Origin: a virus
Length of the DNA stretch: 53,904 nt
Direction: 5' to 3' (one strand)
IMG/VR virus record: IMGVR_UViG_3300034022_000969
Location: 1-53,904 of that record
Shown: in pieces, positions 1 to 53,904 of the stretch
Layout of the letters: each line of letters begins with the position of its first letter
Numbering within the stretch: the first letter of the stretch is position 1
Notes under the pieces: generated by a model
Database searches by the model: none
Told to the model about the DNA's origin: nothing
The model's input: only the letters and a program-made list of their open reading frames with translations
Made by a program: the position numbers and the translations under genes

Positions 1-80
1 AACTTCGCGAAACGAAACAGGCATTTCTCAGCGGTATTCATTGGCTGGCAGCACGCGATGACTATTCCCCGAATGAGCTT
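1..80. repeat. Direct terminal repeat, left copy
   Basis: These 80 bases are identical to the last 80 bases of the window. An exact repeat at both ends, with a gene reading through it, is what a circular or circularly permuted phage genome looks like when assembled as a linear contig. It is most simply an assembly overlap rather than a biological terminal repeat, so the unique length is about 53,824 bp. Confidence 0.95.
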
Positions 81-191
81 CAGGCCGCAGTCAGACAAAT
101 TCTAGGGGAGAATAACCCGTTCATAAATCCTTGTATTGCGGATAATAAAAAACGAGAGGAAACGTTATCAAATGACACGGGAAACGAGTAA
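1..191 (+). CDS. Small hypothetical protein, 3' part (gene crosses the circle junction)
   Basis: This is the C-terminal part of a gene whose start lies at 53710 near the right end. Joined across the 80-bp overlap it makes a 101-residue acidic protein beginning MTEEITHDWDEEDY and ending at the TAA at 189-191. Codons run in frame from position 3. The middle part (QLRETKQAFLSGIHWLAARDDY) is predicted helical. No family is recognised. The stop overlaps the next gene, which starts at 172, so the two are probably translationally coupled within the same operon as the DNA-metabolism genes upstream. Confidence 0.8.
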   Translation, partial: LRETKQAFLSGIHWLAARDDYSPNELQAAVRQILGENNPFINPCIADNKKREETLSNDTGNE

Positions 192-447
192 GTATTGCGA
201 GCAATGTGAAGTGCAATCATATATGCAGGATAGTGAGGGAAACTCAGTGAGGACATTCCTGATTCAGGACACACGCGGCAAAGATTCCGTGCCGATAGAG
301 TGGGCAGAGGAAGCCTACAAGGAATACGCAACGCAGTTCGGGACGAGTCAATCACTGGAGGACCTGGGAGCGCGTGGTGGTTTTGGGGCAACGGGAATAG
401 CTATGCTGCTGTTTCAGAGGATCAAGCGAATTCAGGCGTCAGCATGA
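172..447 (+). CDS. Small hypothetical protein
   Basis: A 91-residue protein starting MTRETSKYCEQCEVQSYMQD. I chose the ATG at 172 because GAGAGGA lies about 11 nt upstream; the in-frame TTG at 136 has no ribosome-binding site. It overlaps the upstream gene by 20 nt. A CxxC pair (residues 8-11) near the N terminus could bind metal, but there is no matching second pair. The C-terminal stretch is rich in Gly and hydrophobic residues (GGFGATGIAMLLFQRI). I recognise no family and can give no function. Confidence 0.65.
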   Translation: MTRETSKYCEQCEVQSYMQDSEGNSVRTFLIQDTRGKDSVPIEWAEEAYKEYATQFGTSQSLEDLGARGGFGATGIAMLLFQRIKRIQASA

Positions 448-469
448 CATGGGGTTGGGGGGATGAGGA

Positions 470-661
470 ATGACTGACGCGGAAAAACACTTAAAAACAC
501 TAGATCATATCGCAAGAGAGAACATTTGCTGGATGGACAATTCAGATGTTACGGAAGCGGCAAAATGGGCATTGTCCGAGATCGAGCGACTCACAACCGA
601 AATTAAAGACCGGAAAAGCCAAATCGAGTATGAGCGAAAGCAATGGAAGAAAAAAAGGTAG
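470..661 (+). CDS. Small helical hypothetical protein
   Basis: A 63-residue charged protein starting MTDAEKHLKTLDHIARENIC and ending in a Lys-rich tail. The C-terminal half (SEIERLTTEIKDRKSQIEYERK) has the heptad-like spacing of a short coiled coil. A purine-rich GGGGGATGAGGA precedes the ATG directly. It is the last gene before the first leader hairpin (730-775) and so probably the end of the preceding transcription unit. No family is recognised. Confidence 0.6.
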   Translation: MTDAEKHLKTLDHIARENICWMDNSDVTEAAKWALSEIERLTTEIKDRKSQIEYERKQWKKKR

Positions 662-729
662 GCAGTGACCGGTCTGGACAAACTAAGCCAGTTTGGTGAA
701 ACTGATACTTGAGCGAGTGAAGAATTCAA

Positions 730-775
730 CGGCTCGGCGGCTGCGTATTGCGGCGGTCGGGCCTGTTTTCGTTTA
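730..775 (+). promoter_or_regulatory. Leader hairpin of the CGGCTCG type
   Basis: GGCTCG (731-736) pairs with CGGGCC (758-763, one G-U pair) and is followed by TGTTTTCGTTT and then AAGGGT, the ribosome-binding site of the gene at 788. The flank ATTCAACGGCTCG is shared with the element at 10826, and the layout is shared with those at 14010, 18941, 23941 and 27054. It may act as an intrinsic terminator with read-through, or as a translational or processing element. Confidence 0.6.
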
Positions 776-787
776 AGGGTCCAAGTC

Positions 788-1243
788 ATGCAAGTCATTA
801 CAAGACGAACTCAGATCGCGTTGCTGTTGTTTGCCATCGCCGGGTTGTGCTTGCTGGCGTTCGTTTGGATCGGTGGAAGCACTGTGCGTTCCTACGCAGC
901 AACTGGGGCCGTTCCGACGGACAGCGGGTGGTACGCGATGGCCACATCGATTCTCAGTGCGGCTGGATTCTCGGTCGCGGGCGTTGTGACGTTGATCATT
1001 CGTCGTGTGATCCCAGGGGCACCGGCAGTCACTGAGAACAATATCAGCGAGGTGGTCGAGTTGTCCGCGTCGTTTTTGGCGCTGATGAAAGATCGCACGA
1101 ACCGTGCCGCACAGCGTCGATTCTTTTTCGCGTTGGTTGATGCGTCAAAATTGATGCCAGGAGTCGAGACAACTCACGAGGGGGGCGTTGTGAGCCTGAA
1201 ATACAGTGGGTTTGCCGAGCCTGTTGCGGAGATTAAGACTTGA
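788..1243 (+). CDS. Two-span membrane protein
   Basis: A 151-residue protein with two predicted membrane spans, about residues 9-28 (IALLLFAIAGLCLLAFVWIG) and about 50-70. A roughly 80-residue soluble C-terminal domain follows. Arg residues flank the spans (RR at 6-7, RR at 72-73), placing the C-terminal domain on the cytoplasmic side. AAGGGT sits 8 nt before the ATG. It opens a run of envelope-directed genes (lipoprotein, papain-like protein, secreted protein). Two spans and this neighbourhood are compatible with a holin-like role, but the large soluble tail is unusual for a holin and no family is recognised. Confidence 0.65.
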   Translation: MQVITRRTQIALLLFAIAGLCLLAFVWIGGSTVRSYAATGAVPTDSGWYAMATSILSAAGFSVAGVVTLIIRRVIPGAPAVTENNISEVVELSASFLALMKDRTNRAAQRRFFFALVDASKLMPGVETTHEGGVVSLKYSGFAEPVAEIKT

Positions 1244-1300
1244 TCGAAGCGAGTGACGAGGTTGTTCAGTTGATCAAGGAATTTTGCCGCGAGAGACATC

Positions 1301-1627
1301 ATGAAGCGAATCGCCGTGTTGATCATGCTTGCCGTCGGGTGTGGGCCGTTAACGAAGTTGCCCGACCAAAAGGACAATCCACCACAACCGATCGTGATCG
1401 AGCACGCTCCGGCGTCTGAGATCTGGATTGCGTTGGCTCACGTTGTCGAGACGGGTGGCGTGCCGAATCTCAAGGAGCTGGCACGGTTGGTCAAGGTGCT
1501 GTCCGACAATGGCGAGTTGGCCAGTTCCGACGTGGTTGCGTTCGATTCGGCATTTCCCGGGGCTCCGACCTCGGTGAGTGATCTGGACCAAAAAAACGTC
1601 AGCCAGAAACTGCGGGGGATAAAGTGA
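1301..1627 (+). CDS. Putative lipoprotein
   Basis: A 108-residue protein with a short lipoprotein signal: basic MKR, a hydrophobic core, and LAVGC ending at Cys14, a slightly off-consensus lipobox. The mature part begins with a Pro-rich linker and continues into an alpha-helical region. The next gene starts inside its stop codon, so the two are coupled. An outer-membrane or periplasmic lipid anchor beside envelope-active proteins would fit a spanin-like part in lysis. It is larger than a typical Rz1, so this remains inference. Confidence 0.65.
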   Translation: MKRIAVLIMLAVGCGPLTKLPDQKDNPPQPIVIEHAPASEIWIALAHVVETGGVPNLKELARLVKVLSDNGELASSDVVAFDSAFPGAPTSVSDLDQKNVSQKLRGIK

Positions 1628-2643
1628 GCAGCGAAATGACGAACTTTCCCACCGGCTACATTTACGACCCTCAGCGAATTCAATCATCGATCGCCGACCG
1701 AATCGCACTCGGTCAGAACGTGATGGGGTCGGCCTATGCTGCGGCCAGTGCCCCACAGTTGCCCGGAACCTGGCGACGATTGGTTGCCGACGGTTATACC
1801 GGGGTGTTCCTGCGAGATCGCGAATTGCGGTTGCTAGGACAATATCGGCGACCAATGTTCCAAAAATCAGGAACTTGTGTTGCTCGCGGCATGTGTCGAG
1901 GGGTTCAGCTTTCGCTTGACTATTCCATCGTCGAGCGAAAATCGCTTCTGAGGCCGGTGGAAATCTCGTTCGCACCGATTTATTCATTCGCTCGACACGA
2001 GATCGGGCGGGACCGTTGTGGGGCTGGCGATGGGGCTATTCTGAGCGATGCGGCGCGAGCGGTGAATGATCTGGGTGTGGCGACGACGGATCTGTTCCCT
2101 GGCACATCAGAGGACGACGTTGAGCGGCTGGCTGTGCGATACGCTGCTCCTGGAGTGGGATCACCGTCGAGTTGGATCAAAGCGGCGGCTGGTCACAAAT
2201 GCGTGACGTTTTGGCCGGAATCGCTGGAGATGATTTTCGATTGTTTGGCAGCAGGTTTTGCTGTGCCATACGCGATGAATTATATCACCGCAAAGCCGAA
2301 CGGAGTCGGGCTGTCGGACCTCGGGAGCTTCGGTCCGCATTGCCGGTGTTTTGTTGGGGTCTATCTTGACGAGAACGGCGAGACCCAGCTTGAATCGTCG
2401 GAGTCATGGGGACGGTTTCCCGCTGGCGATCCGCGACTCGAAGACTCGACCATGCCGATTGATGAGATTCCGCGGATCACGATCCGGTACGCGGGGGGAA
2501 CCAAAACTTTGGCACCTGGCGATGTGGGTGTGAATGCCAAACGGTTCTGGGCGCAAATCCAAACAAACGGCGAAGCGTGGGCGGTTGGTCCGCCGAAATT
2601 TGAAGCAGGTTCAGTAGGTGAGCTCGTTCGAAAGGCGGTTTAG
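1624..2643 (+). CDS. Papain-like (C1-type) cysteine peptidase homologue, possible lysis or envelope protease
   Basis: A 339-residue protein started by a GTG that overlaps the stop of the lipoprotein gene by 4 nt. The layout follows papain-like enzymes: a Cys in GTCVARGMCRGVQ (about residue 84), then about 150 residues later a His in GPHCRCFVGVYLDENG, then a terminal ESWG resembling the NSWG motif. The residue usually Asn in that motif is Glu here, so activity is uncertain. No signal peptide is visible. No lysozyme, amidase or transglycosylase occurs in this genome, so a protease acting on the host envelope is a reasonable guess. A virion-maturation role is the alternative. Confidence 0.55.
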   Translation: MSSEMTNFPTGYIYDPQRIQSSIADRIALGQNVMGSAYAAASAPQLPGTWRRLVADGYTGVFLRDRELRLLGQYRRPMFQKSGTCVARGMCRGVQLSLDYSIVERKSLLRPVEISFAPIYSFARHEIGRDRCGAGDGAILSDAARAVNDLGVATTDLFPGTSEDDVERLAVRYAAPGVGSPSSWIKAAAGHKCVTFWPESLEMIFDCLAAGFAVPYAMNYITAKPNGVGLSDLGSFGPHCRCFVGVYLDENGETQLESSESWGRFPAGDPRLEDSTMPIDEIPRITIRYAGGTKTLAPGDVGVNAKRFWAQIQTNGEAWAVGPPKFEAGSVGELVRKAV

Positions 2644-2645
2644 CG

Positions 2646-3848
2646 ATGATCAAAAACCCTATTTTTGTAGGGGTCCCGGGCAGTCGCTCGAAGGCCTCGA
2701 TTCTGATGATTCTGGTGCTCTGTCAAACCGCAATTTTGGTGCGTGCCGACGATCGCGAAAAGGCCGTTGCGGCCGTAGTCGTGGCTCGGGCTCAGATCGC
2801 AATTGCCGACGATCAGCCATCGTTGCCAGCGTCTGCAGCAGTTGCCGAAAATGTTGCAATCCCAGAAACGAATGTTGCAATCGTCGAACCGATTCGGTTT
2901 GAGGTTCCGCAGCAATCCCCAGTCAGTTACGTGATGCCAGCACAACTCGTCGTGAGGCATTGGGCGAGGGGATGCGCTCGCGGTGACCGGCAGGTTCGAG
3001 AGATTGAGAGGGTTTTGAAGCCGCTGAGATGGTCGATCGGAGACGGGCCAGAAAACCAAATCCAGATCGTCACGACGGAAGATCAAAGCTACCCGTGTCC
3101 GACAATCGAGCTTTATCAGAACGGTGTGATTATCAATACGTGGCAGGGGCTGACTCACGTCAACACGCTGTCTGCCGAACTGCGGTCAGCATGGGAGTCT
3201 GCGGGACCATCGCAGACCGTCGCTCAGGCCGGGCCAGCGGGTGCGATTCAGGGCCGGAAACAAATCCACGATATGCTGACGTGGTGGCGAGCGAACATCG
3301 GAGAGCGAGTCAAAGCCACGGCACGATGGGACCGGACGGGGGCTCAGTCGTTTCCGCTGCTCGCAAAAGGCGATTGGTCGATTGGTGCTCTGTGCGGAAA
3401 GTACGGTCACGTTGAGGCCGCTGCGAAGGGCTCGAAGTACCCAATTGATGCGATTGGATTCGGATATCGAGTCGCAGGAGATGACGTTACGGTTGACCTC
3501 GATCCAGTGACGATCAAGGGGCTAAAGCTGAGCAAGTCGGACACGATGCAATCCGGACCGTCTGAGTTTGGGCCGGGTACGTTGTTGACGGTCTTGACTG
3601 TTGTACGCGGAATTTACTCGCTGTTGCATCCGACGTGCGACCTGCAACTGGGCGGGACCGTCTCAGCGACTGGGGTTCTCAACGGTGACACGCTGGCGAT
3701 CGACTTTGAGAACTGCCCATCAATCAAGTTGGTGGCGTTGTTCACATTTCAATTGGCCGTCAAACGGCTGGAGATCAAGAAGGATTCGGTGAGAGTGTTG
3801 TTCACCGGGTCGAGACTCGTGAAAGAGCGTACGTTCGCGGTTCAGTGA
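2646..3848 (+). CDS. Secreted thioredoxin-fold-like protein
   Basis: A 400-residue protein starting 2 nt after the preceding stop. An N-terminal hydrophobic segment at about residues 16-33 (ASILMILVLCQTAILVRADD) looks like a signal peptide or anchor, followed by an Ala/Val-rich stretch. Residues about 95-180 resemble a degenerate thioredoxin fold: a single RGCARG in place of CxxC, and CPTIELYQNG matching the cis-Pro strand of thioredoxins. The C-terminal half (about 230-400) is a separate beta-rich domain of no known family. It probably acts outside the cytoplasmic membrane; redox activity is unlikely because the second Cys is missing. Confidence 0.55.
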   Translation: MIKNPIFVGVPGSRSKASILMILVLCQTAILVRADDREKAVAAVVVARAQIAIADDQPSLPASAAVAENVAIPETNVAIVEPIRFEVPQQSPVSYVMPAQLVVRHWARGCARGDRQVREIERVLKPLRWSIGDGPENQIQIVTTEDQSYPCPTIELYQNGVIINTWQGLTHVNTLSAELRSAWESAGPSQTVAQAGPAGAIQGRKQIHDMLTWWRANIGERVKATARWDRTGAQSFPLLAKGDWSIGALCGKYGHVEAAAKGSKYPIDAIGFGYRVAGDDVTVDLDPVTIKGLKLSKSDTMQSGPSEFGPGTLLTVLTVVRGIYSLLHPTCDLQLGGTVSATGVLNGDTLAIDFENCPSIKLVALFTFQLAVKRLEIKKDSVRVLFTGSRLVKERTFAVQ

Positions 3849-3891
3849 TGTGGATGAGTCAAGTTAGAGTGTTTCAATTGGAGAGCTTTAG

Positions 3892-4035
3892 ATGAAATCG
3901 AAACTGCGTGGTGGCGGCGAGCTGACGCTGCAAATCCCGAGCAAGCGAGCGAAAGGCGACGTAAAATTTGCAACCATGCGAAGACTCGAAGAGCTGATTG
4001 ACGCTGCGGAACAACTGCAGAACGACGCCAGGTAA
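3892..4035 (+). CDS. 47-residue basic protein
   Basis: A short ORF, MKSKLRGGGELTLQIPSKRA onward, ending at TAA 4033-4035. It has a good GGAGAG about 7 nt before the ATG. It is basic and ends in an amphipathic helix (MRRLEELIDAAEQLQND). It sits alone between the secreted protein and a terminator hairpin, so it would be the last gene of that transcript. No family is recognised, and only the ribosome-binding site and composition support it. Confidence 0.45.
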   Translation: MKSKLRGGGELTLQIPSKRAKGDVKFATMRRLEELIDAAEQLQNDAR

Positions 4036-4047
4036 GTTATGAAAACA

Positions 4048-4124
4048 CGCGTCACTGCGGCGATAATTCCGCGTCCGGTTTCGGAGTGACGCGGCGGGCC
4101 GTGAGGGGAACCCGCCGAATTTTT
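4048..4124 (+). terminator. Tandem hairpins, second one terminator-like
   Basis: A perfect 9-bp inverted repeat CGCGTCACT (4048-4056) / AGTGACGCG (4085-4093) is followed by CGGCGGG (4092-4098) / CCCGCCG (4111-4117), then AATTTTT. The two stems share bases 4092-4093, so they could be mutually exclusive structures. This closes the transcript of the papain-like and secreted proteins. Confidence 0.55.
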
Positions 4125-4145
4125 GCAAACTGAGGGGAGGTGATC

Positions 4146-4262
4146 TTGTCTGAATGGTGGGTGGGATTCTGCTGGGGAGGTGCGACCGCGACGAGCATTA
4201 TGCTTGGCGCGGCCATTGCATTGGTGAGATGGCTAAACAGCAACGTAGGACCACGATTTTGA
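4146..4262 (+). CDS. 38-residue single-span membrane protein (TTG start)
   Basis: A TTG-started ORF encoding 38 residues (SEWWVGFCWGGATATSIML onward), with GGGGAGG only 5-6 nt upstream, the strongest ribosome-binding site in this stretch. Residues about 8-28 form one hydrophobic span and the tail is short and basic (VRWLNSN). It overlaps the start of the HNH protein. A tiny single-span protein in the envelope cassette could be a pinholin-like or accessory lysis protein, but no sequence family supports this. Confidence 0.5.
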   Translation: MSEWWVGFCWGGATATSIMLGAAIALVRWLNSNVGPRF

Positions 4263-4915
4263 AAACTGAAAGTCGATTACAATTTCCAACATGGCAGGAA
4301 TTGGCGTTTGTCTGCGTTCTCATGGTATTGATCGCGACAATTGTGATTTTGGCAACGGGATCACCGCAACGATTCGTAGCACCCGAGCCAGTGGAAAGTC
4401 CGATCGTCGAGCAGATTTCCGAAGTCGAGTTGCTCGAGATTGGCGGCGGCGAATTTGGCGACGATACGAACGGTCCTTATGGAGTGTTGCCACCCAGGGC
4501 CGGGACGGAATGGGTCAAGAAGTTTGAGCAAACTAAACGGGTCAGGGTAAAAACGTTTCCGCTGTGCGAGGGCTGCGGACGGACCCCTGACGATTTGGGA
4601 CGTTACCCTGACCAGCACCACAAGGTTTCGGTTTATCGGATCATCACGGAAAAACTTGATGAGTCGCTGCTGTGGGACGAAGCGAACCTAATCTCGCTGT
4701 GCAAGACGTGTCATCAGCAGTACGGTCACCCGGATGGGTGGGCTACGTCAAATCCGGATGTGGAACGTGATGCCAAGGGGGCGTTCAAACAGTGTCAGGG
4801 GATATCCTACGCGGCGGCGGTTACCGAGTGGCGAGCCAAGCAGCCGACTCCAGCCACGCTGACGAAGGATAGGCGACGATCAAACCGTGAGAGCAAAACG
4901 ACAGTTATCCCGTGA
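4229..4915 (+). CDS. Membrane-anchored HNH nuclease-like protein
   Basis: 228 residues from the ATG at 4229. The upstream in-frame ATG at 4154 would add a stretch with atypical composition lying inside the 38-residue gene. About 25 residues in, a strong membrane span (ELAFVCVLMVLIATIVILAT) is followed by an acidic linker and an HNH domain. That domain has CEGC, then DQHHKVSV with the HH pair, a central Asn in DEANLISL and the second zinc pair CKTCHQQYGH. The four Cys and the His residues of a zinc-stapled HNH are all present. HNH proteins near terminases often assist packaging, but a membrane span is not part of that family. An envelope-located nuclease, for example acting on incoming DNA, is an alternative. 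Confidence 0.65.
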   Translation: MAKQQRRTTILKTESRLQFPTWQELAFVCVLMVLIATIVILATGSPQRFVAPEPVESPIVEQISEVELLEIGGGEFGDDTNGPYGVLPPRAGTEWVKKFEQTKRVRVKTFPLCEGCGRTPDDLGRYPDQHHKVSVYRIITEKLDESLLWDEANLISLCKTCHQQYGHPDGWATSNPDVERDAKGAFKQCQGISYAAAVTEWRAKQPTPATLTKDRRRSNRESKTTVIP

Positions 4916-4939
4916 ACTGTTTAGCAATTCTTGACAGTT
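4901..4939. promoter_or_regulatory. Three ACAGTT/AACTGT half-sites
   Basis: ACAGTT (4901-4906), AACTGT (4915-4920) and ACAGTT (4934-4939) lie just before a small membrane-protein gene. The same half-site makes up the two palindromic operators at 35453-35499 and recurs at 39982-40027. The spacing here (8 and 13 nt) differs from the 3-nt spacing of the operators, so binding is uncertain. No -10 box follows the TTGACA contained in the last site. Confidence 0.35.
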
Positions 4940-4967
4940 GAAAAATCAAGGGAGGGGGTCAATCAAA

Positions 4968-5161
4968 TGGCATCAATCGTGGAAATCATGGAGTTGCAGG
5001 ACATCAGGCAAGAGATACGGCATTTGACCCGTCGCCAATGGCGTGTCGCTGTGTACGTGATTTTGTTCATCGTCGGGTCAAGTGCGATGTGTCGCCAGAT
5101 CCATATCAATGCTTTAGCGGCCAGAGCAGAGGAACGGTCCCATGCTGTCGATTCTCGCTGA
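4968..5161 (+). CDS. Small single-span membrane protein
   Basis: 64 residues from the ATG at 4968, chosen for the GGGAGGGGG about 7 nt upstream in preference to the upstream TTG at 4931. The N-terminal part is charged and helical (ELQDIRQEIRHLTRRQWR), then a span at about residues 27-44 (VAVYVILFIVGSSAMC), then a short charged tail. It overlaps the next gene by 20 nt. It belongs to a run of three single-span proteins of unknown family (4968, 5142, 5458). Confidence 0.6.
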
Positions 5162-5453
5162 AACTGGAGTGGATGCTGCAGGGTTGGCAGCGGGTGCCAG
5201 TGCGTTGCTGAATACCGGGGCTACGCTTTGGTTTTTCTATTACTGTCACACCGTCACGTTGCCCGAGCAGCAAAAGCAATCTCGCGAACTGATGAGGGAA
5301 AAAGACGTTGCTCACGCTGCGGAGTGTGACAAGCTGCGAGATATTTTCGCTGACCAGCTGAAAGAAGCACGGTTGGAGCGGGAAGCGATCGTGAATGAGC
5401 TACGAGCGAATCGCGAAGCATTTGAACGGTGGAAAAACGAACATAAGGCGTAA
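5142..5453 (+). CDS. Membrane protein with coiled-coil tail (spanin/holin-like topology)
   Basis: 103 residues. A hydrophobic segment at about 12-36 (AGLAAGASALLNTGATLWFF) is followed by a long charged helix from about 42 to 100 with heptad character (REKDVAHAAECDKLRDIF and onward). One membrane anchor plus a coiled coil is the topology of an inner-membrane spanin. The neighbouring lipoprotein at 1301 could be its partner, although it is not adjacent. No sequence family confirms this. Confidence 0.55.
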   Translation: MLSILAETGVDAAGLAAGASALLNTGATLWFFYYCHTVTLPEQQKQSRELMREKDVAHAAECDKLRDIFADQLKEARLEREAIVNELRANREAFERWKNEHKA

Positions 5454-5457
5454 CAGC

Positions 5458-5811
5458 ATGAGATTCCGTCGAGCGTTCGAATGGTTCAGCGAGTTCTGCG
5501 GAGTCTGTTTAGGGTGTGGCCTGCTGTGGTGCCACTTGCGGATCGTCATGCTCGAAGAAAGAATTCATTGGCTTGAGACGATCGAGCCCAAGCAGGCGAT
5601 TCAAAACAATAATCAACAAGTGTTTGTTGAAGATCCACGCAACGAACTCATTCGCGAAATCGCGACTCAGAACGGATGGAAACCCGATGTCAACCGGACC
5701 AATGACCCCGCCAAGCAACCTGCCAGCAAACCCGCAGCTGGCCCCGCCAAACAATCCGAGCCGGGCACGTTGTCTCGAAATACAGGCGGCACTGGAGCGA
5801 ATCCGAAATGA
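5458..5811 (+). CDS. Membrane protein with Pro/Ala-rich tail
   Basis: 117 residues from the ATG at 5458, 4 nt after the previous stop. A weakly hydrophobic Cys-rich segment at about 12-30 (EFCGVCLGCGLLWCHLRIV) may be a membrane anchor. A charged helix follows, then a low-complexity tail rich in Pro, Ala, Lys and Asn from about 80 on. The last 125 nt are overlapped by another gene in a different frame (5687-5956). No family is recognised. Confidence 0.55.
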   Translation: MRFRRAFEWFSEFCGVCLGCGLLWCHLRIVMLEERIHWLETIEPKQAIQNNNQQVFVEDPRNELIREIATQNGWKPDVNRTNDPAKQPASKPAAGPAKQSEPGTLSRNTGGTGANPK

Positions 5812-5956
5812 GCGGATCCGGCTGGTGGCGGCGGTCCAGATTGCCCAGGCGACTGTGATTGCGGCTCAGCGGGATGTCGAGGGCAACATGAATGCGGAGT
5901 GCGTGTTGCTGGGTGAGGGGTATCAGCTGGGGTGCAATTTGGGGACGGGATCGTAA
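5687..5956 (+). CDS. Hypothetical protein overlapping the preceding gene
   Basis: 89 residues starting MSTGPMTPPSNLPANPQ, with a GGATGGA-like purine stretch upstream of the ATG at 5687. The N-terminal third is Pro/Asn-rich and overlaps the upstream gene in another frame. The rest is a long helix (LEIQAALERIRNERIRL onward). The nested arrangement recalls Rz/Rz1, but no signal peptide or lipobox exists, so a spanin assignment is not supported. Confidence 0.45.
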   Translation: MSTGPMTPPSNLPANPQLAPPNNPSRARCLEIQAALERIRNERIRLVAAVQIAQATVIAAQRDVEGNMNAECVLLGEGYQLGCNLGTGS

Positions 5957-5967
5957 TCATTGGTAGG

Positions 5968-5996
5968 TTGACATTATGCACACTGGCGTGTATAGT
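5968..5996 (+). promoter_or_regulatory. Strong sigma70-type promoter for the small XRE gene
   Basis: TTGACA (5968-5973), a 17-nt spacer and TATAGT (5991-5996): a near-consensus promoter. The expected start of transcription, about 7 nt after the -10 box, falls on the ATG at 6003, so the message would be leaderless. The spacer contains ACAC-TGGC-GTGT, a short inverted repeat that could be an operator. Confidence 0.75.
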
Positions 5997-6002
5997 GATG
6001 GC

Positions 6003-6200
6003 ATGAGCTGGTCAGAGTACATTCGCGATGCAGTCAAAAAGAGCGGCAAAACTACCTATAAGATTGCCGTGGAGTCTGGCGTTCCGGTCCAAACTGTGGA
6101 TCGGTTTATGGCTGGGGCGGATGCGAAATTGTCGACAGCGGAAAAAATTGGCCAGGTGGTGGGCGTGGAGGTGACCGATGGCAGAGTGGCCGGGGAGTGA
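6003..6200 (+). CDS. Small XRE/Cro-type helix-turn-helix regulator (probably leaderless mRNA)
   Basis: 65 residues from the ATG at 6003. TTYKIAVESGVPVQTVDRFM fits the helix-turn-helix of the XRE/Cro family, and LSTAEKIGQVVGVEV fits its following helix. There is no room for a Shine-Dalgarno after the predicted transcription start at 6003; an ATG at 5976 would sit between the -35 and -10 boxes. A leaderless transcript is also how the lambda repressor is made from PRM. It overlaps the PP-loop gene by 23 nt. It may regulate the late block or itself. Confidence 0.75.
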   Translation: MSWSEYIRDAVKKSGKTTYKIAVESGVPVQTVDRFMAGADAKLSTAEKIGQVVGVEVTDGRVAGE

Positions 6201-6900
6201 TGAGCTGTGTCAGCAGGTGGCGTCGACTACCTCGGACAGCTGCGTGCTGATGTTCTCGCGCGGTAAGGATGCCGTGGGGGCGTGGCTGCAGTTGCGGCGA
6301 TTTTTCAAGCGGATCGAGCCGGTGTTCTTGTACCTTTGCCCGGACCTGTCGTTTGAGTTCGAGTCGCTGAAATACTATGAGGATTATTTTGGCCAGAAAA
6401 TCCACCGACTTCCGCACCCGAGTTGCTACCGACTTCTGAATGCGGCTGCGTTTCAAACTCGATGGGGCGCTGAGGCCGTGTGGGAACAGCAGTTGCCGAA
6501 TTTTGCCTACCGCGATGTGCAGCAGGTAATAATCGAGGATTGCGGTCTGGATGCGATCACCCAGGCGGCTGTGGGTGTGCGGGCCTGCGACTCGATGATG
6601 CGGCGCGTGTCGATCAAGACCCATGGGCCGTGGTCTCGTCGCAAGGGCGAGTTTTTTCCGATCTGGGACTGGAATGCCGAGCGATTGCGGCAGGAATTGA
6701 GGGCCGCGAAGGTCAAGTTGCCGGTCGATTATGAATGGTTTGGTCGGTCGTTTGACGGGATCGATCGCCGATTTACCGAGCCGTTGCGGCGGCACAGTCC
6801 AGCGGATTTTCAGAAACTCAAGGCCTTTTTTCCGTTGATTGAGGCTGATCTCAAACGGTATGAATTCAATGGGAGGCGTCATGGCCAAAAAGCAAACTGA
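6178..6900 (+). CDS. PP-loop ATPase, PAPS reductase-like
   Basis: 240 residues with a strong GGAGGTG before the ATG. SRGKDAVGAWLQL (residues 27-39) is the PP-loop of the adenine-nucleotide alpha-hydrolase/PAPS reductase family, usually SGGKDS, here with R and A substitutions. The following EPVFLYLCPDL matches the second strand of the family. Such proteins adenylate substrates for sulfur or nucleotide transfer, and phage versions are common but mostly of unknown target. Sitting directly upstream of the packaging genes, it may modify DNA, tRNA or a small molecule. A true PAPS reductase with a C-terminal catalytic Cys is not evident. Confidence 0.7.
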   Translation: MAEWPGSDELCQQVASTTSDSCVLMFSRGKDAVGAWLQLRRFFKRIEPVFLYLCPDLSFEFESLKYYEDYFGQKIHRLPHPSCYRLLNAAAFQTRWGAEAVWEQQLPNFAYRDVQQVIIEDCGLDAITQAAVGVRACDSMMRRVSIKTHGPWSRRKGEFFPIWDWNAERLRQELRAAKVKLPVDYEWFGRSFDGIDRRFTEPLRRHSPADFQKLKAFFPLIEADLKRYEFNGRRHGQKAN

Positions 6901-7282
6901 GCTGCGGCGGCAACTGGATTCGCTGAGTGATGAGGATCTGGCTGCATTGCTGGCCAGTATGCCGGTCGATGTGCCCGCCGAGACTGGCGAGGTGCAGTCG
7001 AAAAAAGAGCTATCCGAGACCCTGAAAGCCATCGCTGGCCGACAGAAGATCGAGAAAGAGCGGCGTGATGCTGCGACAGATGGCGAATTCTGGGCTCAGC
7101 TGATTTTCGACAGCAAGATCCAGCGTGATGCCTTTTTTGCGGGGCTGGCTGCGTCGCATCTGCTGGAGGATCAGTGGGTGGATGGTATAGCCTTGGCAGA
7201 GCACCTGCAGATAGAATTGCCACCGAGTCCGGTGTTATCGAGCGGTGAGCCGACAACCGCGTGGAATGAATTTGTCGGCTAG
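6881..7282 (+). CDS. Hypothetical protein upstream of the terminase
   Basis: 133 residues starting MAKKQTELRRQLDSLSDEDL, with GGGAGG upstream of the ATG at 6881. It overlaps the PP-loop gene by 20 nt. The sequence is helical and acidic, with a KIEKERRDAATDGEFWAQLI segment. It could be a packaging accessory protein by position only. No family is recognised. Confidence 0.6.
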   Translation: MAKKQTELRRQLDSLSDEDLAALLASMPVDVPAETGEVQSKKELSETLKAIAGRQKIEKERRDAATDGEFWAQLIFDSKIQRDAFFAGLAASHLLEDQWVDGIALAEHLQIELPPSPVLSSGEPTTAWNEFVG

Positions 7283-7296
7283 GAAGGGGTGAAATC

Positions 7297-7368
7297 ATGA
7301 GAGGTCGATCGGGAAGTGGGTTTGGAAAAGGGACGACGGCTGGTGCTCGCAAGCTTTCGGGGAGCTGA
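7297..7368 (+). CDS. Possible 23-residue Gly/Arg-rich peptide
   Basis: ATG at 7297 with GGAAGGGG about 8 nt upstream, encoding MRGRSGSGFGKGTTAGARKL and a few more residues before TGA at 7366-7368. It fills the gap between two genes. Only the ribosome-binding site argues for translation, and a leader or spacer role is equally possible. Confidence 0.3.
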   Translation: MRGRSGSGFGKGTTAGARKLSGS

Positions 7369-7372
7369 GTGA

Positions 7373-7894
7373 ATGGATCGTGACGCCGTTTTGAACCGAT
7401 TGAATTCGTTGCTGGCGGCCAAGCGGTCCGGGACGCAACCAGTGGAACAACCTGCTGGGCAAAACACGGATCTGACTTCCTCCCCGGTTACTCCTAGCGG
7501 GGGGCTGGGGAGGAGAGTTAGGCTGGAGGGCTCGCAGCTGACCGCGATCAAGGAAGCGCGGATGCTGGCCAGGGCGGTGAAGTGGCAGGATAAGCTGCGG
7601 TATCCTGTCGATATGACTCAGTCCGAGATTGAAGATCAGGTTGCGGAACGAGGTGAACCGCTACTGGCCGAACAGATCGCGATTGCGTCGTTCGAGCTGA
7701 TGAACGACTGGGACGGTCGGAACAAGTTGATTGGCATGCGGGCCGGGATGGACATGATCCGCACCGTGCAGGCTGATGACCACGCAAAAGAGCGATCGTC
7801 TGGCGGCGATGTCAACGTGAACATCGGCGATCAATACGTGCTTGTGCTGCCTCGGAACGGGCGGGAGTCAACGGCAATTGAGAAAGCTCCTTGA
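7373..7894 (+). CDS. Putative terminase small subunit
   Basis: 173 residues, assigned by position: it ends inside the start of the large terminase gene, the usual place of the small subunit that recognises the packaging site. The N terminus is disordered (Ser/Gly/Pro). The centre (about 55-135) is a helical region with SQLTAIKEARMLARAVKWQD and MTQSEIEDQVAERGEPLLAE, compatible with DNA-binding and oligomerisation helices. A Gly/Asn beta stretch closes the protein (GGDVNVNIGDQYVLVLP). Sequence alone does not prove the family. Confidence 0.55.
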   Translation: MDRDAVLNRLNSLLAAKRSGTQPVEQPAGQNTDLTSSPVTPSGGLGRRVRLEGSQLTAIKEARMLARAVKWQDKLRYPVDMTQSEIEDQVAERGEPLLAEQIAIASFELMNDWDGRNKLIGMRAGMDMIRTVQADDHAKERSSGGDVNVNIGDQYVLVLPRNGRESTAIEKAP

Positions 7895-9278
7895 GCCTCA
7901 CCCAGGTCCGCAGACTGCTTTCCTTGAGACCGAAGCCGACATTGCTTTGTACGGTGGTCAGGCCGGGGGCGGAAAGTCGTGGGCGCTGATTGCCGAGGCA
8001 TCTCGCAATATCGCAGACCCAAATTATGGGGCGGTGATTTTTCGCCGAACTTCTCCGCAGATCACGAACGAGGGGGGGCTTTGGGACGAAAGTTCTAAGC
8101 TGTTCCCGCATCTCGGGGGGTCGCCAAACCAAGCGTCACTTGACTGGCGATTTCGCAGCGGGGCGAACATTGGTTTTCGGCATTTACAGTACGAGACGAG
8201 CAAGTTGGCGTGGGCTGGTGCGCAAATCGCAATGATCGGGTGGGATGAGCTTACGCACTTCACCGAGTCGCAGTTTTGGTTTTTGATGTCGCGTAATCGG
8301 TCGACATGCGGAGTGCCGCCATACGTTCGAGCCACTACGAACCCAGTCCCTGCGGATGATCCGATTGGTGGGTGGGTCAATCTGTTGGTTTCTTGGTGGA
8401 TTGATCAGAAAACAGGGTTTGCGATTCCCGAGCGGTCTGGCGTGCTGCGTTGGTTCATTCGTCGCCAAGGGGAAATAATCTGGGAAGACAATCCGAAGGA
8501 TTTATTCGAAAAGTACCGTATTCAGAACCTGCCAGATAATCACGAGGACCAGCCACGGCCGAAATCGTTTACATTTATTAGCGCGAAACTCAGCGACAAT
8601 CCGACGCTGATTCGGATAAATCCCGGATATCGTGCAAACCTGCTGGCGTTGCCGGAAGTCGAAAAACAACGGTTGGCCGATGGCAATTGGAACGCCAAGC
8701 TGCAGGCCGGACTGTTTTTTAAGGTCGGTCAACTGAAGCCTTGGCCGTCGACGGAACTGCCCGCATCGGGTTGGCGATTCTGCCGAGCGTGGGACCTTGC
8801 CGCGACAGACGGGGCGGGAGACTGGACCGTTGGGGCGAAGATCGGGGCTGGGCCGGATGGGCAGTTCATTATTGCCGACATCGTGCGGGGCCAGTGGGAG
8901 AGCAACTATCGGGACAAGATCATCAAGCAAACGACCGCAGCGGACGGGGTTGGGTGCTCGGTCTGGGTTCCGCAAGACCCTGGTGCCGCTGGGAAATCTG
9001 AGGCGTCGCGAATCGTGGGGATGCTGGCCGGGCACACCGTGAAGAGGGAGACAGAGACCGGCGACAAGGCGACTCGGGCGACGGGGTTTTCCTCGCAGGT
9101 CAACGCGGGGAACGTTTGGATTATGCCTGCGGCGTGGAATCACGGGCTGACGCAACGGATGGATGCATTCCCGACGAAAGGGGTGCCAGACGACGAAATT
9201 GACTCAATGGCACATGCGTTTGTGCAGGTTTCGACTAAGATTGACCTTGGTGCTTGGTTGGAAAAGGGAGCGTTTTGA
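7878..9278 (+). CDS. terL: Terminase large subunit
   Basis: 466 residues from the TTG at 7878 (GGGAG about 10 nt upstream); a TTG at 7842 would add 12 residues. The ATPase half shows Walker A GGQAGGGKSWAL and Walker B IAMIGWDELTHF. The nuclease half shows the acidic residues of the RNase H-like fold in RAWDLAATDGAGDWT and the terminal DDEIDSMAHAF. It drives DNA into the prohead and cuts the concatemer. The overlap with the preceding gene suggests coupled translation of the two subunits. Length and motifs are typical. Confidence 0.93.
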   Translation: MRKLLEPHPGPQTAFLETEADIALYGGQAGGGKSWALIAEASRNIADPNYGAVIFRRTSPQITNEGGLWDESSKLFPHLGGSPNQASLDWRFRSGANIGFRHLQYETSKLAWAGAQIAMIGWDELTHFTESQFWFLMSRNRSTCGVPPYVRATTNPVPADDPIGGWVNLLVSWWIDQKTGFAIPERSGVLRWFIRRQGEIIWEDNPKDLFEKYRIQNLPDNHEDQPRPKSFTFISAKLSDNPTLIRINPGYRANLLALPEVEKQRLADGNWNAKLQAGLFFKVGQLKPWPSTELPASGWRFCRAWDLAATDGAGDWTVGAKIGAGPDGQFIIADIVRGQWESNYRDKIIKQTTAADGVGCSVWVPQDPGAAGKSEASRIVGMLAGHTVKRETETGDKATRATGFSSQVNAGNVWIMPAAWNHGLTQRMDAFPTKGVPDDEIDSMAHAFVQVSTKIDLGAWLEKGAF

Positions 9279-9280
9279 AA

Positions 9281-9940
9281 ATGCCGCACAACGAACAGTC
9301 ACACCTTGTTTCAAAGTTCGAACCATTGGTCACGAGAGACCAATACGGTAAACAATGGTTTCCGACAACTGGCCAGTTTGGACCAGAGACCGCCAATTCA
9401 ATGATGAGACGAATTCGGACGGGGGTGATCAGTCGATACCTGAACGGCGTGGGCTTGGACATTGGGTTTCGTGGCTCGATTCCCGACGCGCTGCCGTTCC
9501 CCGGTGCGATTGGGATCGAGCTTGATTACCCTGGCTACTACGGACGGACGCTGCCGTTTGCGGACGAGTCGCAGGATTTTGTGTACTCGTCCCATTGCCT
9601 CGAACACATTTCGGATGCTGGCAACGCGCTGCGTGACTATCATCGCGTCCTGAAAATTGGCGGTTTCATGCTGATCGCCGTGCCGCATAAGTACCTGTAC
9701 GAAAAGAAGTGGAATCTTCCTTCGAGGTACAATGGGGACCACAAGCGATTTTACACGCCAATGAAACTTATGGCCGAGATCGAGGATGCGTTGCAGCCGA
9801 ACAGCTACCGGCTGCGGCATCTGCAGGACTGCGACGATGGGTTCGATTATTCGATTGGGCCTGACCGGCACTCGTGCGGGGAGTACCAAGTCGAGTGTGT
9901 GATAGAGAAAATCAAGATGCCGAAATGGGGGTTGACATGA
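9281..9940 (+). CDS. SAM-dependent class I methyltransferase (Methyltransf_11 type)
   Basis: 219 residues from ATG 9281, 2 nt after the terminase stop. GVGLDIGFRG is the SAM-binding motif I, followed by GIELDYPG (acidic end of strand 2) and SHCLEHISDAGNAL (motif III region). RVLKIGGFMLIAVP is the typical strand-5 signature of methyltransferases acting on small molecules or sugars. It overlaps the next gene, a sugar kinase, by 4 nt (ATGA), so the pair is made together. This suggests a carbohydrate target rather than DNA. Confidence 0.8.
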   Translation: MPHNEQSHLVSKFEPLVTRDQYGKQWFPTTGQFGPETANSMMRRIRTGVISRYLNGVGLDIGFRGSIPDALPFPGAIGIELDYPGYYGRTLPFADESQDFVYSSHCLEHISDAGNALRDYHRVLKIGGFMLIAVPHKYLYEKKWNLPSRYNGDHKRFYTPMKLMAEIEDALQPNSYRLRHLQDCDDGFDYSIGPDRHSCGEYQVECVIEKIKMPKWGLT

Positions 9941-10797
9941 GGGAGATACGTCCGAAAATTGCGGTGATTGGCGACAAGATGGTCGACATTGATATTCACT
10001 GCACTTGCGAACGGATGTCACCAGAGGGGCCGTGGCCGGTGCTAAAAGTGCTTCACCATGAGCATCGTCCTGGCGGAGCTGGGAACGTTGCGGAAATGGT
10101 CAAGGCCTTGGGTTGTGATGTTTTGTTGTTGGGGGATGATGTTCCTCACGAAAAAACTCGGTATTACGTTGACGGAAAATTGACGGGACCGAGAATTGAC
10201 AGAGACTGGAACAGAAAAGCAGATAATTGCGACGTGAGAAAATGGGAGCAGTCCCTCAAGCAATTCAGGCCCGATGCCGTCATCGTCGCGGATCACGGCA
10301 AGGGTGTTGTGACCGATCAGGTGATGCGCATGATTCAAGATTACCCGTTATTCATTGATCCGATTGAGACGACTCCGATTTATGGAAGTTCGGTGAACGC
10401 TCTGGTTGGCAGCAAAAAGGAACTGCCAAAAACGATAGACGGATATTTGAATTCTCGGGATTTCAACGGAATCGTGGTTACGAAACTGGGTGCGTCGGGG
10501 ATGAAATGGAAACAATCTGCGGTCAGAACTGAGAAACACGTTCCGTCGACGGTCACAAACGCCGTGGATCCGCTCGGAGCAGGTGACCAGTTGATCGCGG
10601 GTTTGACCTGGGCTCGTTTGATGGGGAATAATTGGGACATATCAACTGAGTTGGCAAATGTCGCGGCGGGAATGCAATGTCTGCGGCGTGGTTGTGTCCC
10701 TGTCACGTTTGACGAATTGGCGAAAGAAATGTCGCTATCAATCAATCAGAACATCAAGCACTCGGATGAACTTCACGCTTCTGCCGCAGCCTGTTAG
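9937..10797 (+). CDS. PfkB-family sugar kinase resembling the kinase domain of HldE (heptose 7-phosphate kinase)
   Basis: 286 residues from ATG 9937. The N terminus follows HldE closely: IAVIGDKMVD, then RMSPEGPWPVLKV, then RPGGAGNVAEM (residues 44-54). DPLGAGDQLIAGL (about 211-223) is the PfkB signature containing the catalytic Asp. Host HldE has a second, nucleotidyltransferase domain that is absent here. HldE phosphorylates D-glycero-beta-D-manno-heptose 7-phosphate on the way to ADP-heptose. With the GT9-type transferase at 33450 this suggests a phage-encoded heptose-linked modification, although the exact sugar cannot be read from sequence. Confidence 0.78.
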   Translation: MREIRPKIAVIGDKMVDIDIHCTCERMSPEGPWPVLKVLHHEHRPGGAGNVAEMVKALGCDVLLLGDDVPHEKTRYYVDGKLTGPRIDRDWNRKADNCDVRKWEQSLKQFRPDAVIVADHGKGVVTDQVMRMIQDYPLFIDPIETTPIYGSSVNALVGSKKELPKTIDGYLNSRDFNGIVVTKLGASGMKWKQSAVRTEKHVPSTVTNAVDPLGAGDQLIAGLTWARLMGNNWDISTELANVAAGMQCLRRGCVPVTFDELAKEMSLSINQNIKHSDELHASAAAC

Positions 10798-10825
10798 AGT
10801 GTGAGCGGGCAAGTGATCAATTCAA

Positions 10826-10868
10826 CGGCTCGTCGGTCCAGATCGGATCGCCGGGCCGTGTTCGTTTT
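10826..10868 (+). promoter_or_regulatory. Leader hairpin of the CGGCTCG type
   Basis: CGGCTCG (10826-10832) pairs with CGGGCCG (10852-10858, one G-U) and is followed by TGTTCGTTTTGTGGGG, in which GGGG serves as ribosome-binding site for the GTG at 10882. The arm and its 5' flank (ATTCAACGGCTCG) repeat the element at 730. TTCACG-N17-TAGAGT just upstream may be a weak promoter. Confidence 0.6.
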
Positions 10869-10881
10869 GTGGGGAATCGAC

Positions 10882-11094
10882 GTGTCGCAACAAGCTGAAG
10901 TTGACCGCAAGCAGAAACTCGACGCGATCCTTATGCTGGAGAATCGTGTTGATCTGTTGCAGATGCGGGTTGATGCTCAGGCCGAGATCATTGCGGCGTA
11001 TCGGGACTGTATCGAGACGTTTCAAAACGAGAAACGATTACAGACTTCACTGCACTTGGCCGACTTAAAACAAATGACTTCGCCAAAATCGTGA
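10882..11094 (+). CDS. Small coiled-coil protein before the portal
   Basis: 70 residues from GTG 10882, with GGGGAA upstream. The sequence (DRKQKLDAILMLENRVDLLQ onward) is one long amphipathic helix. It lies between a leader hairpin and the portal gene in the structural operon. It may be a small scaffold or assembly factor; there is no recognised family. Confidence 0.6.
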   Translation: MSQQAEVDRKQKLDAILMLENRVDLLQMRVDAQAEIIAAYRDCIETFQNEKRLQTSLHLADLKQMTSPKS

Positions 11095-11107
11095 CCGGAG
11101 CTACGCC

Positions 11108-12604
11108 ATGCCATTACCACCGCGATTCGGCGAGTCGATCAGTCTTAACGCTGGCACGCACACGCAGGGTTTTGACTCGACCGCGCCCGCGAGCCCTGTT
11201 GCCATGTTTATGCAGGCACCTGGCAGTCGCTGGGGATCGGCTCAGGGGATGGCGTCGCTTAACGAGTGTACGAAGCACTACAATTACTGGAACTATGTCG
11301 GGATTCGCCCGATCGCGAACAAGTTTGCCCAGCTGATGCCGAACGTGGGGTATCCGGTGCCGTGCAAGAAGCATCATCAGCGAAGACTGTCACCGCGAGA
11401 TCATCGCTGGATCCGGCAGAGCTATGGGGCGACTGTGTTGCAGCATGACGGAATGGATCTGGAGACGGCTCCCGAGAATCACCCGCTGGTTCAGTTGTTT
11501 CAAGACATCAATCAGCAGGACGTGTGGCAGGAGTTTGCCTACGAGTGGATGATGTACTGGCAACTGTGCGGAAAGTCCTATTTGTGGGTGATTCCGAACG
11601 GGCTTGGGATGCCGTCTGAGGTGTATGTTCTGCCGAGTGACTGGGTCTGGCCGGTGTATTCCGCATCCGGAGAACTACATAAGTATCAAGTGATTCCGGT
11701 TGGGTATTCGGCGATTCGGATCGACCTGCCTCCCGAGGAAATCATTCAATGCAAATTCAAATCACCACGCTCGAAAATCGACGGGTGGGGCCCATTGCAG
11801 GCCGGACCGCTGTGGGTTGATAACGTCGAGGCGATCGAGAAGACTCGGAAAGCCACGTTTGACGGGGGCCCGGATGCCCGATTTATGTTCACCCTGCCAC
11901 AGGAATTCGGCGAGCCTGGCGGAGATGTGATCACGAGGATCAAGGAAAAGTTTCTTGCTCGCACGAACAACCTGCAGCGTGAACCGATGGTTGTGCCGTT
12001 CGGGATTACTGCGGTCAAAATGAGCCAGACACCGCAGGAGATGGATTTTGGAGCTTCCGGAACGATCACTCGTGACAATAATCTGGCACTGGTGGGGACT
12101 CCTGGAATCATTGCGGGTCTGGCTCACGAGTTCACCGAGGCGAACGCAGACGCATCAATGCTGGTGTTTTGCGAGAACACCATGAACCCGCTGTTTTCGC
12201 TCGCTGCGGGGATTCTGACCGAGCATTTGGCCAGCAAATACGACAAGCGACTGCGGGTGTGGTATCCCGATTGTCGGCCAGAGAATGCCGAATTCAAACT
12301 GAGGCAACTGCAGGCGGCGTCGGCCTTTGGTGGTGCGTCGCCGAACGATTGGCGGAAATACATGGGCTTCGAGATCAGCGAAGAATCGGCGTATCAAAGC
12401 GGGTATATGCCAGCCAATCTGGTTCCGCTCGTTTCTCCCGAGGATGCCGAGCCGGACGACGATTTGCCAGAGGATCCGACTGCCGAGGAAGCCGCAGCGG
12501 AAGCCGAAAAAGAGGCCTTGAAATCCGTGGCAGATGACAAAAAAGAGGCCTTGAAATCCGAAGCGGAAGCCAAGGCAGAGGACGCTCCCTCGCCGAAGGA
12601 GTGA
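11108..12604 (+). CDS. Portal protein (HK97-like)
   Basis: 498 residues. The region EIIQCKFKSPRSKIDGWGPLQAG is the conserved portal stretch that introduces the crown/stem domains. The sequence up to about 415 fits the dodecameric DNA channel at the capsid vertex. The last 70 residues are a low-complexity acidic tail with an internal repeat (KEALKSVADDK / KEALKSEAEAK). It follows the terminase and sugar genes and precedes the MuF-type protein, the usual order. Length is in the normal range once the tail is removed. Confidence 0.88.
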   Translation: MPLPPRFGESISLNAGTHTQGFDSTAPASPVAMFMQAPGSRWGSAQGMASLNECTKHYNYWNYVGIRPIANKFAQLMPNVGYPVPCKKHHQRRLSPRDHRWIRQSYGATVLQHDGMDLETAPENHPLVQLFQDINQQDVWQEFAYEWMMYWQLCGKSYLWVIPNGLGMPSEVYVLPSDWVWPVYSASGELHKYQVIPVGYSAIRIDLPPEEIIQCKFKSPRSKIDGWGPLQAGPLWVDNVEAIEKTRKATFDGGPDARFMFTLPQEFGEPGGDVITRIKEKFLARTNNLQREPMVVPFGITAVKMSQTPQEMDFGASGTITRDNNLALVGTPGIIAGLAHEFTEANADASMLVFCENTMNPLFSLAAGILTEHLASKYDKRLRVWYPDCRPENAEFKLRQLQAASAFGGASPNDWRKYMGFEISEESAYQSGYMPANLVPLVSPEDAEPDDDLPEDPTAEEAAAEAEKEALKSVADDKKEALKSEAEAKAEDAPSPKE

Positions 12605-12643
12605 CGTAATTGCGACGTAATTGCGACGTAATAGTGACGTAAT
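12603..12643. repeat. Four GACGTAAT repeats with an exact 11-bp period
   Basis: GACGTAAT occurs at 12603, 12614, 12625 and 12636 with spacer triplets TGC, TGC, AGT. The 11-bp period is close to one helical turn and is not a multiple of three, so it is not a coding repeat. It begins in the last codons of the portal gene and ends 17 nt before the next ATG. It may be a protein-binding array, for example a packaging or regulatory site. Confidence 0.7.
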
Positions 12644-12660
12644 CATAACGGTGACCGAGC

Positions 12661-13623
12661 ATGTCGAATAAATTCGCAATCTGGCCTGCTGCGGAGACGT
12701 TGGGGACCGTTGGGGCGGAATACGCGGTGGCGACTCAGCAACAGCCACAAATCATGATCTGGAAGCGTCGACAATCGGCAGACAGCGACAAGCGGGAACG
12801 GTTGCACAGCACGTTCCGACGGACTCATGCGAATCTTGAACGGCAGACGGTCGCGGCGCTGCGGCCAGTGTTTGGCGAGATGGCTGATCGGATCACCAAG
12901 CGATTCAACGATGCCGGGACGGTGGCTGTTCACGTTTTGGAGCTGTGGCACCAGGCGGAACTGGCGACTCCATTTAATGCGGCGATGCGTCCGTGTTGGT
13001 GGCGAATGGCGGAGGCGGGAATCCACTTCGAAGCGGATTGGGTCGGGACGGCAAGGCCTCAGTTTTATAGGCCTACGTTTACGCAGCAGGAGCTACCCTC
13101 GATCGACGTGGATCTGTCGGCGTTCCTGCAAAACTCGCTGCGGACGTGGATGAAAAACCGCATGGACGGCGTCTGGGCCGAGGTTTCCAAGACGATGCAT
13201 CTGCGGATTGATCGTTGTCTGCGTCGAGGCCTGCGGGATGGGTTGACGCTGAAAGAGATGGCGAAGGAATTACAGAAGACGCTGAAATCGCTTGAGGAAT
13301 ATCAGGCGGTTCGGATCGCTCGGACGGAAACGACCGGGGGAATGAATACCGGGGGCCAGTTGGAGCGCGTCGACCTTGGGATCGAGTACAAGGAGTGGAT
13401 TAGCACACTCGACAGCCGAACACGAGGTAACAAGGTCAAGGATCGCTTCGACCATATCAGCAGCAACGGCGAAGTCGTCGGCAACAAGGACGTGTTTGTC
13501 GTCAGTGCGCAAAAACTGATGTACCCTGCCGACGGTTCGCAGGGGGCGAGCGCGGGGAACATTTGTAATTGTCGCTGCTGTGCGGTAGGGGCTTGGCCGA
13601 AGTCTCCACTTTCGGTACGATAA
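12661..13623 (+). CDS. Phage head morphogenesis protein (MuF / SPP1 gp7 family)
   Basis: 320 residues. The C-terminal part carries the family pattern: IARTETTGGMNTGGQLERVD, then KEWISTLDSRTR and a final CNCRCCAVG. This minor head protein binds portal and is injected or needed for infectivity in relatives. The N-terminal 200 residues are helical with a Trp-rich stretch. It follows the portal directly, separated only by the 11-bp repeats. Confidence 0.85.
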   Translation: MSNKFAIWPAAETLGTVGAEYAVATQQQPQIMIWKRRQSADSDKRERLHSTFRRTHANLERQTVAALRPVFGEMADRITKRFNDAGTVAVHVLELWHQAELATPFNAAMRPCWWRMAEAGIHFEADWVGTARPQFYRPTFTQQELPSIDVDLSAFLQNSLRTWMKNRMDGVWAEVSKTMHLRIDRCLRRGLRDGLTLKEMAKELQKTLKSLEEYQAVRIARTETTGGMNTGGQLERVDLGIEYKEWISTLDSRTRGNKVKDRFDHISSNGEVVGNKDVFVVSAQKLMYPADGSQGASAGNICNCRCCAVGAWPKSPLSVR

Positions 13624-13656
13624 GCCCCGTGAGATTGCGCACGCGAAGGGCGACGT

Positions 13657-13938
13657 ATGCTGCGACTGTATGACCCGAACGGATTACCGCGACCTGATCT
13701 GGGACGGGTCATTACGTTTGATGCGGAATACCTGCTGAATGCCGATGGGGTTGTCGAATGCGAGTCCGACCCTGCCGAGGCTCTTGAGATCAACCAGATC
13801 TATGCAAAAGAGCGGCTCGACATTTCGAACGAGCATTTGGTCGAAGCGAGGCTGCGGCAGCTGTGTATTGCGATGCGTGGCACGTCGTACGAGGTGTTTA
13901 GCACGAAGCAGAAAGTCACCATGCCCCCCTTGTACTGA
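13657..13938 (+). CDS. Hypothetical protein of the structural block
   Basis: 93 residues starting MLRLYDPNGLPRPDLGRVIT, with GAAGGG about 8 nt upstream. The first half is beta-like, the second half helical (NEHLVEARLRQLCIAMRG). It ends just before a promoter at 13956, so it closes the portal transcript. No family is recognised. Confidence 0.6.
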   Translation: MLRLYDPNGLPRPDLGRVITFDAEYLLNADGVVECESDPAEALEINQIYAKERLDISNEHLVEARLRQLCIAMRGTSYEVFSTKQKVTMPPLY

Positions 13939-13955
13939 CTCAGACTGCATTCGCA

Positions 13956-13983
13956 TTGCGGAACCGACCTGAAACGATAAACT
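13956..13983 (+). promoter_or_regulatory. Promoter TTGCGG-N16-TAAACT
   Basis: TTGCGG (13956-13961), a 16-nt spacer and TAAACT (13978-13983). The promoter at 23886 has the same spacer length and the same -10 box, and that at 36259 is close. Transcription would begin at about 13990, so the hairpin at 14010 lies in the 5' leader. Confidence 0.6.
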
Positions 13984-14009
13984 ATTGACGTGGTTAGGAC
14001 ACACCGTTC

Positions 14010-14050
14010 AGCCCGCCCAAAGTTCGCTTTGTGCGGGCTATTTTCGTTTT
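14010..14050 (+). promoter_or_regulatory. Leader hairpin with TTCG loop
   Basis: AGCCCGC (14010-14016) pairs with GCGGGCT (14033-14039), with an inner AAAG-TTCG-CTTT. It is followed by ATTTTCGTTTT and AAGGGG, the ribosome-binding site of the gene at 14064. Same layout as the other leader elements. Confidence 0.65.
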
Positions 14051-14063
14051 AAGGGGTCTCAAA

Positions 14064-14297
14064 ATGCCGATTTTCTCCGTCACTCATACGATCCGTGGCA
14101 CCACCCAGGTCAATCGTTGCCGCATTGATGTGACCACCGATCCCGTGGCCGCTGCGGACGAGCTGAAGAGATCGCTGGCGGAAACGTTTTCGGTTCAACC
14201 GAACGAAGTCATGATCGTCAGCATTGATGGTGATGATCCGGAAGCGGCCTTCAAAAAGCCAAAACAAAAGGCTGACAAAGTCCCCGCGTCCGCATGA
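14064..14297 (+). CDS. Small hypothetical protein, first gene of the fibre transcript
   Basis: 77 residues starting MPIFSVTHTIRGTTQVNRC, with AAGGGG upstream of ATG 14064. The body has a beta-alpha-beta feel (RIDVTTDPVAAADELKRSLA), and the tail is Lys-rich. First product of the promoter at 13956. No family is recognised. Confidence 0.6.
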   Translation: MPIFSVTHTIRGTTQVNRCRIDVTTDPVAAADELKRSLAETFSVQPNEVMIVSIDGDDPEAAFKKPKQKADKVPASA

Positions 14298-14357
14298 TCG
14301 GGTCAACGTCAGAACGAGTCGTGGAAAAATCATCTCAAAGCCGGTGGAATCAAGTGA

Positions 14358-16178
14358 ATGAGTGCAACGTTACTACCTCCGGCGCTGATGAACGGCGTGC
14401 TCGTGTTCGGCCCTACTTCATCTGTGGGGACGGCGGGCCAGGTGCTGAAGGGGGATGGAGCGGGGGGAACCTCGTTCGGTTGGGTCGCGTATTCCGAATT
14501 GACCGGATTGCCGTCTCTGGGGTCGGCAGCATTCCAGAACACGTCGGCCTTTATGCAGCCAAGCAACAATTTGAGCGACTTGATCTCGTCTTCTACGGCC
14601 AGAATCAATCTGGGGCTCGGGACGGCTGCGGTTCAAAACTCGGGAACGTTTTTGCAAACAGCCAACAATCTTTCCGATGTGGTGGCAGCAACTGCGAGGA
14701 CAAACCTTGGTCTCGTTGCTAGTGCCACGACTGATACGACCAATGCCAGCAATATCACCACTGGGACGCTGAATGCAGCGAGGTTGCCAGCGGTCTATGC
14801 TCCGATCGCGTCCCCAGGATTGACCGGAACTCCAACGGCACCAACTGCGACGGTTGGCACAAATACAACACAACTCGCCACAACGGAATTTGTGCAGTCA
14901 GCATTACCTGCGGTGCCCGTGTCAAGCGTGGCTGGCAAGACCGGTGCGGTGACGCTAGTTGAGGCGGATATCTCTGGTCTGGTGAGTAACTTGGCCTTGA
15001 AGGCGGCGTTGGCTTCACCAGCGTTCACGGGGACGCCAACGGCACCAACGGCCACTGCCGGGACGAACACTACGCAGCTGGCCACGACTGCGTTTGTGCA
15101 GGAGGCGTTAGGCGGTGGTTCTAGCGCAGGCTTTCCAACCATATTTTATTTTGGGGATGGCTCGGACGGAGCGGTCACGATTAGCAGCGGCACTACGACA
15201 CTGACCCGCGATATGTTTTATTCCTCATTGACGATTTCGGGTACCGGTCAGCTGAACACGGCGGGGTTTCGCGTTTTCGTGAACGGAATTCTCGATCTTT
15301 CCAGCGCCGGGGCCGGTGCGATTGTGGCCAACGGCGGCAATGGCGGAAATGGATCGGCGACAGGGACGGCGGGGACCACAGCAGTTGCTGGACCGAATGG
15401 ATATACGTTGACAAACACCGCCCAAAATGCTGCCGGCGCTGGAACGACAACGGTGGGGGCCGCTGCTGGAGCGTCAGGCGTGGCGTTACCAGTTCTCGGC
15501 GGTGGTACCGCCGCTGGTGGAACTGGCGGTACCGGGACGAGCGGAAACACGGGAGGCGCTGGGACCGTGGCGGCAACGCCAGCTGGGTTCAACTCGTTTC
15601 GACGATTCACAACGGATTTTCCTCGACCGACAGTCAACTCTGGTTTTGCCATACACCTTGCGACCGTGCGCACGTCAAGCGGGGGTGGTGGTGGAGGTGA
15701 TGGCACCGTTGCTGGTGGAGGCGGTGGGGCGTCTGGAGGCGGCGGCGGCTGTATTTGGATTAGCGCTGCAACAATCGCACGTGGCACAAATTCGACGGCT
15801 GCAATCATCCAATGCAAAGGCGGGAACGGCGGCAACGGCGGATCACCGGCCAGCGGTAACGCATCCGGTGGGGGCGGTGGAGCTGGCGGCCCTGGAGGAT
15901 TCGCCTACATTTGTTTCGGCAGTGTCACCGGATCGAGTATCCCTGCTGCAGTCGACGTGAGTGGCGGACCAGGTGGCGACGGGGGGACAGGTCGCGGCAC
16001 TGCATTGCTGGCTGCCCGTGGCGGGGGATCTGGCGGATCTGGACGATTTACGCTGATCAATTTGACTGCCGGGACCAGTGTCGAGATTGTGCCGATCGCG
16101 GGTACGTCTGGTGGCGTAGGATCGGGTCTGACAGGCGGAGCGGGGGCAGCGGCCACAGTCTCACAGGGGGAACTATGA
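14358..16178 (+). CDS. Tail fibre / receptor-binding protein with Gly-rich tip
   Basis: 606 residues. The N-terminal half has repeats typical of phage fibres: two copies of NNLSD...ARTNLGL-like segments (about 70-115) and two near-identical copies of the TGTPTAPTA...TNTTQLATTxFVQ type (about 150-255). The C-terminal half is extremely Gly-rich, with runs such as GGNGGNGS and SGGGGGGDG between short hydrophobic strands. It resembles the polyglycine adhesin tips of some T4-like phages. Its place between the MuF-type protein and the protease is unusual, since fibres normally follow the tape measure. Confidence 0.75.
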   Translation: MSATLLPPALMNGVLVFGPTSSVGTAGQVLKGDGAGGTSFGWVAYSELTGLPSLGSAAFQNTSAFMQPSNNLSDLISSSTARINLGLGTAAVQNSGTFLQTANNLSDVVAATARTNLGLVASATTDTTNASNITTGTLNAARLPAVYAPIASPGLTGTPTAPTATVGTNTTQLATTEFVQSALPAVPVSSVAGKTGAVTLVEADISGLVSNLALKAALASPAFTGTPTAPTATAGTNTTQLATTAFVQEALGGGSSAGFPTIFYFGDGSDGAVTISSGTTTLTRDMFYSSLTISGTGQLNTAGFRVFVNGILDLSSAGAGAIVANGGNGGNGSATGTAGTTAVAGPNGYTLTNTAQNAAGAGTTTVGAAAGASGVALPVLGGGTAAGGTGGTGTSGNTGGAGTVAATPAGFNSFRRFTTDFPRPTVNSGFAIHLATVRTSSGGGGGGDGTVAGGGGGASGGGGGCIWISAATIARGTNSTAAIIQCKGGNGGNGGSPASGNASGGGGGAGGPGGFAYICFGSVTGSSIPAAVDVSGGPGGDGGTGRGTALLAARGGGSGGSGRFTLINLTAGTSVEIVPIAGTSGGVGSGLTGGAGAAATVSQGEL

Positions 16179-16570
16179 TTGATCGATTCGGCAGAACGAT
16201 TTCCGTTCTTTCAAATTCGGACGGATCAAAGCTTTACTCGACCGGTGGGATATCACTGAAAAGCTGGTCTGGTGATGCTGTTGCCTTGCAAGCGCTGAAT
16301 GGAATGGCTCCAGACGGGTTCGTGGAACCGGTTTTAGGTATGTTTTTTGCCCCGTATGATTTTTTGTATTTGTTCACGGATTCCGAAAAGACCCAGATAT
16401 TGTCGTCGACGGATGCGATCGTCAAAAACGCAATCGTGGAACTGACAGCAATCATCACCTACGTGGATTTGTGGAACGAGCAGACGATTGGATTTGTTCG
16501 ATACTTGCAATCAATTGGGATTTTGACAGCAACTCGTGCAACCAGCATTTTGGCTGGGGTCAGACCATAA
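16175..16570 (+). CDS. Hypothetical protein coupled to the fibre gene
   Basis: 131 residues from ATG 16175, overlapping the fibre stop by 4 nt. The centre is hydrophobic but not clearly membrane-spanning (FVEPVLGMFFAPYDFLYLF), and two amphipathic helices follow. Tight coupling to the fibre gene suggests a fibre assembly chaperone or accessory protein, but no family is recognised. Confidence 0.55.
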   Translation: MIDRFGRTISVLSNSDGSKLYSTGGISLKSWSGDAVALQALNGMAPDGFVEPVLGMFFAPYDFLYLFTDSEKTQILSSTDAIVKNAIVELTAIITYVDLWNEQTIGFVRYLQSIGILTATRATSILAGVRP

Positions 16571-16585
16571 GGCGGAAAGTCAGCA

Positions 16586-17353
16586 ATGCCAGTCAATAAA
16601 ACAATCCGGCTCCGGTACCCGCAGGTGAGCGTCGGCAACCTGACAGTGAACGTGTTGTCGTTGGACGGTGCGACGGCGATTCAAAACGCGGTGGCACTGA
16701 CCGACGCCAATGCCAACGGGACTTACACGGGGACGGTGACGGGAGTGGTCTCGGGGACGTTGGCAACGTATTCCGCGAACGTCTATCGCGGCGGTGTGTT
16801 GATCGGTCCCAATGTCATTGATCTGATCGAGACGGTCGGAGTCTACGAGATTGTCGGCCCTCCATCGGTCCTGCAAATCACCGCAAACATCAGCGGTGGA
16901 GGAGGTGGTACGACGGTGATTCAGAATAACATCACCGTACCGGGACCGGTCGCGACAGCGTCACAAACTCCTATGGCGTTGGCTTGCAATCGCGGCGACA
17001 CGTTTCGACGGCAAGTGTTGGTCACATGCGGGAGCGTCTCGGCCCGAACAAAAGCTTGGTTCACAATCAAACGAAAACTCAGCGATCCAGATTCGGCGGC
17101 AGTCCTGCAGATCGTCGAGGGGACTGGCATCGTCGTGCAGAACGGTGCGACTCCCCCAAATGCGAGCAAGGGGTCGCTGGTGATCGACAACACGACCGGG
17201 TATCCGACGATCTACATTGATGAGTCGGTTACGGCATTGTTTGCAATCGCGAACGGTGCCTGGGACGTGCAAATTCTTTTGAGCGGCGACACGTCAACGC
17301 CGTTGAGCGGGTATTTCAGCGTCACGGCGGACGCAACGCGATCGATTATTTAG
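16586..17353 (+). CDS. Ig-like virion/baseplate protein
   Basis: 255 residues. The N-terminal domain (1-95) has the strands of an Ig-like fold (VGNLTVNVLSLDGATA, NGTYTGTVTGVV). A Gly-rich linker and a short helix follow. The C-terminal domain (about 130-255) has WFTIKRKLSDPDSAAVLQI and a closing GYFSVTADATRSI, the pattern of small beta-sandwich phage proteins related to BppU N-terminal domains. It is probably a structural part of the fibre or capsid. Confidence 0.55.
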   Translation: MPVNKTIRLRYPQVSVGNLTVNVLSLDGATAIQNAVALTDANANGTYTGTVTGVVSGTLATYSANVYRGGVLIGPNVIDLIETVGVYEIVGPPSVLQITANISGGGGGTTVIQNNITVPGPVATASQTPMALACNRGDTFRRQVLVTCGSVSARTKAWFTIKRKLSDPDSAAVLQIVEGTGIVVQNGATPPNASKGSLVIDNTTGYPTIYIDESVTALFAIANGAWDVQILLSGDTSTPLSGYFSVTADATRSII

Positions 17354-17362
17354 GAGCAGATG

Positions 17363-18553
17363 ATGACCCAATCGACTATCGAACAGCCAATCCATGGCGT
17401 TGAGATCATGGACCTGATCAACCAGAATTGTCCCGACATTGTGCTTCCGGGCGGGCACGTGTGTCAGCGGAATTCGGCGGCAACCATGCAAAGCATCGAC
17501 AATGGTGCGATGTCGGCCACGTTTGCGATCGTGACCCGCACGAAGCAGCCGAATCGGTACGGAAACCAGCTGCAGCTGATGCCGAATGAGTTTGGAAAGG
17601 GGCCCCAGACCCAATACTACAAACAAAACCCAGTGGTGCTGTACGACCATGGGATGAGCGGTTTGACGCTGCCGATCGGGTTGGCCTCGCAGGACGGAAA
17701 GCTTTCGCTCGCATGGTCTGAGGAGAAAGGGATCGGGACGTGCTATTTCTCGAAGCAATCTTGGGCCGAGCCGATCTACGCGGCGGTGGCCGAGGGGTTG
17801 CTGCGGATGGCATCGATCGGATTCGACCCGATCATGGCCATGCGGCTCAGTCAAAAGGGGCCGAAGGAGGTCGCCAACTCTGGCGTGCAGGATATGACGT
17901 GGCTGGGGATGGACTTTGTCGAGTGGGAGTTGCTCGAATGGTCAGTTGTGCCAATCGGAGCGGACCGAGGATCTCTGCGGCAATGTCTCGACCGTGGCAA
18001 AATCCATGACGTGAAGCTACCGCAGTTTTTGCGGAAGTCGTTTGAGCAACACGCTGCTCAACTCGATCGACCTGGGATCGGTATCGACTTTCGACGATTG
18101 CAGATGGCGAGTGTCACCATCGAAGGGCCGACGGACGAAGTGGCCGCGATCGAGGCTGCGGTGTTGCAGGCAAAAGCTGCCATCGTCTGCAAAGCTTGCA
18201 ACGACAGCGGCAAGATTCCCTGTAAAACTTGCGGCATGGCGGGGTGTGGAGATTGTGGCGGGAGCGGCAAAGTTCAGTGTATGACCTGCAAAAAACATAG
18301 CGAAACTTCCGTTGACGTGCAGGGTGAACCCAGTCCAGATATTGCCCCGGACGTGGCGATGTCTTATCCTTCTGCGGCAGACGTGGCTCAGGCGTGCTCA
18401 GCACAATTGATGCAGTCTCAGGTCGATGCGGTCAAGCAGGGTTTGCTTGGCGGGGTAAGTCTAGCGGTGAAAGCGGCGATTGATCCAATTGCAAAAAGCG
18501 TTGCCAGTGTGGCGGCGGAATTTCAACGCATGACGGGAAAAATCAATGATTGA
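17363..18553 (+). CDS. Prohead protease (S78-like) with a DnaJ-type zinc finger
   Basis: 396 residues (ATG 17363; ATG 17360 is also possible), TAGGAG upstream. The protease region has NPVVLYDHGMS (catalytic His about 96), LLRMASIGFDP (catalytic Ser about 151) and EWELLEWSVVPIGAD. It cleaves capsid precursors during maturation. At about residues 276-309 there are four CxxC pairs in the DnaJ pattern: CKAC, CKTC, CGDCGGSG and CMTC. This is unexpected for a prohead protease and may act as a built-in folding or binding module for the capsid. A helical tail follows, possibly scaffold-like. Confidence 0.8.
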   Translation: MTQSTIEQPIHGVEIMDLINQNCPDIVLPGGHVCQRNSAATMQSIDNGAMSATFAIVTRTKQPNRYGNQLQLMPNEFGKGPQTQYYKQNPVVLYDHGMSGLTLPIGLASQDGKLSLAWSEEKGIGTCYFSKQSWAEPIYAAVAEGLLRMASIGFDPIMAMRLSQKGPKEVANSGVQDMTWLGMDFVEWELLEWSVVPIGADRGSLRQCLDRGKIHDVKLPQFLRKSFEQHAAQLDRPGIGIDFRRLQMASVTIEGPTDEVAAIEAAVLQAKAAIVCKACNDSGKIPCKTCGMAGCGDCGGSGKVQCMTCKKHSETSVDVQGEPSPDIAPDVAMSYPSAADVAQACSAQLMQSQVDAVKQGLLGGVSLAVKAAIDPIAKSVASVAAEFQRMTGKIND

Positions 18554-18914
18554 GACCGCACCGCGAACAAAGGGTGATCTGACCCGCAAGCGATGTTTGG
18601 ACGGGGTCAAGGGGCTGTTAGCTGCGGTTTCGCGCAAGCTGGTGTTGCTCGAGCAAGATAAGATTTCGAAGACATTAGTCATCGAAATTATCTCCGCGAA
18701 CGGTGTTTTGAGCGCGGTGGAATCGGCTTCGCGATGTGCTGCTCCTCAGTCAATTGTGAACGATCCAGAAGAAGTTCTTGGCCGGATCTTCGATCAACTC
18801 GACGCGTTGGCATTGCCAGACGTTCATAAAACGATCAGAATCGAAATCGTCTCGGTCAAAGGTACATTGAGTGCCGTCGATACCGAGTCAACTCGACACC
18901 GCTGGGACATTTGA
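18546..18914 (+). CDS. Hypothetical protein with an internal duplication
   Basis: 122 residues, overlapping the protease gene by 8 nt. Two segments match each other: KTLVIEIISANGVLSAVES (about 42-60) and KTIRIEIVSVKGTLSAVDT (about 95-113). The protein is therefore a tandem duplicate of a roughly 50-residue unit. It lies between protease and capsid, where scaffold or decoration proteins are often found. No family is recognised. Confidence 0.6.
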   Translation: MIETAPRTKGDLTRKRCLDGVKGLLAAVSRKLVLLEQDKISKTLVIEIISANGVLSAVESASRCAAPQSIVNDPEEVLGRIFDQLDALALPDVHKTIRIEIVSVKGTLSAVDTESTRHRWDI

Positions 18915-18940
18915 CCAGCACTGAGCAAGTGGATTTCCAA

Positions 18941-18980
18941 CAGCTCGCAACCCTGACCGGTCGCGAGCTGTTTTTATTTC
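18941..18980 (+). promoter_or_regulatory. Leader hairpin of the CAGCTCGC type before the capsid gene
   Basis: CAGCTCGC (18941-18948) pairs perfectly with GCGAGCTG (18963-18970), followed by TTTTTATTTCG. A second small hairpin, CAAAC-ACCC-GTTTG, lies just before the GGGAG of the capsid gene. The arms are identical to those at 27054, which precede the tape measure gene. Confidence 0.65.
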
Positions 18981-19034
18981 GAGCTACCCGACAACGGACG
19001 GCTCTTTCAAACACCCGTTTGGGAGACCGTTACC

Positions 19035-20663
19035 ATGCCAAGATTTTTACGTGCTCGATTGATGGAAACTGCCTCGTCTCCGGACGCTTCGGGGGCTGGC
19101 AACGGTGGACCTGTTGCACAGGCAACGCAGGCCGCACAGGCGAAACCAGGGGCAGCGCCAAGCCCGACTGATTTCGCGGCTCAGATCATGCAGGCCATGG
19201 GGCCGCAGATCACCAACATCGTCAATCAGGCAGTGGCACCGATCCAGGCTCAGGCCACGCAACTGGCGGCAGATCTCGCAGCGGCAAGGCAGCCGCAACG
19301 ACAGGCTGCAGCAGTGTTCGGCGGCGGACCCGGCAACGGCGGTGTGATCGTCGGCGAACGTGCCGTCTCGCGCGGCTTCGAGTTCCAGCGAGCGCTCGGT
19401 TATCAGCAGGGGATGGAAGAATTTCAGCCCGAAAACTGCAAAGTGGAACGTGAGTTCTGCCAGGACCTGCGAGCACTCTACCGACAGGCCGGACTGTCGA
19501 TGGACGGGGTTCCCGTCAACGGACGCGAGCCGATGCTGTGCGTGCTCGACACCAACTACATCCCCGACCAGTTCAAAGCGACGCTGGCGCAGAAGTACGG
19601 CAGCCTGCCGCAATTCATGACGCAGTCTTTGGCCGGTGCCGATCCGAACCAGCTGAAGTGGCTGGCAAAAAAGCACCAGCAATTCGCACCGCGAATCAAC
19701 CAGGCATTAAGTCAGTTCGACGATAGCGGAATGGGGATCTTCCTTGAGCCCGGACCGCACGGCGAAATGATTGATTACATTCGCCCGCGTGAAGCCCTGA
19801 CCAAAGCCGGGGTGCGTGACATCGCGCTGCCGCCAAACGGCTATCTGCCTTTCGGCAGCCAGACCGGGACCTCGACCGGGTACTGGGTCGGGGAAGCTGC
19901 GGCGACGACGCAAACGCAGCCAGTCACCGGTCGCAAGGAAATGCGAGCCAAGAAGGCTGCGGCACTGGTCCAGGTTCCGAACGAGCTGTTCAAGTTCGCA
20001 TCCGGCACCACGGAGGCTTTCATTCGTGCTGACGTGGGGGCGATCATCGCGTTGCTCGAAGACAAGGCAGGACTCGAAGGGACGGGGACCTCGACCCAGC
20101 CTCTTGGCGTCCGGAATCTTCCAGGTGTTCTGAAACACACGCGGACGCTGGTCGTCGGGACCAACGGCAATCAGTTTGAGCCACGCACCGCATCGGCCAT
20201 GATCGTCGATGTTCAGGATCGTAACTACGACGTCGACAACGATGGCTGGGCATGGATCATGCGAGCCCCGATGTGGGAAGAAATCTCCACGCGACGTGCC
20301 GTGATGTTTTCGGGTGGTAGCGAAACCGGCCCTTACCTGTTCCCGACTCAGGCTGCCGATCTCTCGAAGGGACTCGGCTACGATACGCTGCGAGGTTACA
20401 ACGTGGTCAAGTCTGGCCAGGTGAGCAACACGATTACCAAAGGCTCGTCTTCGAGTTTGTCGTACGTGGTTGGCGGGATCTGGCGAAACTGTCTGCGGGG
20501 TCGCGTCGGGGTGATTGAGTTTGCCATGGCGACCCAAGGCGATTCGTTGTTTCCGAACTACATCAGTCAGTTGCGTGCGATTGATTTTGTTGATTTCTTG
20601 TTCCGGTACGAGACCTGTTTCAGTATCGCTGATCAGATCGACATGACGCTGCCAAACGGCTGA
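19035..20663 (+). CDS. Major capsid protein (HK97 fold)
   Basis: 542 residues, GGGAG upstream of the ATG. The first 130 residues are Ala/Gln-rich and helical (NIVNQAVAPIQAQATQLAAD), typical of a scaffolding delta region removed by the prohead protease. The rest follows the HK97 order: FLEPGPHGEMIDYIRPREAL (E-loop side), GEAAATTQTQPVTGRKEMRA, an IRADVGAIIALLEDKAGLEG helix and a C-terminal beta region. It is placed after the protease and behind its own leader hairpin, as expected for a highly expressed gene. Confidence 0.88.
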   Translation: MPRFLRARLMETASSPDASGAGNGGPVAQATQAAQAKPGAAPSPTDFAAQIMQAMGPQITNIVNQAVAPIQAQATQLAADLAAARQPQRQAAAVFGGGPGNGGVIVGERAVSRGFEFQRALGYQQGMEEFQPENCKVEREFCQDLRALYRQAGLSMDGVPVNGREPMLCVLDTNYIPDQFKATLAQKYGSLPQFMTQSLAGADPNQLKWLAKKHQQFAPRINQALSQFDDSGMGIFLEPGPHGEMIDYIRPREALTKAGVRDIALPPNGYLPFGSQTGTSTGYWVGEAAATTQTQPVTGRKEMRAKKAAALVQVPNELFKFASGTTEAFIRADVGAIIALLEDKAGLEGTGTSTQPLGVRNLPGVLKHTRTLVVGTNGNQFEPRTASAMIVDVQDRNYDVDNDGWAWIMRAPMWEEISTRRAVMFSGGSETGPYLFPTQAADLSKGLGYDTLRGYNVVKSGQVSNTITKGSSSSLSYVVGGIWRNCLRGRVGVIEFAMATQGDSLFPNYISQLRAIDFVDFLFRYETCFSIADQIDMTLPNG

Positions 20664-20682
20664 TCCATGATGTTGTGATGTT

Positions 20683-20716
20683 GGCGAGGTCCAGAAATGG
20701 GCCTCGCCTGATTTTG
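20683..20716 (+). terminator. Terminator-like hairpin after the capsid gene
   Basis: GGCGAGGTCC (20683-20692) pairs with GGGCCTCGCC (20699-20708, one G-U), with a 6-nt AGAAAT loop, then TGATTTTG. A 10-bp GC-rich stem with a short U-rich tail is compatible with partial termination downstream of capsid. Confidence 0.6.
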
Positions 20717-20756
20717 TTCAGATTCATAAATTTCAAACTCCATTAGGAGAAACAAA

Positions 20757-21182
20757 ATGGCATTCGCAACGCTTCACGATCTTCCCAACAACGGATTTTT
20801 GGGAGTCTCTGTTGCTCCCGCAGCGCAAACGGCAACGGTCAACGGCGCAGGGGTCGATTGCACTGTGGTTGATGGGCCAATCAATGCCATAAGTCAGGTT
20901 GGTGCGGCAGCGGGGTCTCCGACCAGTTACACGGTCACGGCCAAGCTGCAGGAGAGTGACACCTCTGGCGGGACTTATACTGACCTCGCAACCCAAAGTT
21001 CGCCGGGGGCGCAAACTGCTGCCGGTGCAGTTGCGATCCGAGGAATTCGCACCAAGAAGTTTGTTCGCGTGGTGCAAACGATCGCATTTGTTTCGGGGAC
21101 GAGTCCCACGATTGCAACGTCTGCCATCGTCATCGGTCAGAATCGAACCTTCGGACTGCAGCCAGGGGCATCCGGGTATTGA
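20757..21182 (+). CDS. Putative capsid decoration / head protein
   Basis: 141 residues, TAGGAG upstream. It is beta-rich throughout: SYTVTAKLQESDTSGGTYTD and KKFVRVVQTIAFVSGTSPT are strands of a jelly-roll or Ig-like fold often seen in phage head-stabilising proteins. Its position directly after the major capsid gene and before the connector supports this. It could instead be another head structural protein. Confidence 0.6.
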   Translation: MAFATLHDLPNNGFLGVSVAPAAQTATVNGAGVDCTVVDGPINAISQVGAAAGSPTSYTVTAKLQESDTSGGTYTDLATQSSPGAQTAAGAVAIRGIRTKKFVRVVQTIAFVSGTSPTIATSAIVIGQNRTFGLQPGASGY

Positions 21183-21202
21183 TCTCGTGTTTTGCGGTTA
21201 CA

Positions 21203-21248
21203 AGCCGTCCTCGATCGCACTCGCGGCGGTTGGGGACGGTTTTTTTTA
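21203..21248 (+). terminator. Hairpin with T8 tract before the connector gene
   Basis: AGCCGTCC (21203-21210) pairs with GGACGGTT (21234-21241), followed immediately by eight T (21240-21247), a classical intrinsic terminator shape. The ribosome-binding site GAGG of the next gene follows only a few bases later, repeating the hairpin-T-tract-SD layout of the leader elements. Confidence 0.65.
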
Positions 21249-21259
21249 TTGAGGTTGCC

Positions 21260-21955
21260 ATGTCCGCTGTCACCATCAACGAATTCAAGCTTCACGCGAA
21301 TCTGCCGCTGTCAGTCACGACAGAGGACGCTCGCATTCAGCAGCTGCTGGACGGGGCAGAGGAAGCCATCTGGCAATGGATCGGGCGCGAGCGAGTCCAG
21401 GGCTATCATCCGTTCGAGCAGGTCCAATCGACCGAGTATTACGACGGAAAGCAGCGACAAATGCTCGTGCTGCGTCGAAGACCGACCGTGTCCGTCCAAG
21501 CAGTCTGGGTGGATCGGTCTGGGTATTATGGCCAGAACCCAACCGCGTTTGTGGATCCGCAAACGTCGTGGAATGTTGGGACGCAATGTGCGTTGATGCG
21601 AAACGATGAAAGCGAAGCCAATCCAGGGATCTTGGTTGCGTTCGCGGGAGTCGTTCCGAGTTGGCAGGGGCAGGCCGTGATCTCGCCTGCGTGGCCAGCG
21701 GGGATGGGAAACATCAAGGTGACTTACACGGCGGGCTATTCGTCGTTACCGCTCGATCTGGTCTCGGCAATCTGCAACATCACGGCGGCAATTCGCAAGG
21801 CGGCACCTCGAGGAAATCAGCTCGCATCGGAAACGCTTGGACGCTACACCTACACGCTGATGAGAAGCGGCGGGAAAGCAGGCGGGACCGCAGACGTAAA
21901 CGAGATCGGCATGGCGATCAGCACCCTAGCCCGGTACAAGGAGGTTAACGTCTGA
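21260..21955 (+). CDS. Head-tail connector (gp6-like)
   Basis: 231 residues from ATG 21260. The N-terminal part (NEFKLHANLPLSVTTEDARI, then LLDGAEEAIWQWIGRE) is the pattern of the gp6-like connector that forms the ring under the portal. The central region is beta (QVQSTEYYDGKQRQMLVLRR). The C terminus is helical. It precedes the usual head-closure, gp10 and tail-terminator candidates. Confidence 0.75.
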   Translation: MSAVTINEFKLHANLPLSVTTEDARIQQLLDGAEEAIWQWIGRERVQGYHPFEQVQSTEYYDGKQRQMLVLRRRPTVSVQAVWVDRSGYYGQNPTAFVDPQTSWNVGTQCALMRNDESEANPGILVAFAGVVPSWQGQAVISPAWPAGMGNIKVTYTAGYSSLPLDLVSAICNITAAIRKAAPRGNQLASETLGRYTYTLMRSGGKAGGTADVNEIGMAISTLARYKEVNV

Positions 21956-22314
21956 TGAGCAGCTACGATTTGATGACGCACACCGCAACGATCCAGCGAG
22001 TGACCCAGACCAATGTTGACGGGGTGATTTTGCCGACGTGGAACGATCTGGCAACGATCCCGTGCCTAGTGCAAGAGAACTCGGGCAAGCTCCAGCTCAA
22101 CGCCGCGGGCCAAGGATTGGTCTACGATGCCGTCGCATACATTCCGGCAGGAACGGATATCAAGCCGCAGGGTTTGCACGATATTAACGATCGAGTCGTG
22201 ATGGTGACACCGACACGCTTGGCAGGGGTGACTTATCTTGTGAAAATCGTAGTCGACGAGTCAGGCGCAGAGGATCACTTGGTGGCTTACCTGATGCGTT
22301 ACCCAGCTCCCTAA
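21955..22314 (+). CDS. Head closure / head-tail joining protein
   Basis: 119 residues overlapping the connector stop (TGATG), with AAGGAGG upstream. Mostly beta: HTATIQRVTQTNVDGVILPT and VYDAVAYIPAGTDIKPQ. Size, beta content and position match the head-closure protein that seals DNA in the capsid before the tail joins. No direct motif proves it. Confidence 0.6.
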   Translation: MSSYDLMTHTATIQRVTQTNVDGVILPTWNDLATIPCLVQENSGKLQLNAAGQGLVYDAVAYIPAGTDIKPQGLHDINDRVVMVTPTRLAGVTYLVKIVVDESGAEDHLVAYLMRYPAP

Positions 22315-22328
22315 ATCACGAGGTTCGA

Positions 22329-22853
22329 ATGATCGACACTATGCCGACGACGGCACAAATCCTGAAGCATCAGCAGCAACTGCCCACTGAAATCCGGCAA
22401 TCAGCGGTGTTGCTGGTGTTTGCTGAATCGGTCAACGCGGCATTGTTGGGAGAGTTTCTGACGATCCGGCTGAACCGCATGCAGCATACGCAATGCGAAG
22501 ACGGTTTTTACCTCGTCAATCGGATCCAGCCGGAACGCATGGGAAGCAAAGCATGCCCCAAGTGTATGCAGATCATGTATCGACAAAGCCTGAACGAGTT
22601 TGTCTGCCGCAACAGTCGTTGCTCATTTTCCGCGACTGGCGGAATTGTTGGCGGTCCTCGGTCGGGAATTCTGGGAGTTCGAGTTGCTGCGGAGTTTGTG
22701 ACGAGGACCGAAACCACAGCCGACGGACGGATCGTTGAGTATGTCGATCGAGCTGTTCTCGTCCTCGATCGACGGTATGAAGACGAGGCCTTGGCCGGGA
22801 TACTCCGGACAGCGCACGCGATCGCAGAGGAACGCGGATGGAAGCTAAAATAA
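22329..22853 (+). CDS. Zinc-ribbon protein of the neck region
   Basis: 174 residues, GAGG upstream. A zinc ribbon is visible at about 77-99: CPKC, then CRNSRC. The flanking parts are helical (EIRQSAVLLVFAESVNAALL) and beta. A zinc ribbon among neck genes is unusual. It may be a minor structural protein or assembly factor; there is no recognised family. Confidence 0.6.
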   Translation: MIDTMPTTAQILKHQQQLPTEIRQSAVLLVFAESVNAALLGEFLTIRLNRMQHTQCEDGFYLVNRIQPERMGSKACPKCMQIMYRQSLNEFVCRNSRCSFSATGGIVGGPRSGILGVRVAAEFVTRTETTADGRIVEYVDRAVLVLDRRYEDEALAGILRTAHAIAEERGWKLK

Positions 22854-22865
22854 GGATCGGTGGCC

Positions 22866-23414
22866 ATGGCGGCGGATATCAATATCAAGCTCGATTCGGA
22901 CTTCGCCAAGCAATTGAGTGGATTGGCCGATTTCTTTCGGGCTTGGGACAAGTCGACGGTTGCAAAACTGCAAAAAGCACTGCGACTCATAGGCGTGAGG
23001 TGGCAGGCCGAGGCGGTCAAGCGAGTCCCCGTCGACTCGGGCAACCTCAAGCAGCGAATCTTGTACGAGGTCATACGAGAGGCCGGGGAATGGCTGGTCG
23101 CGGTCGGAACCAATGTCCCCTACGGAAAATACCTCGAATTCGGCACCAAATATATCGCCGGTGGTCGCGTCAAGGCTCTCGGTATGGATGTCGGAATCAC
23201 TGATTCGCAGGCCATCAAGGATTGGCCCGCGAAGACCAGCGGATTGATCACCAGTCAAATCGGGCTGGCACGAATGCGGGCGTCGAAGGGTTTTGTAAAT
23301 GGAAGCCCGAGCGAGCAAATGCCCTGGCTGCGGACATCAATGAACGCGATTCTTGGCTGGGCTGTTGAGCAACTGACGCAAGCCGCGCAACCTCCGAACT
23401 CTAAGGTGGCCTAA
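22866..23414 (+). CDS. HK97 gp10-like neck protein
   Basis: 182 residues from ATG 22866, 8 nt from AAGGA; the GTG at 22860 is too close. The middle has the family feature VPVDSGNLKQRI...VAVGTNVPYGKYLEFGT. gp10-type proteins complete the head-tail interface. The position fits between connector and tail terminator. Confidence 0.75.
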   Translation: MAADINIKLDSDFAKQLSGLADFFRAWDKSTVAKLQKALRLIGVRWQAEAVKRVPVDSGNLKQRILYEVIREAGEWLVAVGTNVPYGKYLEFGTKYIAGGRVKALGMDVGITDSQAIKDWPAKTSGLITSQIGLARMRASKGFVNGSPSEQMPWLRTSMNAILGWAVEQLTQAAQPPNSKVA

Positions 23415-23875
23415 TGCCGATCACAAATCAGCCGGATCTTGGCGAACTGTGGAAAGCCCTGCGTACGGCGTGGCTGGCCGATGCCTACGTGGCGAATCTG
23501 TTATCTACGGCGAACGAGGGCGGTTCGATTTACCTAGCGATGCCGCACCGCAAGATCGCGTTTCCATCGCTGGTGATGACTCACATTCAATCGGACTCGC
23601 CATTCGCGGCGACGTATTTAGGAGTGAGCCGCAACATCCTGAAGATTGATTCATTCTCGCTGGACCGTTATTTCGGCGCGAAGATTTTTTCGCAGTTTGA
23701 GTCACGATGGACGATTCCTCACGTGGTTGCGTCCCAATTCAATTCGACAAATTGGAAAATTACGCAGATGTACTGGGAGAACCCTATAGACGTGGGCCGA
23801 CTTCAGGTTGAAAACATCGATCAAGACGTTTGGCAATTCTCCTGCCAATGTCATTGCCGCGTCACGCGGGTTTGA
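23414..23875 (+). CDS. Putative tail terminator protein
   Basis: 153 residues, starting in the stop of the gp10-like gene (TAATG). An alpha-beta pattern (LWKALRTAWLADAYVANLL, then beta strands) and the position immediately upstream of the tail tube gene argue for the tail terminator that caps the tube. No specific motif is recognised. Confidence 0.6.
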   Translation: MPITNQPDLGELWKALRTAWLADAYVANLLSTANEGGSIYLAMPHRKIAFPSLVMTHIQSDSPFAATYLGVSRNILKIDSFSLDRYFGAKIFSQFESRWTIPHVVASQFNSTNWKITQMYWENPIDVGRLQVENIDQDVWQFSCQCHCRVTRV

Positions 23876-23885
23876 GCGTTTCCAC

Positions 23886-23913
23886 TTGCTCGTCGCCGTC
23901 GATACGGTAAACT
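23886..23913 (+). promoter_or_regulatory. Promoter TTGCTC-N16-TAAACT
   Basis: TTGCTC (23886-23891), 16-nt spacer, TAAACT (23908-23913), matching the promoter at 13956 in spacer and -10 box. The predicted start at about 23920 places the hairpin at 23941 in the leader of the tail tube gene. Confidence 0.6.
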
Positions 23914-23940
23914 ACAGGCCAGAGTCAGGCCACCGTCACC

Positions 23941-23985
23941 AGCTCGCATCGGACAGATTGTCTTGTGCGGGCTTTTTTCGTTTTT
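23941..23985 (+). promoter_or_regulatory. Leader hairpin before the tail tube gene
   Basis: AGCTCGCA (23941-23948) pairs with TGCGGGCT (23966-23973, one G-U) and is followed by TTTTTCGTTTTT and GGAG, the ribosome-binding site of the gene at 23998. Confidence 0.65.
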
Positions 23986-23997
23986 GGAGTGCGACCA

Positions 23998-24509
23998 TGC
24001 CAAACGCTTATGATGCTTCGAAAGTGCTCCAAGGGCCGGCCGTGTTTAAGTGGAACAACACGGTACTGGGACACACCTCGGGCGGTATTGATTTTGATTT
24101 CAAACCCGCAGTGCGGATGCAGAACGTTGACATCTGGGGAAAGTCCGGTATCAACGCGATTCACCAAGGGGACGAAATCAAAATTAAGGTTCCGTTGGCC
24201 GAATGGACGGCAGCCAGCTTGCAAGAATCGTTTGGCTCTGGGAACGATCAGACGGGGAGCGGGTCGGGTGCCTACATGGGGCTCGGTCGCACCGCAGGGT
24301 ATCGCTACATCCCCGGCGCAGTCTCGATCATTCCAATTCTGACCGCCGACATTGCGAAATACATTCTGTTGCATCGAGCCGTGCCGATCGGGGAAATCAA
24401 GCTGCCATTCATTGCCGACAAGGACAGGATTTTCGAGACCGAATTCACCGGACTGATCGACGAGACCAAAGCCGACGGCGAGCTGATCGGCAAGATTTTC
24501 CTGAACTGA
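23998..24509 (+). CDS. Tail tube protein
   Basis: 170 residues from ATG 23998, GGAG upstream. The sequence is beta-rich and regular (HTSGGIDFDFKPAVRMQNVD, GDEIKIKVPLAEWT, FETEFTGLIDETKADGEL), the feel of a tube subunit. It precedes the frameshifted chaperones and the tape measure, the invariant order of siphovirus tail operons. It has its own promoter and leader hairpin, fitting high expression. Confidence 0.75.
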
Positions 24510-24570
24510 GTTGAGTCGTGTGTGAATCGATGAGGCTGAGTTGTGAACCGATCAGACAAATTCGAGGATC

Positions 24571-24930
24571 ATGATGAATACCGCAAACACTCTCGAAAAT
24601 CAGATAGCCGACCAACGCGAACAGCAGTTGATCTTTCTGCGGTCTGCGGCGTCTGAGGCCTTGGAAGCCACGTCGCTGTCGTCATTCATGGAAGCAATGA
24701 ACCGAGTGCTGCGATGTCACGGCGGGAAGCTGCCCGATGCAATTCAGGCGGCGTGGGATCGAGTGTTAATCAAAGATGCAGGCGATTCCAAGACGGTGAG
24801 AAATTGGCTAAAAAACATCGTTGGCATTGCTGACGATCAGAACGAAACGGAACCAGGGGACGGGACGAACCCGACCCCGCAAAGCAACGCAGGGACCAAT
24901 GACGACCACCAAGAAATTGACACTCAGTAA
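24571..24930 (+). CDS. Hypothetical tail-operon protein
   Basis: 119 residues (ATGATG start, GAGG upstream). The first 90 residues are helical (QREQQLIFLRSAASEALEAT) and the last 30 are disordered and acidic. It overlaps the tail chaperone gene by 32 nt. It may be an additional tail assembly factor; no family is recognised. Confidence 0.55.
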   Translation: MMNTANTLENQIADQREQQLIFLRSAASEALEATSLSSFMEAMNRVLRCHGGKLPDAIQAAWDRVLIKDAGDSKTVRNWLKNIVGIADDQNETEPGDGTNPTPQSNAGTNDDHQEIDTQ

Positions 24931-25486
24931 CGGGAAAGAGTACGAGGTCGGACCACTCACGTGGGGCGGCTTTAAGAAACTCAAAGGCCTGATCGCCAAG
25001 ACCGTCTCCGGACCTGTTCTCCGTGAGACGGTCGATCTCGTTTCGGGCCCCCTCGGTGGGATCGTTGGGGACCTGTTGACGTCCATCGCATCCGCGATCA
25101 AGCCGGGCGATGGAATCCAGGACGCGCAGTCCGCGTTGGCCGAAAACCTGTTGTCGAAGTGGGGAGACGTGCAAACGTTGTCGATGGTTGTCGGCGGTCT
25201 GGACAAACTCAAGACCTCGCTGGCAACAATTCTTGGTGAACTGCTCGAGACTTCGGACGAGTTTACCGAGTTGCTGCTGGGTCACACCGGCAATAACTGG
25301 GATCAGTATCCACTGACCGTGTTGGACGTGATCCAGTTGCGAGACGCGGCTCTGGAAATGAACGACTTGGGAGCGTTGTTCGATTCCGAAAAAAACTGGT
25401 GGGGCCGGGTGATGACGAGCGGCAAGGCGTGTCTTGGTACGCCGACGTTGACATCCCCTGGCACGTCCACTACGAGCACCGACTGA
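24899..25486 (+). CDS. Tail assembly chaperone, short (G-like) form
   Basis: 195 residues from ATG 24899. It begins with a small beta unit (KLTLSNGKEYEVGPLTWGGF), which in many phages marks tail chaperones, followed by helices. Near its end the run of seven A at 25389-25395 contains A AAA AAC in the reading frame, a classic -1 slippery site. Ribosomes that slip continue into the frame ending at 25890. The short and long forms would coat the tape measure and recruit tube subunits, as lambda gpG and gpGT do. Confidence 0.75.
   Translation: MTTTKKLTLSNGKEYEVGPLTWGGFKKLKGLIAKTVSGPVLRETVDLVSGPLGGIVGDLLTSIASAIKPGDGIQDAQSALAENLLSKWGDVQTLSMVVGGLDKLKTSLATILGELLETSDEFTELLLGHTGNNWDQYPLTVLDVIQLRDAALEMNDLGALFDSEKNWWGRVMTSGKACLGTPTLTSPGTSTTSTD
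25390..25396 (+). other. Programmed -1 frameshift site A AAA AAC
   Basis: In the zero frame the codons are GAA AAA AAC TGG. The heptamer A AAA AAC at 25390-25396 has the exact X XXY YYZ phase required for a -1 slip. The new frame (CTG GTG GGG CCG onward) is open to 25890. The position between tail tube and tape measure is where nearly all siphoviruses carry such a site. Confidence 0.8.
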
Positions 25487-25890
25487 GCATCGCGTATCAC
25501 TGGCCGATCAGGGAGATTGAAGCAACCGCAGCGATCGAATGTTTTGGGCACCTGATATTGATTCGCAGGCGCGAGGCTTCGGACAAGCACTTGCAATGTA
25601 TGGCGGGGTCATTTGCCGAGCTAATGCCCGCCGTGCGAAAGGAACTGGTTCAGAAATTCGTGGATGAAATGAATTCTGGGCGGCGTCGACTGTCAGAGTA
25701 CGAGGTGGCGGATCCAGACGCACGAATCACGATGATTGGCACCTCGCTGAGAATCCACGGCGAGCGATGGGCGGCGAAACATCCGAAAGAAATCGGCTGG
25801 CTCGCATCACAGCGGATCAGTCACGAGGAAGCAATCAGGCGGTCTGTGGAGTGGGAAAAACACACCATGGCCGACGAGTTTTGGAAGTGA
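25396..25890 (+). CDS. Frameshift extension of the tail chaperone (GT-like, T part)
   Basis: About 164 residues read after the -1 slip, giving a fusion of about 330 residues with the upstream chaperone. The extension is mostly helical with Trp/His-rich beginnings (VSWYADVDIPWHVHYEHRL) and ends EWEKHTMADEFWK. The only internal start, a GTG at 25399, has no ribosome-binding site and lies at the frameshift point, so independent initiation is unlikely. The function is that of the T domain, which binds the tail tube protein during assembly. Confidence 0.75.
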   Translation: MVGPGDDERQGVSWYADVDIPWHVHYEHRLSIAYHWPIREIEATAAIECFGHLILIRRREASDKHLQCMAGSFAELMPAVRKELVQKFVDEMNSGRRRLSEYEVADPDARITMIGTSLRIHGERWAAKHPKEIGWLASQRISHEEAIRRSVEWEKHTMADEFWK

Positions 25891-25895
25891 ACCAA

Positions 25896-26285
25896 ATGCC
25901 CAGTTCCAAAGTGACGTTCGCAATCGGCGGCACCAGCTGTCAGGTCGAGGGGCCTGATGGCATGGTCGATGTTGCGGTCCAACCTCAATGGGTGACTGAC
26001 CAAACGTCGGACCTGACACGGATTTCCTACCGGACCACATCGACGGTTCTGACCACTGTCAAACTCAATCTCAACAACATGACCAAGGCCAGCTGGCAGG
26101 CATTGCGGTCCTTCTTTTTTACCACCGCCAAAGGTCCGGAAAACGCGCTGAGTTACACGCACACGGACGGCACGACGTACAGCAACTGCCGGTTCGCCAT
26201 GGGCACGATCGAGCCCAAACGGATGAACAACAACGAGTATTCCGTGGTTCTGACCATGGACGTGCCTGGCTTTTTTGATCCGTGA
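25896..26285 (+). CDS. Small tail protein
   Basis: 129 residues from ATG 25896, 5 nt after the chaperone stop. A beta-rich protein (KVTFAIGGTSCQVEG, RISYRTTSTVLTTVKLNLNN) with a helix KASWQALRSFFFTTAKG, ending ...VVLTMDVPGFFDP. It resembles small distal-tail or tube-adaptor proteins, though here it comes before the tape measure. It closes this transcript, as a strong terminator follows at 26334. Confidence 0.6.
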   Translation: MPSSKVTFAIGGTSCQVEGPDGMVDVAVQPQWVTDQTSDLTRISYRTTSTVLTTVKLNLNNMTKASWQALRSFFFTTAKGPENALSYTHTDGTTYSNCRFAMGTIEPKRMNNNEYSVVLTMDVPGFFDP

Positions 26286-26333
26286 TCGACTATCATGACA
26301 ACGTCCTTGCTTGGGGACAAAAGAGATTTGAAA

Positions 26334-26370
26334 ACGCCACCGGGATTCCGCCCCTGGTGGCGTTTTTTGT
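26334..26370 (+). terminator. Strong intrinsic terminator
   Basis: ACGCCACC (26334-26341) pairs with GGTGGCGT (26356-26363), extended by GGG/CCC inside the loop, and runs into TTTTTTGTTTT. It is the clearest rho-independent terminator of the window and ends the tail tube transcript. Confidence 0.8.
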
Positions 26371-26514
26371 TTTCTAAGACGCTGATGCCTCTTGTTTCTC
26401 AATCCACCGCTGCAAGCCAGTCACTGGTCCGTCTCTTGACGTGCTGGAAAGGTCCTGTTCATGATGACTGCGCGAAATTCGCGGTTTCAATTCACGAACA
26501 AGGATGAAAGTCAG

Positions 26515-26991
26515 ATGAGCACTAAGTTGCCGAAATGGGCGGAAAAAGTGGCGTGGGCCGGAATTGGTTTGATGGGGCTGATTGCGTTGTCGACATTGTT
26601 TCGACGCGGTGACGAACTGGACGAGATTCGAGCGAAAGGCCAAAAACAGCTCGACAGTATTCACAGGATGGCTGCGGACCAAAAAGCCCGAGACGATCAA
26701 AAACATGCCAAATTGCAGGCCTTGAAAAACGCCGGGCTTGACGATTTTAAATCGTTCTTTCGAGAAGGCTTTGGTGATGCGTATTGGTTTGGGTCCGTCA
26801 AGGAAATTACGCAAAGCAACGGAATTCTTCAGATTTGGACGTCATTATCGGCCAACGATAAAACCGAATTCAGCACAATTGACCATGTTGCAGCAGGATA
26901 CGCTCGAACGGATAGCGGCAAGTGGGTTTCGTCCATCGTCGTCAAAGACAAAGACAACCGAAATCTGACAGAGCATTTCAATATCCGGTGA
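26515..26991 (+). CDS. Membrane-anchored hypothetical protein
   Basis: 158 residues from ATG 26515 (AAGGA about 10 nt upstream); an ATG at 26461 would add 18 residues. A membrane span at about 13-30 (VAWAGIGLMGLIALSTLF) is followed by a coiled-coil stretch (DELDEIRAKGQKQLDSIHRM) and a small beta-rich domain. An anchored protein inside the tail block, between a terminator and a promoter, looks like an independent insertion. A superinfection or host-membrane role is possible but unproven. Confidence 0.55.
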   Translation: MSTKLPKWAEKVAWAGIGLMGLIALSTLFRRGDELDEIRAKGQKQLDSIHRMAADQKARDDQKHAKLQALKNAGLDDFKSFFREGFGDAYWFGSVKEITQSNGILQIWTSLSANDKTEFSTIDHVAAGYARTDSGKWVSSIVVKDKDNRNLTEHFNIR

Positions 26992-26999
26992 ACAGGTCT

Positions 27000-27027
27000 T
27001 TGAATCGTGTTTGATCACGGTTATCCT
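27000..27027 (+). promoter_or_regulatory. Promoter TTGAAT-N16-TATCCT
   Basis: TTGAAT (27000-27005), 16-nt spacer and TATCCT (27022-27027), the same spacer length as the promoters at 13956, 23886 and 36259. It lies just upstream of the tape measure leader hairpin. Confidence 0.5.
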
Positions 27028-27053
27028 GTGATCTGAGTCAATGGAACAACCAA

Positions 27054-27097
27054 CAGCTCGCAACCCCACACAACTGGGGCGGCGAGCTGCTTTCGTT
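27054..27097 (+). promoter_or_regulatory. Leader hairpin before the tape measure gene
   Basis: CAGCTCGC (27054-27061) pairs with GCGAGCTG (27082-27089), and CCCCA (27064-27068) with TGGGG (27075-27079), giving a long two-part stem. CTTTCGTTTGTGGAG follows, with GGAG as ribosome-binding site. Both arms are identical to the capsid leader at 18941. Confidence 0.7.
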
Positions 27098-27109
27098 TGT
27101 GGAGTTAAC

Positions 27110-30064
27110 ATGGCAGGCACGATCGCCGATCTTGTCGCGAAGATTACCGGAAACATCTCGGGATTCCGGCAAGCCATGTCCGACGGTGCGAACGCAACGG
27201 ACGGATTCGCCAAGGCTTGGACCAAGGCCGGTTCCGATGTGGCGACGGCGGCCAGTCGGATCTCGATCGGCGTCGGCACAATGGTCGGGGCGGTGGTCGG
27301 CTACACGGCCAAGATGGGCATTGCATTCAATACGATGAAGGAGGACGCGCTCGCCGACTTCACGGTGATGCTGCAATCCGCAGTCAAAGCCAAGGAGATG
27401 CTGGCTGACATTCAGGATTTCGCGGCGAAGACTCCGCTGGAAACGTCCGATATCACCGGGGCAGCCAAGACGTTGCTACAGTTCGGGGTCGCGGGTGATT
27501 CCATTTTGCCGATGCTGAAGCGGCTCGGGGATGCCAGCGGCGGAAACTCGGAACGATTCAAGGCCATGTCCCTGGCATTCGGCCAGATGAGTTCCACGGG
27601 TCATTTGATGGGGCAGGATCTCCTGCAGATGATCAACGCCGGTTTCAACCCGCTGAACGAGGTGGCCAAGCGAACTGGCGAGTCAATGGACGCGCTCAAA
27701 GAGCGAATGTCGAAAGGCAAGGTCTCGACGGCGGAAGTGACGCAGGCCTTCATCGATGCCACGTCCGAAGGGGGAATGTTTTTTAATCTGATGGACATCA
27801 AGTCCCGCACGATGACCGGTCTTTGGTCGACAATGGTCGACAACATGAAGATCAATGCGGGCAAGATCTTCGAGCCGTTTTCGGGTGGCTTGAAGCGGAT
27901 GATGGATGACGTTGGCGGGTCTCTGGATGGCGGAGCGGCGACAACAACAGTGTTCCGTCTTCAGCAGGCGGTCGAAGGGATCGTTGTCGAGCTCGAAAAG
28001 CTGGCAAGCCAAAACGGTGCTGGGATCATCGAGAGTTTGGCGGACGGATTTGTGTGGCTGGCAGAAAGCACGGCGAAGTTCACCAAGTATCTTGCCGAGC
28101 AAGGTCCGGCACTGATGCAAACGGCATCTGGTTGGATGGCAATGCTTAAGCCGATCATGCAGTTCGTGGCCGATCATCCCCAGGTTCTTGCGGCACTGAT
28201 CGCGCTGAAAGTCGGAGGGATGCTCGGGCTGAATCAGGCGGCAGTGTCACTGGCGGCGGCAATATGGCAAACGATTCCATCATTTTCCACCATGACGACA
28301 GCAGTTGGGGGAACAACGGGTGCGTTGAAGCTGCTGTCGGGGCTGGGAACGGTTGCGTTAATCGCGGCGGTGGCGGTGGTGGCTCACCAGGCCGCGACCG
28401 AGATGTCTGGCTGGGGAGAAGAGACGCGCAAGGCTGCGGCGGAAATGAAAAAGGCCACCGACCAGGCCAAAGAGCTCGACACACTGCGAGGTGATCAGAA
28501 GCTGGAGGAACAGCGGAGAAAGCAGGAAGATGTTGACCGCGAATCCGATCCCGATAAAAAGAAAATGATTCTGCGGGGCCAGTTGGGCAAAGCGGAGCAA
28601 GAGGCTCAAGGCAAGGGGGCGTCAGCGAAGGGAGCAGCAAAGAACGCGGATGAACTGGAATCGCAGTGGGGTGGCTCGTTGTCAAAAGTGGCTCAGGTCG
28701 CCAGAGAGGAAGCAAAGACAGCGGCACAAGAGGCCTTGGACGCGGCTCGGGAAGTGGATAGGATCAAACGCGAAATCCAGCGACTTGACCGAGACGCAGC
28801 TGCGCAACAACTGAGTGCTGCCAATGCCGCAAAAAAAACCGATGGCCAAGTCGTTCCCGTCACGGTCGGCAGCGTGTCGGTCGCTGTCAGTCCGAAGGAA
28901 CAGGCGGCTGCCGACAAACAGGCCATGAAGGACGAAGCCAAAAAGCAGGACACCGCCGACGACAAGGTGGCACAGTTCCAAGAAAAATTGCGGGACCTGC
29001 AAGGCTCGGTTCCGAACGACCAGCTGCAACAATTCGCGGACCTGTTTGGCCAACTGCGGAAAGAATTTCTCGACGGCCAGATTGATGCTGACCAATACCG
29101 CGACTCGCTCAAATTTCTCGACAACCGCATGCGAGACGCGAGCCAGATTGGGACGCAGTCAAAAAGCCTGTCCGATCAGACCCAGAGCGGGGCGGAACGC
29201 CTCGACACGTATTCGTTCGGTAGCGGTTCGCGGGATGGGGTCGGTGATAGTGTTCTGGCCGGTGCGAATGCCAAATACGATGCCATTGAGCAGGCGGGGG
29301 CGCAACTGGCGGAATCGTTCAAGTCCGGCCAGATCTCCGCCACAATGTACGCTCTGGAAATCGGCCGGCTGAAAAAGGCGACTGACGATGTGACTGAGGC
29401 AGCCATCAGGGAGGAGCAGCAAAAGCGACGTGAAGCCTTGATGAAGGGGGATTTCAAGGGAGCGGGGCTCGATTTTAATCAGTCGGTTCAGCAAAAGATG
29501 CAAGAACGCATGGCCGACCAGCAGATGAGGATTTTCGACAACGCGGTGAATGGAGTCGTCAATCAGTTTTTGCCGCTCGAAGACGTGCTGCAAACCGTGA
29601 ACGATGGCTTTGAGTCGCTCGACAAGGGGTTGGCGTCAGCCTCGCAAAACATTGGTGGCATGGGGAAGGGTGGCGGCAACGATTCCCAAGCCGCAGCCAA
29701 CTTCGCCAACTGGATGAATTCGATCGCGGGACGCATCGCGAACATGCAGAACGAGATATCCTTTCACCAGCAGGCACTGACCGTGCTGACCGATCCGACG
29801 AAACGGCAGGAAGAGATCAACGCCATCGTCAATCTGACGAACCAAATCAGCAAGCTAAGCAGTAGTGTTAGCACCTTCAGCGGGTACAAATCGAACGACC
29901 CGATTTTCAAAGACCCTGGGATCACCGGGGGCGGAAGTCAGTCGTCGGTCACGATTAACCAGCACATTCCGAACGTGCAGAATTTTTCCCAGTCCGATGT
30001 TGACCACTTGGCCAATTCCGTCGCAAATGCCCTGAACCGTCAGGGCCATCGCGCGTTTGCCTGA
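27110..30064 (+). CDS. Tail tape measure protein
   Basis: 984 residues from ATG 27110. The N-terminal part has the typical tape-measure domain (KITGNISGFRQAMSDGANAT, AKTPLETSDITGAAKTLLQF, GQDLLQMINAGFNPLNEVAK). The centre holds a hydrophobic stretch (about 380-450). The rest is long coiled coil rich in Lys, Glu, Ala and Gln. By the rule of about 1.5 angstrom per residue the tail would be about 150 nm, a normal siphovirus length. Not split or frameshifted. Confidence 0.9.
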   Translation: MAGTIADLVAKITGNISGFRQAMSDGANATDGFAKAWTKAGSDVATAASRISIGVGTMVGAVVGYTAKMGIAFNTMKEDALADFTVMLQSAVKAKEMLADIQDFAAKTPLETSDITGAAKTLLQFGVAGDSILPMLKRLGDASGGNSERFKAMSLAFGQMSSTGHLMGQDLLQMINAGFNPLNEVAKRTGESMDALKERMSKGKVSTAEVTQAFIDATSEGGMFFNLMDIKSRTMTGLWSTMVDNMKINAGKIFEPFSGGLKRMMDDVGGSLDGGAATTTVFRLQQAVEGIVVELEKLASQNGAGIIESLADGFVWLAESTAKFTKYLAEQGPALMQTASGWMAMLKPIMQFVADHPQVLAALIALKVGGMLGLNQAAVSLAAAIWQTIPSFSTMTTAVGGTTGALKLLSGLGTVALIAAVAVVAHQAATEMSGWGEETRKAAAEMKKATDQAKELDTLRGDQKLEEQRRKQEDVDRESDPDKKKMILRGQLGKAEQEAQGKGASAKGAAKNADELESQWGGSLSKVAQVAREEAKTAAQEALDAAREVDRIKREIQRLDRDAAAQQLSAANAAKKTDGQVVPVTVGSVSVAVSPKEQAAADKQAMKDEAKKQDTADDKVAQFQEKLRDLQGSVPNDQLQQFADLFGQLRKEFLDGQIDADQYRDSLKFLDNRMRDASQIGTQSKSLSDQTQSGAERLDTYSFGSGSRDGVGDSVLAGANAKYDAIEQAGAQLAESFKSGQISATMYALEIGRLKKATDDVTEAAIREEQQKRREALMKGDFKGAGLDFNQSVQQKMQERMADQQMRIFDNAVNGVVNQFLPLEDVLQTVNDGFESLDKGLASASQNIGGMGKGGGNDSQAAANFANWMNSIAGRIANMQNEISFHQQALTVLTDPTKRQEEINAIVNLTNQISKLSSSVSTFSGYKSNDPIFKDPGITGGGSQSSVTINQHIPNVQNFSQSDVDHLANSVANALNRQGHRAFA

Positions 30065-30076
30065 TCCGAGAACCAA

Positions 30077-33000
30077 ATGGCCAGATCGCTGACTACTGCC
30101 GCTGCCACGCAAGCCGCTCTCAACACGGGAGCGTTTCCACGTCGCGTTCTCGAAGTCAATTACGGGGGCAGCACGGGGACTAAGTATTACTCGGACGACA
30201 CGTTTACGATTGGCGGGTTTACCACCGATCCTCGCGTGAAAAACTGGGGCACCATGGTCACCGCAGCCGACCCAAACAAAATGGGTGGCAACAGCCAGCT
30301 GACAATCGAGCTGTCCGATTCAGACCACGCTCTGAAAAACATTTGGGACGTGTCGCCGGGGGTGCAAGCGAGGCTCTGCCGACTGTGGCTGTGGTTCGAG
30401 GGGACTGCATGGTCAGACGCGGTCAACCTGTTCGCCGGTGTGATCTCAAACCCGGTCACGTTTACCGAAGCGACCGGGACGTGGAAGTGTACGCTCAAGG
30501 GGATCGAGCTATCCCTAGACCGCAACCTCGGCACTACGTTGACACGGGACCAGTTCAGCGACGTGCAGTGCTCGGACTGCGAAGGAACGCAGATCCCAAT
30601 CGTTTACGGGAATCCCTGCATTCGTGTGGAATGCTGTGCGATCGACAAGCCGGGCTGGGCATGGATGACTGGTCGGCTTGGAATTCATGATGCAACGTTG
30701 TCAATCAATATGGGGGCTCTGGCGGCAGGGTTTACGGTTGGCGTTCCGATTACGCTGATTGTTGGTGAGCAGGGGTCTTGGGAGGAAATCACCGGGATCT
30801 TTCCCAGCCCTACGTCGACGGTGTTCACCATTTATAGCCGTGGTGCGATTCAGGCGTATGGATTTTCTCCTGGCGTTTCCTCGAGCGGTGGATTCTTTTA
30901 TTTCCTAATCAACAGAATCGACATTGATAACCCCGACACGGCACGAACTGGTTATCCGATCTGGACTAAGCACAGTGGCAGTTCGACCTGGCGGCAACAG
31001 ATGGTCGACAACTGGTTTCAGGCCGGGACTGCGCAGGGGGTCGCACTGCAGCCGACCGATTATACGTTTGCAACTGGCGACCAGTGGAAAATCGGCTCGT
31101 ATGCAGGGGTGATTCCGCTGTTTCCCGTGGGAACTCCCGTTCGCGAGTCAGCTCCCTGGACATTTGTGGCAAATATCCTGCCGTCGAAATCGGTGATCCG
31201 GGTCGAGGCCAAAACGACTGTGCAAGATGCGATCCGCGGTGGCACGATGGTCCAGTATCTGACCTATACCAACGATGCCAGCGTTTACACGGTCAACCTG
31301 AACAACCAATCTTTCAATTCGCAGATGGGTCGAGGCTCATCCGATCCCGGCCTGACAACAATCACGATCCAAAAGCCGCCGACGTATTTCAACTTTGAAG
31401 ATTCTCATCTTTATGTCACGCTGCAAGGGTGTGTCGACAACAACAACCCGTCGACAGGAACGGTCCTCGAAAATCCGAGCGATGTCATCGGGCACATGCT
31501 GACCAGCATCTCGCTGGGAAATATCAATACGAGCTACATTGACGCGACCTCGTTTGCTGCCACGAAAACGACGTTGGCGGCGATCCCGATTCGAATGGCG
31601 TTTGCGATCAACAGCGTGAAGAAATTGCATCAGGCGGTGAGCGAATTGGCGTTTCAAGCGATGTGCCTGTACTACTGGGACCAGGGCAAAGCGTTTCTCG
31701 TGTCGCTGGTCACACCGCCAACGGGCACCAGTGTGCTGACGGTCAGCCCGAGCAACTATCGCAACAAGTCGCTGCAGCTCGATCAGTTCGACGTGCGAGA
31801 AATCACCACCGAATTATCGGCGACGTTTCGCATGAGTCAGTCCAGCCCGCAAATCACGATCAAACGAGTTCAGCCCGCAGCTGTGGCAGCCTACAACAAT
31901 CGGCAAGATACGATTGACCTATGGGCGTTTCAACTCCCCAGCAACGTGGCGCTGATCACGGAGTTTTGGCTGGCGTATCGGCTAAATCGGCAACGCTCGG
32001 TCAGGTTTGACCTGTTTTTGCATGCTCTCAAGCTTCAGCCAGGCGACACGATCACGGTCAACGCGACCGATGGAAACAGCGGAACATTGATGAGCAGTCA
32101 GAAAGCTCGAGTGCAATCGATCTCGCATCAGGCAGCGGACGGTCGACGGCAGCTCATGGAAAAGATGACAGTCACCGCTGAATACACGCTGTGGCCGTGG
32201 ACAGTGACCGGCGTGATTTCGCCGCTGCGGGACTGTACGGCTGCGATTGGCTCACCAAGTCCCGTTGGGCAAGATGGGTATTTGTCGGTAAATACCGGAC
32301 AAGGGACCGGATCGGGAAGCGGGTCTGGATCTGGAAGTGGATCTAGTTCGGGGAGCGGTTCGGGGAGTGGGAGCGGATCAGGATCGTCGAATTGTCTTGG
32401 GTTTGCGACGTTAATGATGTCTGGGTGGCCAACAGACGCGACGTATGGCCCTAATTTTTCAAATTTAAATGGATCATTTTGTTTATCGCAACCGAGCTAC
32501 CCTGGTCCTGGTTCATTTGCGGGCACGATTTATGATGGGGCGGTTTTGAAGTGGACACTGTTTGCTCAAGCAACAAGTTCTTCTTCGTTGAGGGTCGTAA
32601 TCGCATCAGGAAGCGGCAGTCCGCTATACATGTTTGAGTACGGTAATCGATCGGTCACGTCAACGACTTGCAACGCAACCGTTACAGCATCAAATTTTAC
32701 GTTCAATAGTCCGTTTGCCCCGCCAAGTTCCGTGTCCATAAAGTGGCTGACATCAAGTTGTTCTGGCAGCGGCAGCGGCAGCGGCAGCGGTTCTGGCTCC
32801 GGTTCCGGCTCGGGAAGTGGTAGCGGATCTGGGTCTGGGTCGGGGTCCGGCAGCGGTTCAGGATCTGGCAGCGGCAGCGGGTCAGGCAGTGGCACAGGAG
32901 GATCGGTGAACCTTACAGGAGCAGGCAGTTGGACGGTCCCAGCTGGCGTGACGGTCATTGCCATCACGGGGCAAGCAGCAGGAGGTGGTGGCGGAGCTGG

Positions 33001-33475
33001 GGATTCTGGCGGACCGTTTGCCATGAACCAAGGGGGGGCGGGTGGCGGACAGGGCGGGAAATTTGTGCATTCTTCGTTGGCGGTCACACCGGGTCAGACA
33101 TTCTCCTATTCCGTGGGAACGAGCGGGGCCGGTGCGCCGAACACAACTTGTGCCAGTGGCTCGACAGGGGGCAACACAACGTTTGGAGGGCTAATCGCAT
33201 ACGGTGGAACTGGCGGTGGAAGTTGCAACGGAACAGGGTCGACGCAAGGCCTTGGAGGATCGGCGGGTGGCGGGCAAACCAATACGACCGGAAATAATGG
33301 ATCGGCGGGTGGCGGATCTAACTCAGGCGGTTCTGGCGGTGGCGGTGCGAGTGGTGGCGCTTCGGGGGCAAACGGGGCAAACGCGACTGCGGGGACTGGT
33401 GGCGGAGGCGGCGGCGGCGGCAAAAATGGAAACGGGGGAGCTGGTGACAATGGATCACTTACCGTCAGTTGGTGA
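30077..33475 (+). CDS. Large tail tip/hub protein with Ser-Gly repeats and Gly-rich C terminus
   Basis: 1132 residues, directly after the tape measure, where distal tail and hub proteins are found. Residues 1 to about 735 form the tail-tip body, including a Cys cluster at about 168-193 (CSDCEGTQIPIVYGNPCI). Two long Ser-Gly dipeptide repeats follow at about 741-772 and 895-940. Between them is a beta domain. The last 190 residues are a Gly-rich adhesin-like domain (SWTVPAGVTVIAITGQAAGG onward) resembling the tip of the fibre at 14358. The repeats use mixed synonymous codons, so selection acts on the protein. The neighbouring GT9 gene makes Ser-linked glycosylation a tempting hypothesis. Confidence 0.75.
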   Translation: MARSLTTAAATQAALNTGAFPRRVLEVNYGGSTGTKYYSDDTFTIGGFTTDPRVKNWGTMVTAADPNKMGGNSQLTIELSDSDHALKNIWDVSPGVQARLCRLWLWFEGTAWSDAVNLFAGVISNPVTFTEATGTWKCTLKGIELSLDRNLGTTLTRDQFSDVQCSDCEGTQIPIVYGNPCIRVECCAIDKPGWAWMTGRLGIHDATLSINMGALAAGFTVGVPITLIVGEQGSWEEITGIFPSPTSTVFTIYSRGAIQAYGFSPGVSSSGGFFYFLINRIDIDNPDTARTGYPIWTKHSGSSTWRQQMVDNWFQAGTAQGVALQPTDYTFATGDQWKIGSYAGVIPLFPVGTPVRESAPWTFVANILPSKSVIRVEAKTTVQDAIRGGTMVQYLTYTNDASVYTVNLNNQSFNSQMGRGSSDPGLTTITIQKPPTYFNFEDSHLYVTLQGCVDNNNPSTGTVLENPSDVIGHMLTSISLGNINTSYIDATSFAATKTTLAAIPIRMAFAINSVKKLHQAVSELAFQAMCLYYWDQGKAFLVSLVTPPTGTSVLTVSPSNYRNKSLQLDQFDVREITTELSATFRMSQSSPQITIKRVQPAAVAAYNNRQDTIDLWAFQLPSNVALITEFWLAYRLNRQRSVRFDLFLHALKLQPGDTITVNATDGNSGTLMSSQKARVQSISHQAADGRRQLMEKMTVTAEYTLWPWTVTGVISPLRDCTAAIGSPSPVGQDGYLSVNTGQGTGSGSGSGSGSGSSSGSGSGSGSGSGSSNCLGFATLMMSGWPTDATYGPNFSNLNGSFCLSQPSYPGPGSFAGTIYDGAVLKWTLFAQATSSSSLRVVIASGSGSPLYMFEYGNRSVTSTTCNATVTASNFTFNSPFAPPSSVSIKWLTSSCSGSGSGSGSGSGSGSGSGSGSGSGSGSGSGSGSGSGSGSGSGSGTGGSVNLTGAGSWTVPAGVTVIAITGQAAGGGGGAGDSGGPFAMNQGGAGGGQGGKFVHSSLAVTPGQTFSYSVGTSGAGAPNTTCASGSTGGNTTFGGLIAYGGTGGGSCNGTGSTQGLGGSAGGGQTNTTGNNGSAGGGSNSGGSGGGGASGGASGANGANATAGTGGGGGGGGKNGNGGAGDNGSLTVSW

Positions 33476-34313
33476 CGTTTTGAAGATTGACCTCGCAACG
33501 CCGGGGCTGTTTTGCGCCGGACTTGGCGACTGCGTCACTTGGGCGTGGATTGCTGCGGGGTCGACTCGTCCACTGCAATTTTTTGCGAGAGGCAGCAACG
33601 CGGAGATGCTGCGGCTGTTCGGCTGCGATGTCACCGAGGACAATACTGACGCGATCGATCCTTCATTCGGATATCGAGCGGAAACCAACACCGGCTGTAA
33701 GATCCCGCGTGTCGAGATCTGGAAAAAGGTCTTGCAAATCGGCGGGACGGTGACGAGGCCCAGCTGCACGCGTAACCCAATCCGCAATCCAAATCCTCGT
33801 CGGATCATGTTGGCCCCGCACTGTAATTTCGTGTCGCGAACATGGCCTGCGGCGTACTGGCTCGATCTGAACTGGTCGCTATTGCACGCAGGCTACGAGG
33901 TGGTCTGGTTGATGGCACACAACGACCAAACCTACGTCAATCGCGGTCCTTCGATGGCATTCTGGGGGAACGGTTTCAGCACGGTTATCGATCTGATGAT
34001 GACTTGCGAACTGGTTGTCGGGAACGACTCGATGCCGGCGCATCTGGCCGGAACGCTCGGGCTTCCCGTCCTGGCGTTGATGGGTCCGACAAGCCCGAAC
34101 GTGTTTGCTCACATTCCCAACGTCGTAGCGATGCAATCCGATGCCGTAAAATGTGTCGGCTGTCACTTTGGGGCACCGTATCGAGCCGGTTGTGGTCTTG
34201 GTTGCCAGTCCCTGTTTACTCTGTTGCCACAAAATATCATGGCGGAAATCGAACAACGTGTTTCGATTCAAAAGCCAACTTTACGATTCCTCAAATTGGA
34301 AACGAACGAATGA
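33450..34313 (+). CDS. Glycosyltransferase family 9, heptosyltransferase-like
   Basis: 287 residues from ATG 33450 (GGGGGAG upstream), starting inside the 3' end of the tail protein gene in another frame. VVGNDSMPAHLAGTLGLPVL and ALMGPTSP (about 189-216) are the donor-binding signature of ADP-heptose transferases. The C-terminal Cys set (CVGC, then CGLGC) is common in the family. The length is slightly short for GT9. It is followed, with a 4-nt overlap, by an FkbM methyltransferase. The acceptor may be a virion protein or the host surface glycan; sequence does not decide. Confidence 0.82.
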   Translation: MDHLPSVGDVLKIDLATPGLFCAGLGDCVTWAWIAAGSTRPLQFFARGSNAEMLRLFGCDVTEDNTDAIDPSFGYRAETNTGCKIPRVEIWKKVLQIGGTVTRPSCTRNPIRNPNPRRIMLAPHCNFVSRTWPAAYWLDLNWSLLHAGYEVVWLMAHNDQTYVNRGPSMAFWGNGFSTVIDLMMTCELVVGNDSMPAHLAGTLGLPVLALMGPTSPNVFAHIPNVVAMQSDAVKCVGCHFGAPYRAGCGLGCQSLFTLLPQNIMAEIEQRVSIQKPTLRFLKLETNE

Positions 34314-34924
34314 ACGGGCCTTGGAACGAAGATCATCTTGCCGCGTATTTGCCGGACCGAGCCAGAACGGCCGTGATCGTTGGTGCGAACGAAGGACAAT
34401 GGGTCAAGCGATGCTCGCCGTTGTTCGACCGGGTTGTCGCGATCGAGCCAGACGCAGCAAACGTGGCCATGCTGATCGATCTGAACTTGCATAACGTCAG
34501 CATCGTCGCGGCGGCGGCATGGATGACCGAGGGGCACACGTTACCGTTTCACGTGCGAGATCATCAGCCCATGTCGGGAGCTTTGGCAGCCCGCGACATA
34601 AGACGAAACGACGAGGTCAGCCGCACGATCGAGATGAATCTGGTAACGATCGACAGTTTAAATCTTGTGGACTGCGATTTTCTGATTGTCGATACCGAGG
34701 GTGCCGAACTGGACGTAATGCGGGGAGCAACGCAAACAATCGAGCGATGCAAGCCGGATCTGATTATTGAATGTCACGAGATCGAAAACCGAATCTGGTT
34801 GGCCAGCTGGCTGGAGCGGTGCGGGTATAACCTGGCTCACATTCACGATCCGGCTCGCGAAATGAACGACGAATGGCAGAGGTTCGTTCACCTCGTTTGT
34901 CATCATTACCGACCGAGGGATTGA
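34310..34924 (+). CDS. FkbM-family methyltransferase
   Basis: 204 residues, ATGA overlap with the GT9 gene. AVIVGANEGQWVKRC is the SAM-binding loop, VVAIEPDAANVAML the second motif, and FLIVDTEGAELDVMRGA the family hallmark. FkbM enzymes O-methylate sugars or small molecules. Coupled to a glycosyltransferase, it probably caps the transferred sugar. Confidence 0.85.
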   Translation: MNGPWNEDHLAAYLPDRARTAVIVGANEGQWVKRCSPLFDRVVAIEPDAANVAMLIDLNLHNVSIVAAAAWMTEGHTLPFHVRDHQPMSGALAARDIRRNDEVSRTIEMNLVTIDSLNLVDCDFLIVDTEGAELDVMRGATQTIERCKPDLIIECHEIENRIWLASWLERCGYNLAHIHDPAREMNDEWQRFVHLVCHHYRPRD

Positions 34925-34926
34925 GC

Positions 34927-35223
34927 GTGAGAAAGCTACTTTACCGACCGATTAAACCGGACCCATGGGCATGGCGAGGCACGGATCTCGGGTCAGATTG
35001 CCCAGCTCGAGGCGAATACCTGCGGACGGAGATGTGCCAGATCGGCTGCAAAGCATCACGAGCACCGTTGCCAATCTACGCATGCCAGAGATTCGGCGAG
35101 TGCTGCCCTTGGAAACTGGACCAGACGGGCAAAATGACCAGCTGCCTCGAGTGTGTGGCAGGCGGGATGCAGTCTCAGTGTGCAGGTTGCCCAGACGCGG
35201 GTAGATCCGATCCGATCACCTAG
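34927..35223 (+). CDS. Cys-rich small protein
   Basis: 98 residues from GTG 34927, GAGGGA upstream. It contains ten Cys (C, MCQIGC, AC, CC, SCLEC, QCAGC), enough for two zinc or iron sites or several disulfides. There is no signal peptide. It is the last + strand gene of the structural/glycan block and meets the convergent small gene at 35216. No family is recognised. Confidence 0.55.
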   Translation: MRKLLYRPIKPDPWAWRGTDLGSDCPARGEYLRTEMCQIGCKASRAPLPIYACQRFGECCPWKLDQTGKMTSCLECVAGGMQSQCAGCPDAGRSDPIT

Positions 35224-35404
35224 TCGCTGGGGAGACCTCGACGCCGATGGAATCATTGCACAGGCCAGCCAGAGAAAGTTCCGCTTGGTGTTTGGCGCTG
35301 GCGTCAATCGCGGCCCATTCTGCTACCTCACGGTGAGCAGACACGCCTGCGGAGATTCCCCAGCCGATGACGCAGGTACAGCAGACCAAAAAAATCTCTC
35401 GCAT
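35216..35404 (-). CDS. Small secreted or membrane protein
   Basis: 62 residues on the - strand starting MREIFLVCCTCVIGWGISAG. The N terminus is a signal peptide or membrane span (about 4-22). On the - strand, AAAGGACG lies about 7 nt before the ATG, a good ribosome-binding site. Upstream lies a promoter-like pair with two operators (35453-35499). One of few - strand genes, it may be a lysogeny-expressed surface protein, for example for superinfection exclusion. That is inference from orientation and topology only. Confidence 0.55.
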   Translation of the reverse strand: MREIFLVCCTCVIGWGISAGVSAHREVAEWAAIDASAKHQAELSLAGLCNDSIGVEVSPATR

Positions 35405-35452
35405 GATTCGTCCTTTGTGTTGTGAAACGTCAAGAAAAGCTCGCTGGCGTTA

Positions 35453-35499
35453 AACTGTATGACAGTTTCGACCTGAAACGCAAGAACTGTATCACAGTT
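35453..35499. promoter_or_regulatory. Two palindromic operators AACTGT-N3-ACAGTT
   Basis: AACTGT-ATG-ACAGTT at 35453-35467 and AACTGT-ATC-ACAGTT at 35485-35499 are perfect 6-bp inverted repeats with the same 3-nt gap. Their centres are 32 bp apart, about three helical turns, as expected for cooperative binding. They lie between the - strand gene at 35404 and the + strand ribbon-helix-helix gene at 35602. The same half-site recurs at 39982-40027 and 4901-4939. Confidence 0.75.
35456..35483 (-). promoter_or_regulatory. Candidate - strand promoter under the operators
   Basis: On the - strand TTGCGT (35483-35478), a 16-nt spacer and CATACA (35461-35456). The -10 box lies inside the first operator and the -35 box abuts the second. 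It would drive the gene ending at 35216. The -10 match is weak. Confidence 0.35.
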
Positions 35500-35601
35500 T
35501 TTTCGCAAACCGGCAAAAACAGCCTGGTGGCAGAGGTACGAACGGCGATTTTTGGCGAGGGCTTGGCGAACGGTCGATGACTCACGTGAGGAGATCAGCA
35601 C

Positions 35602-35790
35602 GTGGTCGACAGCCCGAAATTGAATCTGCGATGCCCGACGGCAATCCGCGATGCGCTTGATGCGTACTGCCGGGCCGAGGGGCTCGTGATGTCGCAGCTG
35701 GTGTTGACTGCGATCTGTCGCGAGATCGGCAGGCCGGACCTCTTGGCGGAGATCCGGCCAGAAGGTCGACCAAAAAAACCGACCGAGTAG
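35602..35790 (+). CDS. Ribbon-helix-helix (Arc/CopG-like) regulator
   Basis: 62 residues from GTG 35602, with GAGGAG upstream. KLNLRCP is the beta strand, TAIRDALDAYCRAEG helix 1 and VMSQLVLTAICREIG helix 2 of an RHH DNA-binding dimer. The tail ends EGRPKKPTE, an AT-hook-like GRPKKP also found at the end of the RHH protein at 37501. It is the nearest candidate to bind the operators at 35453-35499, about 100 bp upstream of its own start. Confidence 0.65.
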   Translation: MVDSPKLNLRCPTAIRDALDAYCRAEGLVMSQLVLTAICREIGRPDLLAEIRPEGRPKKPTE

Positions 35791-35971
35791 GGTCAAGTCT
35801 CACCCGCAGCACCGTGTCACCTAGCGGCGACAATTGCGATCTGCGGCGGTGTGGTGCGAGTCCGTCCGATCTGCCGGACCTGGTCGAGTCCGTGGCAGCC
35901 GTCCGCAGGATTGACCGTTGCGGCCAGCGTCCCCGACCTGATCACCGTCTTCATCTTAGATCCTATGTTCC

Positions 35972-36002
35972 CCTACCAGTCCTCTATAGGAGGACTGGTA
36001 GG
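35972..36002. repeat. Perfect 13-bp inverted repeat
   Basis: CCTACCAGTCCTC (35972-35984) and GAGGACTGGTAGG (35990-36002) are exact inverted repeats around a 5-nt TATAG loop, with no T tract behind. It lies in the 558-nt gene-free stretch 35791-36348 and could be a recombination, origin or protein-binding site. Confidence 0.7.
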
Positions 36003-36102
36003 AATCGAGAGATTCGGGAAGCGGAGCCCAAAGACATAGCTATAGGGGGGAGATTACCCAGATTAACTGGCAGGACCATGTCCAGCAGCATCTGCGGGCC
36101 GT

Positions 36103-36187
36103 GGCAGAGGTGCTGTAGACCGGTCGGCAGAGGTGGCAGACCCCTAAAGAAGAAATTTGGCAGAGGTTGGCAGAGGTTGGCAGAGGT
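36103..36187. repeat. Iteron-like GGCAGAGGT repeats
   Basis: GGCAGAGGT at 36103, 36126, 36159, 36169 and 36179, with a partial copy (GGCAGA) at 36135. The last three are in tandem with an exact 10-bp period, one helical turn. An AT-rich stretch follows directly (36188-36258). Iterons next to AT-rich DNA are typical of replication origins; operator repeats above the promoter at 36259 are the alternative. Confidence 0.7.
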
Positions 36188-36258
36188 TTCGAAACCCATG
36201 AAAAATAGTGTTTTCGAAAAATTCTCGAAAAACTTTCGGAAAATGTTATCCCGACATA
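36188..36258. other. AT-rich stretch next to the iterons, possible origin unwinding element
   Basis: This stretch stands out from the GC-rich surroundings and contains repeated TTCGAAAAA-type words (TTTTCGAAAAA, CTCGAAAAA, TTTCGGAAAA). Together with the iterons and the 13-bp inverted repeat it makes the best candidate for a replication origin in this genome. No initiator gene is adjacent. Confidence 0.45.
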
Positions 36259-36286
36259 TTGCAATCGCCGAAAGTCAGGATATACT
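36259..36286 (+). promoter_or_regulatory. Promoter TTGCAA-N16-TATACT
   Basis: TTGCAA (36259-36264), 16-nt spacer, TATACT (36281-36286). It matches the TTGC-N16-TAWACT type seen at 13956 and 23886. Transcription would start near 36293 and cover the small genes from 36349 to 38252. Confidence 0.65.
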
Positions 36287-36348
36287 TCCCCTTGTCGAGC
36301 CGGTCGCAGTGACCAGCCGACCGAAACACCTGGAAGAAAGAACAAATC

Positions 36349-36645
36349 ATGACAAATTTTACCGCGACCGGACTCCGCAAGTACATTGTCGACAGAAACC
36401 AAGGGGTGGATGAAAAAGGCTTGCATTTTGGGTATGTCTGCGTTGGTGATGGCGGCTTTTTTTTCACTTGGGATTTTGTTGGGTGCCGGACAAATCGAGA
36501 AAAAACAAACTCGGTCTTGGCGACCATTGAGGCTGACACTACCGATGCGCCATCGGGGCGATACTCGATGGTAAGAGTCGAAAAAGCCATTCGGGATTCG
36601 ATTCGCAAGCATGGTTTTTTTGGGGAAAATCGGTGTGAGATTTAG
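36349..36645 (+). CDS. Small hypothetical protein, possibly frame-disrupted
   Basis: 98 residues, GGAAGAAAG upstream. Its C-terminal half (VLATIEADTTDAPSGRYSMV, then KAIRDSIRKHGFF) looks like real protein, while the N-terminal half overlaps a hydrophobic signal-like segment encoded in another frame (36410-36574). The natural product may be that signal segment joined to this C-terminal half through a -1 shift near the A6 run at 36500-36505, either by recoding or because of a sequencing indel. Confidence 0.45.
   Translation: MTNFTATGLRKYIVDRNQGVDEKGLHFGYVCVGDGGFFFTWDFVGCRTNREKTNSVLATIEADTTDAPSGRYSMVRVEKAIRDSIRKHGFFGENRCEI
36410..36574 (+). CDS. Signal-like small membrane ORF overlapping 36349-36645
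   Basis: 54 residues starting MKKACILGMSALVMAAFF, with AAGGGG 6 nt before the ATG. The first 27 residues are a convincing signal peptide or membrane span. After about residue 32 the composition becomes Arg/Leu-rich, like an out-of-frame reading, while the other frame becomes protein-like. This suggests one frameshifted gene rather than two overlapping ones. Confidence 0.4.
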   Translation: MKKACILGMSALVMAAFFSLGILLGAGQIEKKQTRSWRPLRLTLPMRHRGDTRW

Positions 36646-36725
36646 TGCTCATTGCAACTGACAGCCGACAACCCAAGCCCGTCGCAATGTGTGGCGGGCC
36701 AACGATCTTGATTGAAGAGGGCAAT

Positions 36726-36923
36726 ATGACCGGAAAAGAACTTATTACCATGATGCGTCGCCACAAAGTGACCATCAGGGAACTGGCGCGCCGAATTCAG
36801 ATTCCGCAAAAGCGTGTCCGAATAAGGCGGGATATTGGACTGGACGCTGAGACCGCTCGGGATTGGATTCAATCCATCACTGGCGTTGACCCAGGACCAC
36901 AAATAACGAAAGCAACGCGATGA
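36726..36923 (+). CDS. Small helix-turn-helix regulator
   Basis: 65 residues from ATG 36726, AGAGGG upstream. MTGKELITMMRRHKVTIREL, then ARRIQIPQKRVRIRRDIG, fits a short HTH of the kind found in plasmid and phage control genes, with DWIQSITGVDPG closing. It overlaps the next gene by 4 nt. It lies in the control region between the putative origin and attP, so a role in replication or lysogeny control is likely. Confidence 0.65.
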   Translation: MTGKELITMMRRHKVTIRELARRIQIPQKRVRIRRDIGLDAETARDWIQSITGVDPGPQITKATR

Positions 36924-37177
36924 GAACTGCCGACCAACAACCGGACGAATCGGGGCCAACAACCAAACACAGCTCGCCAAATTGCCGAGTCTGCAGGCGC
37001 GTGATCTGCAAGGGTGAGGAAGTTTACAGCAAAAAAGTTGGCAACGGCACGCGATACCGACACAAGGAATGTCGAATCAATGTGCCTGACCCGACAGATG
37101 AAGGCTCGCAACAGGACCGCAAGCTCGGTGGGTATACTTTTCAACGCGGCACCGGGACCGACCATTTTTACTCGTGA
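36920..37177 (+). CDS. Small zinc-finger-like protein
   Basis: 85 residues, ATGA overlap with the HTH gene. CRVCRRVICKGEEVYSKKVG, then YRHKEC, gives a possible CxxC...HxxxC zinc site at about residues 22-51. The flanks are disordered. No family is recognised. Confidence 0.6.
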   Translation: MRTADQQPDESGPTTKHSSPNCRVCRRVICKGEEVYSKKVGNGTRYRHKECRINVPDPTDEGSQQDRKLGGYTFQRGTGTDHFYS

Positions 37178-37189
37178 TCGGAAGCGACA

Positions 37190-37504
37190 ATGACAACGAA
37201 TCCGAACCAAAAAGAATGGCAATGGTACATGACCGTTGCTGCGATCGAGCAGTATATGAACATCTGCCGAATGCCAGGTGACCTGTTCGACGAAGACCAG
37301 AATTTCCGTAAGGCACTTGAACAACTCGGGGAATTCAGCCTGACCGCGAGGCTGGCCGACATTCCACCGACCGAGTCCGGAGCGGAGATCTACCGAGCGA
37401 AAATTACGCTGCGGGGAAAACGGTATCGCATTGAATTCACCGTGCAGCCGCAACCACGCAACGAAGGCAAGTTACCCCAGTTATTGAGAGTACGATTGCG
37501 ATGA
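37190..37504 (+). CDS. Hypothetical protein coupled to an RHH gene
   Basis: 104 residues. The N-terminal half is helical and the C-terminal half beta-rich (AEIYRAKITLRGKRYRIEFT). Its stop overlaps the ATG of the ribbon-helix-helix gene at 37501. A small protein coupled to an RHH protein is the layout of many toxin-antitoxin pairs, but the sequence does not match a toxin family I know, so this is only a possibility. Confidence 0.6.
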   Translation: MTTNPNQKEWQWYMTVAAIEQYMNICRMPGDLFDEDQNFRKALEQLGEFSLTARLADIPPTESGAEIYRAKITLRGKRYRIEFTVQPQPRNEGKLPQLLRVRLR

Positions 37505-37713
37505 AAGTTCAGAGACTGATTGCCGACATCACGCCGGAGCTAAAGCAGGCGGTGATATCGATCGCCGAACAAAACGGAGAGAAAATTGCGGACCTCGTTG
37601 AGCGACTGCTGCGAGCAGCTCCCGAGGTCGACCAGTTCCGCAAAGAAAACGCGATTGAGTGGCGAGGCCGGCCGGTAATGGGGAGGCCGAAAAAGCCTGT
37701 GCCAGCGGAGTAA
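37501..37713 (+). CDS. Ribbon-helix-helix-like regulator with AT-hook-like tail
   Basis: 70 residues. QRLIADITPELKQAVISIAE, then EKIADLVERLLRAAPEV, has the strand-helix-helix plan of RHH repressors. The C terminus RGRPVMGRPKKPVPAE contains two GRP motifs and shares GRPKKP with the RHH protein at 35602. It overlaps the preceding gene by 4 nt. Confidence 0.6.
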   Translation: MKVQRLIADITPELKQAVISIAEQNGEKIADLVERLLRAAPEVDQFRKENAIEWRGRPVMGRPKKPVPAE

Positions 37714-37871
37714 ACAACCCAATACGTACGCCTCAATTCCAGTTTGATACCTATATTTTGTGTCTTGATTCCGATCCGCGAACCCGGCATGATTCCACCG
37801 TCGCGAATAGCGATCCCAAGGAAACTCTGGCATGAATGCCGCCCTTGCGGTGGAGCGCCGGTCCTCGCTGA

Positions 37872-38252
37872 GTGACTGCCCTTGATCGCTCCAAACGATC
37901 GAAAGCCCGTCTCGTGAAGAAAGCCAATTGTCCTCTCGTACCAGGTCGCGTCTACTCGTTCCAGTACCCGCGACACAATTTCCATGGCGTGTTGAGCCCG
38001 TTGGAGCCCCGGCGAATCCAAGTTGAATCGGTACGGGATCTGGTCAAGGAACCGATCGAGCGTCAAACGTTCGACGTTCAGCCGTTGCTCAAGAGAAGTC
38101 GGTATCTGGTGACCGGTGTGGATCTGGAAAAACAAGCCAAGCGATCGTTCTACGTCGACGCAATGAAATCGCTGCGAGTGCTACCAGAAGTGAAACCAAA
38201 ACGGCGTCAAACATTGAGCCCTGAAAACAAGGGGAGATCGAAAACACGCTAG
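37872..38252 (+). CDS. Hypothetical beta-rich basic protein
   Basis: 126 residues from GTG 37872; a GTG at 37914 is also possible, as neither has a strong ribosome-binding site. The body reads as a small beta barrel (VPGRVYSFQYPRHNFHGVLS, then RRIQVESVRDLVKEPIERQT and RYLVTGVDLEKQAKRSFYVD) with a basic disordered tail. It resembles the small regulators with a C-terminal WYL-like strand pattern, but I cannot name a family. It lies just before attP. Confidence 0.5.
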   Translation: MTALDRSKRSKARLVKKANCPLVPGRVYSFQYPRHNFHGVLSPLEPRRIQVESVRDLVKEPIERQTFDVQPLLKRSRYLVTGVDLEKQAKRSFYVDAMKSLRVLPEVKPKRRQTLSPENKGRSKTR

Positions 38253-38265
38253 ACAGTCGGTCAAA

Positions 38266-38344
38266 CTGGGGTAGCTCAATGGCAAACAGATCGCACCGAG
38301 CGAATTATGAGTCCTCTGCTCTAACCATTGAGCTACAGCCCCAG
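38266..38344 (-). other. attP: Probable attP: 5' half of a tRNA(CAU) gene within an inverted repeat
   Basis: On the - strand from 38342, GGGGCTGTAGCTCAATGG, then TTAGAGCAGAGGACTCATAA reproduces a tRNA from acceptor through D arm to a CAU anticodon loop (anticodon at 38309-38307), after which tRNA similarity ends and no T arm follows. The outer arms form an imperfect inverted repeat: CTGGGG-TAGCTCAATGG (38266-38282) and CCATTGAGCTA-CAG-CCCCAG (38325-38344). The integrase gene ends 5 nt away. Fragments of tRNA genes beside integrase are typical attP cores. The target would be a host tRNA-Met or tRNA-Ile2 gene. Confidence 0.7.
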
Positions 38345-38348
38345 TGCC

Positions 38349-39497
38349 CTAATTTGTAGGGGTTGGAGGTTTGAACGCTGCTGGTGTTACCTTTTCTGTT
38401 ACCCTCGTTTGAACTGACCACAACGCTGCGGCTGTCTGCTGAGCGTCTTGGCCGACGTAGTATTTCATGGTGGTTGACACGTCACGGTGACGCATCAGAT
38501 CGCGTAACACGACTGGTAACACTCGTTTGCTCCAACGGGTGCCAAACGTCCTGCGGAGGTCGTGCGCTGAAGCGTACTTCTTTCGGCGATGGTCAACAAC
38601 GATTCCAGCCGTCTCGCCGAACGCCGAAATCGTTCTGCTGATGTTCGTTTCGTTTGTGATGGGTTGACCACGTTCTCCGATGGGAGCGAATACGCGGCCT
38701 GTGCGATGCTCGATCGGAGTACGCAGCAGCCAACGGCCAAAGTCCGGGGTGATCGGTAACAGCCGATGCTCACGGCCTTTGTCGTCCTCGGCGTCGATTT
38801 CCAAAAGCGGGTATTCGCCTGCCAAGTTGATTCTCGGGGCGGTGGGATCGTCCCAGGAGAGCGACACGGCTTCGGACAGGCGAAGACCGCTGAGCCATAG
38901 ACCGTACAGCAAGTGCCGCCACGATGCGATTTGCTGGGGCTGGACCACCTTTCCAACGGCGGAGAGCAGGCGAACAAACTCGAACAGGGTCAGGTCACGG
39001 CCTTTTACCTTGCGGCCTGAGACCTCACGCGACTTGGGGAACGTGGGGACCGTCGAGGTGTAGCCTTGCTCCTGCGACCACTGCAACGCGCAACGGATGG
39101 CGATGATGTGGCCCCTGATCGTGGATTCGGATTTCTTCTGGCCACGCAGCTGGGAGACGTATTGAGCCACTACCGATGTGTTGATCGAGGAGAGCTGCGC
39201 GGGTCGCATCGTTTCTGTGAAGACCTTCAATTTGCTGAGGTGCCAACGTTCTGTTGCCGATTCCAAGCCCGACAGGTGCCGGATTTGATAAAGATCTTGG
39301 AACGACTCCCAGGGCATTGCACCGTCACCGGAGGCCTGCGTCTCGTTGAGGTGTTTTTCCAGATCAGACGCGGCTCGTTCCGCCTTGCCACGGGTGGTGC
39401 ATTTGGACGATCTCGTGCATTGCTTGCCGGTGGTCGGGTCACGCCAGCGAAGGGCTAAGAATTTCCGGCCGTAATCGATCACATAGACCCTGATCAC
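38349..39497 (-). CDS. int: Tyrosine recombinase integrase
   Basis: 382 residues, GTG start at 39497 overlapping the upstream gene by 4 nt. The catalytic set is complete: R206 in SGLRLSEAV, H312 and R315 in AHDLRRTFG, H337 in LMRHRDVST and Y346 or Y347 in KYYVGQ. The N-terminal part has an arm-binding-like region and a SAM-like core-binding domain (about 60-150). It integrates the phage at the tRNA-like site adjoining its 3' end. Its promoter is probably the - strand one at 39941-39969. Confidence 0.92.
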   Translation of the reverse strand: MIRVYVIDYGRKFLALRWRDPTTGKQCTRSSKCTTRGKAERAASDLEKHLNETQASGDGAMPWESFQDLYQIRHLSGLESATERWHLSKLKVFTETMRPAQLSSINTSVVAQYVSQLRGQKKSESTIRGHIIAIRCALQWSQEQGYTSTVPTFPKSREVSGRKVKGRDLTLFEFVRLLSAVGKVVQPQQIASWRHLLYGLWLSGLRLSEAVSLSWDDPTAPRINLAGEYPLLEIDAEDDKGREHRLLPITPDFGRWLLRTPIEHRTGRVFAPIGERGQPITNETNISRTISAFGETAGIVVDHRRKKYASAHDLRRTFGTRWSKRVLPVVLRDLMRHRDVSTTMKYYVGQDAQQTAAALWSVQTRVTEKVTPAAFKPPTPTN

Positions 39498-39898
39498 GTT
39501 GGCCTCGGTTTTTTGGATGGCTTCTTGGCGGACGGTTTGGCTTGCTTCTTGGCTGGCGTTTTTGCGGTGCCAGGCGGTGACTGGATCAGGTCGGATTGTG
39601 CAGCCAGATTTGCATTCCGTTTTGTCCGTAGTTCAATGGCAATTTGGTTTTGCTTCCATCGAGGTGTTTCACCTGATTTCGCGCATCTGTATTGATCGCG
39701 AAATTCGCTTTCGGCTGTTCCTGAAAGCTTGACAATCGTGGAGGTGTAAACCCCAAACGCGGCCTGAGCTTGTAAGTTCAAGGCGTCAAACTGTTTGGAA
39801 CGCATTTCCGCAACGATGCTGCGAAATTTCGATGCGGCGTATTCCAATTCGGCAGCAACCAATTCAATTTCATCGGCGGTCCAAGCGTTCATCGCCAT
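39494..39898 (-). CDS. Integrase partner protein with Lys/Pro-rich tail
   Basis: 134 residues from ATG 39898, chosen because the only good promoter (TTGACG-N17-AATACT at 39969-39941) lies downstream of the GTG at 39991. The body is helical (ADEIELVAAELEYAASKFRS). The tail is histone-H1-like (AKKQAKPSAKKPSKKPRPT) and would bind DNA. It is translationally coupled to integrase, so it is a candidate accessory factor for recombination. No family is recognised. Confidence 0.6.
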   Translation of the reverse strand: MAMNAWTADEIELVAAELEYAASKFRSIVAEMRSKQFDALNLQAQAAFGVYTSTIVKLSGTAESEFRDQYRCAKSGETPRWKQNQIAIELRTKRNANLAAQSDLIQSPPGTAKTPAKKQAKPSAKKPSKKPRPT

Positions 39899-39940
39899 CG
39901 AGAAATCCCAATGCAGTTTAAGAAAGTTTTTTAGAGTTGA

Positions 39941-39969
39941 AGTATTGTTGGGAATTGCAGTTGCGTCAA
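39941..39969 (-). promoter_or_regulatory. Promoter for the integrase operon
   Basis: On the - strand TTGACG (39969-39964), 17-nt spacer, AATACT (39946-39941). Transcription would begin at about 39934, upstream of the ATG at 39898. It diverges from the + strand promoter at 40019; the shared region between them carries AACTGT/ACAGTT half-sites. Confidence 0.6.
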
Positions 39970-39981
39970 TTTGGGCTCGAA

Positions 39982-40027
39982 AACTGTACAAAAATCCAAA
40001 AAACTTTCGCGACAGTTCTTGACAGTT
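39982..40027. promoter_or_regulatory. Operator half-sites between divergent promoters
   Basis: AACTGT (39982-39987), ACAGTT (40012-40017) and ACAGTT (40022-40027). The last two are direct repeats 10 bp apart, and the final one overlaps the -35 box of the promoter at 40019. They are the half-sites of the operators at 35453-35499, suggesting one repressor controls both regions. Confidence 0.55.
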
Positions 40028-40047
40028 CGAAAAGCGGATTGTATTCT
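40019..40047 (+). promoter_or_regulatory. Strong promoter TTGACA-N17-TATTCT
   Basis: TTGACA (40019-40024), 17-nt spacer and TATTCT (40042-40047), near consensus. It faces the excisionase-like gene at 40092 and the DNA-metabolism block, so it is a good candidate for the main early promoter, repressible through the overlapping ACAGTT sites. Confidence 0.75.
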
Positions 40048-40091
40048 TTCCCCGTCAGGGCGAATCACAAAACCGTCAAATAGGCATCACA

Positions 40092-40391
40092 ATGGCTACA
40101 GCAATGAAACAGCCAAAAGGGATTCCCGACTCTCTCGTTACTGGGGGAATCGATCCAAATAAGGCTTACGCACTCAATGAATTTTTGAAGGTCGCTGCTA
40201 TATCGCGTCAATCGCTGTCCGATTTGCGGAAGCTTGGACTGGTTGTGAGAGACACCGGATCGGGGACTCCCACAATGCTCGGGAGCGACTGGATTGAGTT
40301 TGTGAAAACTCGTCCTGCTCACGTGCCGAAGCCGCGTGGTCGGCACAATTTGAAGAATGCATCCGTAGGAACAACTCAACCGAATCCGTGA
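40092..40391 (+). CDS. Excisionase-like or winged-HTH protein
   Basis: 99 residues from ATG 40092. NEFLKVAAISRQSLSDLRKL, then GLVVRDTGSGTPTMLGSDWI, follows the MerR/excisionase-type fold: a helix-turn-helix that reads DNA and a wing. It is divergent from the integrase operon and under the strong promoter at 40019, the classic place for an excisionase/early control protein. The Pro/Arg-rich tail (HVPKPRGRHNL) may add DNA contacts. Confidence 0.65.
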   Translation: MATAMKQPKGIPDSLVTGGIDPNKAYALNEFLKVAAISRQSLSDLRKLGLVVRDTGSGTPTMLGSDWIEFVKTRPAHVPKPRGRHNLKNASVGTTQPNP

Positions 40392-40470
40392 TGTGATCCA
40401 TCGTGGCGATCATCGGCACAGGTTGCAACTAAAAGTTCCCTAGGTTTCCCAATTTAACACAAACTCAGAA

Positions 40471-40486
40471 TTTCTAGGCCTAGAAA
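40471..40486. repeat. 16-bp perfect palindrome abutting a start codon
   Basis: TTTCTAGGCCTAGAAA is fully self-complementary without a spacer and ends directly before the ATG at 40487. It could be a repressor site or block translation of the next gene. No clear ribosome-binding site exists for that gene, which adds to the oddity. Confidence 0.7.
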
Positions 40487-40690
40487 ATGACTCCATTTTT
40501 GATCTTCGGATTGGTCTTGTTTTGCTGCGGTGGCATGTGTTTGGTTGGCTGGGGGCTCCATGAATTCAATCCGATCAACGAGATCATGGAGGAAGTGACC
40601 GGCGTGGTCGAATTGCCGAAGGAGTCGGCGAGTTATTCCACCCGGTCTCGTAGTGGGATAGAGCAGCCAGGTAGCTCGCGAGGTTCATAA
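40487..40690 (+). CDS. Small single-span membrane protein overlapping the tRNA
   Basis: 67 residues. A hydrophobic N-terminal span (FLIFGLVLFCCGGMCLVGWG) is followed by a short soluble tail. The last 39 nt lie inside the tRNA gene that starts at 40652, so the C-terminal end is probably not under selection. There is no clear ribosome-binding site; the start is preceded by a 16-bp palindrome. Confidence 0.45.
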   Translation: MTPFLIFGLVLFCCGGMCLVGWGLHEFNPINEIMEEVTGVVELPKESASYSTRSRSGIEQPGSSRGS

Positions 40691-40725
40691 CCTTGAGGTC
40701 GCAGGTTCGAATCCTGCTCCCACCA
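40652..40725 (+). tRNA. tRNA-Met (CAU), initiator-like
   Basis: A full cloverleaf can be drawn: acceptor AGTGGGA/TCCCACC with an unpaired A1-C72, D arm GAGC-AGCCAGGTA-GCTC, anticodon stem CGAGG/CCTTG around TTCATAA (anticodon 40686-40688), and T arm GCAGG-TTCGAAT-CCTGC, then A73. CCA is not encoded. The mismatch at 1-72 and the D-loop AGCCAGGTAG are hallmarks of bacterial initiator tRNA; the three G-C pairs of the anticodon stem are only partly present. It sits just before csrA. Confidence 0.85.
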
Positions 40726-40782
40726 TTTTCCAAAAGCGCGGGGGGTCTGCGTGGAAAATCCGTTGATACAAGGATGTAAACC

Positions 40783-40965
40783 ATGTTAGTGCTAAGTCGG
40801 AAGCCCGGCGAAAAGATTTTTATTGGTGAGGATATTGAAATCACGATCGTTCGCATTGGGCCGAATACCGTTCGCATCGGGGTGACAGCTCCGAGAGAGA
40901 TGAGAATCATTCGCGATGAATTGGTCGTCGCGGAAACGCAACCTGTGGAGAGTGTGGAATCATGA
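40783..40965 (+). CDS. csrA: CsrA-family RNA-binding regulator
   Basis: 60 residues, AAGGATGT upstream. MLVLSRKPGEKIFIGEDIEI, then VRIGVTAPREMRIIRDEL, is the complete CsrA fold, including the N-terminal LSRKPGE and the conserved Arg near residue 44. CsrA dimers bind GGA in hairpin loops and usually block ribosome binding. A phage copy could redirect host metabolism or time its own genes. It is coupled to the next gene by a 4-nt overlap. Confidence 0.92.
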   Translation: MLVLSRKPGEKIFIGEDIEITIVRIGPNTVRIGVTAPREMRIIRDELVVAETQPVESVES

Positions 40966-41318
40966 TCGCGAAAAACAATGAATTTACCGTTGAGGATCTT
41001 GGGTCGTCTCAGCTGATGCAGCGGGACAAAAACAACCAGCTGATCGGAGAGAACAACGAACTGCGAAGACAGATCGAGGTGCTGACCGCAACTATTGCCA
41101 AGCTGCAACCTGACGCGATCGAGCTGCAACGACTGCGGCAGCATGCGGAAGATGTTGTTGAATGGGTCGTGGAAGACGCGACCGACAAGCATGGGAGATT
41201 GATCAAGCACACTGTGGATGCGGCCTTGGGTGGCGAGGACTGGGTCCCAGGTTGGGTCGTGAAAAACGGGAAGCGGATTTCCCTGCTGAGCACGATTTAC
41301 GAGGTCTCTGAAGTCTGA
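40962..41318 (+). CDS. Coiled-coil hypothetical protein
   Basis: 118 residues, ATGA overlap with csrA. A leucine-rich coiled coil occupies about 25-68 (NQLIGENNELRRQIEVLTAT and onward), followed by a small domain with two Trp-rich segments (VVEWVVEDATD, GGEDWVPGWVVKNGK). Co-translation with CsrA suggests a functional link, but no family is recognised. Confidence 0.6.
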   Translation: MIAKNNEFTVEDLGSSQLMQRDKNNQLIGENNELRRQIEVLTATIAKLQPDAIELQRLRQHAEDVVEWVVEDATDKHGRLIKHTVDAALGGEDWVPGWVVKNGKRISLLSTIYEVSEV

Positions 41319-41395
41319 ACGTATCCGTGATGTGTTGAGAGATCGGGCTGAAATGTTCGGCCCGAAGAAACCAAAACGAAATGAAAGTTTGAATC

Positions 41396-42919
41396 ATGAT
41401 CGCAGCGAACACAACAATGGTTGAGCCGATTGTTATTAACAACATTGGTCCGATTGATCACTTTGAGATTCCCGCAGTGCCGGGAACGATTACGGTATTC
41501 CGGGGAAATAATGGTAAGGGGAAGTCTACAGCATTAGACGCGATTTCTGCTCTGACTCGGGGTGGAAATGGTTTGGAGTCACGAGACGGTACTGTTGGTG
41601 GATCCGCCTCGGGATTTGGCGTGACGATCAAGGTCGGTCGCGGTGGTGCGAATCGTCGCACTGGCAGTCTGGTGGTGACCTCAGTCGAGGATAAGCTTTC
41701 GATCGCCGATTTTGTTGACCCTCGGGTGAATGATCCCGTTGCGGCGGACGCTCGACGGCTAAAGGCGTTGGTCGGTCTGGTGGGGCTCAAGGCTGATCCT
41801 GCCGCGTTCTACTCGCTGTGCGGAGGTGCGGAGCAGTTTGCCGCGATCGTGAAGCCGGAAACGCTCAAGGAAACTGATCCAATTACGCTGTGCGAAAAGA
41901 TCAAGCGAGATTTGGAATCGGCGTCTCGAATGAGCAACACCAAGGCGGAGCGATTGTTCGGCGAGATCCAGGCAAAGCAGGCTGCGGCGAACGGGATTGA
42001 TCTGAAACTGGAGCATGATCGAGACGTGCTGCAGAAGAAACTTGAACGAGCAATTGCTGATCAATCGGCACTTCGCGAACGACAGGCCGCAGCGGGCCGG
42101 GCCGCACTGCAACGGCAGCAAGCCGATGCCGCGTTGAAACGGGCCGTGGAAAGCTATACCGGCAAGACGATTGGTCAGGCTGATGTGGACTTGGATTCAG
42201 CGAGGGAAGATCAGGCCACGCAACAGAAGACTGTTGAAAAGCTTGAGGATACTCTGCGGGAAGCAAGAGCCGATTTGTTGGCAGCGAATTCCAAGCTTGC
42301 GATTGCTGTGAATGCTCGTGAGTCTGCGGTCTCGCATGACGTTGCGATCGCTGGCTGGAAGAAGACTTTGGACGATTCAGCCGCCACGCAAACACCATCG
42401 GATGCGGTTTTGGAGTCGGCAGAGAAAGACGTTGCCGCAGCTCGTGAAGCGAACGAGACAGGGACGTTGATTCGCGCAGCGAAGGCGAGACTGGCCGAAG
42501 CGACCGAACTGGAGGAGCAGCGAAAGGCTGCCGTCGGTGAATCCGAGCGGCTGCGTGATGCTGCCAAGTCGGTGCTGGATGTGCTGGCCGCTGGGGTGAA
42601 GGAGTTGGTCCCAGGTCTGGAGATTAACAGCGAGTTTCGGATTGTCGTTCCGCATGCGACACGAAAATCGTGTTACTACGCGGACCTATCGCATGGTGAG
42701 GGCTGGAAAATGGCTCTGCGGATTGCCGTCAAGTCGTTCGAGCGGCTGGGTGAGCCAGGAGTTTTGGCGATTCCTCAAATTGCGTGGGAAGGTCTCGACG
42801 GTCGCAGCCGACAGGAACTGATTCAACTTGTCGGGGAGACTGATCTGTGCGTTTACACCGCCGAGGCGTCTCGTGAGGTCGATGGCGATGCCGGATTGAC
42901 TCATCAAATCGTTAAGTAA
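41396..42919 (+). CDS. SMC/Rad50-like ATPase
   Basis: 507 residues. Walker A FRGNNGKGKST (about 36-45) opens the head, a long coiled coil spans about 190-410 (two halves rich in Ala, Glu, Gln), and the C-terminal head has the signature LSHGEGWKMAL (about 431). Where the Walker B hhhhDE is expected, the sequence is VLAIPQIAWEGLDG (about 456-469), lacking the Asp, so ATP hydrolysis may be weakened. It is adjacent to a RecE-like nuclease and resolvase and probably acts in phage recombination, similar to Rad50/SbcC-type proteins. Confidence 0.75.
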   Translation: MIAANTTMVEPIVINNIGPIDHFEIPAVPGTITVFRGNNGKGKSTALDAISALTRGGNGLESRDGTVGGSASGFGVTIKVGRGGANRRTGSLVVTSVEDKLSIADFVDPRVNDPVAADARRLKALVGLVGLKADPAAFYSLCGGAEQFAAIVKPETLKETDPITLCEKIKRDLESASRMSNTKAERLFGEIQAKQAAANGIDLKLEHDRDVLQKKLERAIADQSALRERQAAAGRAALQRQQADAALKRAVESYTGKTIGQADVDLDSAREDQATQQKTVEKLEDTLREARADLLAANSKLAIAVNARESAVSHDVAIAGWKKTLDDSAATQTPSDAVLESAEKDVAAAREANETGTLIRAAKARLAEATELEEQRKAAVGESERLRDAAKSVLDVLAAGVKELVPGLEINSEFRIVVPHATRKSCYYADLSHGEGWKMALRIAVKSFERLGEPGVLAIPQIAWEGLDGRSRQELIQLVGETDLCVYTAEASREVDGDAGLTHQIVK

Positions 42920-42963
42920 GCCGACGTTTCGATTATCAACCAATTGTCTTGAAAGCTAAGCCG

Positions 42964-43863
42964 ATGTCGTTAGAAGCCCCCAAGCCCGGAATTTACCCGA
43001 ATGTTCCGTTCGAGGATTATCTCGAATGGGATGCGGTCTCGAACAGCAGCATGCATGCGGCGAAGCGATCAATGCTGCACTATTACGAGCAGCAGCCGAT
43101 CAACGAGACTCCTGCCATGCGGCTGGGTACGTTGTGTCATGCGGGGAAGTTCGAGCCGCTGATGATCGCTCAGCGGTATGTGGTGATGCCTGCGTTCGAG
43201 AATCAGGTGCGAAAGCCAAACGGTGATCTGTTTGACAGTCCAAAGCTTTCAAAGGCCTACAAGGAACTGGTCTACGATTTCCGCCAAGCGAATTCGGACA
43301 AGATCCCGGTTGAGCAGTCCGAGTTTGATCGGATGCTGGGGGTGGTTGCGGCGCTGTCTCGACATGGTCGGGCCAGCGAATACTTGGCCGTTCGGGAAAC
43401 GACACAGGTCGAAGTTGCGATCGTCTGGCGAGATGCTGATACAGGTCTGCTGTGCAAGGGGCGAATGGACTGCATCCAGCATGACTGTGACACGGTCAGC
43501 GACCTGAAGACCGCAGTCGATGTTGAGCACTTTGAGAAGATCATTCTCAACAGAAGCTATCACCGTCAGGGTGCTTTTTATGTCGATGGGTTGGCCGAGT
43601 TGACGGGCGAGGTGTTTGACTTTGCTCTTGCCGCGATCGAGCCATCCAGACCGCATGGAATCAGAGCCGCGAAGCTGTGCGATGACACGTTGCGCTCGGG
43701 TCGGACGGAGTACAAGCGGATCCTGCAGAGTATTGCGGAATGCCGCGAATCGAAGAGTTGGCCGGGTTATGAAAGCCCGGAATTTTGGAAGCTGCCTGCG
43801 TGGGCAGCGGATGCCGATGATGAAATCGAACTCGTCATTGGTGGTCAAAAGGTTCGAATCTGA
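42964..43863 (+). CDS. RecE-like PD-(D/E)XK exonuclease
   Basis: 299 residues from ATG 42964 (TTG 42949 would add five residues). Recognisable features are MRLGTLCHAGKFEP, then GLLCKGRMDCI with the metal-binding Asp, SDLKTAVDVEHFEK (the D-x-K pair) and SYHRQGAFYVDGL (QxxxY helix), in the order of RecE C-terminal-like nucleases. It would resect double-strand ends for phage recombination. No RecT/Erf annealase is seen nearby, so the partner may be the protein at 43876 or a host factor. Confidence 0.75.
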   Translation: MSLEAPKPGIYPNVPFEDYLEWDAVSNSSMHAAKRSMLHYYEQQPINETPAMRLGTLCHAGKFEPLMIAQRYVVMPAFENQVRKPNGDLFDSPKLSKAYKELVYDFRQANSDKIPVEQSEFDRMLGVVAALSRHGRASEYLAVRETTQVEVAIVWRDADTGLLCKGRMDCIQHDCDTVSDLKTAVDVEHFEKIILNRSYHRQGAFYVDGLAELTGEVFDFALAAIEPSRPHGIRAAKLCDDTLRSGRTEYKRILQSIAECRESKSWPGYESPEFWKLPAWAADADDEIELVIGGQKVRI

Positions 43864-43875
43864 AAGGGTTTTACG

Positions 43876-44295
43876 ATGTCGAATTACGCGTTGTTGTTTC
43901 CGTCGAAATGGTTGGCCGCTGCGGATCTGATGGGCGAAGACCGAATCGTCCAGGTGAAGCAGATCATTCCATCGGAGGAGGTCGGGCAGTCCAAGGACAA
44001 GCGCCCGGTGGTCTACTTTCAGGGGGTCGAGAAGGGTCTGGTGCTGAACAAGACTAACGCCAAACGGATCGCCAAATTGTACGGTCCGGACACTGACAAG
44101 TGGTTGGGGAAGCCAATCACTCTTTATCCCTCAGAGTGCGATTTTGGGGACGAGACTGTGCCGTGTTTGCGAGTCAGGCCCGAGGCTCCGCAAATCGATG
44201 ATCCAGACGATGATCTCGACGAAGAAGAGCAGGCCGCTCTGGACGCCGTGAGAAAACGCAAGGCCGAAAAGAAGGCCAAAGCTAACGCATCCTGA
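43876..44295 (+). CDS. Conserved phage DNA-metabolism protein
   Basis: 139 residues with the segments FPSKWLAAADLMGEDRIVQV, KRPVVYFQGVEKGLVLNKTN and DKWLGKPITLYPSECDFGDE, a pattern I know from small phage proteins found beside RecB/RecE-type nucleases, whose role is not settled (perhaps ssDNA binding, OB-like). The tail is acidic, then Lys-rich. Last gene of this operon before the structured region 44303-44588. Confidence 0.6.
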   Translation: MSNYALLFPSKWLAAADLMGEDRIVQVKQIIPSEEVGQSKDKRPVVYFQGVEKGLVLNKTNAKRIAKLYGPDTDKWLGKPITLYPSECDFGDETVPCLRVRPEAPQIDDPDDDLDEEEQAALDAVRKRKAEKKAKANAS

Positions 44296-44302
44296 AGGCA
44301 AC

Positions 44303-44485
44303 GACTGCTGCTACTTTCACCCGACACGAACTGAAGCGTGGAGGATAGACCGGCAATCACGGGCAGCAGTCAAAATCGCAACGTGTATTGCTGGGAGGGG
44401 CCAGACGGCTGGCCGCAGCTACTCAGAACGCGACTCGGGACTAATGGAGACTAGGCCTGTTCGAGACCGGCCCCGAGTGTTTTTT
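44303..44485 (+). ncRNA. Candidate structured RNA ending in a terminator
   Basis: In the 314-nt gap 44296-44609 there is a 9-bp closing stem GACTGCTGC (44303-44311) / GCAGCAGTC (44363-44371) with an inner CACG/CGTG hairpin, then GGCCAG-ACGG-CTGGCC (44399-44414), then a terminator ACTCGGG (44433-44439) / CCCGAGT (44472-44478) with GTTTTTT. Three well-formed hairpins ending in a terminator are unlikely by chance. Unpaired GGA motifs (GTGGAGGA, ATGGAG) could bind CsrA. No promoter is evident, so it could also be the 3' end of the preceding mRNA. Confidence 0.5.
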
Positions 44486-44499
44486 AAGCAAAGTGGCCG

Positions 44500-44588
44500 C
44501 CCCGCGCAGCCGTTCAGCATGTTGCTGAAGTTCAACGGTAATCTACTGCTCGTGACAATGCAGTTCTGCGCGGGGTGGATTTTTCTTC
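44500..44588 (+). promoter_or_regulatory. Large leader hairpin before the resolvase gene
   Basis: CCCCGCGCAG (44500-44509) pairs with CTGCGCGGGG (44566-44575). Inside, CCGTT/AACGG encloses CAGC-ATGTT-GCTG. ATTTTTCTTC follows, then the gene at 44610. It is similar in plan to the leader hairpins of the structural genes but has different arms and a larger loop. Confidence 0.55.
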
Positions 44589-44609
44589 AGATCGGAACGG
44601 ATTCGGATT

Positions 44610-45176
44610 ATGAGCATTGCAACCGTTATTGGGATCGACCCGTCGCTGACTGGGACTGGCGTCATCGTGCTGGACGCTGACGGAACATTGCTGCATAAGT
44701 CGGTCGTTTCGTCTGCTCCCAGCGGTGGCAAGGTGTTCGATCGCATGCAGCGTATCGAAAAGATGGTGACACAGATCAAAGCCATCGTGTTCCAGTTCAA
44801 ACCTGATGTCATTTGCATCGAGGGGTATAGCCTTGGCAGCAACATGCCAGGGGTTTCGGATCGTGTCGAATACGGTGGCCTGCTGCGGTACGTGCTGACA
44901 CGCAACTGGAAGGTCATAGAGGTCAATCCGCTCAGTCTGAAAAAATGGGCAACCGGTCGGGGTGCCGGTGACAAGACCGCTTTGATTGCCGCGATCACGG
45001 CTCGGTATGGGGTCCAGTTCGGGTCATCCGACGAGTACGACGCCTACGCATTGGCTCGGCTCGGGATGCAGATTGCAGGGTTTGAAAAACCGAGCAACGC
45101 GACCCAGGCCGAATGCGTTGATGTGGCCGTGAATGGCCGTCCCAAGAAGATTAAGAAAGTGAAGGTAGCGAAGTGA
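44610..45176 (+). CDS. RuvC-like Holliday junction resolvase
   Basis: 188 residues. The four acidic residues of the RuvC active site are visible: D10 in IGIDPSLTGTG, E71 in CIEGYSLGS, and D141 and D144 in SDEYDAYALARLG. The C-terminal tail is Lys-rich (GRPKKIKKVKVAK) and would bind DNA. It resolves branched replication intermediates before packaging. It overlaps the next gene by 4 nt. Confidence 0.85.
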   Translation: MSIATVIGIDPSLTGTGVIVLDADGTLLHKSVVSSAPSGGKVFDRMQRIEKMVTQIKAIVFQFKPDVICIEGYSLGSNMPGVSDRVEYGGLLRYVLTRNWKVIEVNPLSLKKWATGRGAGDKTALIAAITARYGVQFGSSDEYDAYALARLGMQIAGFEKPSNATQAECVDVAVNGRPKKIKKVKVAK

Positions 45177-45664
45177 CGACACGAGTTCTGAAAGTAAACG
45201 GAATCAACCCGAACGAGTGGCAGGGGAACCCAGGAAACGAATACTGCGGTCGGAGAGTGATCATCAAGAATGGTCCTCACTATGGCGCGGTGTGGGAAAA
45301 CATTGGGTTTGGAAATTGTTATAAGTTTGAGGCTGACGACACGGACGAAGACAAGCGGCTGAAGTTGTTTCACTTTGTCCAAGGGCTGAACGTCTCGTTA
45401 TTGAAGGCCAAGATGCTGCGCAATCGGTTCGCCAAATTGGCCGGAAAGAATCTTGGCTGCTGGTGCCTGAACTGGGACGGCGAGGGTCGAGTGCCTCTGT
45501 GTCATGCCGCTTGGCTGGCTCGGATTGTCGATCTGTTTGAGGAGACGGTTGACGGGAAAAAAGCGGTGGCCGTGTCTGTCAATTCTACGGGTGGAATGCT
45601 GGCGCATCATCTGGAACTTCCGAAGGAAAACCTGACGACTTGTGTGATTCGGAGGCTCTGGTGA
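45173..45664 (+). CDS. DUF4326-like protein
   Basis: 163 residues, GTG start overlapping the resolvase stop. The segment LAGKNLGCWCLNWDGEGRVP, then LCHAAWLARIVD, matches the GKxLxCWC...CHxxxL pattern of DUF4326, a small Cys/His protein common in phages, of unknown role. It is placed between resolvase and sliding clamp, so DNA metabolism is likely. Confidence 0.65.
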   Translation: MTTRVLKVNGINPNEWQGNPGNEYCGRRVIIKNGPHYGAVWENIGFGNCYKFEADDTDEDKRLKLFHFVQGLNVSLLKAKMLRNRFAKLAGKNLGCWCLNWDGEGRVPLCHAAWLARIVDLFEETVDGKKAVAVSVNSTGGMLAHHLELPKENLTTCVIRRLW

Positions 45665-46785
45665 TTCAGTTTGACCGCAAAACGTTTTCTGATCAGTTTG
45701 CCACGGTGGCGGCTTGCTGCCCGTCTCGAACGAATTCGGAGGTGCTGAAGAATGTGCTGCTGGAGATCAGGGGCGAACGGTGCTATTTGTCGGCCTCAGA
45801 CGGTGAGCAGAGCATTCAGACGAGCTTTGTAATTCCGCCAAGCAAGCTGCAGTCTTCACTACTGCCAGCGGCGAGGATCTTGCAGATTTTGCGAGAGGTC
45901 GACAAGGAAACGATTGAGCTCGAAATCGACGAACCAGCCGGGAAGATCATGCTGGTTTGCGGCGGTGCGACTTTTGAGTTGCAGGTTGAGAATTGCACGA
46001 ACTTTCCGCCAGTGCCGTTGTTTGACGCGGATTCCTACTTCGAAATGACTGCCAGCGAGATGCGGCTTGCCATTCGACGGACCATCTTTTCGACCGATGT
46101 GAACAGCACTCGGTATGCGTTGGGCGGGGTCTTGGTGGAGATTGGCGAAAATAACCTGTATGGCGCAAACGAAGTTTGCGTGTTTGCCTCGACGGACTCA
46201 CGACGGCTGAGTGTCGCCATCTGCGGGTATACGGCAGTCAACAATCCACGAGTTACCGAGTCGAATACGGTGATTCCGGCACGAGCGCTGAAGCTGGTCG
46301 AGTCGATCAACGGCGATAAAATCCACATGGCATTTTCCGAAAACAGTGTCTCGGTGCAGATCGGGGACGTGTCGGTTTGCAGCCAATTGGTGCAGGGTAA
46401 ATTCCCGCCGTGGCGAAAGGTCCTCCCGACAAAAGACCTGCAGAAGGTCACAATTCCGGTCAGTCCCTTGGCGTCGATTGTGCGGCAGGCCGCGCTGGTC
46501 AGCTCGGAGGAATCGCGGGGAGTGGATTTGCGGTTCACCGATAAGGGTCTGGTGGCCACGTCCAACGTAAGCGATCTTGGGTCAGCCAAAATTGAGATGC
46601 CGATTGCTTGGGTTGGCAAACCGTTGCTGGTCACGCTCGACAATCGATACGTGTCGGAGGTGCTCAAGGCGCTCAGTCACGAGGTGACCGTTGACGTGAG
46701 TTTGGGTGGGAGCGAATCCCCGGTCTTGATCACGGCCGGAACCTACCGACATGTGCTGATGCCGCTGGATCGGGGTGGGAAATGA
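45661..46785 (+). CDS. dnaN: DNA polymerase III beta subunit (sliding clamp)
   Basis: 374 residues from GTG 45661, 4-nt overlap upstream. The whole length follows DnaN: FDRKTFSDQFATVAACCPSR, then TIELEIDEPAGKIMLVCGG, NSTRYALGGVLVEI, ASTDSRRLSV and a final YRHVLMPLDRGGK, the MPxR/MPLD-type C-terminal motif. It forms the ring that tethers polymerase to DNA. No polymerase is encoded, so it would replace or compete with the host clamp and recruit host Pol III. Confidence 0.92.
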   Translation: MIQFDRKTFSDQFATVAACCPSRTNSEVLKNVLLEIRGERCYLSASDGEQSIQTSFVIPPSKLQSSLLPAARILQILREVDKETIELEIDEPAGKIMLVCGGATFELQVENCTNFPPVPLFDADSYFEMTASEMRLAIRRTIFSTDVNSTRYALGGVLVEIGENNLYGANEVCVFASTDSRRLSVAICGYTAVNNPRVTESNTVIPARALKLVESINGDKIHMAFSENSVSVQIGDVSVCSQLVQGKFPPWRKVLPTKDLQKVTIPVSPLASIVRQAALVSSEESRGVDLRFTDKGLVATSNVSDLGSAKIEMPIAWVGKPLLVTLDNRYVSEVLKALSHEVTVDVSLGGSESPVLITAGTYRHVLMPLDRGGK

Positions 46786-48416
46786 GGAAGTTGCCAGTCA
46801 ATCAATACGATCGCAATGAATGGATGATCGTCGATAACTTTGCGGGTGGCGGTGGTGCTTCGACCGGGATCGAGATGGCGATTGGTCGTAGTCCGAACGT
46901 GGCGATTAACCATGATCCCGAGGCCTTGGCGATGCATAAGGCGAATCATCCCTTGACTCGACACTACGAGCAGAACGTCTGGGATATTGATCCTCGAGTG
47001 GTTGTTCGGAATCGACGGGTGGGGCTGGCTTGGTTCTCTCCGGATTGCACGCATCACAGCAAGGCGCGCGGCGGAAAGCCGATCCGGAACGCTGGTAAAA
47101 AGTCGCGATCGCTCGCATGGGTGGTGGTGAAATGGGCGAGCCACGTTAGACCGCGCGTGATCATCCTTGAAAACGTGGAGGAGTTTGCGCAGTGGGGGCC
47201 AGTGGTGAAGAAGGTCGGCGATGATGGCCAGCCGGTAATCGGTGCGGATGGGATGCCGTTGTTTGCTCCGTGTCAGAAACGCCGGGGAGCTACGTTTCGA
47301 CGCTGGCGCAAGCAACTGCAGGGGCTCGGGTATGAGATCGAGTGGAAGGAGCTGCGGGCCTGTGACTTTGGGACACCGACGGTCCGAAAGCGGTTGTTTG
47401 TGATCGCTCGTTGTGACGGTCAGCCGATTGTGTGGCCAGAGCCAACGCATGGTCGACCGGAATCTGCCGAAGTGATTGCCGGGACTCGCCAGCCTTGGCG
47501 GACTGCTGCCGAGATTATCGATTGGTCACGTGCCTGCCCGTCTATCTTTTTGTCGTCGGAGGAGGCCAAGATCATTGGGGTGAACCGGCCACTGGCTGAT
47601 AACACCCTCAAGCGAATCGCGGCGGGATTGAAGCGGTATGTGATTGAGTCGGCGAATCCGTTCATCGTGAGCCCGGCACACAGCAAGACAACCGGACGAG
47701 GCAAGAATTGTTGGTCGCTCGAAGAGCCGTTGCCGACGACAACCAGCAGCAACGACAAGTGTCTGATTGCTCCAGTTTTGACTCGTGAGTTTGGCAGGTC
47801 GGTGGGGTGTGATGTTGAGTCGCCGGCACCAACTGTGATGCCTGGCGGCGGGGGAAAAACGGGGCTCGTGCAAGCGTTCCTCGCACAGCATAACAAAGGG
47901 GCTGTTGGGCACCCTGCGACGAAGCCTCTGTCCACGATCATGGGGACTGGAACTCAGCAGCAGATTGTCGAGGCCTCGTTCTTTGGGTCTGAGAATACCT
48001 GTCAAGTGAATGGGCAGCATTACCTTCAGTTGAAGGCGTTCCTGCAAAAATACTACGGTGCCGATACGAATCACCAAGACTGCCGAGACCCAGTGCATAC
48101 GGTCCCGACCAAGGACCGGTTTGGCGTCGTAACGGTCGACGAAGTGGATTATCAGATCGTTGATATCGGGATGCGAATGTTGACGAGTCGGGAGTTGTTC
48201 CGGGCACAGGGATTTCCAGACTCATACGTGATTGATTGCCGAGCTGCGAACAAGCAGGGGAAGGTTAGGCCGCTGCCGAAGGACGCTCAGGTTCGCATGT
48301 GTGGGAACTCGGTCTGTCCTCAGCTGGCCGCTGCACTGGTGAAGGCGAACTGCGAATTTCTCGCAACGCAAACGGATACTCGGACGCATCGTCAGCTTGA
48401 ACTCGCCTCGATTTAA
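46782..48416 (+). CDS. DNA (cytosine-5) methyltransferase
   Basis: 544 residues, ATGA overlap with the clamp gene. NFAGGGGASTGIEMAI (motif I, about 19-34), AWFSPDCTHHSKA (motif IV with catalytic Cys89; SPDC instead of the usual PPC) and IILENVEEF (motif VI, about 128-135) are clear. FGTPTVRKRLFVIA is motif VIII. The C-terminal part contains the target-recognition region and the closing motif MCGNSVCPQLAAALV. It probably protects phage DNA from host restriction. No partner endonuclease is seen. Confidence 0.88.
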   Translation: MRKLPVNQYDRNEWMIVDNFAGGGGASTGIEMAIGRSPNVAINHDPEALAMHKANHPLTRHYEQNVWDIDPRVVVRNRRVGLAWFSPDCTHHSKARGGKPIRNAGKKSRSLAWVVVKWASHVRPRVIILENVEEFAQWGPVVKKVGDDGQPVIGADGMPLFAPCQKRRGATFRRWRKQLQGLGYEIEWKELRACDFGTPTVRKRLFVIARCDGQPIVWPEPTHGRPESAEVIAGTRQPWRTAAEIIDWSRACPSIFLSSEEAKIIGVNRPLADNTLKRIAAGLKRYVIESANPFIVSPAHSKTTGRGKNCWSLEEPLPTTTSSNDKCLIAPVLTREFGRSVGCDVESPAPTVMPGGGGKTGLVQAFLAQHNKGAVGHPATKPLSTIMGTGTQQQIVEASFFGSENTCQVNGQHYLQLKAFLQKYYGADTNHQDCRDPVHTVPTKDRFGVVTVDEVDYQIVDIGMRMLTSRELFRAQGFPDSYVIDCRAANKQGKVRPLPKDAQVRMCGNSVCPQLAAALVKANCEFLATQTDTRTHRQLELASI

Positions 48417-48434
48417 TTAACGAAATTTGTCCCA

Positions 48435-49769
48435 ATGGCACGGACGTCACCATCACCGATCGACGGAGCGCAGCACCTGCTGACCGTCCTGACACGTCTT
48501 GGAAATCAAGGCGAATGGTCGGGGTCTCAGGCGATGCTGGCGAAAGAATGCGGAGTTTCGGTCCGGACGCTGGCGAGGCGATTGGTCGAACTCAAGGCGG
48601 ATGGTCGTATTACGGTTACTGGTAAGCCCGGAACGGAATTGAAGTATGCGGTTCAGAGCCAAGATGGAGACGGTGTTCAACTTCCTGCACGGATCAATCG
48701 TGGAAAACCGGAACAAGACTCCGACGATCTTTGTGGCGCAGTGGGAGGATCGGGATCAAGCAGAGGCGACCGCAGCGTATTGGAGATCCCAGCTAAACCG
48801 TCGGTGGACAGTCTCCATCGAAAGCATCGAAAGCGAGTGAAGTCTTCGTTCACGAGCAAGACGATAGCAATGGTTGGGGCGCTGATCACGACCATGATCA
48901 ATGCCGTGATGCCAGCGAAACCGAAGCGTGGTGGGTTCAAGGTTGCCAAGGGGCAGCTGTCGTTTAATTTTGAGGCGGATTATGCAGAAGTATCAAATCG
49001 TGGTGATGAGTTTCGAACTGGAGATCGACGAAGCGGTCGTCGAAATCCGGTTGCCGCTGATCACAACGAGTGTGGACGCGGCGAAAACATTCGTTCGGGA
49101 AAACTTGCTTCCGATCAGAGGGACCTATGCGGTGACGATCGTACGGGACGGGCAAGTTTGGAAAGAGATCGTCAAAAAGGTTTGAGCCGATCGAGTCGGG
49201 CGGGTGCCGCGTCAATTAACCCGGTCAATCCGTGCACGGATCAACTCGTTTCTGTCGCTACTGTTGCACATCAGGCGGGGGCCCGACGTGCCGATCAGTT
49301 GCGAGCGAGGGGACCAGCACAGGTCAGCCCGCCTGACTCAATCTGCTCAATGTTCAAGTTGCCGCGGGACACGACTGGGATTCAGCTGCGGGATCCGCGA
49401 TTCATTCAAGAGCATGTTTTTGAGGCGTCGCAAAAGCTGGGGATCGTGACGGTCGACGAGGAAAAGCATGTGTTTGCCCTCGTCGGTTACGTGCTGCGGA
49501 ACGAATCGAAGACACCCGCCCGGCTGCTGACGTGGATTTTGCGGGGTGGGAAGCGGATCAATCCTTGGCGAGCGGACCTGGCGGAACAGGATTGGGCGTT
49601 CGCTGCGGAACGGTTGCGGCAAATCGTTCCAAAATCGCTTGCACGGCGATCAGGCGGATTGTTTGGCTCAGAGGTCGAAGAATCGGAGTTCGCTGCCACG
49701 GACCGCAAGAAACGTGAGTCTCTCGCCGCGCTGAAGAGTAAGTACGCAAACATTGCTGGGGGTAAGTAG
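48435..49769 (+). CDS. Long ORF with an HTH N terminus, containing two nested genes
   Basis: 444 codons. Residues 1-75 form a winged helix-turn-helix (GSQAMLAKECGVSVRTLARR), and the C-terminal part (from about 305) is a coherent domain (RDPRFIQEHVFEASQKLGIV onward), compatible with a phage replication initiator-type protein. The middle is rich in Arg, Gly, Ser and Asp, the look of an out-of-frame reading. Two good small ORFs lie there in another frame (48646-48840, 48982-49185). Either the whole ORF is one protein with overlapping genes, or it joins two or three genes that happen to be in frame. Confidence 0.55.
   Translation: MARTSPSPIDGAQHLLTVLTRLGNQGEWSGSQAMLAKECGVSVRTLARRLVELKADGRITVTGKPGTELKYAVQSQDGDGVQLPARINRGKPEQDSDDLCGAVGGSGSSRGDRSVLEIPAKPSVDSLHRKHRKRVKSSFTSKTIAMVGALITTMINAVMPAKPKRGGFKVAKGQLSFNFEADYAEVSNRGDEFRTGDRRSGRRNPVAADHNECGRGENIRSGKLASDQRDLCGDDRTGRASLERDRQKGLSRSSRAGAASINPVNPCTDQLVSVATVAHQAGARRADQLRARGPAQVSPPDSICSMFKLPRDTTGIQLRDPRFIQEHVFEASQKLGIVTVDEEKHVFALVGYVLRNESKTPARLLTWILRGGKRINPWRADLAEQDWAFAAERLRQIVPKSLARRSGGLFGSEVEESEFAATDRKKRESLAALKSKYANIAGGK
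48646..48840 (+). CDS. Small protein nested in the long HTH ORF
   Basis: 64 residues in a different frame, containing TIFVAQWEDRDQAEATAAYW, which looks like real protein, with third-position G/C preference typical of this genome. In the same stretch the long ORF has shadow-like composition. The TGA at 48838-48840 overlaps a GTG (48837) in the long-ORF frame, a coupling arrangement. No family is recognised. Confidence 0.5.
   Translation: MRFRAKMETVFNFLHGSIVENRNKTPTIFVAQWEDRDQAEATAAYWRSQLNRRWTVSIESIESE
48982..49185 (+). CDS. Second small protein nested in the long HTH ORF
   Basis: 67 residues from ATG 48982, with TGAGG about 7 nt upstream. The sequence alternates beta and helix (QKYQIVVMSFELEIDEAVVE, then TSVDAAKTFVRENLLPIRG) and looks more natural than the overlapping frame. 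A small alpha-beta protein of unknown family. Its frame is that of the nested gene at 48646. Confidence 0.55.
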   Translation: MQKYQIVVMSFELEIDEAVVEIRLPLITTSVDAAKTFVRENLLPIRGTYAVTIVRDGQVWKEIVKKV

Positions 49770-49770
49770 C

Positions 49771-50688
49771 GTGAACGAAACCGACAAGCCGAAGATTGGG
49801 GCGTTGGCACCGTGGTTTGGCGGGAAACGAACAATGGCCAGCGACATCGTTACTAAGCTGGGAAAACATACCCAGTTTTTCGAGCCGTTTTGCGGGTCGA
49901 TGGCTGTGTTACTGCAAAAAGATCCCAGTCAAAAGGAAACAGTCAACGATTTGCATGGCGATCTGGTCAACCTGGCGGAAGTGATTCAGTACGAGGTGAC
50001 TGCCGAAATCCTTTATGAACGGCTGCAACGGACGTTGTTTACAGAAGCCGTCCTAGAGTCGGCAAGAGTGGTGCTTTCGCAACAACCAGCAAACGACATG
50101 CGAAGCAAGGTACAACGAGCGTACTACTATTTCATCGCGTCATGGATGGGAAGAAACGGGACGGCGGGCACTGCAAGGCTTGATTATCAGATTGCCGTGC
50201 GATGGACGAAAAACGGTGGGTCACCGACTGTTCGGTTCAAAAACGCGGTTGACTCGATTCCCGCGTGGCATCTTCGACTTGGAAACGTAGTGATTCTTAG
50301 TCGCGATGCGTTTCAGGTCATGGATCGGTTTGAGGATGTCGCCGGAACCGCGATCTTTGCGGATCCTCCTCACTGCGATGAGACACGCTCGAAGGGTGCG
50401 ATCAAAAACGGTCGCGGCGGAAAATATCTGCATGAGTTCGATCATGACCGGGATCACGAACGGCTTGCGGAAATCCTTCGCGGGTACCGAAAAGCCAGAG
50501 TCGTCGTGAGCTATTACGACTGTGAACGAATCCGAAAACTGTATGACGGGTGGACCTTTATTGATCACAGTCGGCAGAAGTTTTTGCACAACCAGAACGG
50601 TCGAGGATCAAGGCCACTGGAAGCACCAGAAGTGCTAATCGTCAACGGCGAAAGTTTCGCCAAAACCACCAATCAACTCTTCACGTAA
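49771..50688 (+). CDS. D12-class N6-adenine DNA methyltransferase (Dam-like)
   Basis: 305 residues from GTG 49771. APWFGGKRTMA (about 13-23) and FFEPFCGSMAVLL (about 36-48) are the SAM-binding motifs of D12-class enzymes. The catalytic motif usually written DPPY reads DPPH (198-201). The His in place of Tyr is unusual and could lower or alter activity. With the C5 methyltransferase it would mark phage DNA. Otherwise typical length. Confidence 0.82.
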   Translation: MNETDKPKIGALAPWFGGKRTMASDIVTKLGKHTQFFEPFCGSMAVLLQKDPSQKETVNDLHGDLVNLAEVIQYEVTAEILYERLQRTLFTEAVLESARVVLSQQPANDMRSKVQRAYYYFIASWMGRNGTAGTARLDYQIAVRWTKNGGSPTVRFKNAVDSIPAWHLRLGNVVILSRDAFQVMDRFEDVAGTAIFADPPHCDETRSKGAIKNGRGGKYLHEFDHDRDHERLAEILRGYRKARVVVSYYDCERIRKLYDGWTFIDHSRQKFLHNQNGRGSRPLEAPEVLIVNGESFAKTTNQLFT

Positions 50689-50700
50689 AAGGATGCCAAC

Positions 50701-52089
50701 ATGGCAACGAAGACGCTTTCGGCCAAAGAACCGAAACCAAAAACCCTGACCAAGACCGAGAAAGCCGCTGCGAAGATGGCTTATGACGAGGGACGGCAGG
50801 CTCAGGAACATGGCAACGTCCGTGGGGCGTGCCTGCATGATGAACCGCATCTGCGAGAGGCTTGGCATCGTGGCTGGGACGAAGCGGACGAGACCGCAAA
50901 ATCTGTGGAGGAGGCCAGCGAGCAGGCTGCTGCGACGACAGTGGCCGAACAGCTCGAGCAGCATGGCCACAACGTCACAGACCCTGCGGTTGTGTCTCGT
51001 GAGACCGATCTGGCGGCACTTTGCCAGGCGTTCGACAATCACGGCGTATCGATCGTGGAAAGTCAGTGGCGATATCTTTCCGACGAAGACCAAGGGATCG
51101 CGGCGAGATGGTTGAACAATCGCAAAATCGGGGTGCTGTCACCCGTTCCGTACAGTTTGCTGCAGTACTCGACGGATGCCCTGAAAAAAGAGTATGCGAT
51201 GTACGCGGATGAGCAGCGATTGATTCGGAAGGTGATTATGCCGTGCGAGTTTGGCAAGCATTCGGAAACCAAACCGGACGGAGACGACAGCAAACCGCGA
51301 ATCAAGATGACCCTCAAAGTCCCGATTGATGATTTATCGTCGAACACGGCGAATGATTTGTTCGGCTGGAAGCGGTCTCGGGTCGAGTTTGGCCGACGAG
51401 CGGTCAATACGTGGGACCAGTTGGAGATTCCAGGTGCGGGGCAGACGTTTGCATGCATCGCCGATATCAGCGGGTTCAGTCGGAATCGAACTCACTGGAA
51501 GTTTGGATTCTTTATCGACATGACGGAAATTTCGCTTGAGCAGGCGTACGACCTGTGGAAGTCAAGCGGTTCTTGCCGGGTCGAACCGATCAGAGACATT
51601 CCCGAGGAATCGAAACGGTCTGAATTGGAAAACCCCGAAAACGAGGCGGACGATGACGAGCCAGCTGAAGTGAGAAAGGCCGTGCCAAGTCTGTTTGACG
51701 CGCAGGAAACCGAAAAAGATATGGAAATCGACAATAACGGGTTCTTTACCGATCCGCTCGAATACGGTGCGACGATCCGCGACGAGAACGCCAGCTGCTT
51801 GATCTCGATTGGGATTGGTCCGGACGGTCGGGTCTATATGGATAACGATCTGATGTATACGGACCCAGAAGGCAATGACTGCTCGCTGGGGGATCAGTAC
51901 CCGCTCAAGTCTGGAGACGGATTCAAGACGATTCCCGAGGCGGTCAAGGCTGGGATCGGTAAGCTGATTGATCGGGCTTTGGCTAACGATGTTGATGTGG
52001 CGATCATCGACGACCTGCGGGACGAGTTGAAGCGACTCGAAGCGGGTGGCGAACCGTTGGCGTATCCTCGTGAAAGCGAGGCTGTCTGA
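50701..52089 (+). CDS. Hypothetical protein with an RMF-like N terminus
   Basis: 462 residues, AAGGA upstream. Residues about 26-65 (AYDEGRQAQEHGNVRGACLH, then AWHRGWDEADE) share the Gly/Tyr-Cys-Trp-GW spacing of ribosome modulation factor. The middle (about 215-300) is an alpha-beta domain of unknown family (RVEFGRRAVNTWDQLEI, HWKFGFFIDMTEISLEQAYD). An acidic linker and a C-terminal domain follow. If the RMF resemblance is real, this large protein could contact ribosomes, which would be novel; the resemblance covers only 40 residues. Confidence 0.5.
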   Translation: MATKTLSAKEPKPKTLTKTEKAAAKMAYDEGRQAQEHGNVRGACLHDEPHLREAWHRGWDEADETAKSVEEASEQAAATTVAEQLEQHGHNVTDPAVVSRETDLAALCQAFDNHGVSIVESQWRYLSDEDQGIAARWLNNRKIGVLSPVPYSLLQYSTDALKKEYAMYADEQRLIRKVIMPCEFGKHSETKPDGDDSKPRIKMTLKVPIDDLSSNTANDLFGWKRSRVEFGRRAVNTWDQLEIPGAGQTFACIADISGFSRNRTHWKFGFFIDMTEISLEQAYDLWKSSGSCRVEPIRDIPEESKRSELENPENEADDDEPAEVRKAVPSLFDAQETEKDMEIDNNGFFTDPLEYGATIRDENASCLISIGIGPDGRVYMDNDLMYTDPEGNDCSLGDQYPLKSGDGFKTIPEAVKAGIGKLIDRALANDVDVAIIDDLRDELKRLEAGGEPLAYPRESEAV

Positions 52090-53261
52090 TGGCTGCGACA
52101 TCAATTGAGTGGTGCGACCATTCAATCAATCCGATCCGGGCGAAGCTGAAATCAACTAATGCGGTTGGGCATTACTGCGAAAAGATCGCAGCTGGATGCA
52201 AGAATTGTTACGCGTCGGACCTGCAAAGACGGTTTAAAATGCCGTCGTTTGGTAGCGGTCAGAAGCGGGACGACGTAAAGATCTTTTTGGACAAATTCAA
52301 GTTGTTGGAGGTGGAGCGCCGCAAAAAGCCGACGCGGTACCTTTGGTGTGACATGACGGATCTGTTCGGAGAATTTGTGCCAGACGAGTTGATCGATAAA
52401 TGCTTTGACACGATGTGGAATACTCCGCAGCACACGCACCTGCTGCTGACAAAGCGACCTGAGCGAATGCTCACGTATATTCGGGAAAAATCGAGTCGTC
52501 GTTCGTTTGGGTGGACGGATATACAACGGACTCCGTTAAAGCCTGGCGATGTGATCTCCATGGATGACATCCGCATGCGAAATCAATGCGGATACGTCGG
52601 TGATGATGACGAGCACGAGTATGTTTGCGATCATCCCAACCATCAAAGCAAAGGTTGTGAAGGTTCTTGTGACAGTTGTGACTGTCCCATTGCATACCGA
52701 TTGAGTTATCGCGATGAGTTTGTGGAGCTTGGCCTGGAGGATTGTGGTTACGAATTTGACGAAGATGGATATTGCGAATCAAGCGAACTCATGATGCTGG
52801 TTTCTCGTCCGCTGCATGCCCTGCCGGGAAATGTTTGGTTTGGGTTTAGTGCTTCGGATCAAACGACGTTTAAAGCCAATTTTGAAGCGTTCGCACCAAT
52901 GCGAGAGATCAGCCCTCACATCACGCTGTTTTGCTCGTTGGAACCGTTACTGGGTCCGATCGATTTTCAGGAAGGTTCGCAGGATTCGGCGTTGTCGTCT
53001 CATGACGTGAACGGTGGTGAAATGAAAGTCCCGTACCTGAACTGGGTGATCGTCGGAGGGGAAAGCGGGGTGAACGCAAGGCCTTGTGATGATACCTGGA
53101 TTAAAGGAATTATTGATCAGTGTGGTAAAGCTGGGGTGCCGGTGTTCAATAAGCAGTTGGGGTCCAATTCGACAATCAAGTCGCGCGACAGGAAGGGTGG
53201 CGACATGAACGAATGGCCTCGACATCTCGGCGTACGGCAATTTCCAGCGGTGGAGAAATGA
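52089..53261 (+). CDS. DUF5131 (phage Gp37/Gp68) protein
   Basis: 390 residues, TGATG overlap upstream. SIEWCDHSINPI, then YCEKIAAGCKNCYA is the family's opening with a C-x5-C-x2-C cluster that probably binds a metal or Fe-S centre, and LNWVIVGGESGVNARPCDDTW is its C-terminal hallmark. An extra insertion at about 165-215 carries its own Cys/His cluster (CDHPNHQSKGCEGSCDSCDC). The reaction of the family is not established, though it resembles radical-SAM enzymes and is frequent in phages. Confidence 0.8.
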   Translation: MAATSIEWCDHSINPIRAKLKSTNAVGHYCEKIAAGCKNCYASDLQRRFKMPSFGSGQKRDDVKIFLDKFKLLEVERRKKPTRYLWCDMTDLFGEFVPDELIDKCFDTMWNTPQHTHLLLTKRPERMLTYIREKSSRRSFGWTDIQRTPLKPGDVISMDDIRMRNQCGYVGDDDEHEYVCDHPNHQSKGCEGSCDSCDCPIAYRLSYRDEFVELGLEDCGYEFDEDGYCESSELMMLVSRPLHALPGNVWFGFSASDQTTFKANFEAFAPMREISPHITLFCSLEPLLGPIDFQEGSQDSALSSHDVNGGEMKVPYLNWVIVGGESGVNARPCDDTWIKGIIDQCGKAGVPVFNKQLGSNSTIKSRDRKGGDMNEWPRHLGVRQFPAVEK

Positions 53262-53713
53262 GTCGAATTATCCTGATCGGATGCGGCAAGCAAAAAGCAT
53301 CCGAGAAATGCGCCGCTGCTGAAATGTACACGGGATCGATGTTTCGAGCCCGAGCCAGATACGCGACGGGAACAGGTGACCCTGTCTATATCATTTCGGC
53401 CAAGCATGGGCTGGTCGGCCTGACGACTGTAATCGAACCGTACGATTGGACGATTGGCGACCTGTCACCGCTCAACCAGATCGCTTGGGGAATCGGCGTA
53501 GCGGGTCAAATCTGCGAAATGATCGACAACGACTCGCTGACACTTCGTGAGCTGCGGAACGTGAATTTTGAATTCCACGCTGGTGCCGATTACGTCGAAC
53601 GCTTGCAACCGGTCCTGATAGCGGCTGGGTTCTCGACGTCCTGGCCAGTGCAAGGCATTTCGCAGGGTGCGCAGTTGAGGTGGTACAAAAATAGGATGAA
53701 GGTGATTGAATGA
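53258..53713 (+). CDS. DUF6884-like protein
   Basis: 151 residues from ATG 53258, overlapping the previous stop by 4 nt. IILIGCGKQKASEKCAAAEM, then YTGSMFRARARYA and VYIISAKHGLVGLTTVIEPY fit DUF6884, a small phage family with a conserved SCxKxK-like start and SAKHGL centre. The function is unknown; a nucleotide- or base-processing enzyme has been suspected from the fold type. It overlaps the junction-spanning gene by 4 nt. Confidence 0.75.
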   Translation: MSRIILIGCGKQKASEKCAAAEMYTGSMFRARARYATGTGDPVYIISAKHGLVGLTTVIEPYDWTIGDLSPLNQIAWGIGVAGQICEMIDNDSLTLRELRNVNFEFHAGADYVERLQPVLIAAGFSTSWPVQGISQGAQLRWYKNRMKVIE

Positions 53714-53904
53714 CGGAAGAAATTACGCACGATTGGGATGAAGAAGACTACGCAACGTCTGTCAATGATGCTTACGACGAATACCGGAAAGCGTGTTACG
53801 GCGATTTCCGCTTGCAATTACATCAACTTCGCGAAACGAAACAGGCATTTCTCAGCGGTATTCATTGGCTGGCAGCACGCGATGACTATTCCCCGAATGA
53901 GCTT
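53710..53904 (+). CDS. Small hypothetical protein, 5' part (continues at the left end)
   Basis: Starts at ATG 53710 inside the stop of the DUF6884 gene and stays open to the end of the window. It continues in frame at position 81 through the TAA at 191, because bases 1-80 repeat 53825-53904. See the left-end entry for the full 101-residue protein. Confidence 0.8.
   Translation, partial: MTEEITHDWDEEDYATSVNDAYDEYRKACYGDFRLQLHQLRETKQAFLSGIHWLAARDDYSPNEL
53825..53904. repeat. Direct terminal repeat, right copy
   Basis: Identical to positions 1-80. Together they show that the assembled molecule closes on itself. Confidence 0.95.

Follow-up and report, generated by a model that had tools for sequence, protein, structure and literature searches.

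A temperate phage that probably infects Planctomycetota carries two pairs of overlapping genes, namely a methyltransferase with an HldE-like PfkB kinase (9281-10797) and a GT9 glycosyltransferase with an FkbM-family methyltransferase (33450-34924). Unrelated phages also have a gene for this kind of sugar transfer where their tail genes end, and it is therefore probable that a modified heptose-like sugar is attached by the phage to its own particle or to the surface of its host. Both pairs, and the start of the second one within the 3' end of a tail gene, had been described in an earlier note on this DNA and are borne out by profile matches and gene overlaps. The same note also linked the sugar genes to long Ser-Gly tracts in the tail protein; that these tracts are the specific target of the sugar is not supported by the comparison with related loci.

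The window, i.e. the whole stretch of DNA that was analyzed, is the record IMGVR_UViG_3300034022_000969 with a length of 53,904 bases. Its first and last 80 bases (1-80 and 53825-53904) are identical, and it therefore looks like a closed, complete phage genome of 53.8 kb. The presence of virion genes (terminase, portal, Mu F-like, capsid and tape-measure) together with a tyrosine integrase identifies it as a temperate tailed phage. The C-terminus of the integrase is related to 68 genome loci, nearly all of them from Planctomycetota, which suggests that this phylum is probably the host. Scans of IMG/VR using the major capsid protein, the tail protein, the first methyltransferase, the GT9 and the kinase as single queries returned no relatives, and the portal gave no match when scanned against genomes. 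The terminase search yielded 30 loci sharing almost nothing with the window beyond terL, and GT9 and PfkB were absent from all 18 terL-relative records tested.

Several other features lie outside the two pairs. A tRNA-Met (CAT) gene near the integrase (40651-40726) might be an attachment site or a cargo tRNA. A Dcm-like C5 DNA methyltransferase (46782-48416) scores below the cut-off, a Dam-like adenine methyltransferase (49753-50688) was judged by eye, and part of 52089-53261 matches TIGR04471, the model of radical SAM mobile pair protein A, with an E of 2e-13 that does not reach the cut-off.

Table 1. Position of the two gene pairs, the tail gene with its Ser-Gly tracts and the integrase in the window.
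Feature	Positions	Strand	Evidence
Class I SAM methyltransferase	9281..9940	+	Methyltransf_11 E 3e-10; start ATG 9281
PfkB sugar kinase, free-standing, HldE-domain-I-like	9937..10797	+	PF00294 E 5e-17
Tail protein with Ser-Gly tracts and Gly-rich C-terminal domain	30077..33475	+	Phage-tail_3 E 3e-4 (just below cut-off); Gly_rich_2 E 2e-3
Ser-Gly tract 1, 27 residues, alternation imperfect	32309..32389	+	Translation and codons
Ser-Gly tract 2, 44 residues, (SG)22, pure alternation	32762..32893	+	Translation and codons; shuffle test
GT9 (heptosyltransferase-like) glycosyltransferase	33450..34313	+	PF01075 E 2e-13
FkbM-family methyltransferase	34310..34924	+	PF05050 E 8e-18; TIGR01444 E 1e-20
Integrase (tyrosine)	38349-39497		

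The methyltransferase of the first pair comes directly 3' of the terminase gene and overlaps the kinase gene as ATGA. The top NCBIfam match of the kinase is TIGR02198 (HldE domain I, E 1e-32), with 113.6 bits where the equivalog cut-off is 345; the best non-HldE PfkB family reaches 36 bits, roughly a third of the score of HldE domain I. The closest solved chain is the heptose-7-phosphate kinase 4e84 (E 2e-11), and the PfkB motifs are present as RPGGAGNVA and DPLGAGD (pattern GGAxNVA; GAGD). The designation HldE-like therefore holds for domain I, by a wide margin, but does not extend to the C-terminal adenylyltransferase domain of HldE, which is absent from the kinase gene; a motif of this domain was found in none of the six frames of the window, which also lacks GmhA. 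The AlphaFold model of the kinase, made from the sequence alone, is poor (pLDDT 32). Relatives in described phages belong mostly to cyanophages, with a few uncultured marine viruses, and a search of 348 planctomycete genomes at E 1e-48 gave a single prophage, G641, whose HldE is 31% identical to the kinase.

The tail gene preceding the second pair lies directly 3' of the tape measure gene (TMP_3, 27041-30064). The ATG of the GT9 gene is located 26 bases inside this tail gene and is preceded by AACGGGGGAGCTGGTGACAATG, which contains a plausible ribosome-binding site; the GT9 and FkbM genes again overlap as ATGA. Coupling is thus seen within each pair but not between the pairs, which are separated by 22.7 kb, and the term coupled is to be read in this sense only.

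The GT9 protein exceeds the curated cut-off of PF01075 (50.8 against 22 bits), whereas it stays below that of the heptosyltransferase II model (39 against 134.6 bits). It is 287 aa long with a short N-lobe, has a GLGD motif at residues 24-27 and a four-Cys finger of the form CxxC-x9-C-x3-C. The GxGD loop and an N.S...H motif of the C-lobe are invariant in a five-sequence alignment. The Asp of GxGD is the presumed catalytic residue, by analogy to Asp13 of WaaC. A second analogue is D110 of TibC (PMC4358343). The closest solved relatives are the LPS enzymes WaaF and WaaC. An AlphaFold model based on three sequences is poor (pLDDT 45), and a Foldseek search with it listed WaaF, the GT9 structure 3tov and WaaC, TibC being ranked lower; this list is consistent with the GT9 family, is no proof of it, and leaves heptosyltransferases acting on LPS and those acting on proteins undistinguished.

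No relative of the window GT9 was found among INPHARED phages. A two-sequence GT9 profile recovered L225 from IMG/VR (34% identity), and profile searches of Planctomycetota genomes identified the prophages G116, G276 and G641 as well as GT9 domains within long fusions in G542 and G695. All phage-type GT9s have GxGD and nearly all the four-Cys finger. Close GT9s are also encoded as orphan copies on chromosomes (G542:C15 and G462), which shows that members of the family can occur away from phages and tail genes. In the GT9 tree, whose deep forks are weakly supported, the phage-type copies together with two orphans and the long-branch cellular G186 are set apart from the other cellular GT9s.

Some of these proteins have additional parts. 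In L298:648-3914 (G695), L297:8974-11871 and L299:8132-10663 (G542), one or two GT9 domains are fused to GT2 or Mannosyl_trans3, apparently forming multi-step glycan-building proteins; the genes next to the fusions of L298 and L299 are phage-like. The phage-type GT9 proteins of L296, L297, L299 and L243 are extended at the N-terminus by a Cys-rich stretch with CxxC clusters.

The position of the GT9 gene recurs in the related loci. In L225, tail genes are followed by a 783-aa GT9-methyltransferase fusion, the start of which lies within the 3' end of the gene before it. Prophage G116 shows a tape measure gene and a distal tail gene, then, co-oriented, a (GS)15 tail protein, one further tail-region gene and the GT9; in G276 the order is tape measure, tail genes and GT9. 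In G641 the tape measure gene is followed, again co-oriented, by two tail genes, a Mannosyl_trans3-GT9-TylF fusion and, directly 3' of this GT9-methyltransferase fusion, a complete HldE with both kinase and adenylyltransferase domains. At a further locus, G022, the GT9 is preceded by an amidase-like gene and lies some 10 kb away from the SG gene. The tail genes of these relatives are so called for their position after a tape-measure-like gene and their sequence character, and two of them that were checked by profile gave no match. The GT9 is the only match that G116 and G276 have to the window, and L225 adds merely two marginal short ones. As these relatives share almost nothing but the GT9 with the window, the cassette occupies the same kind of place in different tail operons, and it is chiefly from this recurrence that we take the GT9 to act together with the tail.

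The C-terminal third of the L225 fusion looks sulfotransferase-like by eye, which Pfam does not confirm. The window itself has a phosphoadenosine phosphosulfate reductase-like gene (6178-6900; phrog_2302, E 1e-17), which is perhaps relevant in view of that end of the fusion.

Taken together, G641 and the tail-operon contexts suggest that the HldE-type kinase and the GT9 belong to one pathway. HldE and GT9 stand side by side in one prophage, G641 being the sole result of the kinase search, so that their adjacency rests on this case and on the analogy to cyanophages. A cellular HldE-like kinase was found in five of five planctomycete genomes tested (G116, G276, G542, G695 and G641), and the supply of a donor is therefore plausible. 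It is however conceivable, if rather improbable, that kinase and GT9 serve an ADP- or NDP-sugar other than ADP-heptose. Such a donor would account for the scores of both enzymes relative to their cut-offs (113 against 345 bits and 39 against 134.6 bits), for the lack of an adenylyltransferase motif in the window and for the GT2 and Mannosyl_trans3 domains in related cassettes; the threefold lead of HldE domain I over the best other PfkB family and the complete HldE adjoining the GT9 in G641 argue against it.

The heptose pathway put forward in the earlier note is thus supported by the family of the kinase, the HldE beside the GT9 fusion in G641, the gene clusters of cyanophages and the recurrent adjacency to tail genes. 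We tentatively propose, at somewhat less than an even chance, a phage-borne glycan-modification module that is expressed together with the virion genes and places a methyl-capped heptose on the distal tail protein. As to its substrates and order of reactions, the PfkB kinase would phosphorylate D-glycero-D-manno-heptose 7-phosphate or a closely related compound, thereby enlarging the ADP-heptose pool of the host, which would itself supply the GmhA and HldE adenylyltransferase steps. The short GT9 would then move the sugar from ADP-heptose onto an acceptor made late, and FkbM, perhaps along with the first methyltransferase, would add an O-methyl cap. With the GT9 gene starting inside the tail gene and GT9s of this type ending unrelated tail operons, the distal tail protein of the phage itself would be the likeliest acceptor, and the role of the modification might be protection of the virion or altered adsorption. 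Against this module count the score of the kinase, which lies far below the TIGR02198 cut-off and allows for another sugar, the poor structure models, the 22.7 kb between the pairs, the single prophage with HldE beside GT9, the orphan chromosomal GT9s and the place of the GT9 in G022.

The sugar might instead be added to the host: at a late stage of infection or during lysogeny, the GT9 would attach a heptose, methylated or not, or another ADP-sugar to LPS or another surface glycan, blocking superinfection or re-adsorption to debris. Prophage glycosyltransferases that change the host surface are common, GT9 enzymes work in the cytoplasm and require no flippase, the solved proteins closest to the GT9, WaaF and WaaC, are LPS enzymes, and an integrase marks the phage as temperate. 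The genes are however found among those of the tail, one of which they overlap, and not beside the integrase, and the adjacency of GT9 and tail genes recurs in unrelated phages. Judging from gene position, the tail is the more likely acceptor, and we consider modification of the host surface somewhat unlikely.

The two long Ser-Gly tracts of the tail protein, with their mixed synonymous codons, are indeed present as the earlier note described them. The longest SG run comprises 44 residues, compared with 6 in 2000 shuffles of the tail protein. In the tracts Ser is encoded by both codon families (TCN and AGY) and Gly by all four codons, and adjacent SG hexamers are identical in 3 of 21 cases (1.1 expected). 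As the codons are mixed, a fresh DNA slippage repeat was rejected as the origin, and the tract appears to be kept at the level of the protein.

Whether the tracts are also the substrate of the GT9 can be judged from related loci. Long SG tracts occur at three of about nine phage-type GT9 loci (the window, G116 and G022), an association for which no statistical significance is claimed, the window itself having been chosen for the pairing. G022 is not independent either, because it was found through its SG tract, while the G116 locus was recovered through its GT9 alone and yet has a long-SG tail-region protein upstream of the GT9. No long SG tract was found in G641, G276, L225 or the fusions of G542 and G695. 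The earlier note had itself named related phages with the same genes but without Ser-Gly tracts as evidence to the contrary, and G641 is such a phage; the tracts are also missing from G276 and L225, which have the GT9 alone or with a methyltransferase.

Conversely, such repeats are found apart from the enzyme and are common among proteins of Planctomycetota. A nine-repeat Gly-(Ser/Thr/other) pattern had matches in 81 of 392 Planctomycetota genomes, no GT9 was located near an SG-type repeat at the eight Planctomycetota loci inspected, and one of 35 IMG/VR records selected for such repeats contained a GT9. Four Planctomycetota genomes (G109, G213, G335 and G442; L277-L280) have secreted-looking cellular proteins with codon-mixed C-terminal (SG)n tails and no GT9 nearby.

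It seems fairly probable that the tracts are mere flexible linkers within the tail protein and have nothing to do with the sugar genes, a view that is compatible with the other readings. It agrees with the absence of long tracts from G641, G276 and L225, with the Planctomycetota proteins that have tracts and no GT9 near them, with a lysin-like protein in a terL relative in which an SG tract connects two parts, and with similar tracts in filamentous-phage-like proteins of the IMG/VR scan. The long-SG tail-region proteins with a downstream GT9 in G116 and G022 speak against it. The tract may be a substrate, but the comparison gives this role no preference over that of a linker, and we regard as quite improbable the more specific proposal of a recurrent module in which a four-Cys GT9 puts a methylated, ADP-heptose-derived sugar on Ser of the tail tip, with kinase or HldE supplied by the phage and (SG)22 as the acceptor.

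Protein heptosyltransferases of the TibC/AAH type (BAHT) are GT9-type enzymes that use ADP-heptose and whose C-lobe bears a finger of four Cys; these are residues 339, 342, 358 and 370 in TibC, which also has a beta-barrel at its N-terminus (residues 1-97) and a thumb (PMC4358343). In the window GT9, GLGD is already reached at residues 24-27, leaving no room for a barrel, the spacing of its four Cys is unlike that of TibC, and several cellular GT9s also have four Cys. No BAHT model was among its NCBIfam matches at E 0.01, nor TibC among its PDB sequence matches at E 10. Membership in the BAHT family was not accepted.

As far as searched, no described phage has the full gene set of the window, as the earlier note had stated, although parts of it are already known. 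The cyanophages P-SSM2 (Prochlorococcus) and Sf-FS3 (Synechococcus), both large T4-like phages, likewise encode a free-standing HldE-type PfkB kinase, 26-33% identical to that of the window. The sugar genes of P-SSM2 lie near tail-fibre-like genes, comparable to the tail-linked GT9 of the window, and the kinase cluster of Sf-FS3 is found before the neck genes. Unlike the window, the cyanophage cluster also includes a nucleotidyltransferase, a phosphoheptose isomerase, a carbamoyltransferase and an epimerase, and no GT9 is annotated in the stretches examined. For contig 252 of a cave-pool phage, glycosyltransferases and an HldE-type gene are reported, in the part of that account considered here without a described link to tail genes or GT9 (PMC11671562).

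A pair annotated as GT9 and methyltransferase is known from the Pseudomonas prophages D14C, D14O and D14Q (PMC10449497). Pseudomonas phage P7869 has such a pair (annotated 'glycosyltransferase family 9') in its virion block, as does the window, and the methyltransferases of these Pseudomonas phages share about 50% identity with that of the GT9 fusion in L225. Unlike the window GT9, however, the P7869 glycosyltransferase matches neither the phage GT9 profile nor Pfam, and in the stretch around its pair no HldE kinase is annotated and no SG tract was found.

Tail operons that are unrelated to one another contain the GT9-methyltransferase cassette, be it alone, as a fusion or together with HldE, so that the question of its acceptor can be tested on few genes, and this in phages of Planctomycetota, which have been little studied. 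Few phages are known to glycosylate their virions, and a version using heptose would join the chemistry of the LPS core to phage particles. The mycobacteriophages Che8, Corndog and Myrna are reported to encode glycosyltransferases that act on proteins of their capsid and tail tube (PMC12363180). These phages and their hosts are different ones, no heptose kinase is mentioned for them, and their virion glycosylation is experimentally shown, whereas in the window it is suggested by the genes. As expected of phage virion glycosylation systems, a phage-encoded glycosyltransferase is linked to virion genes in the window, where the GT9 gene overlaps the tail gene, and this link to tail genes recurs in the related phages.
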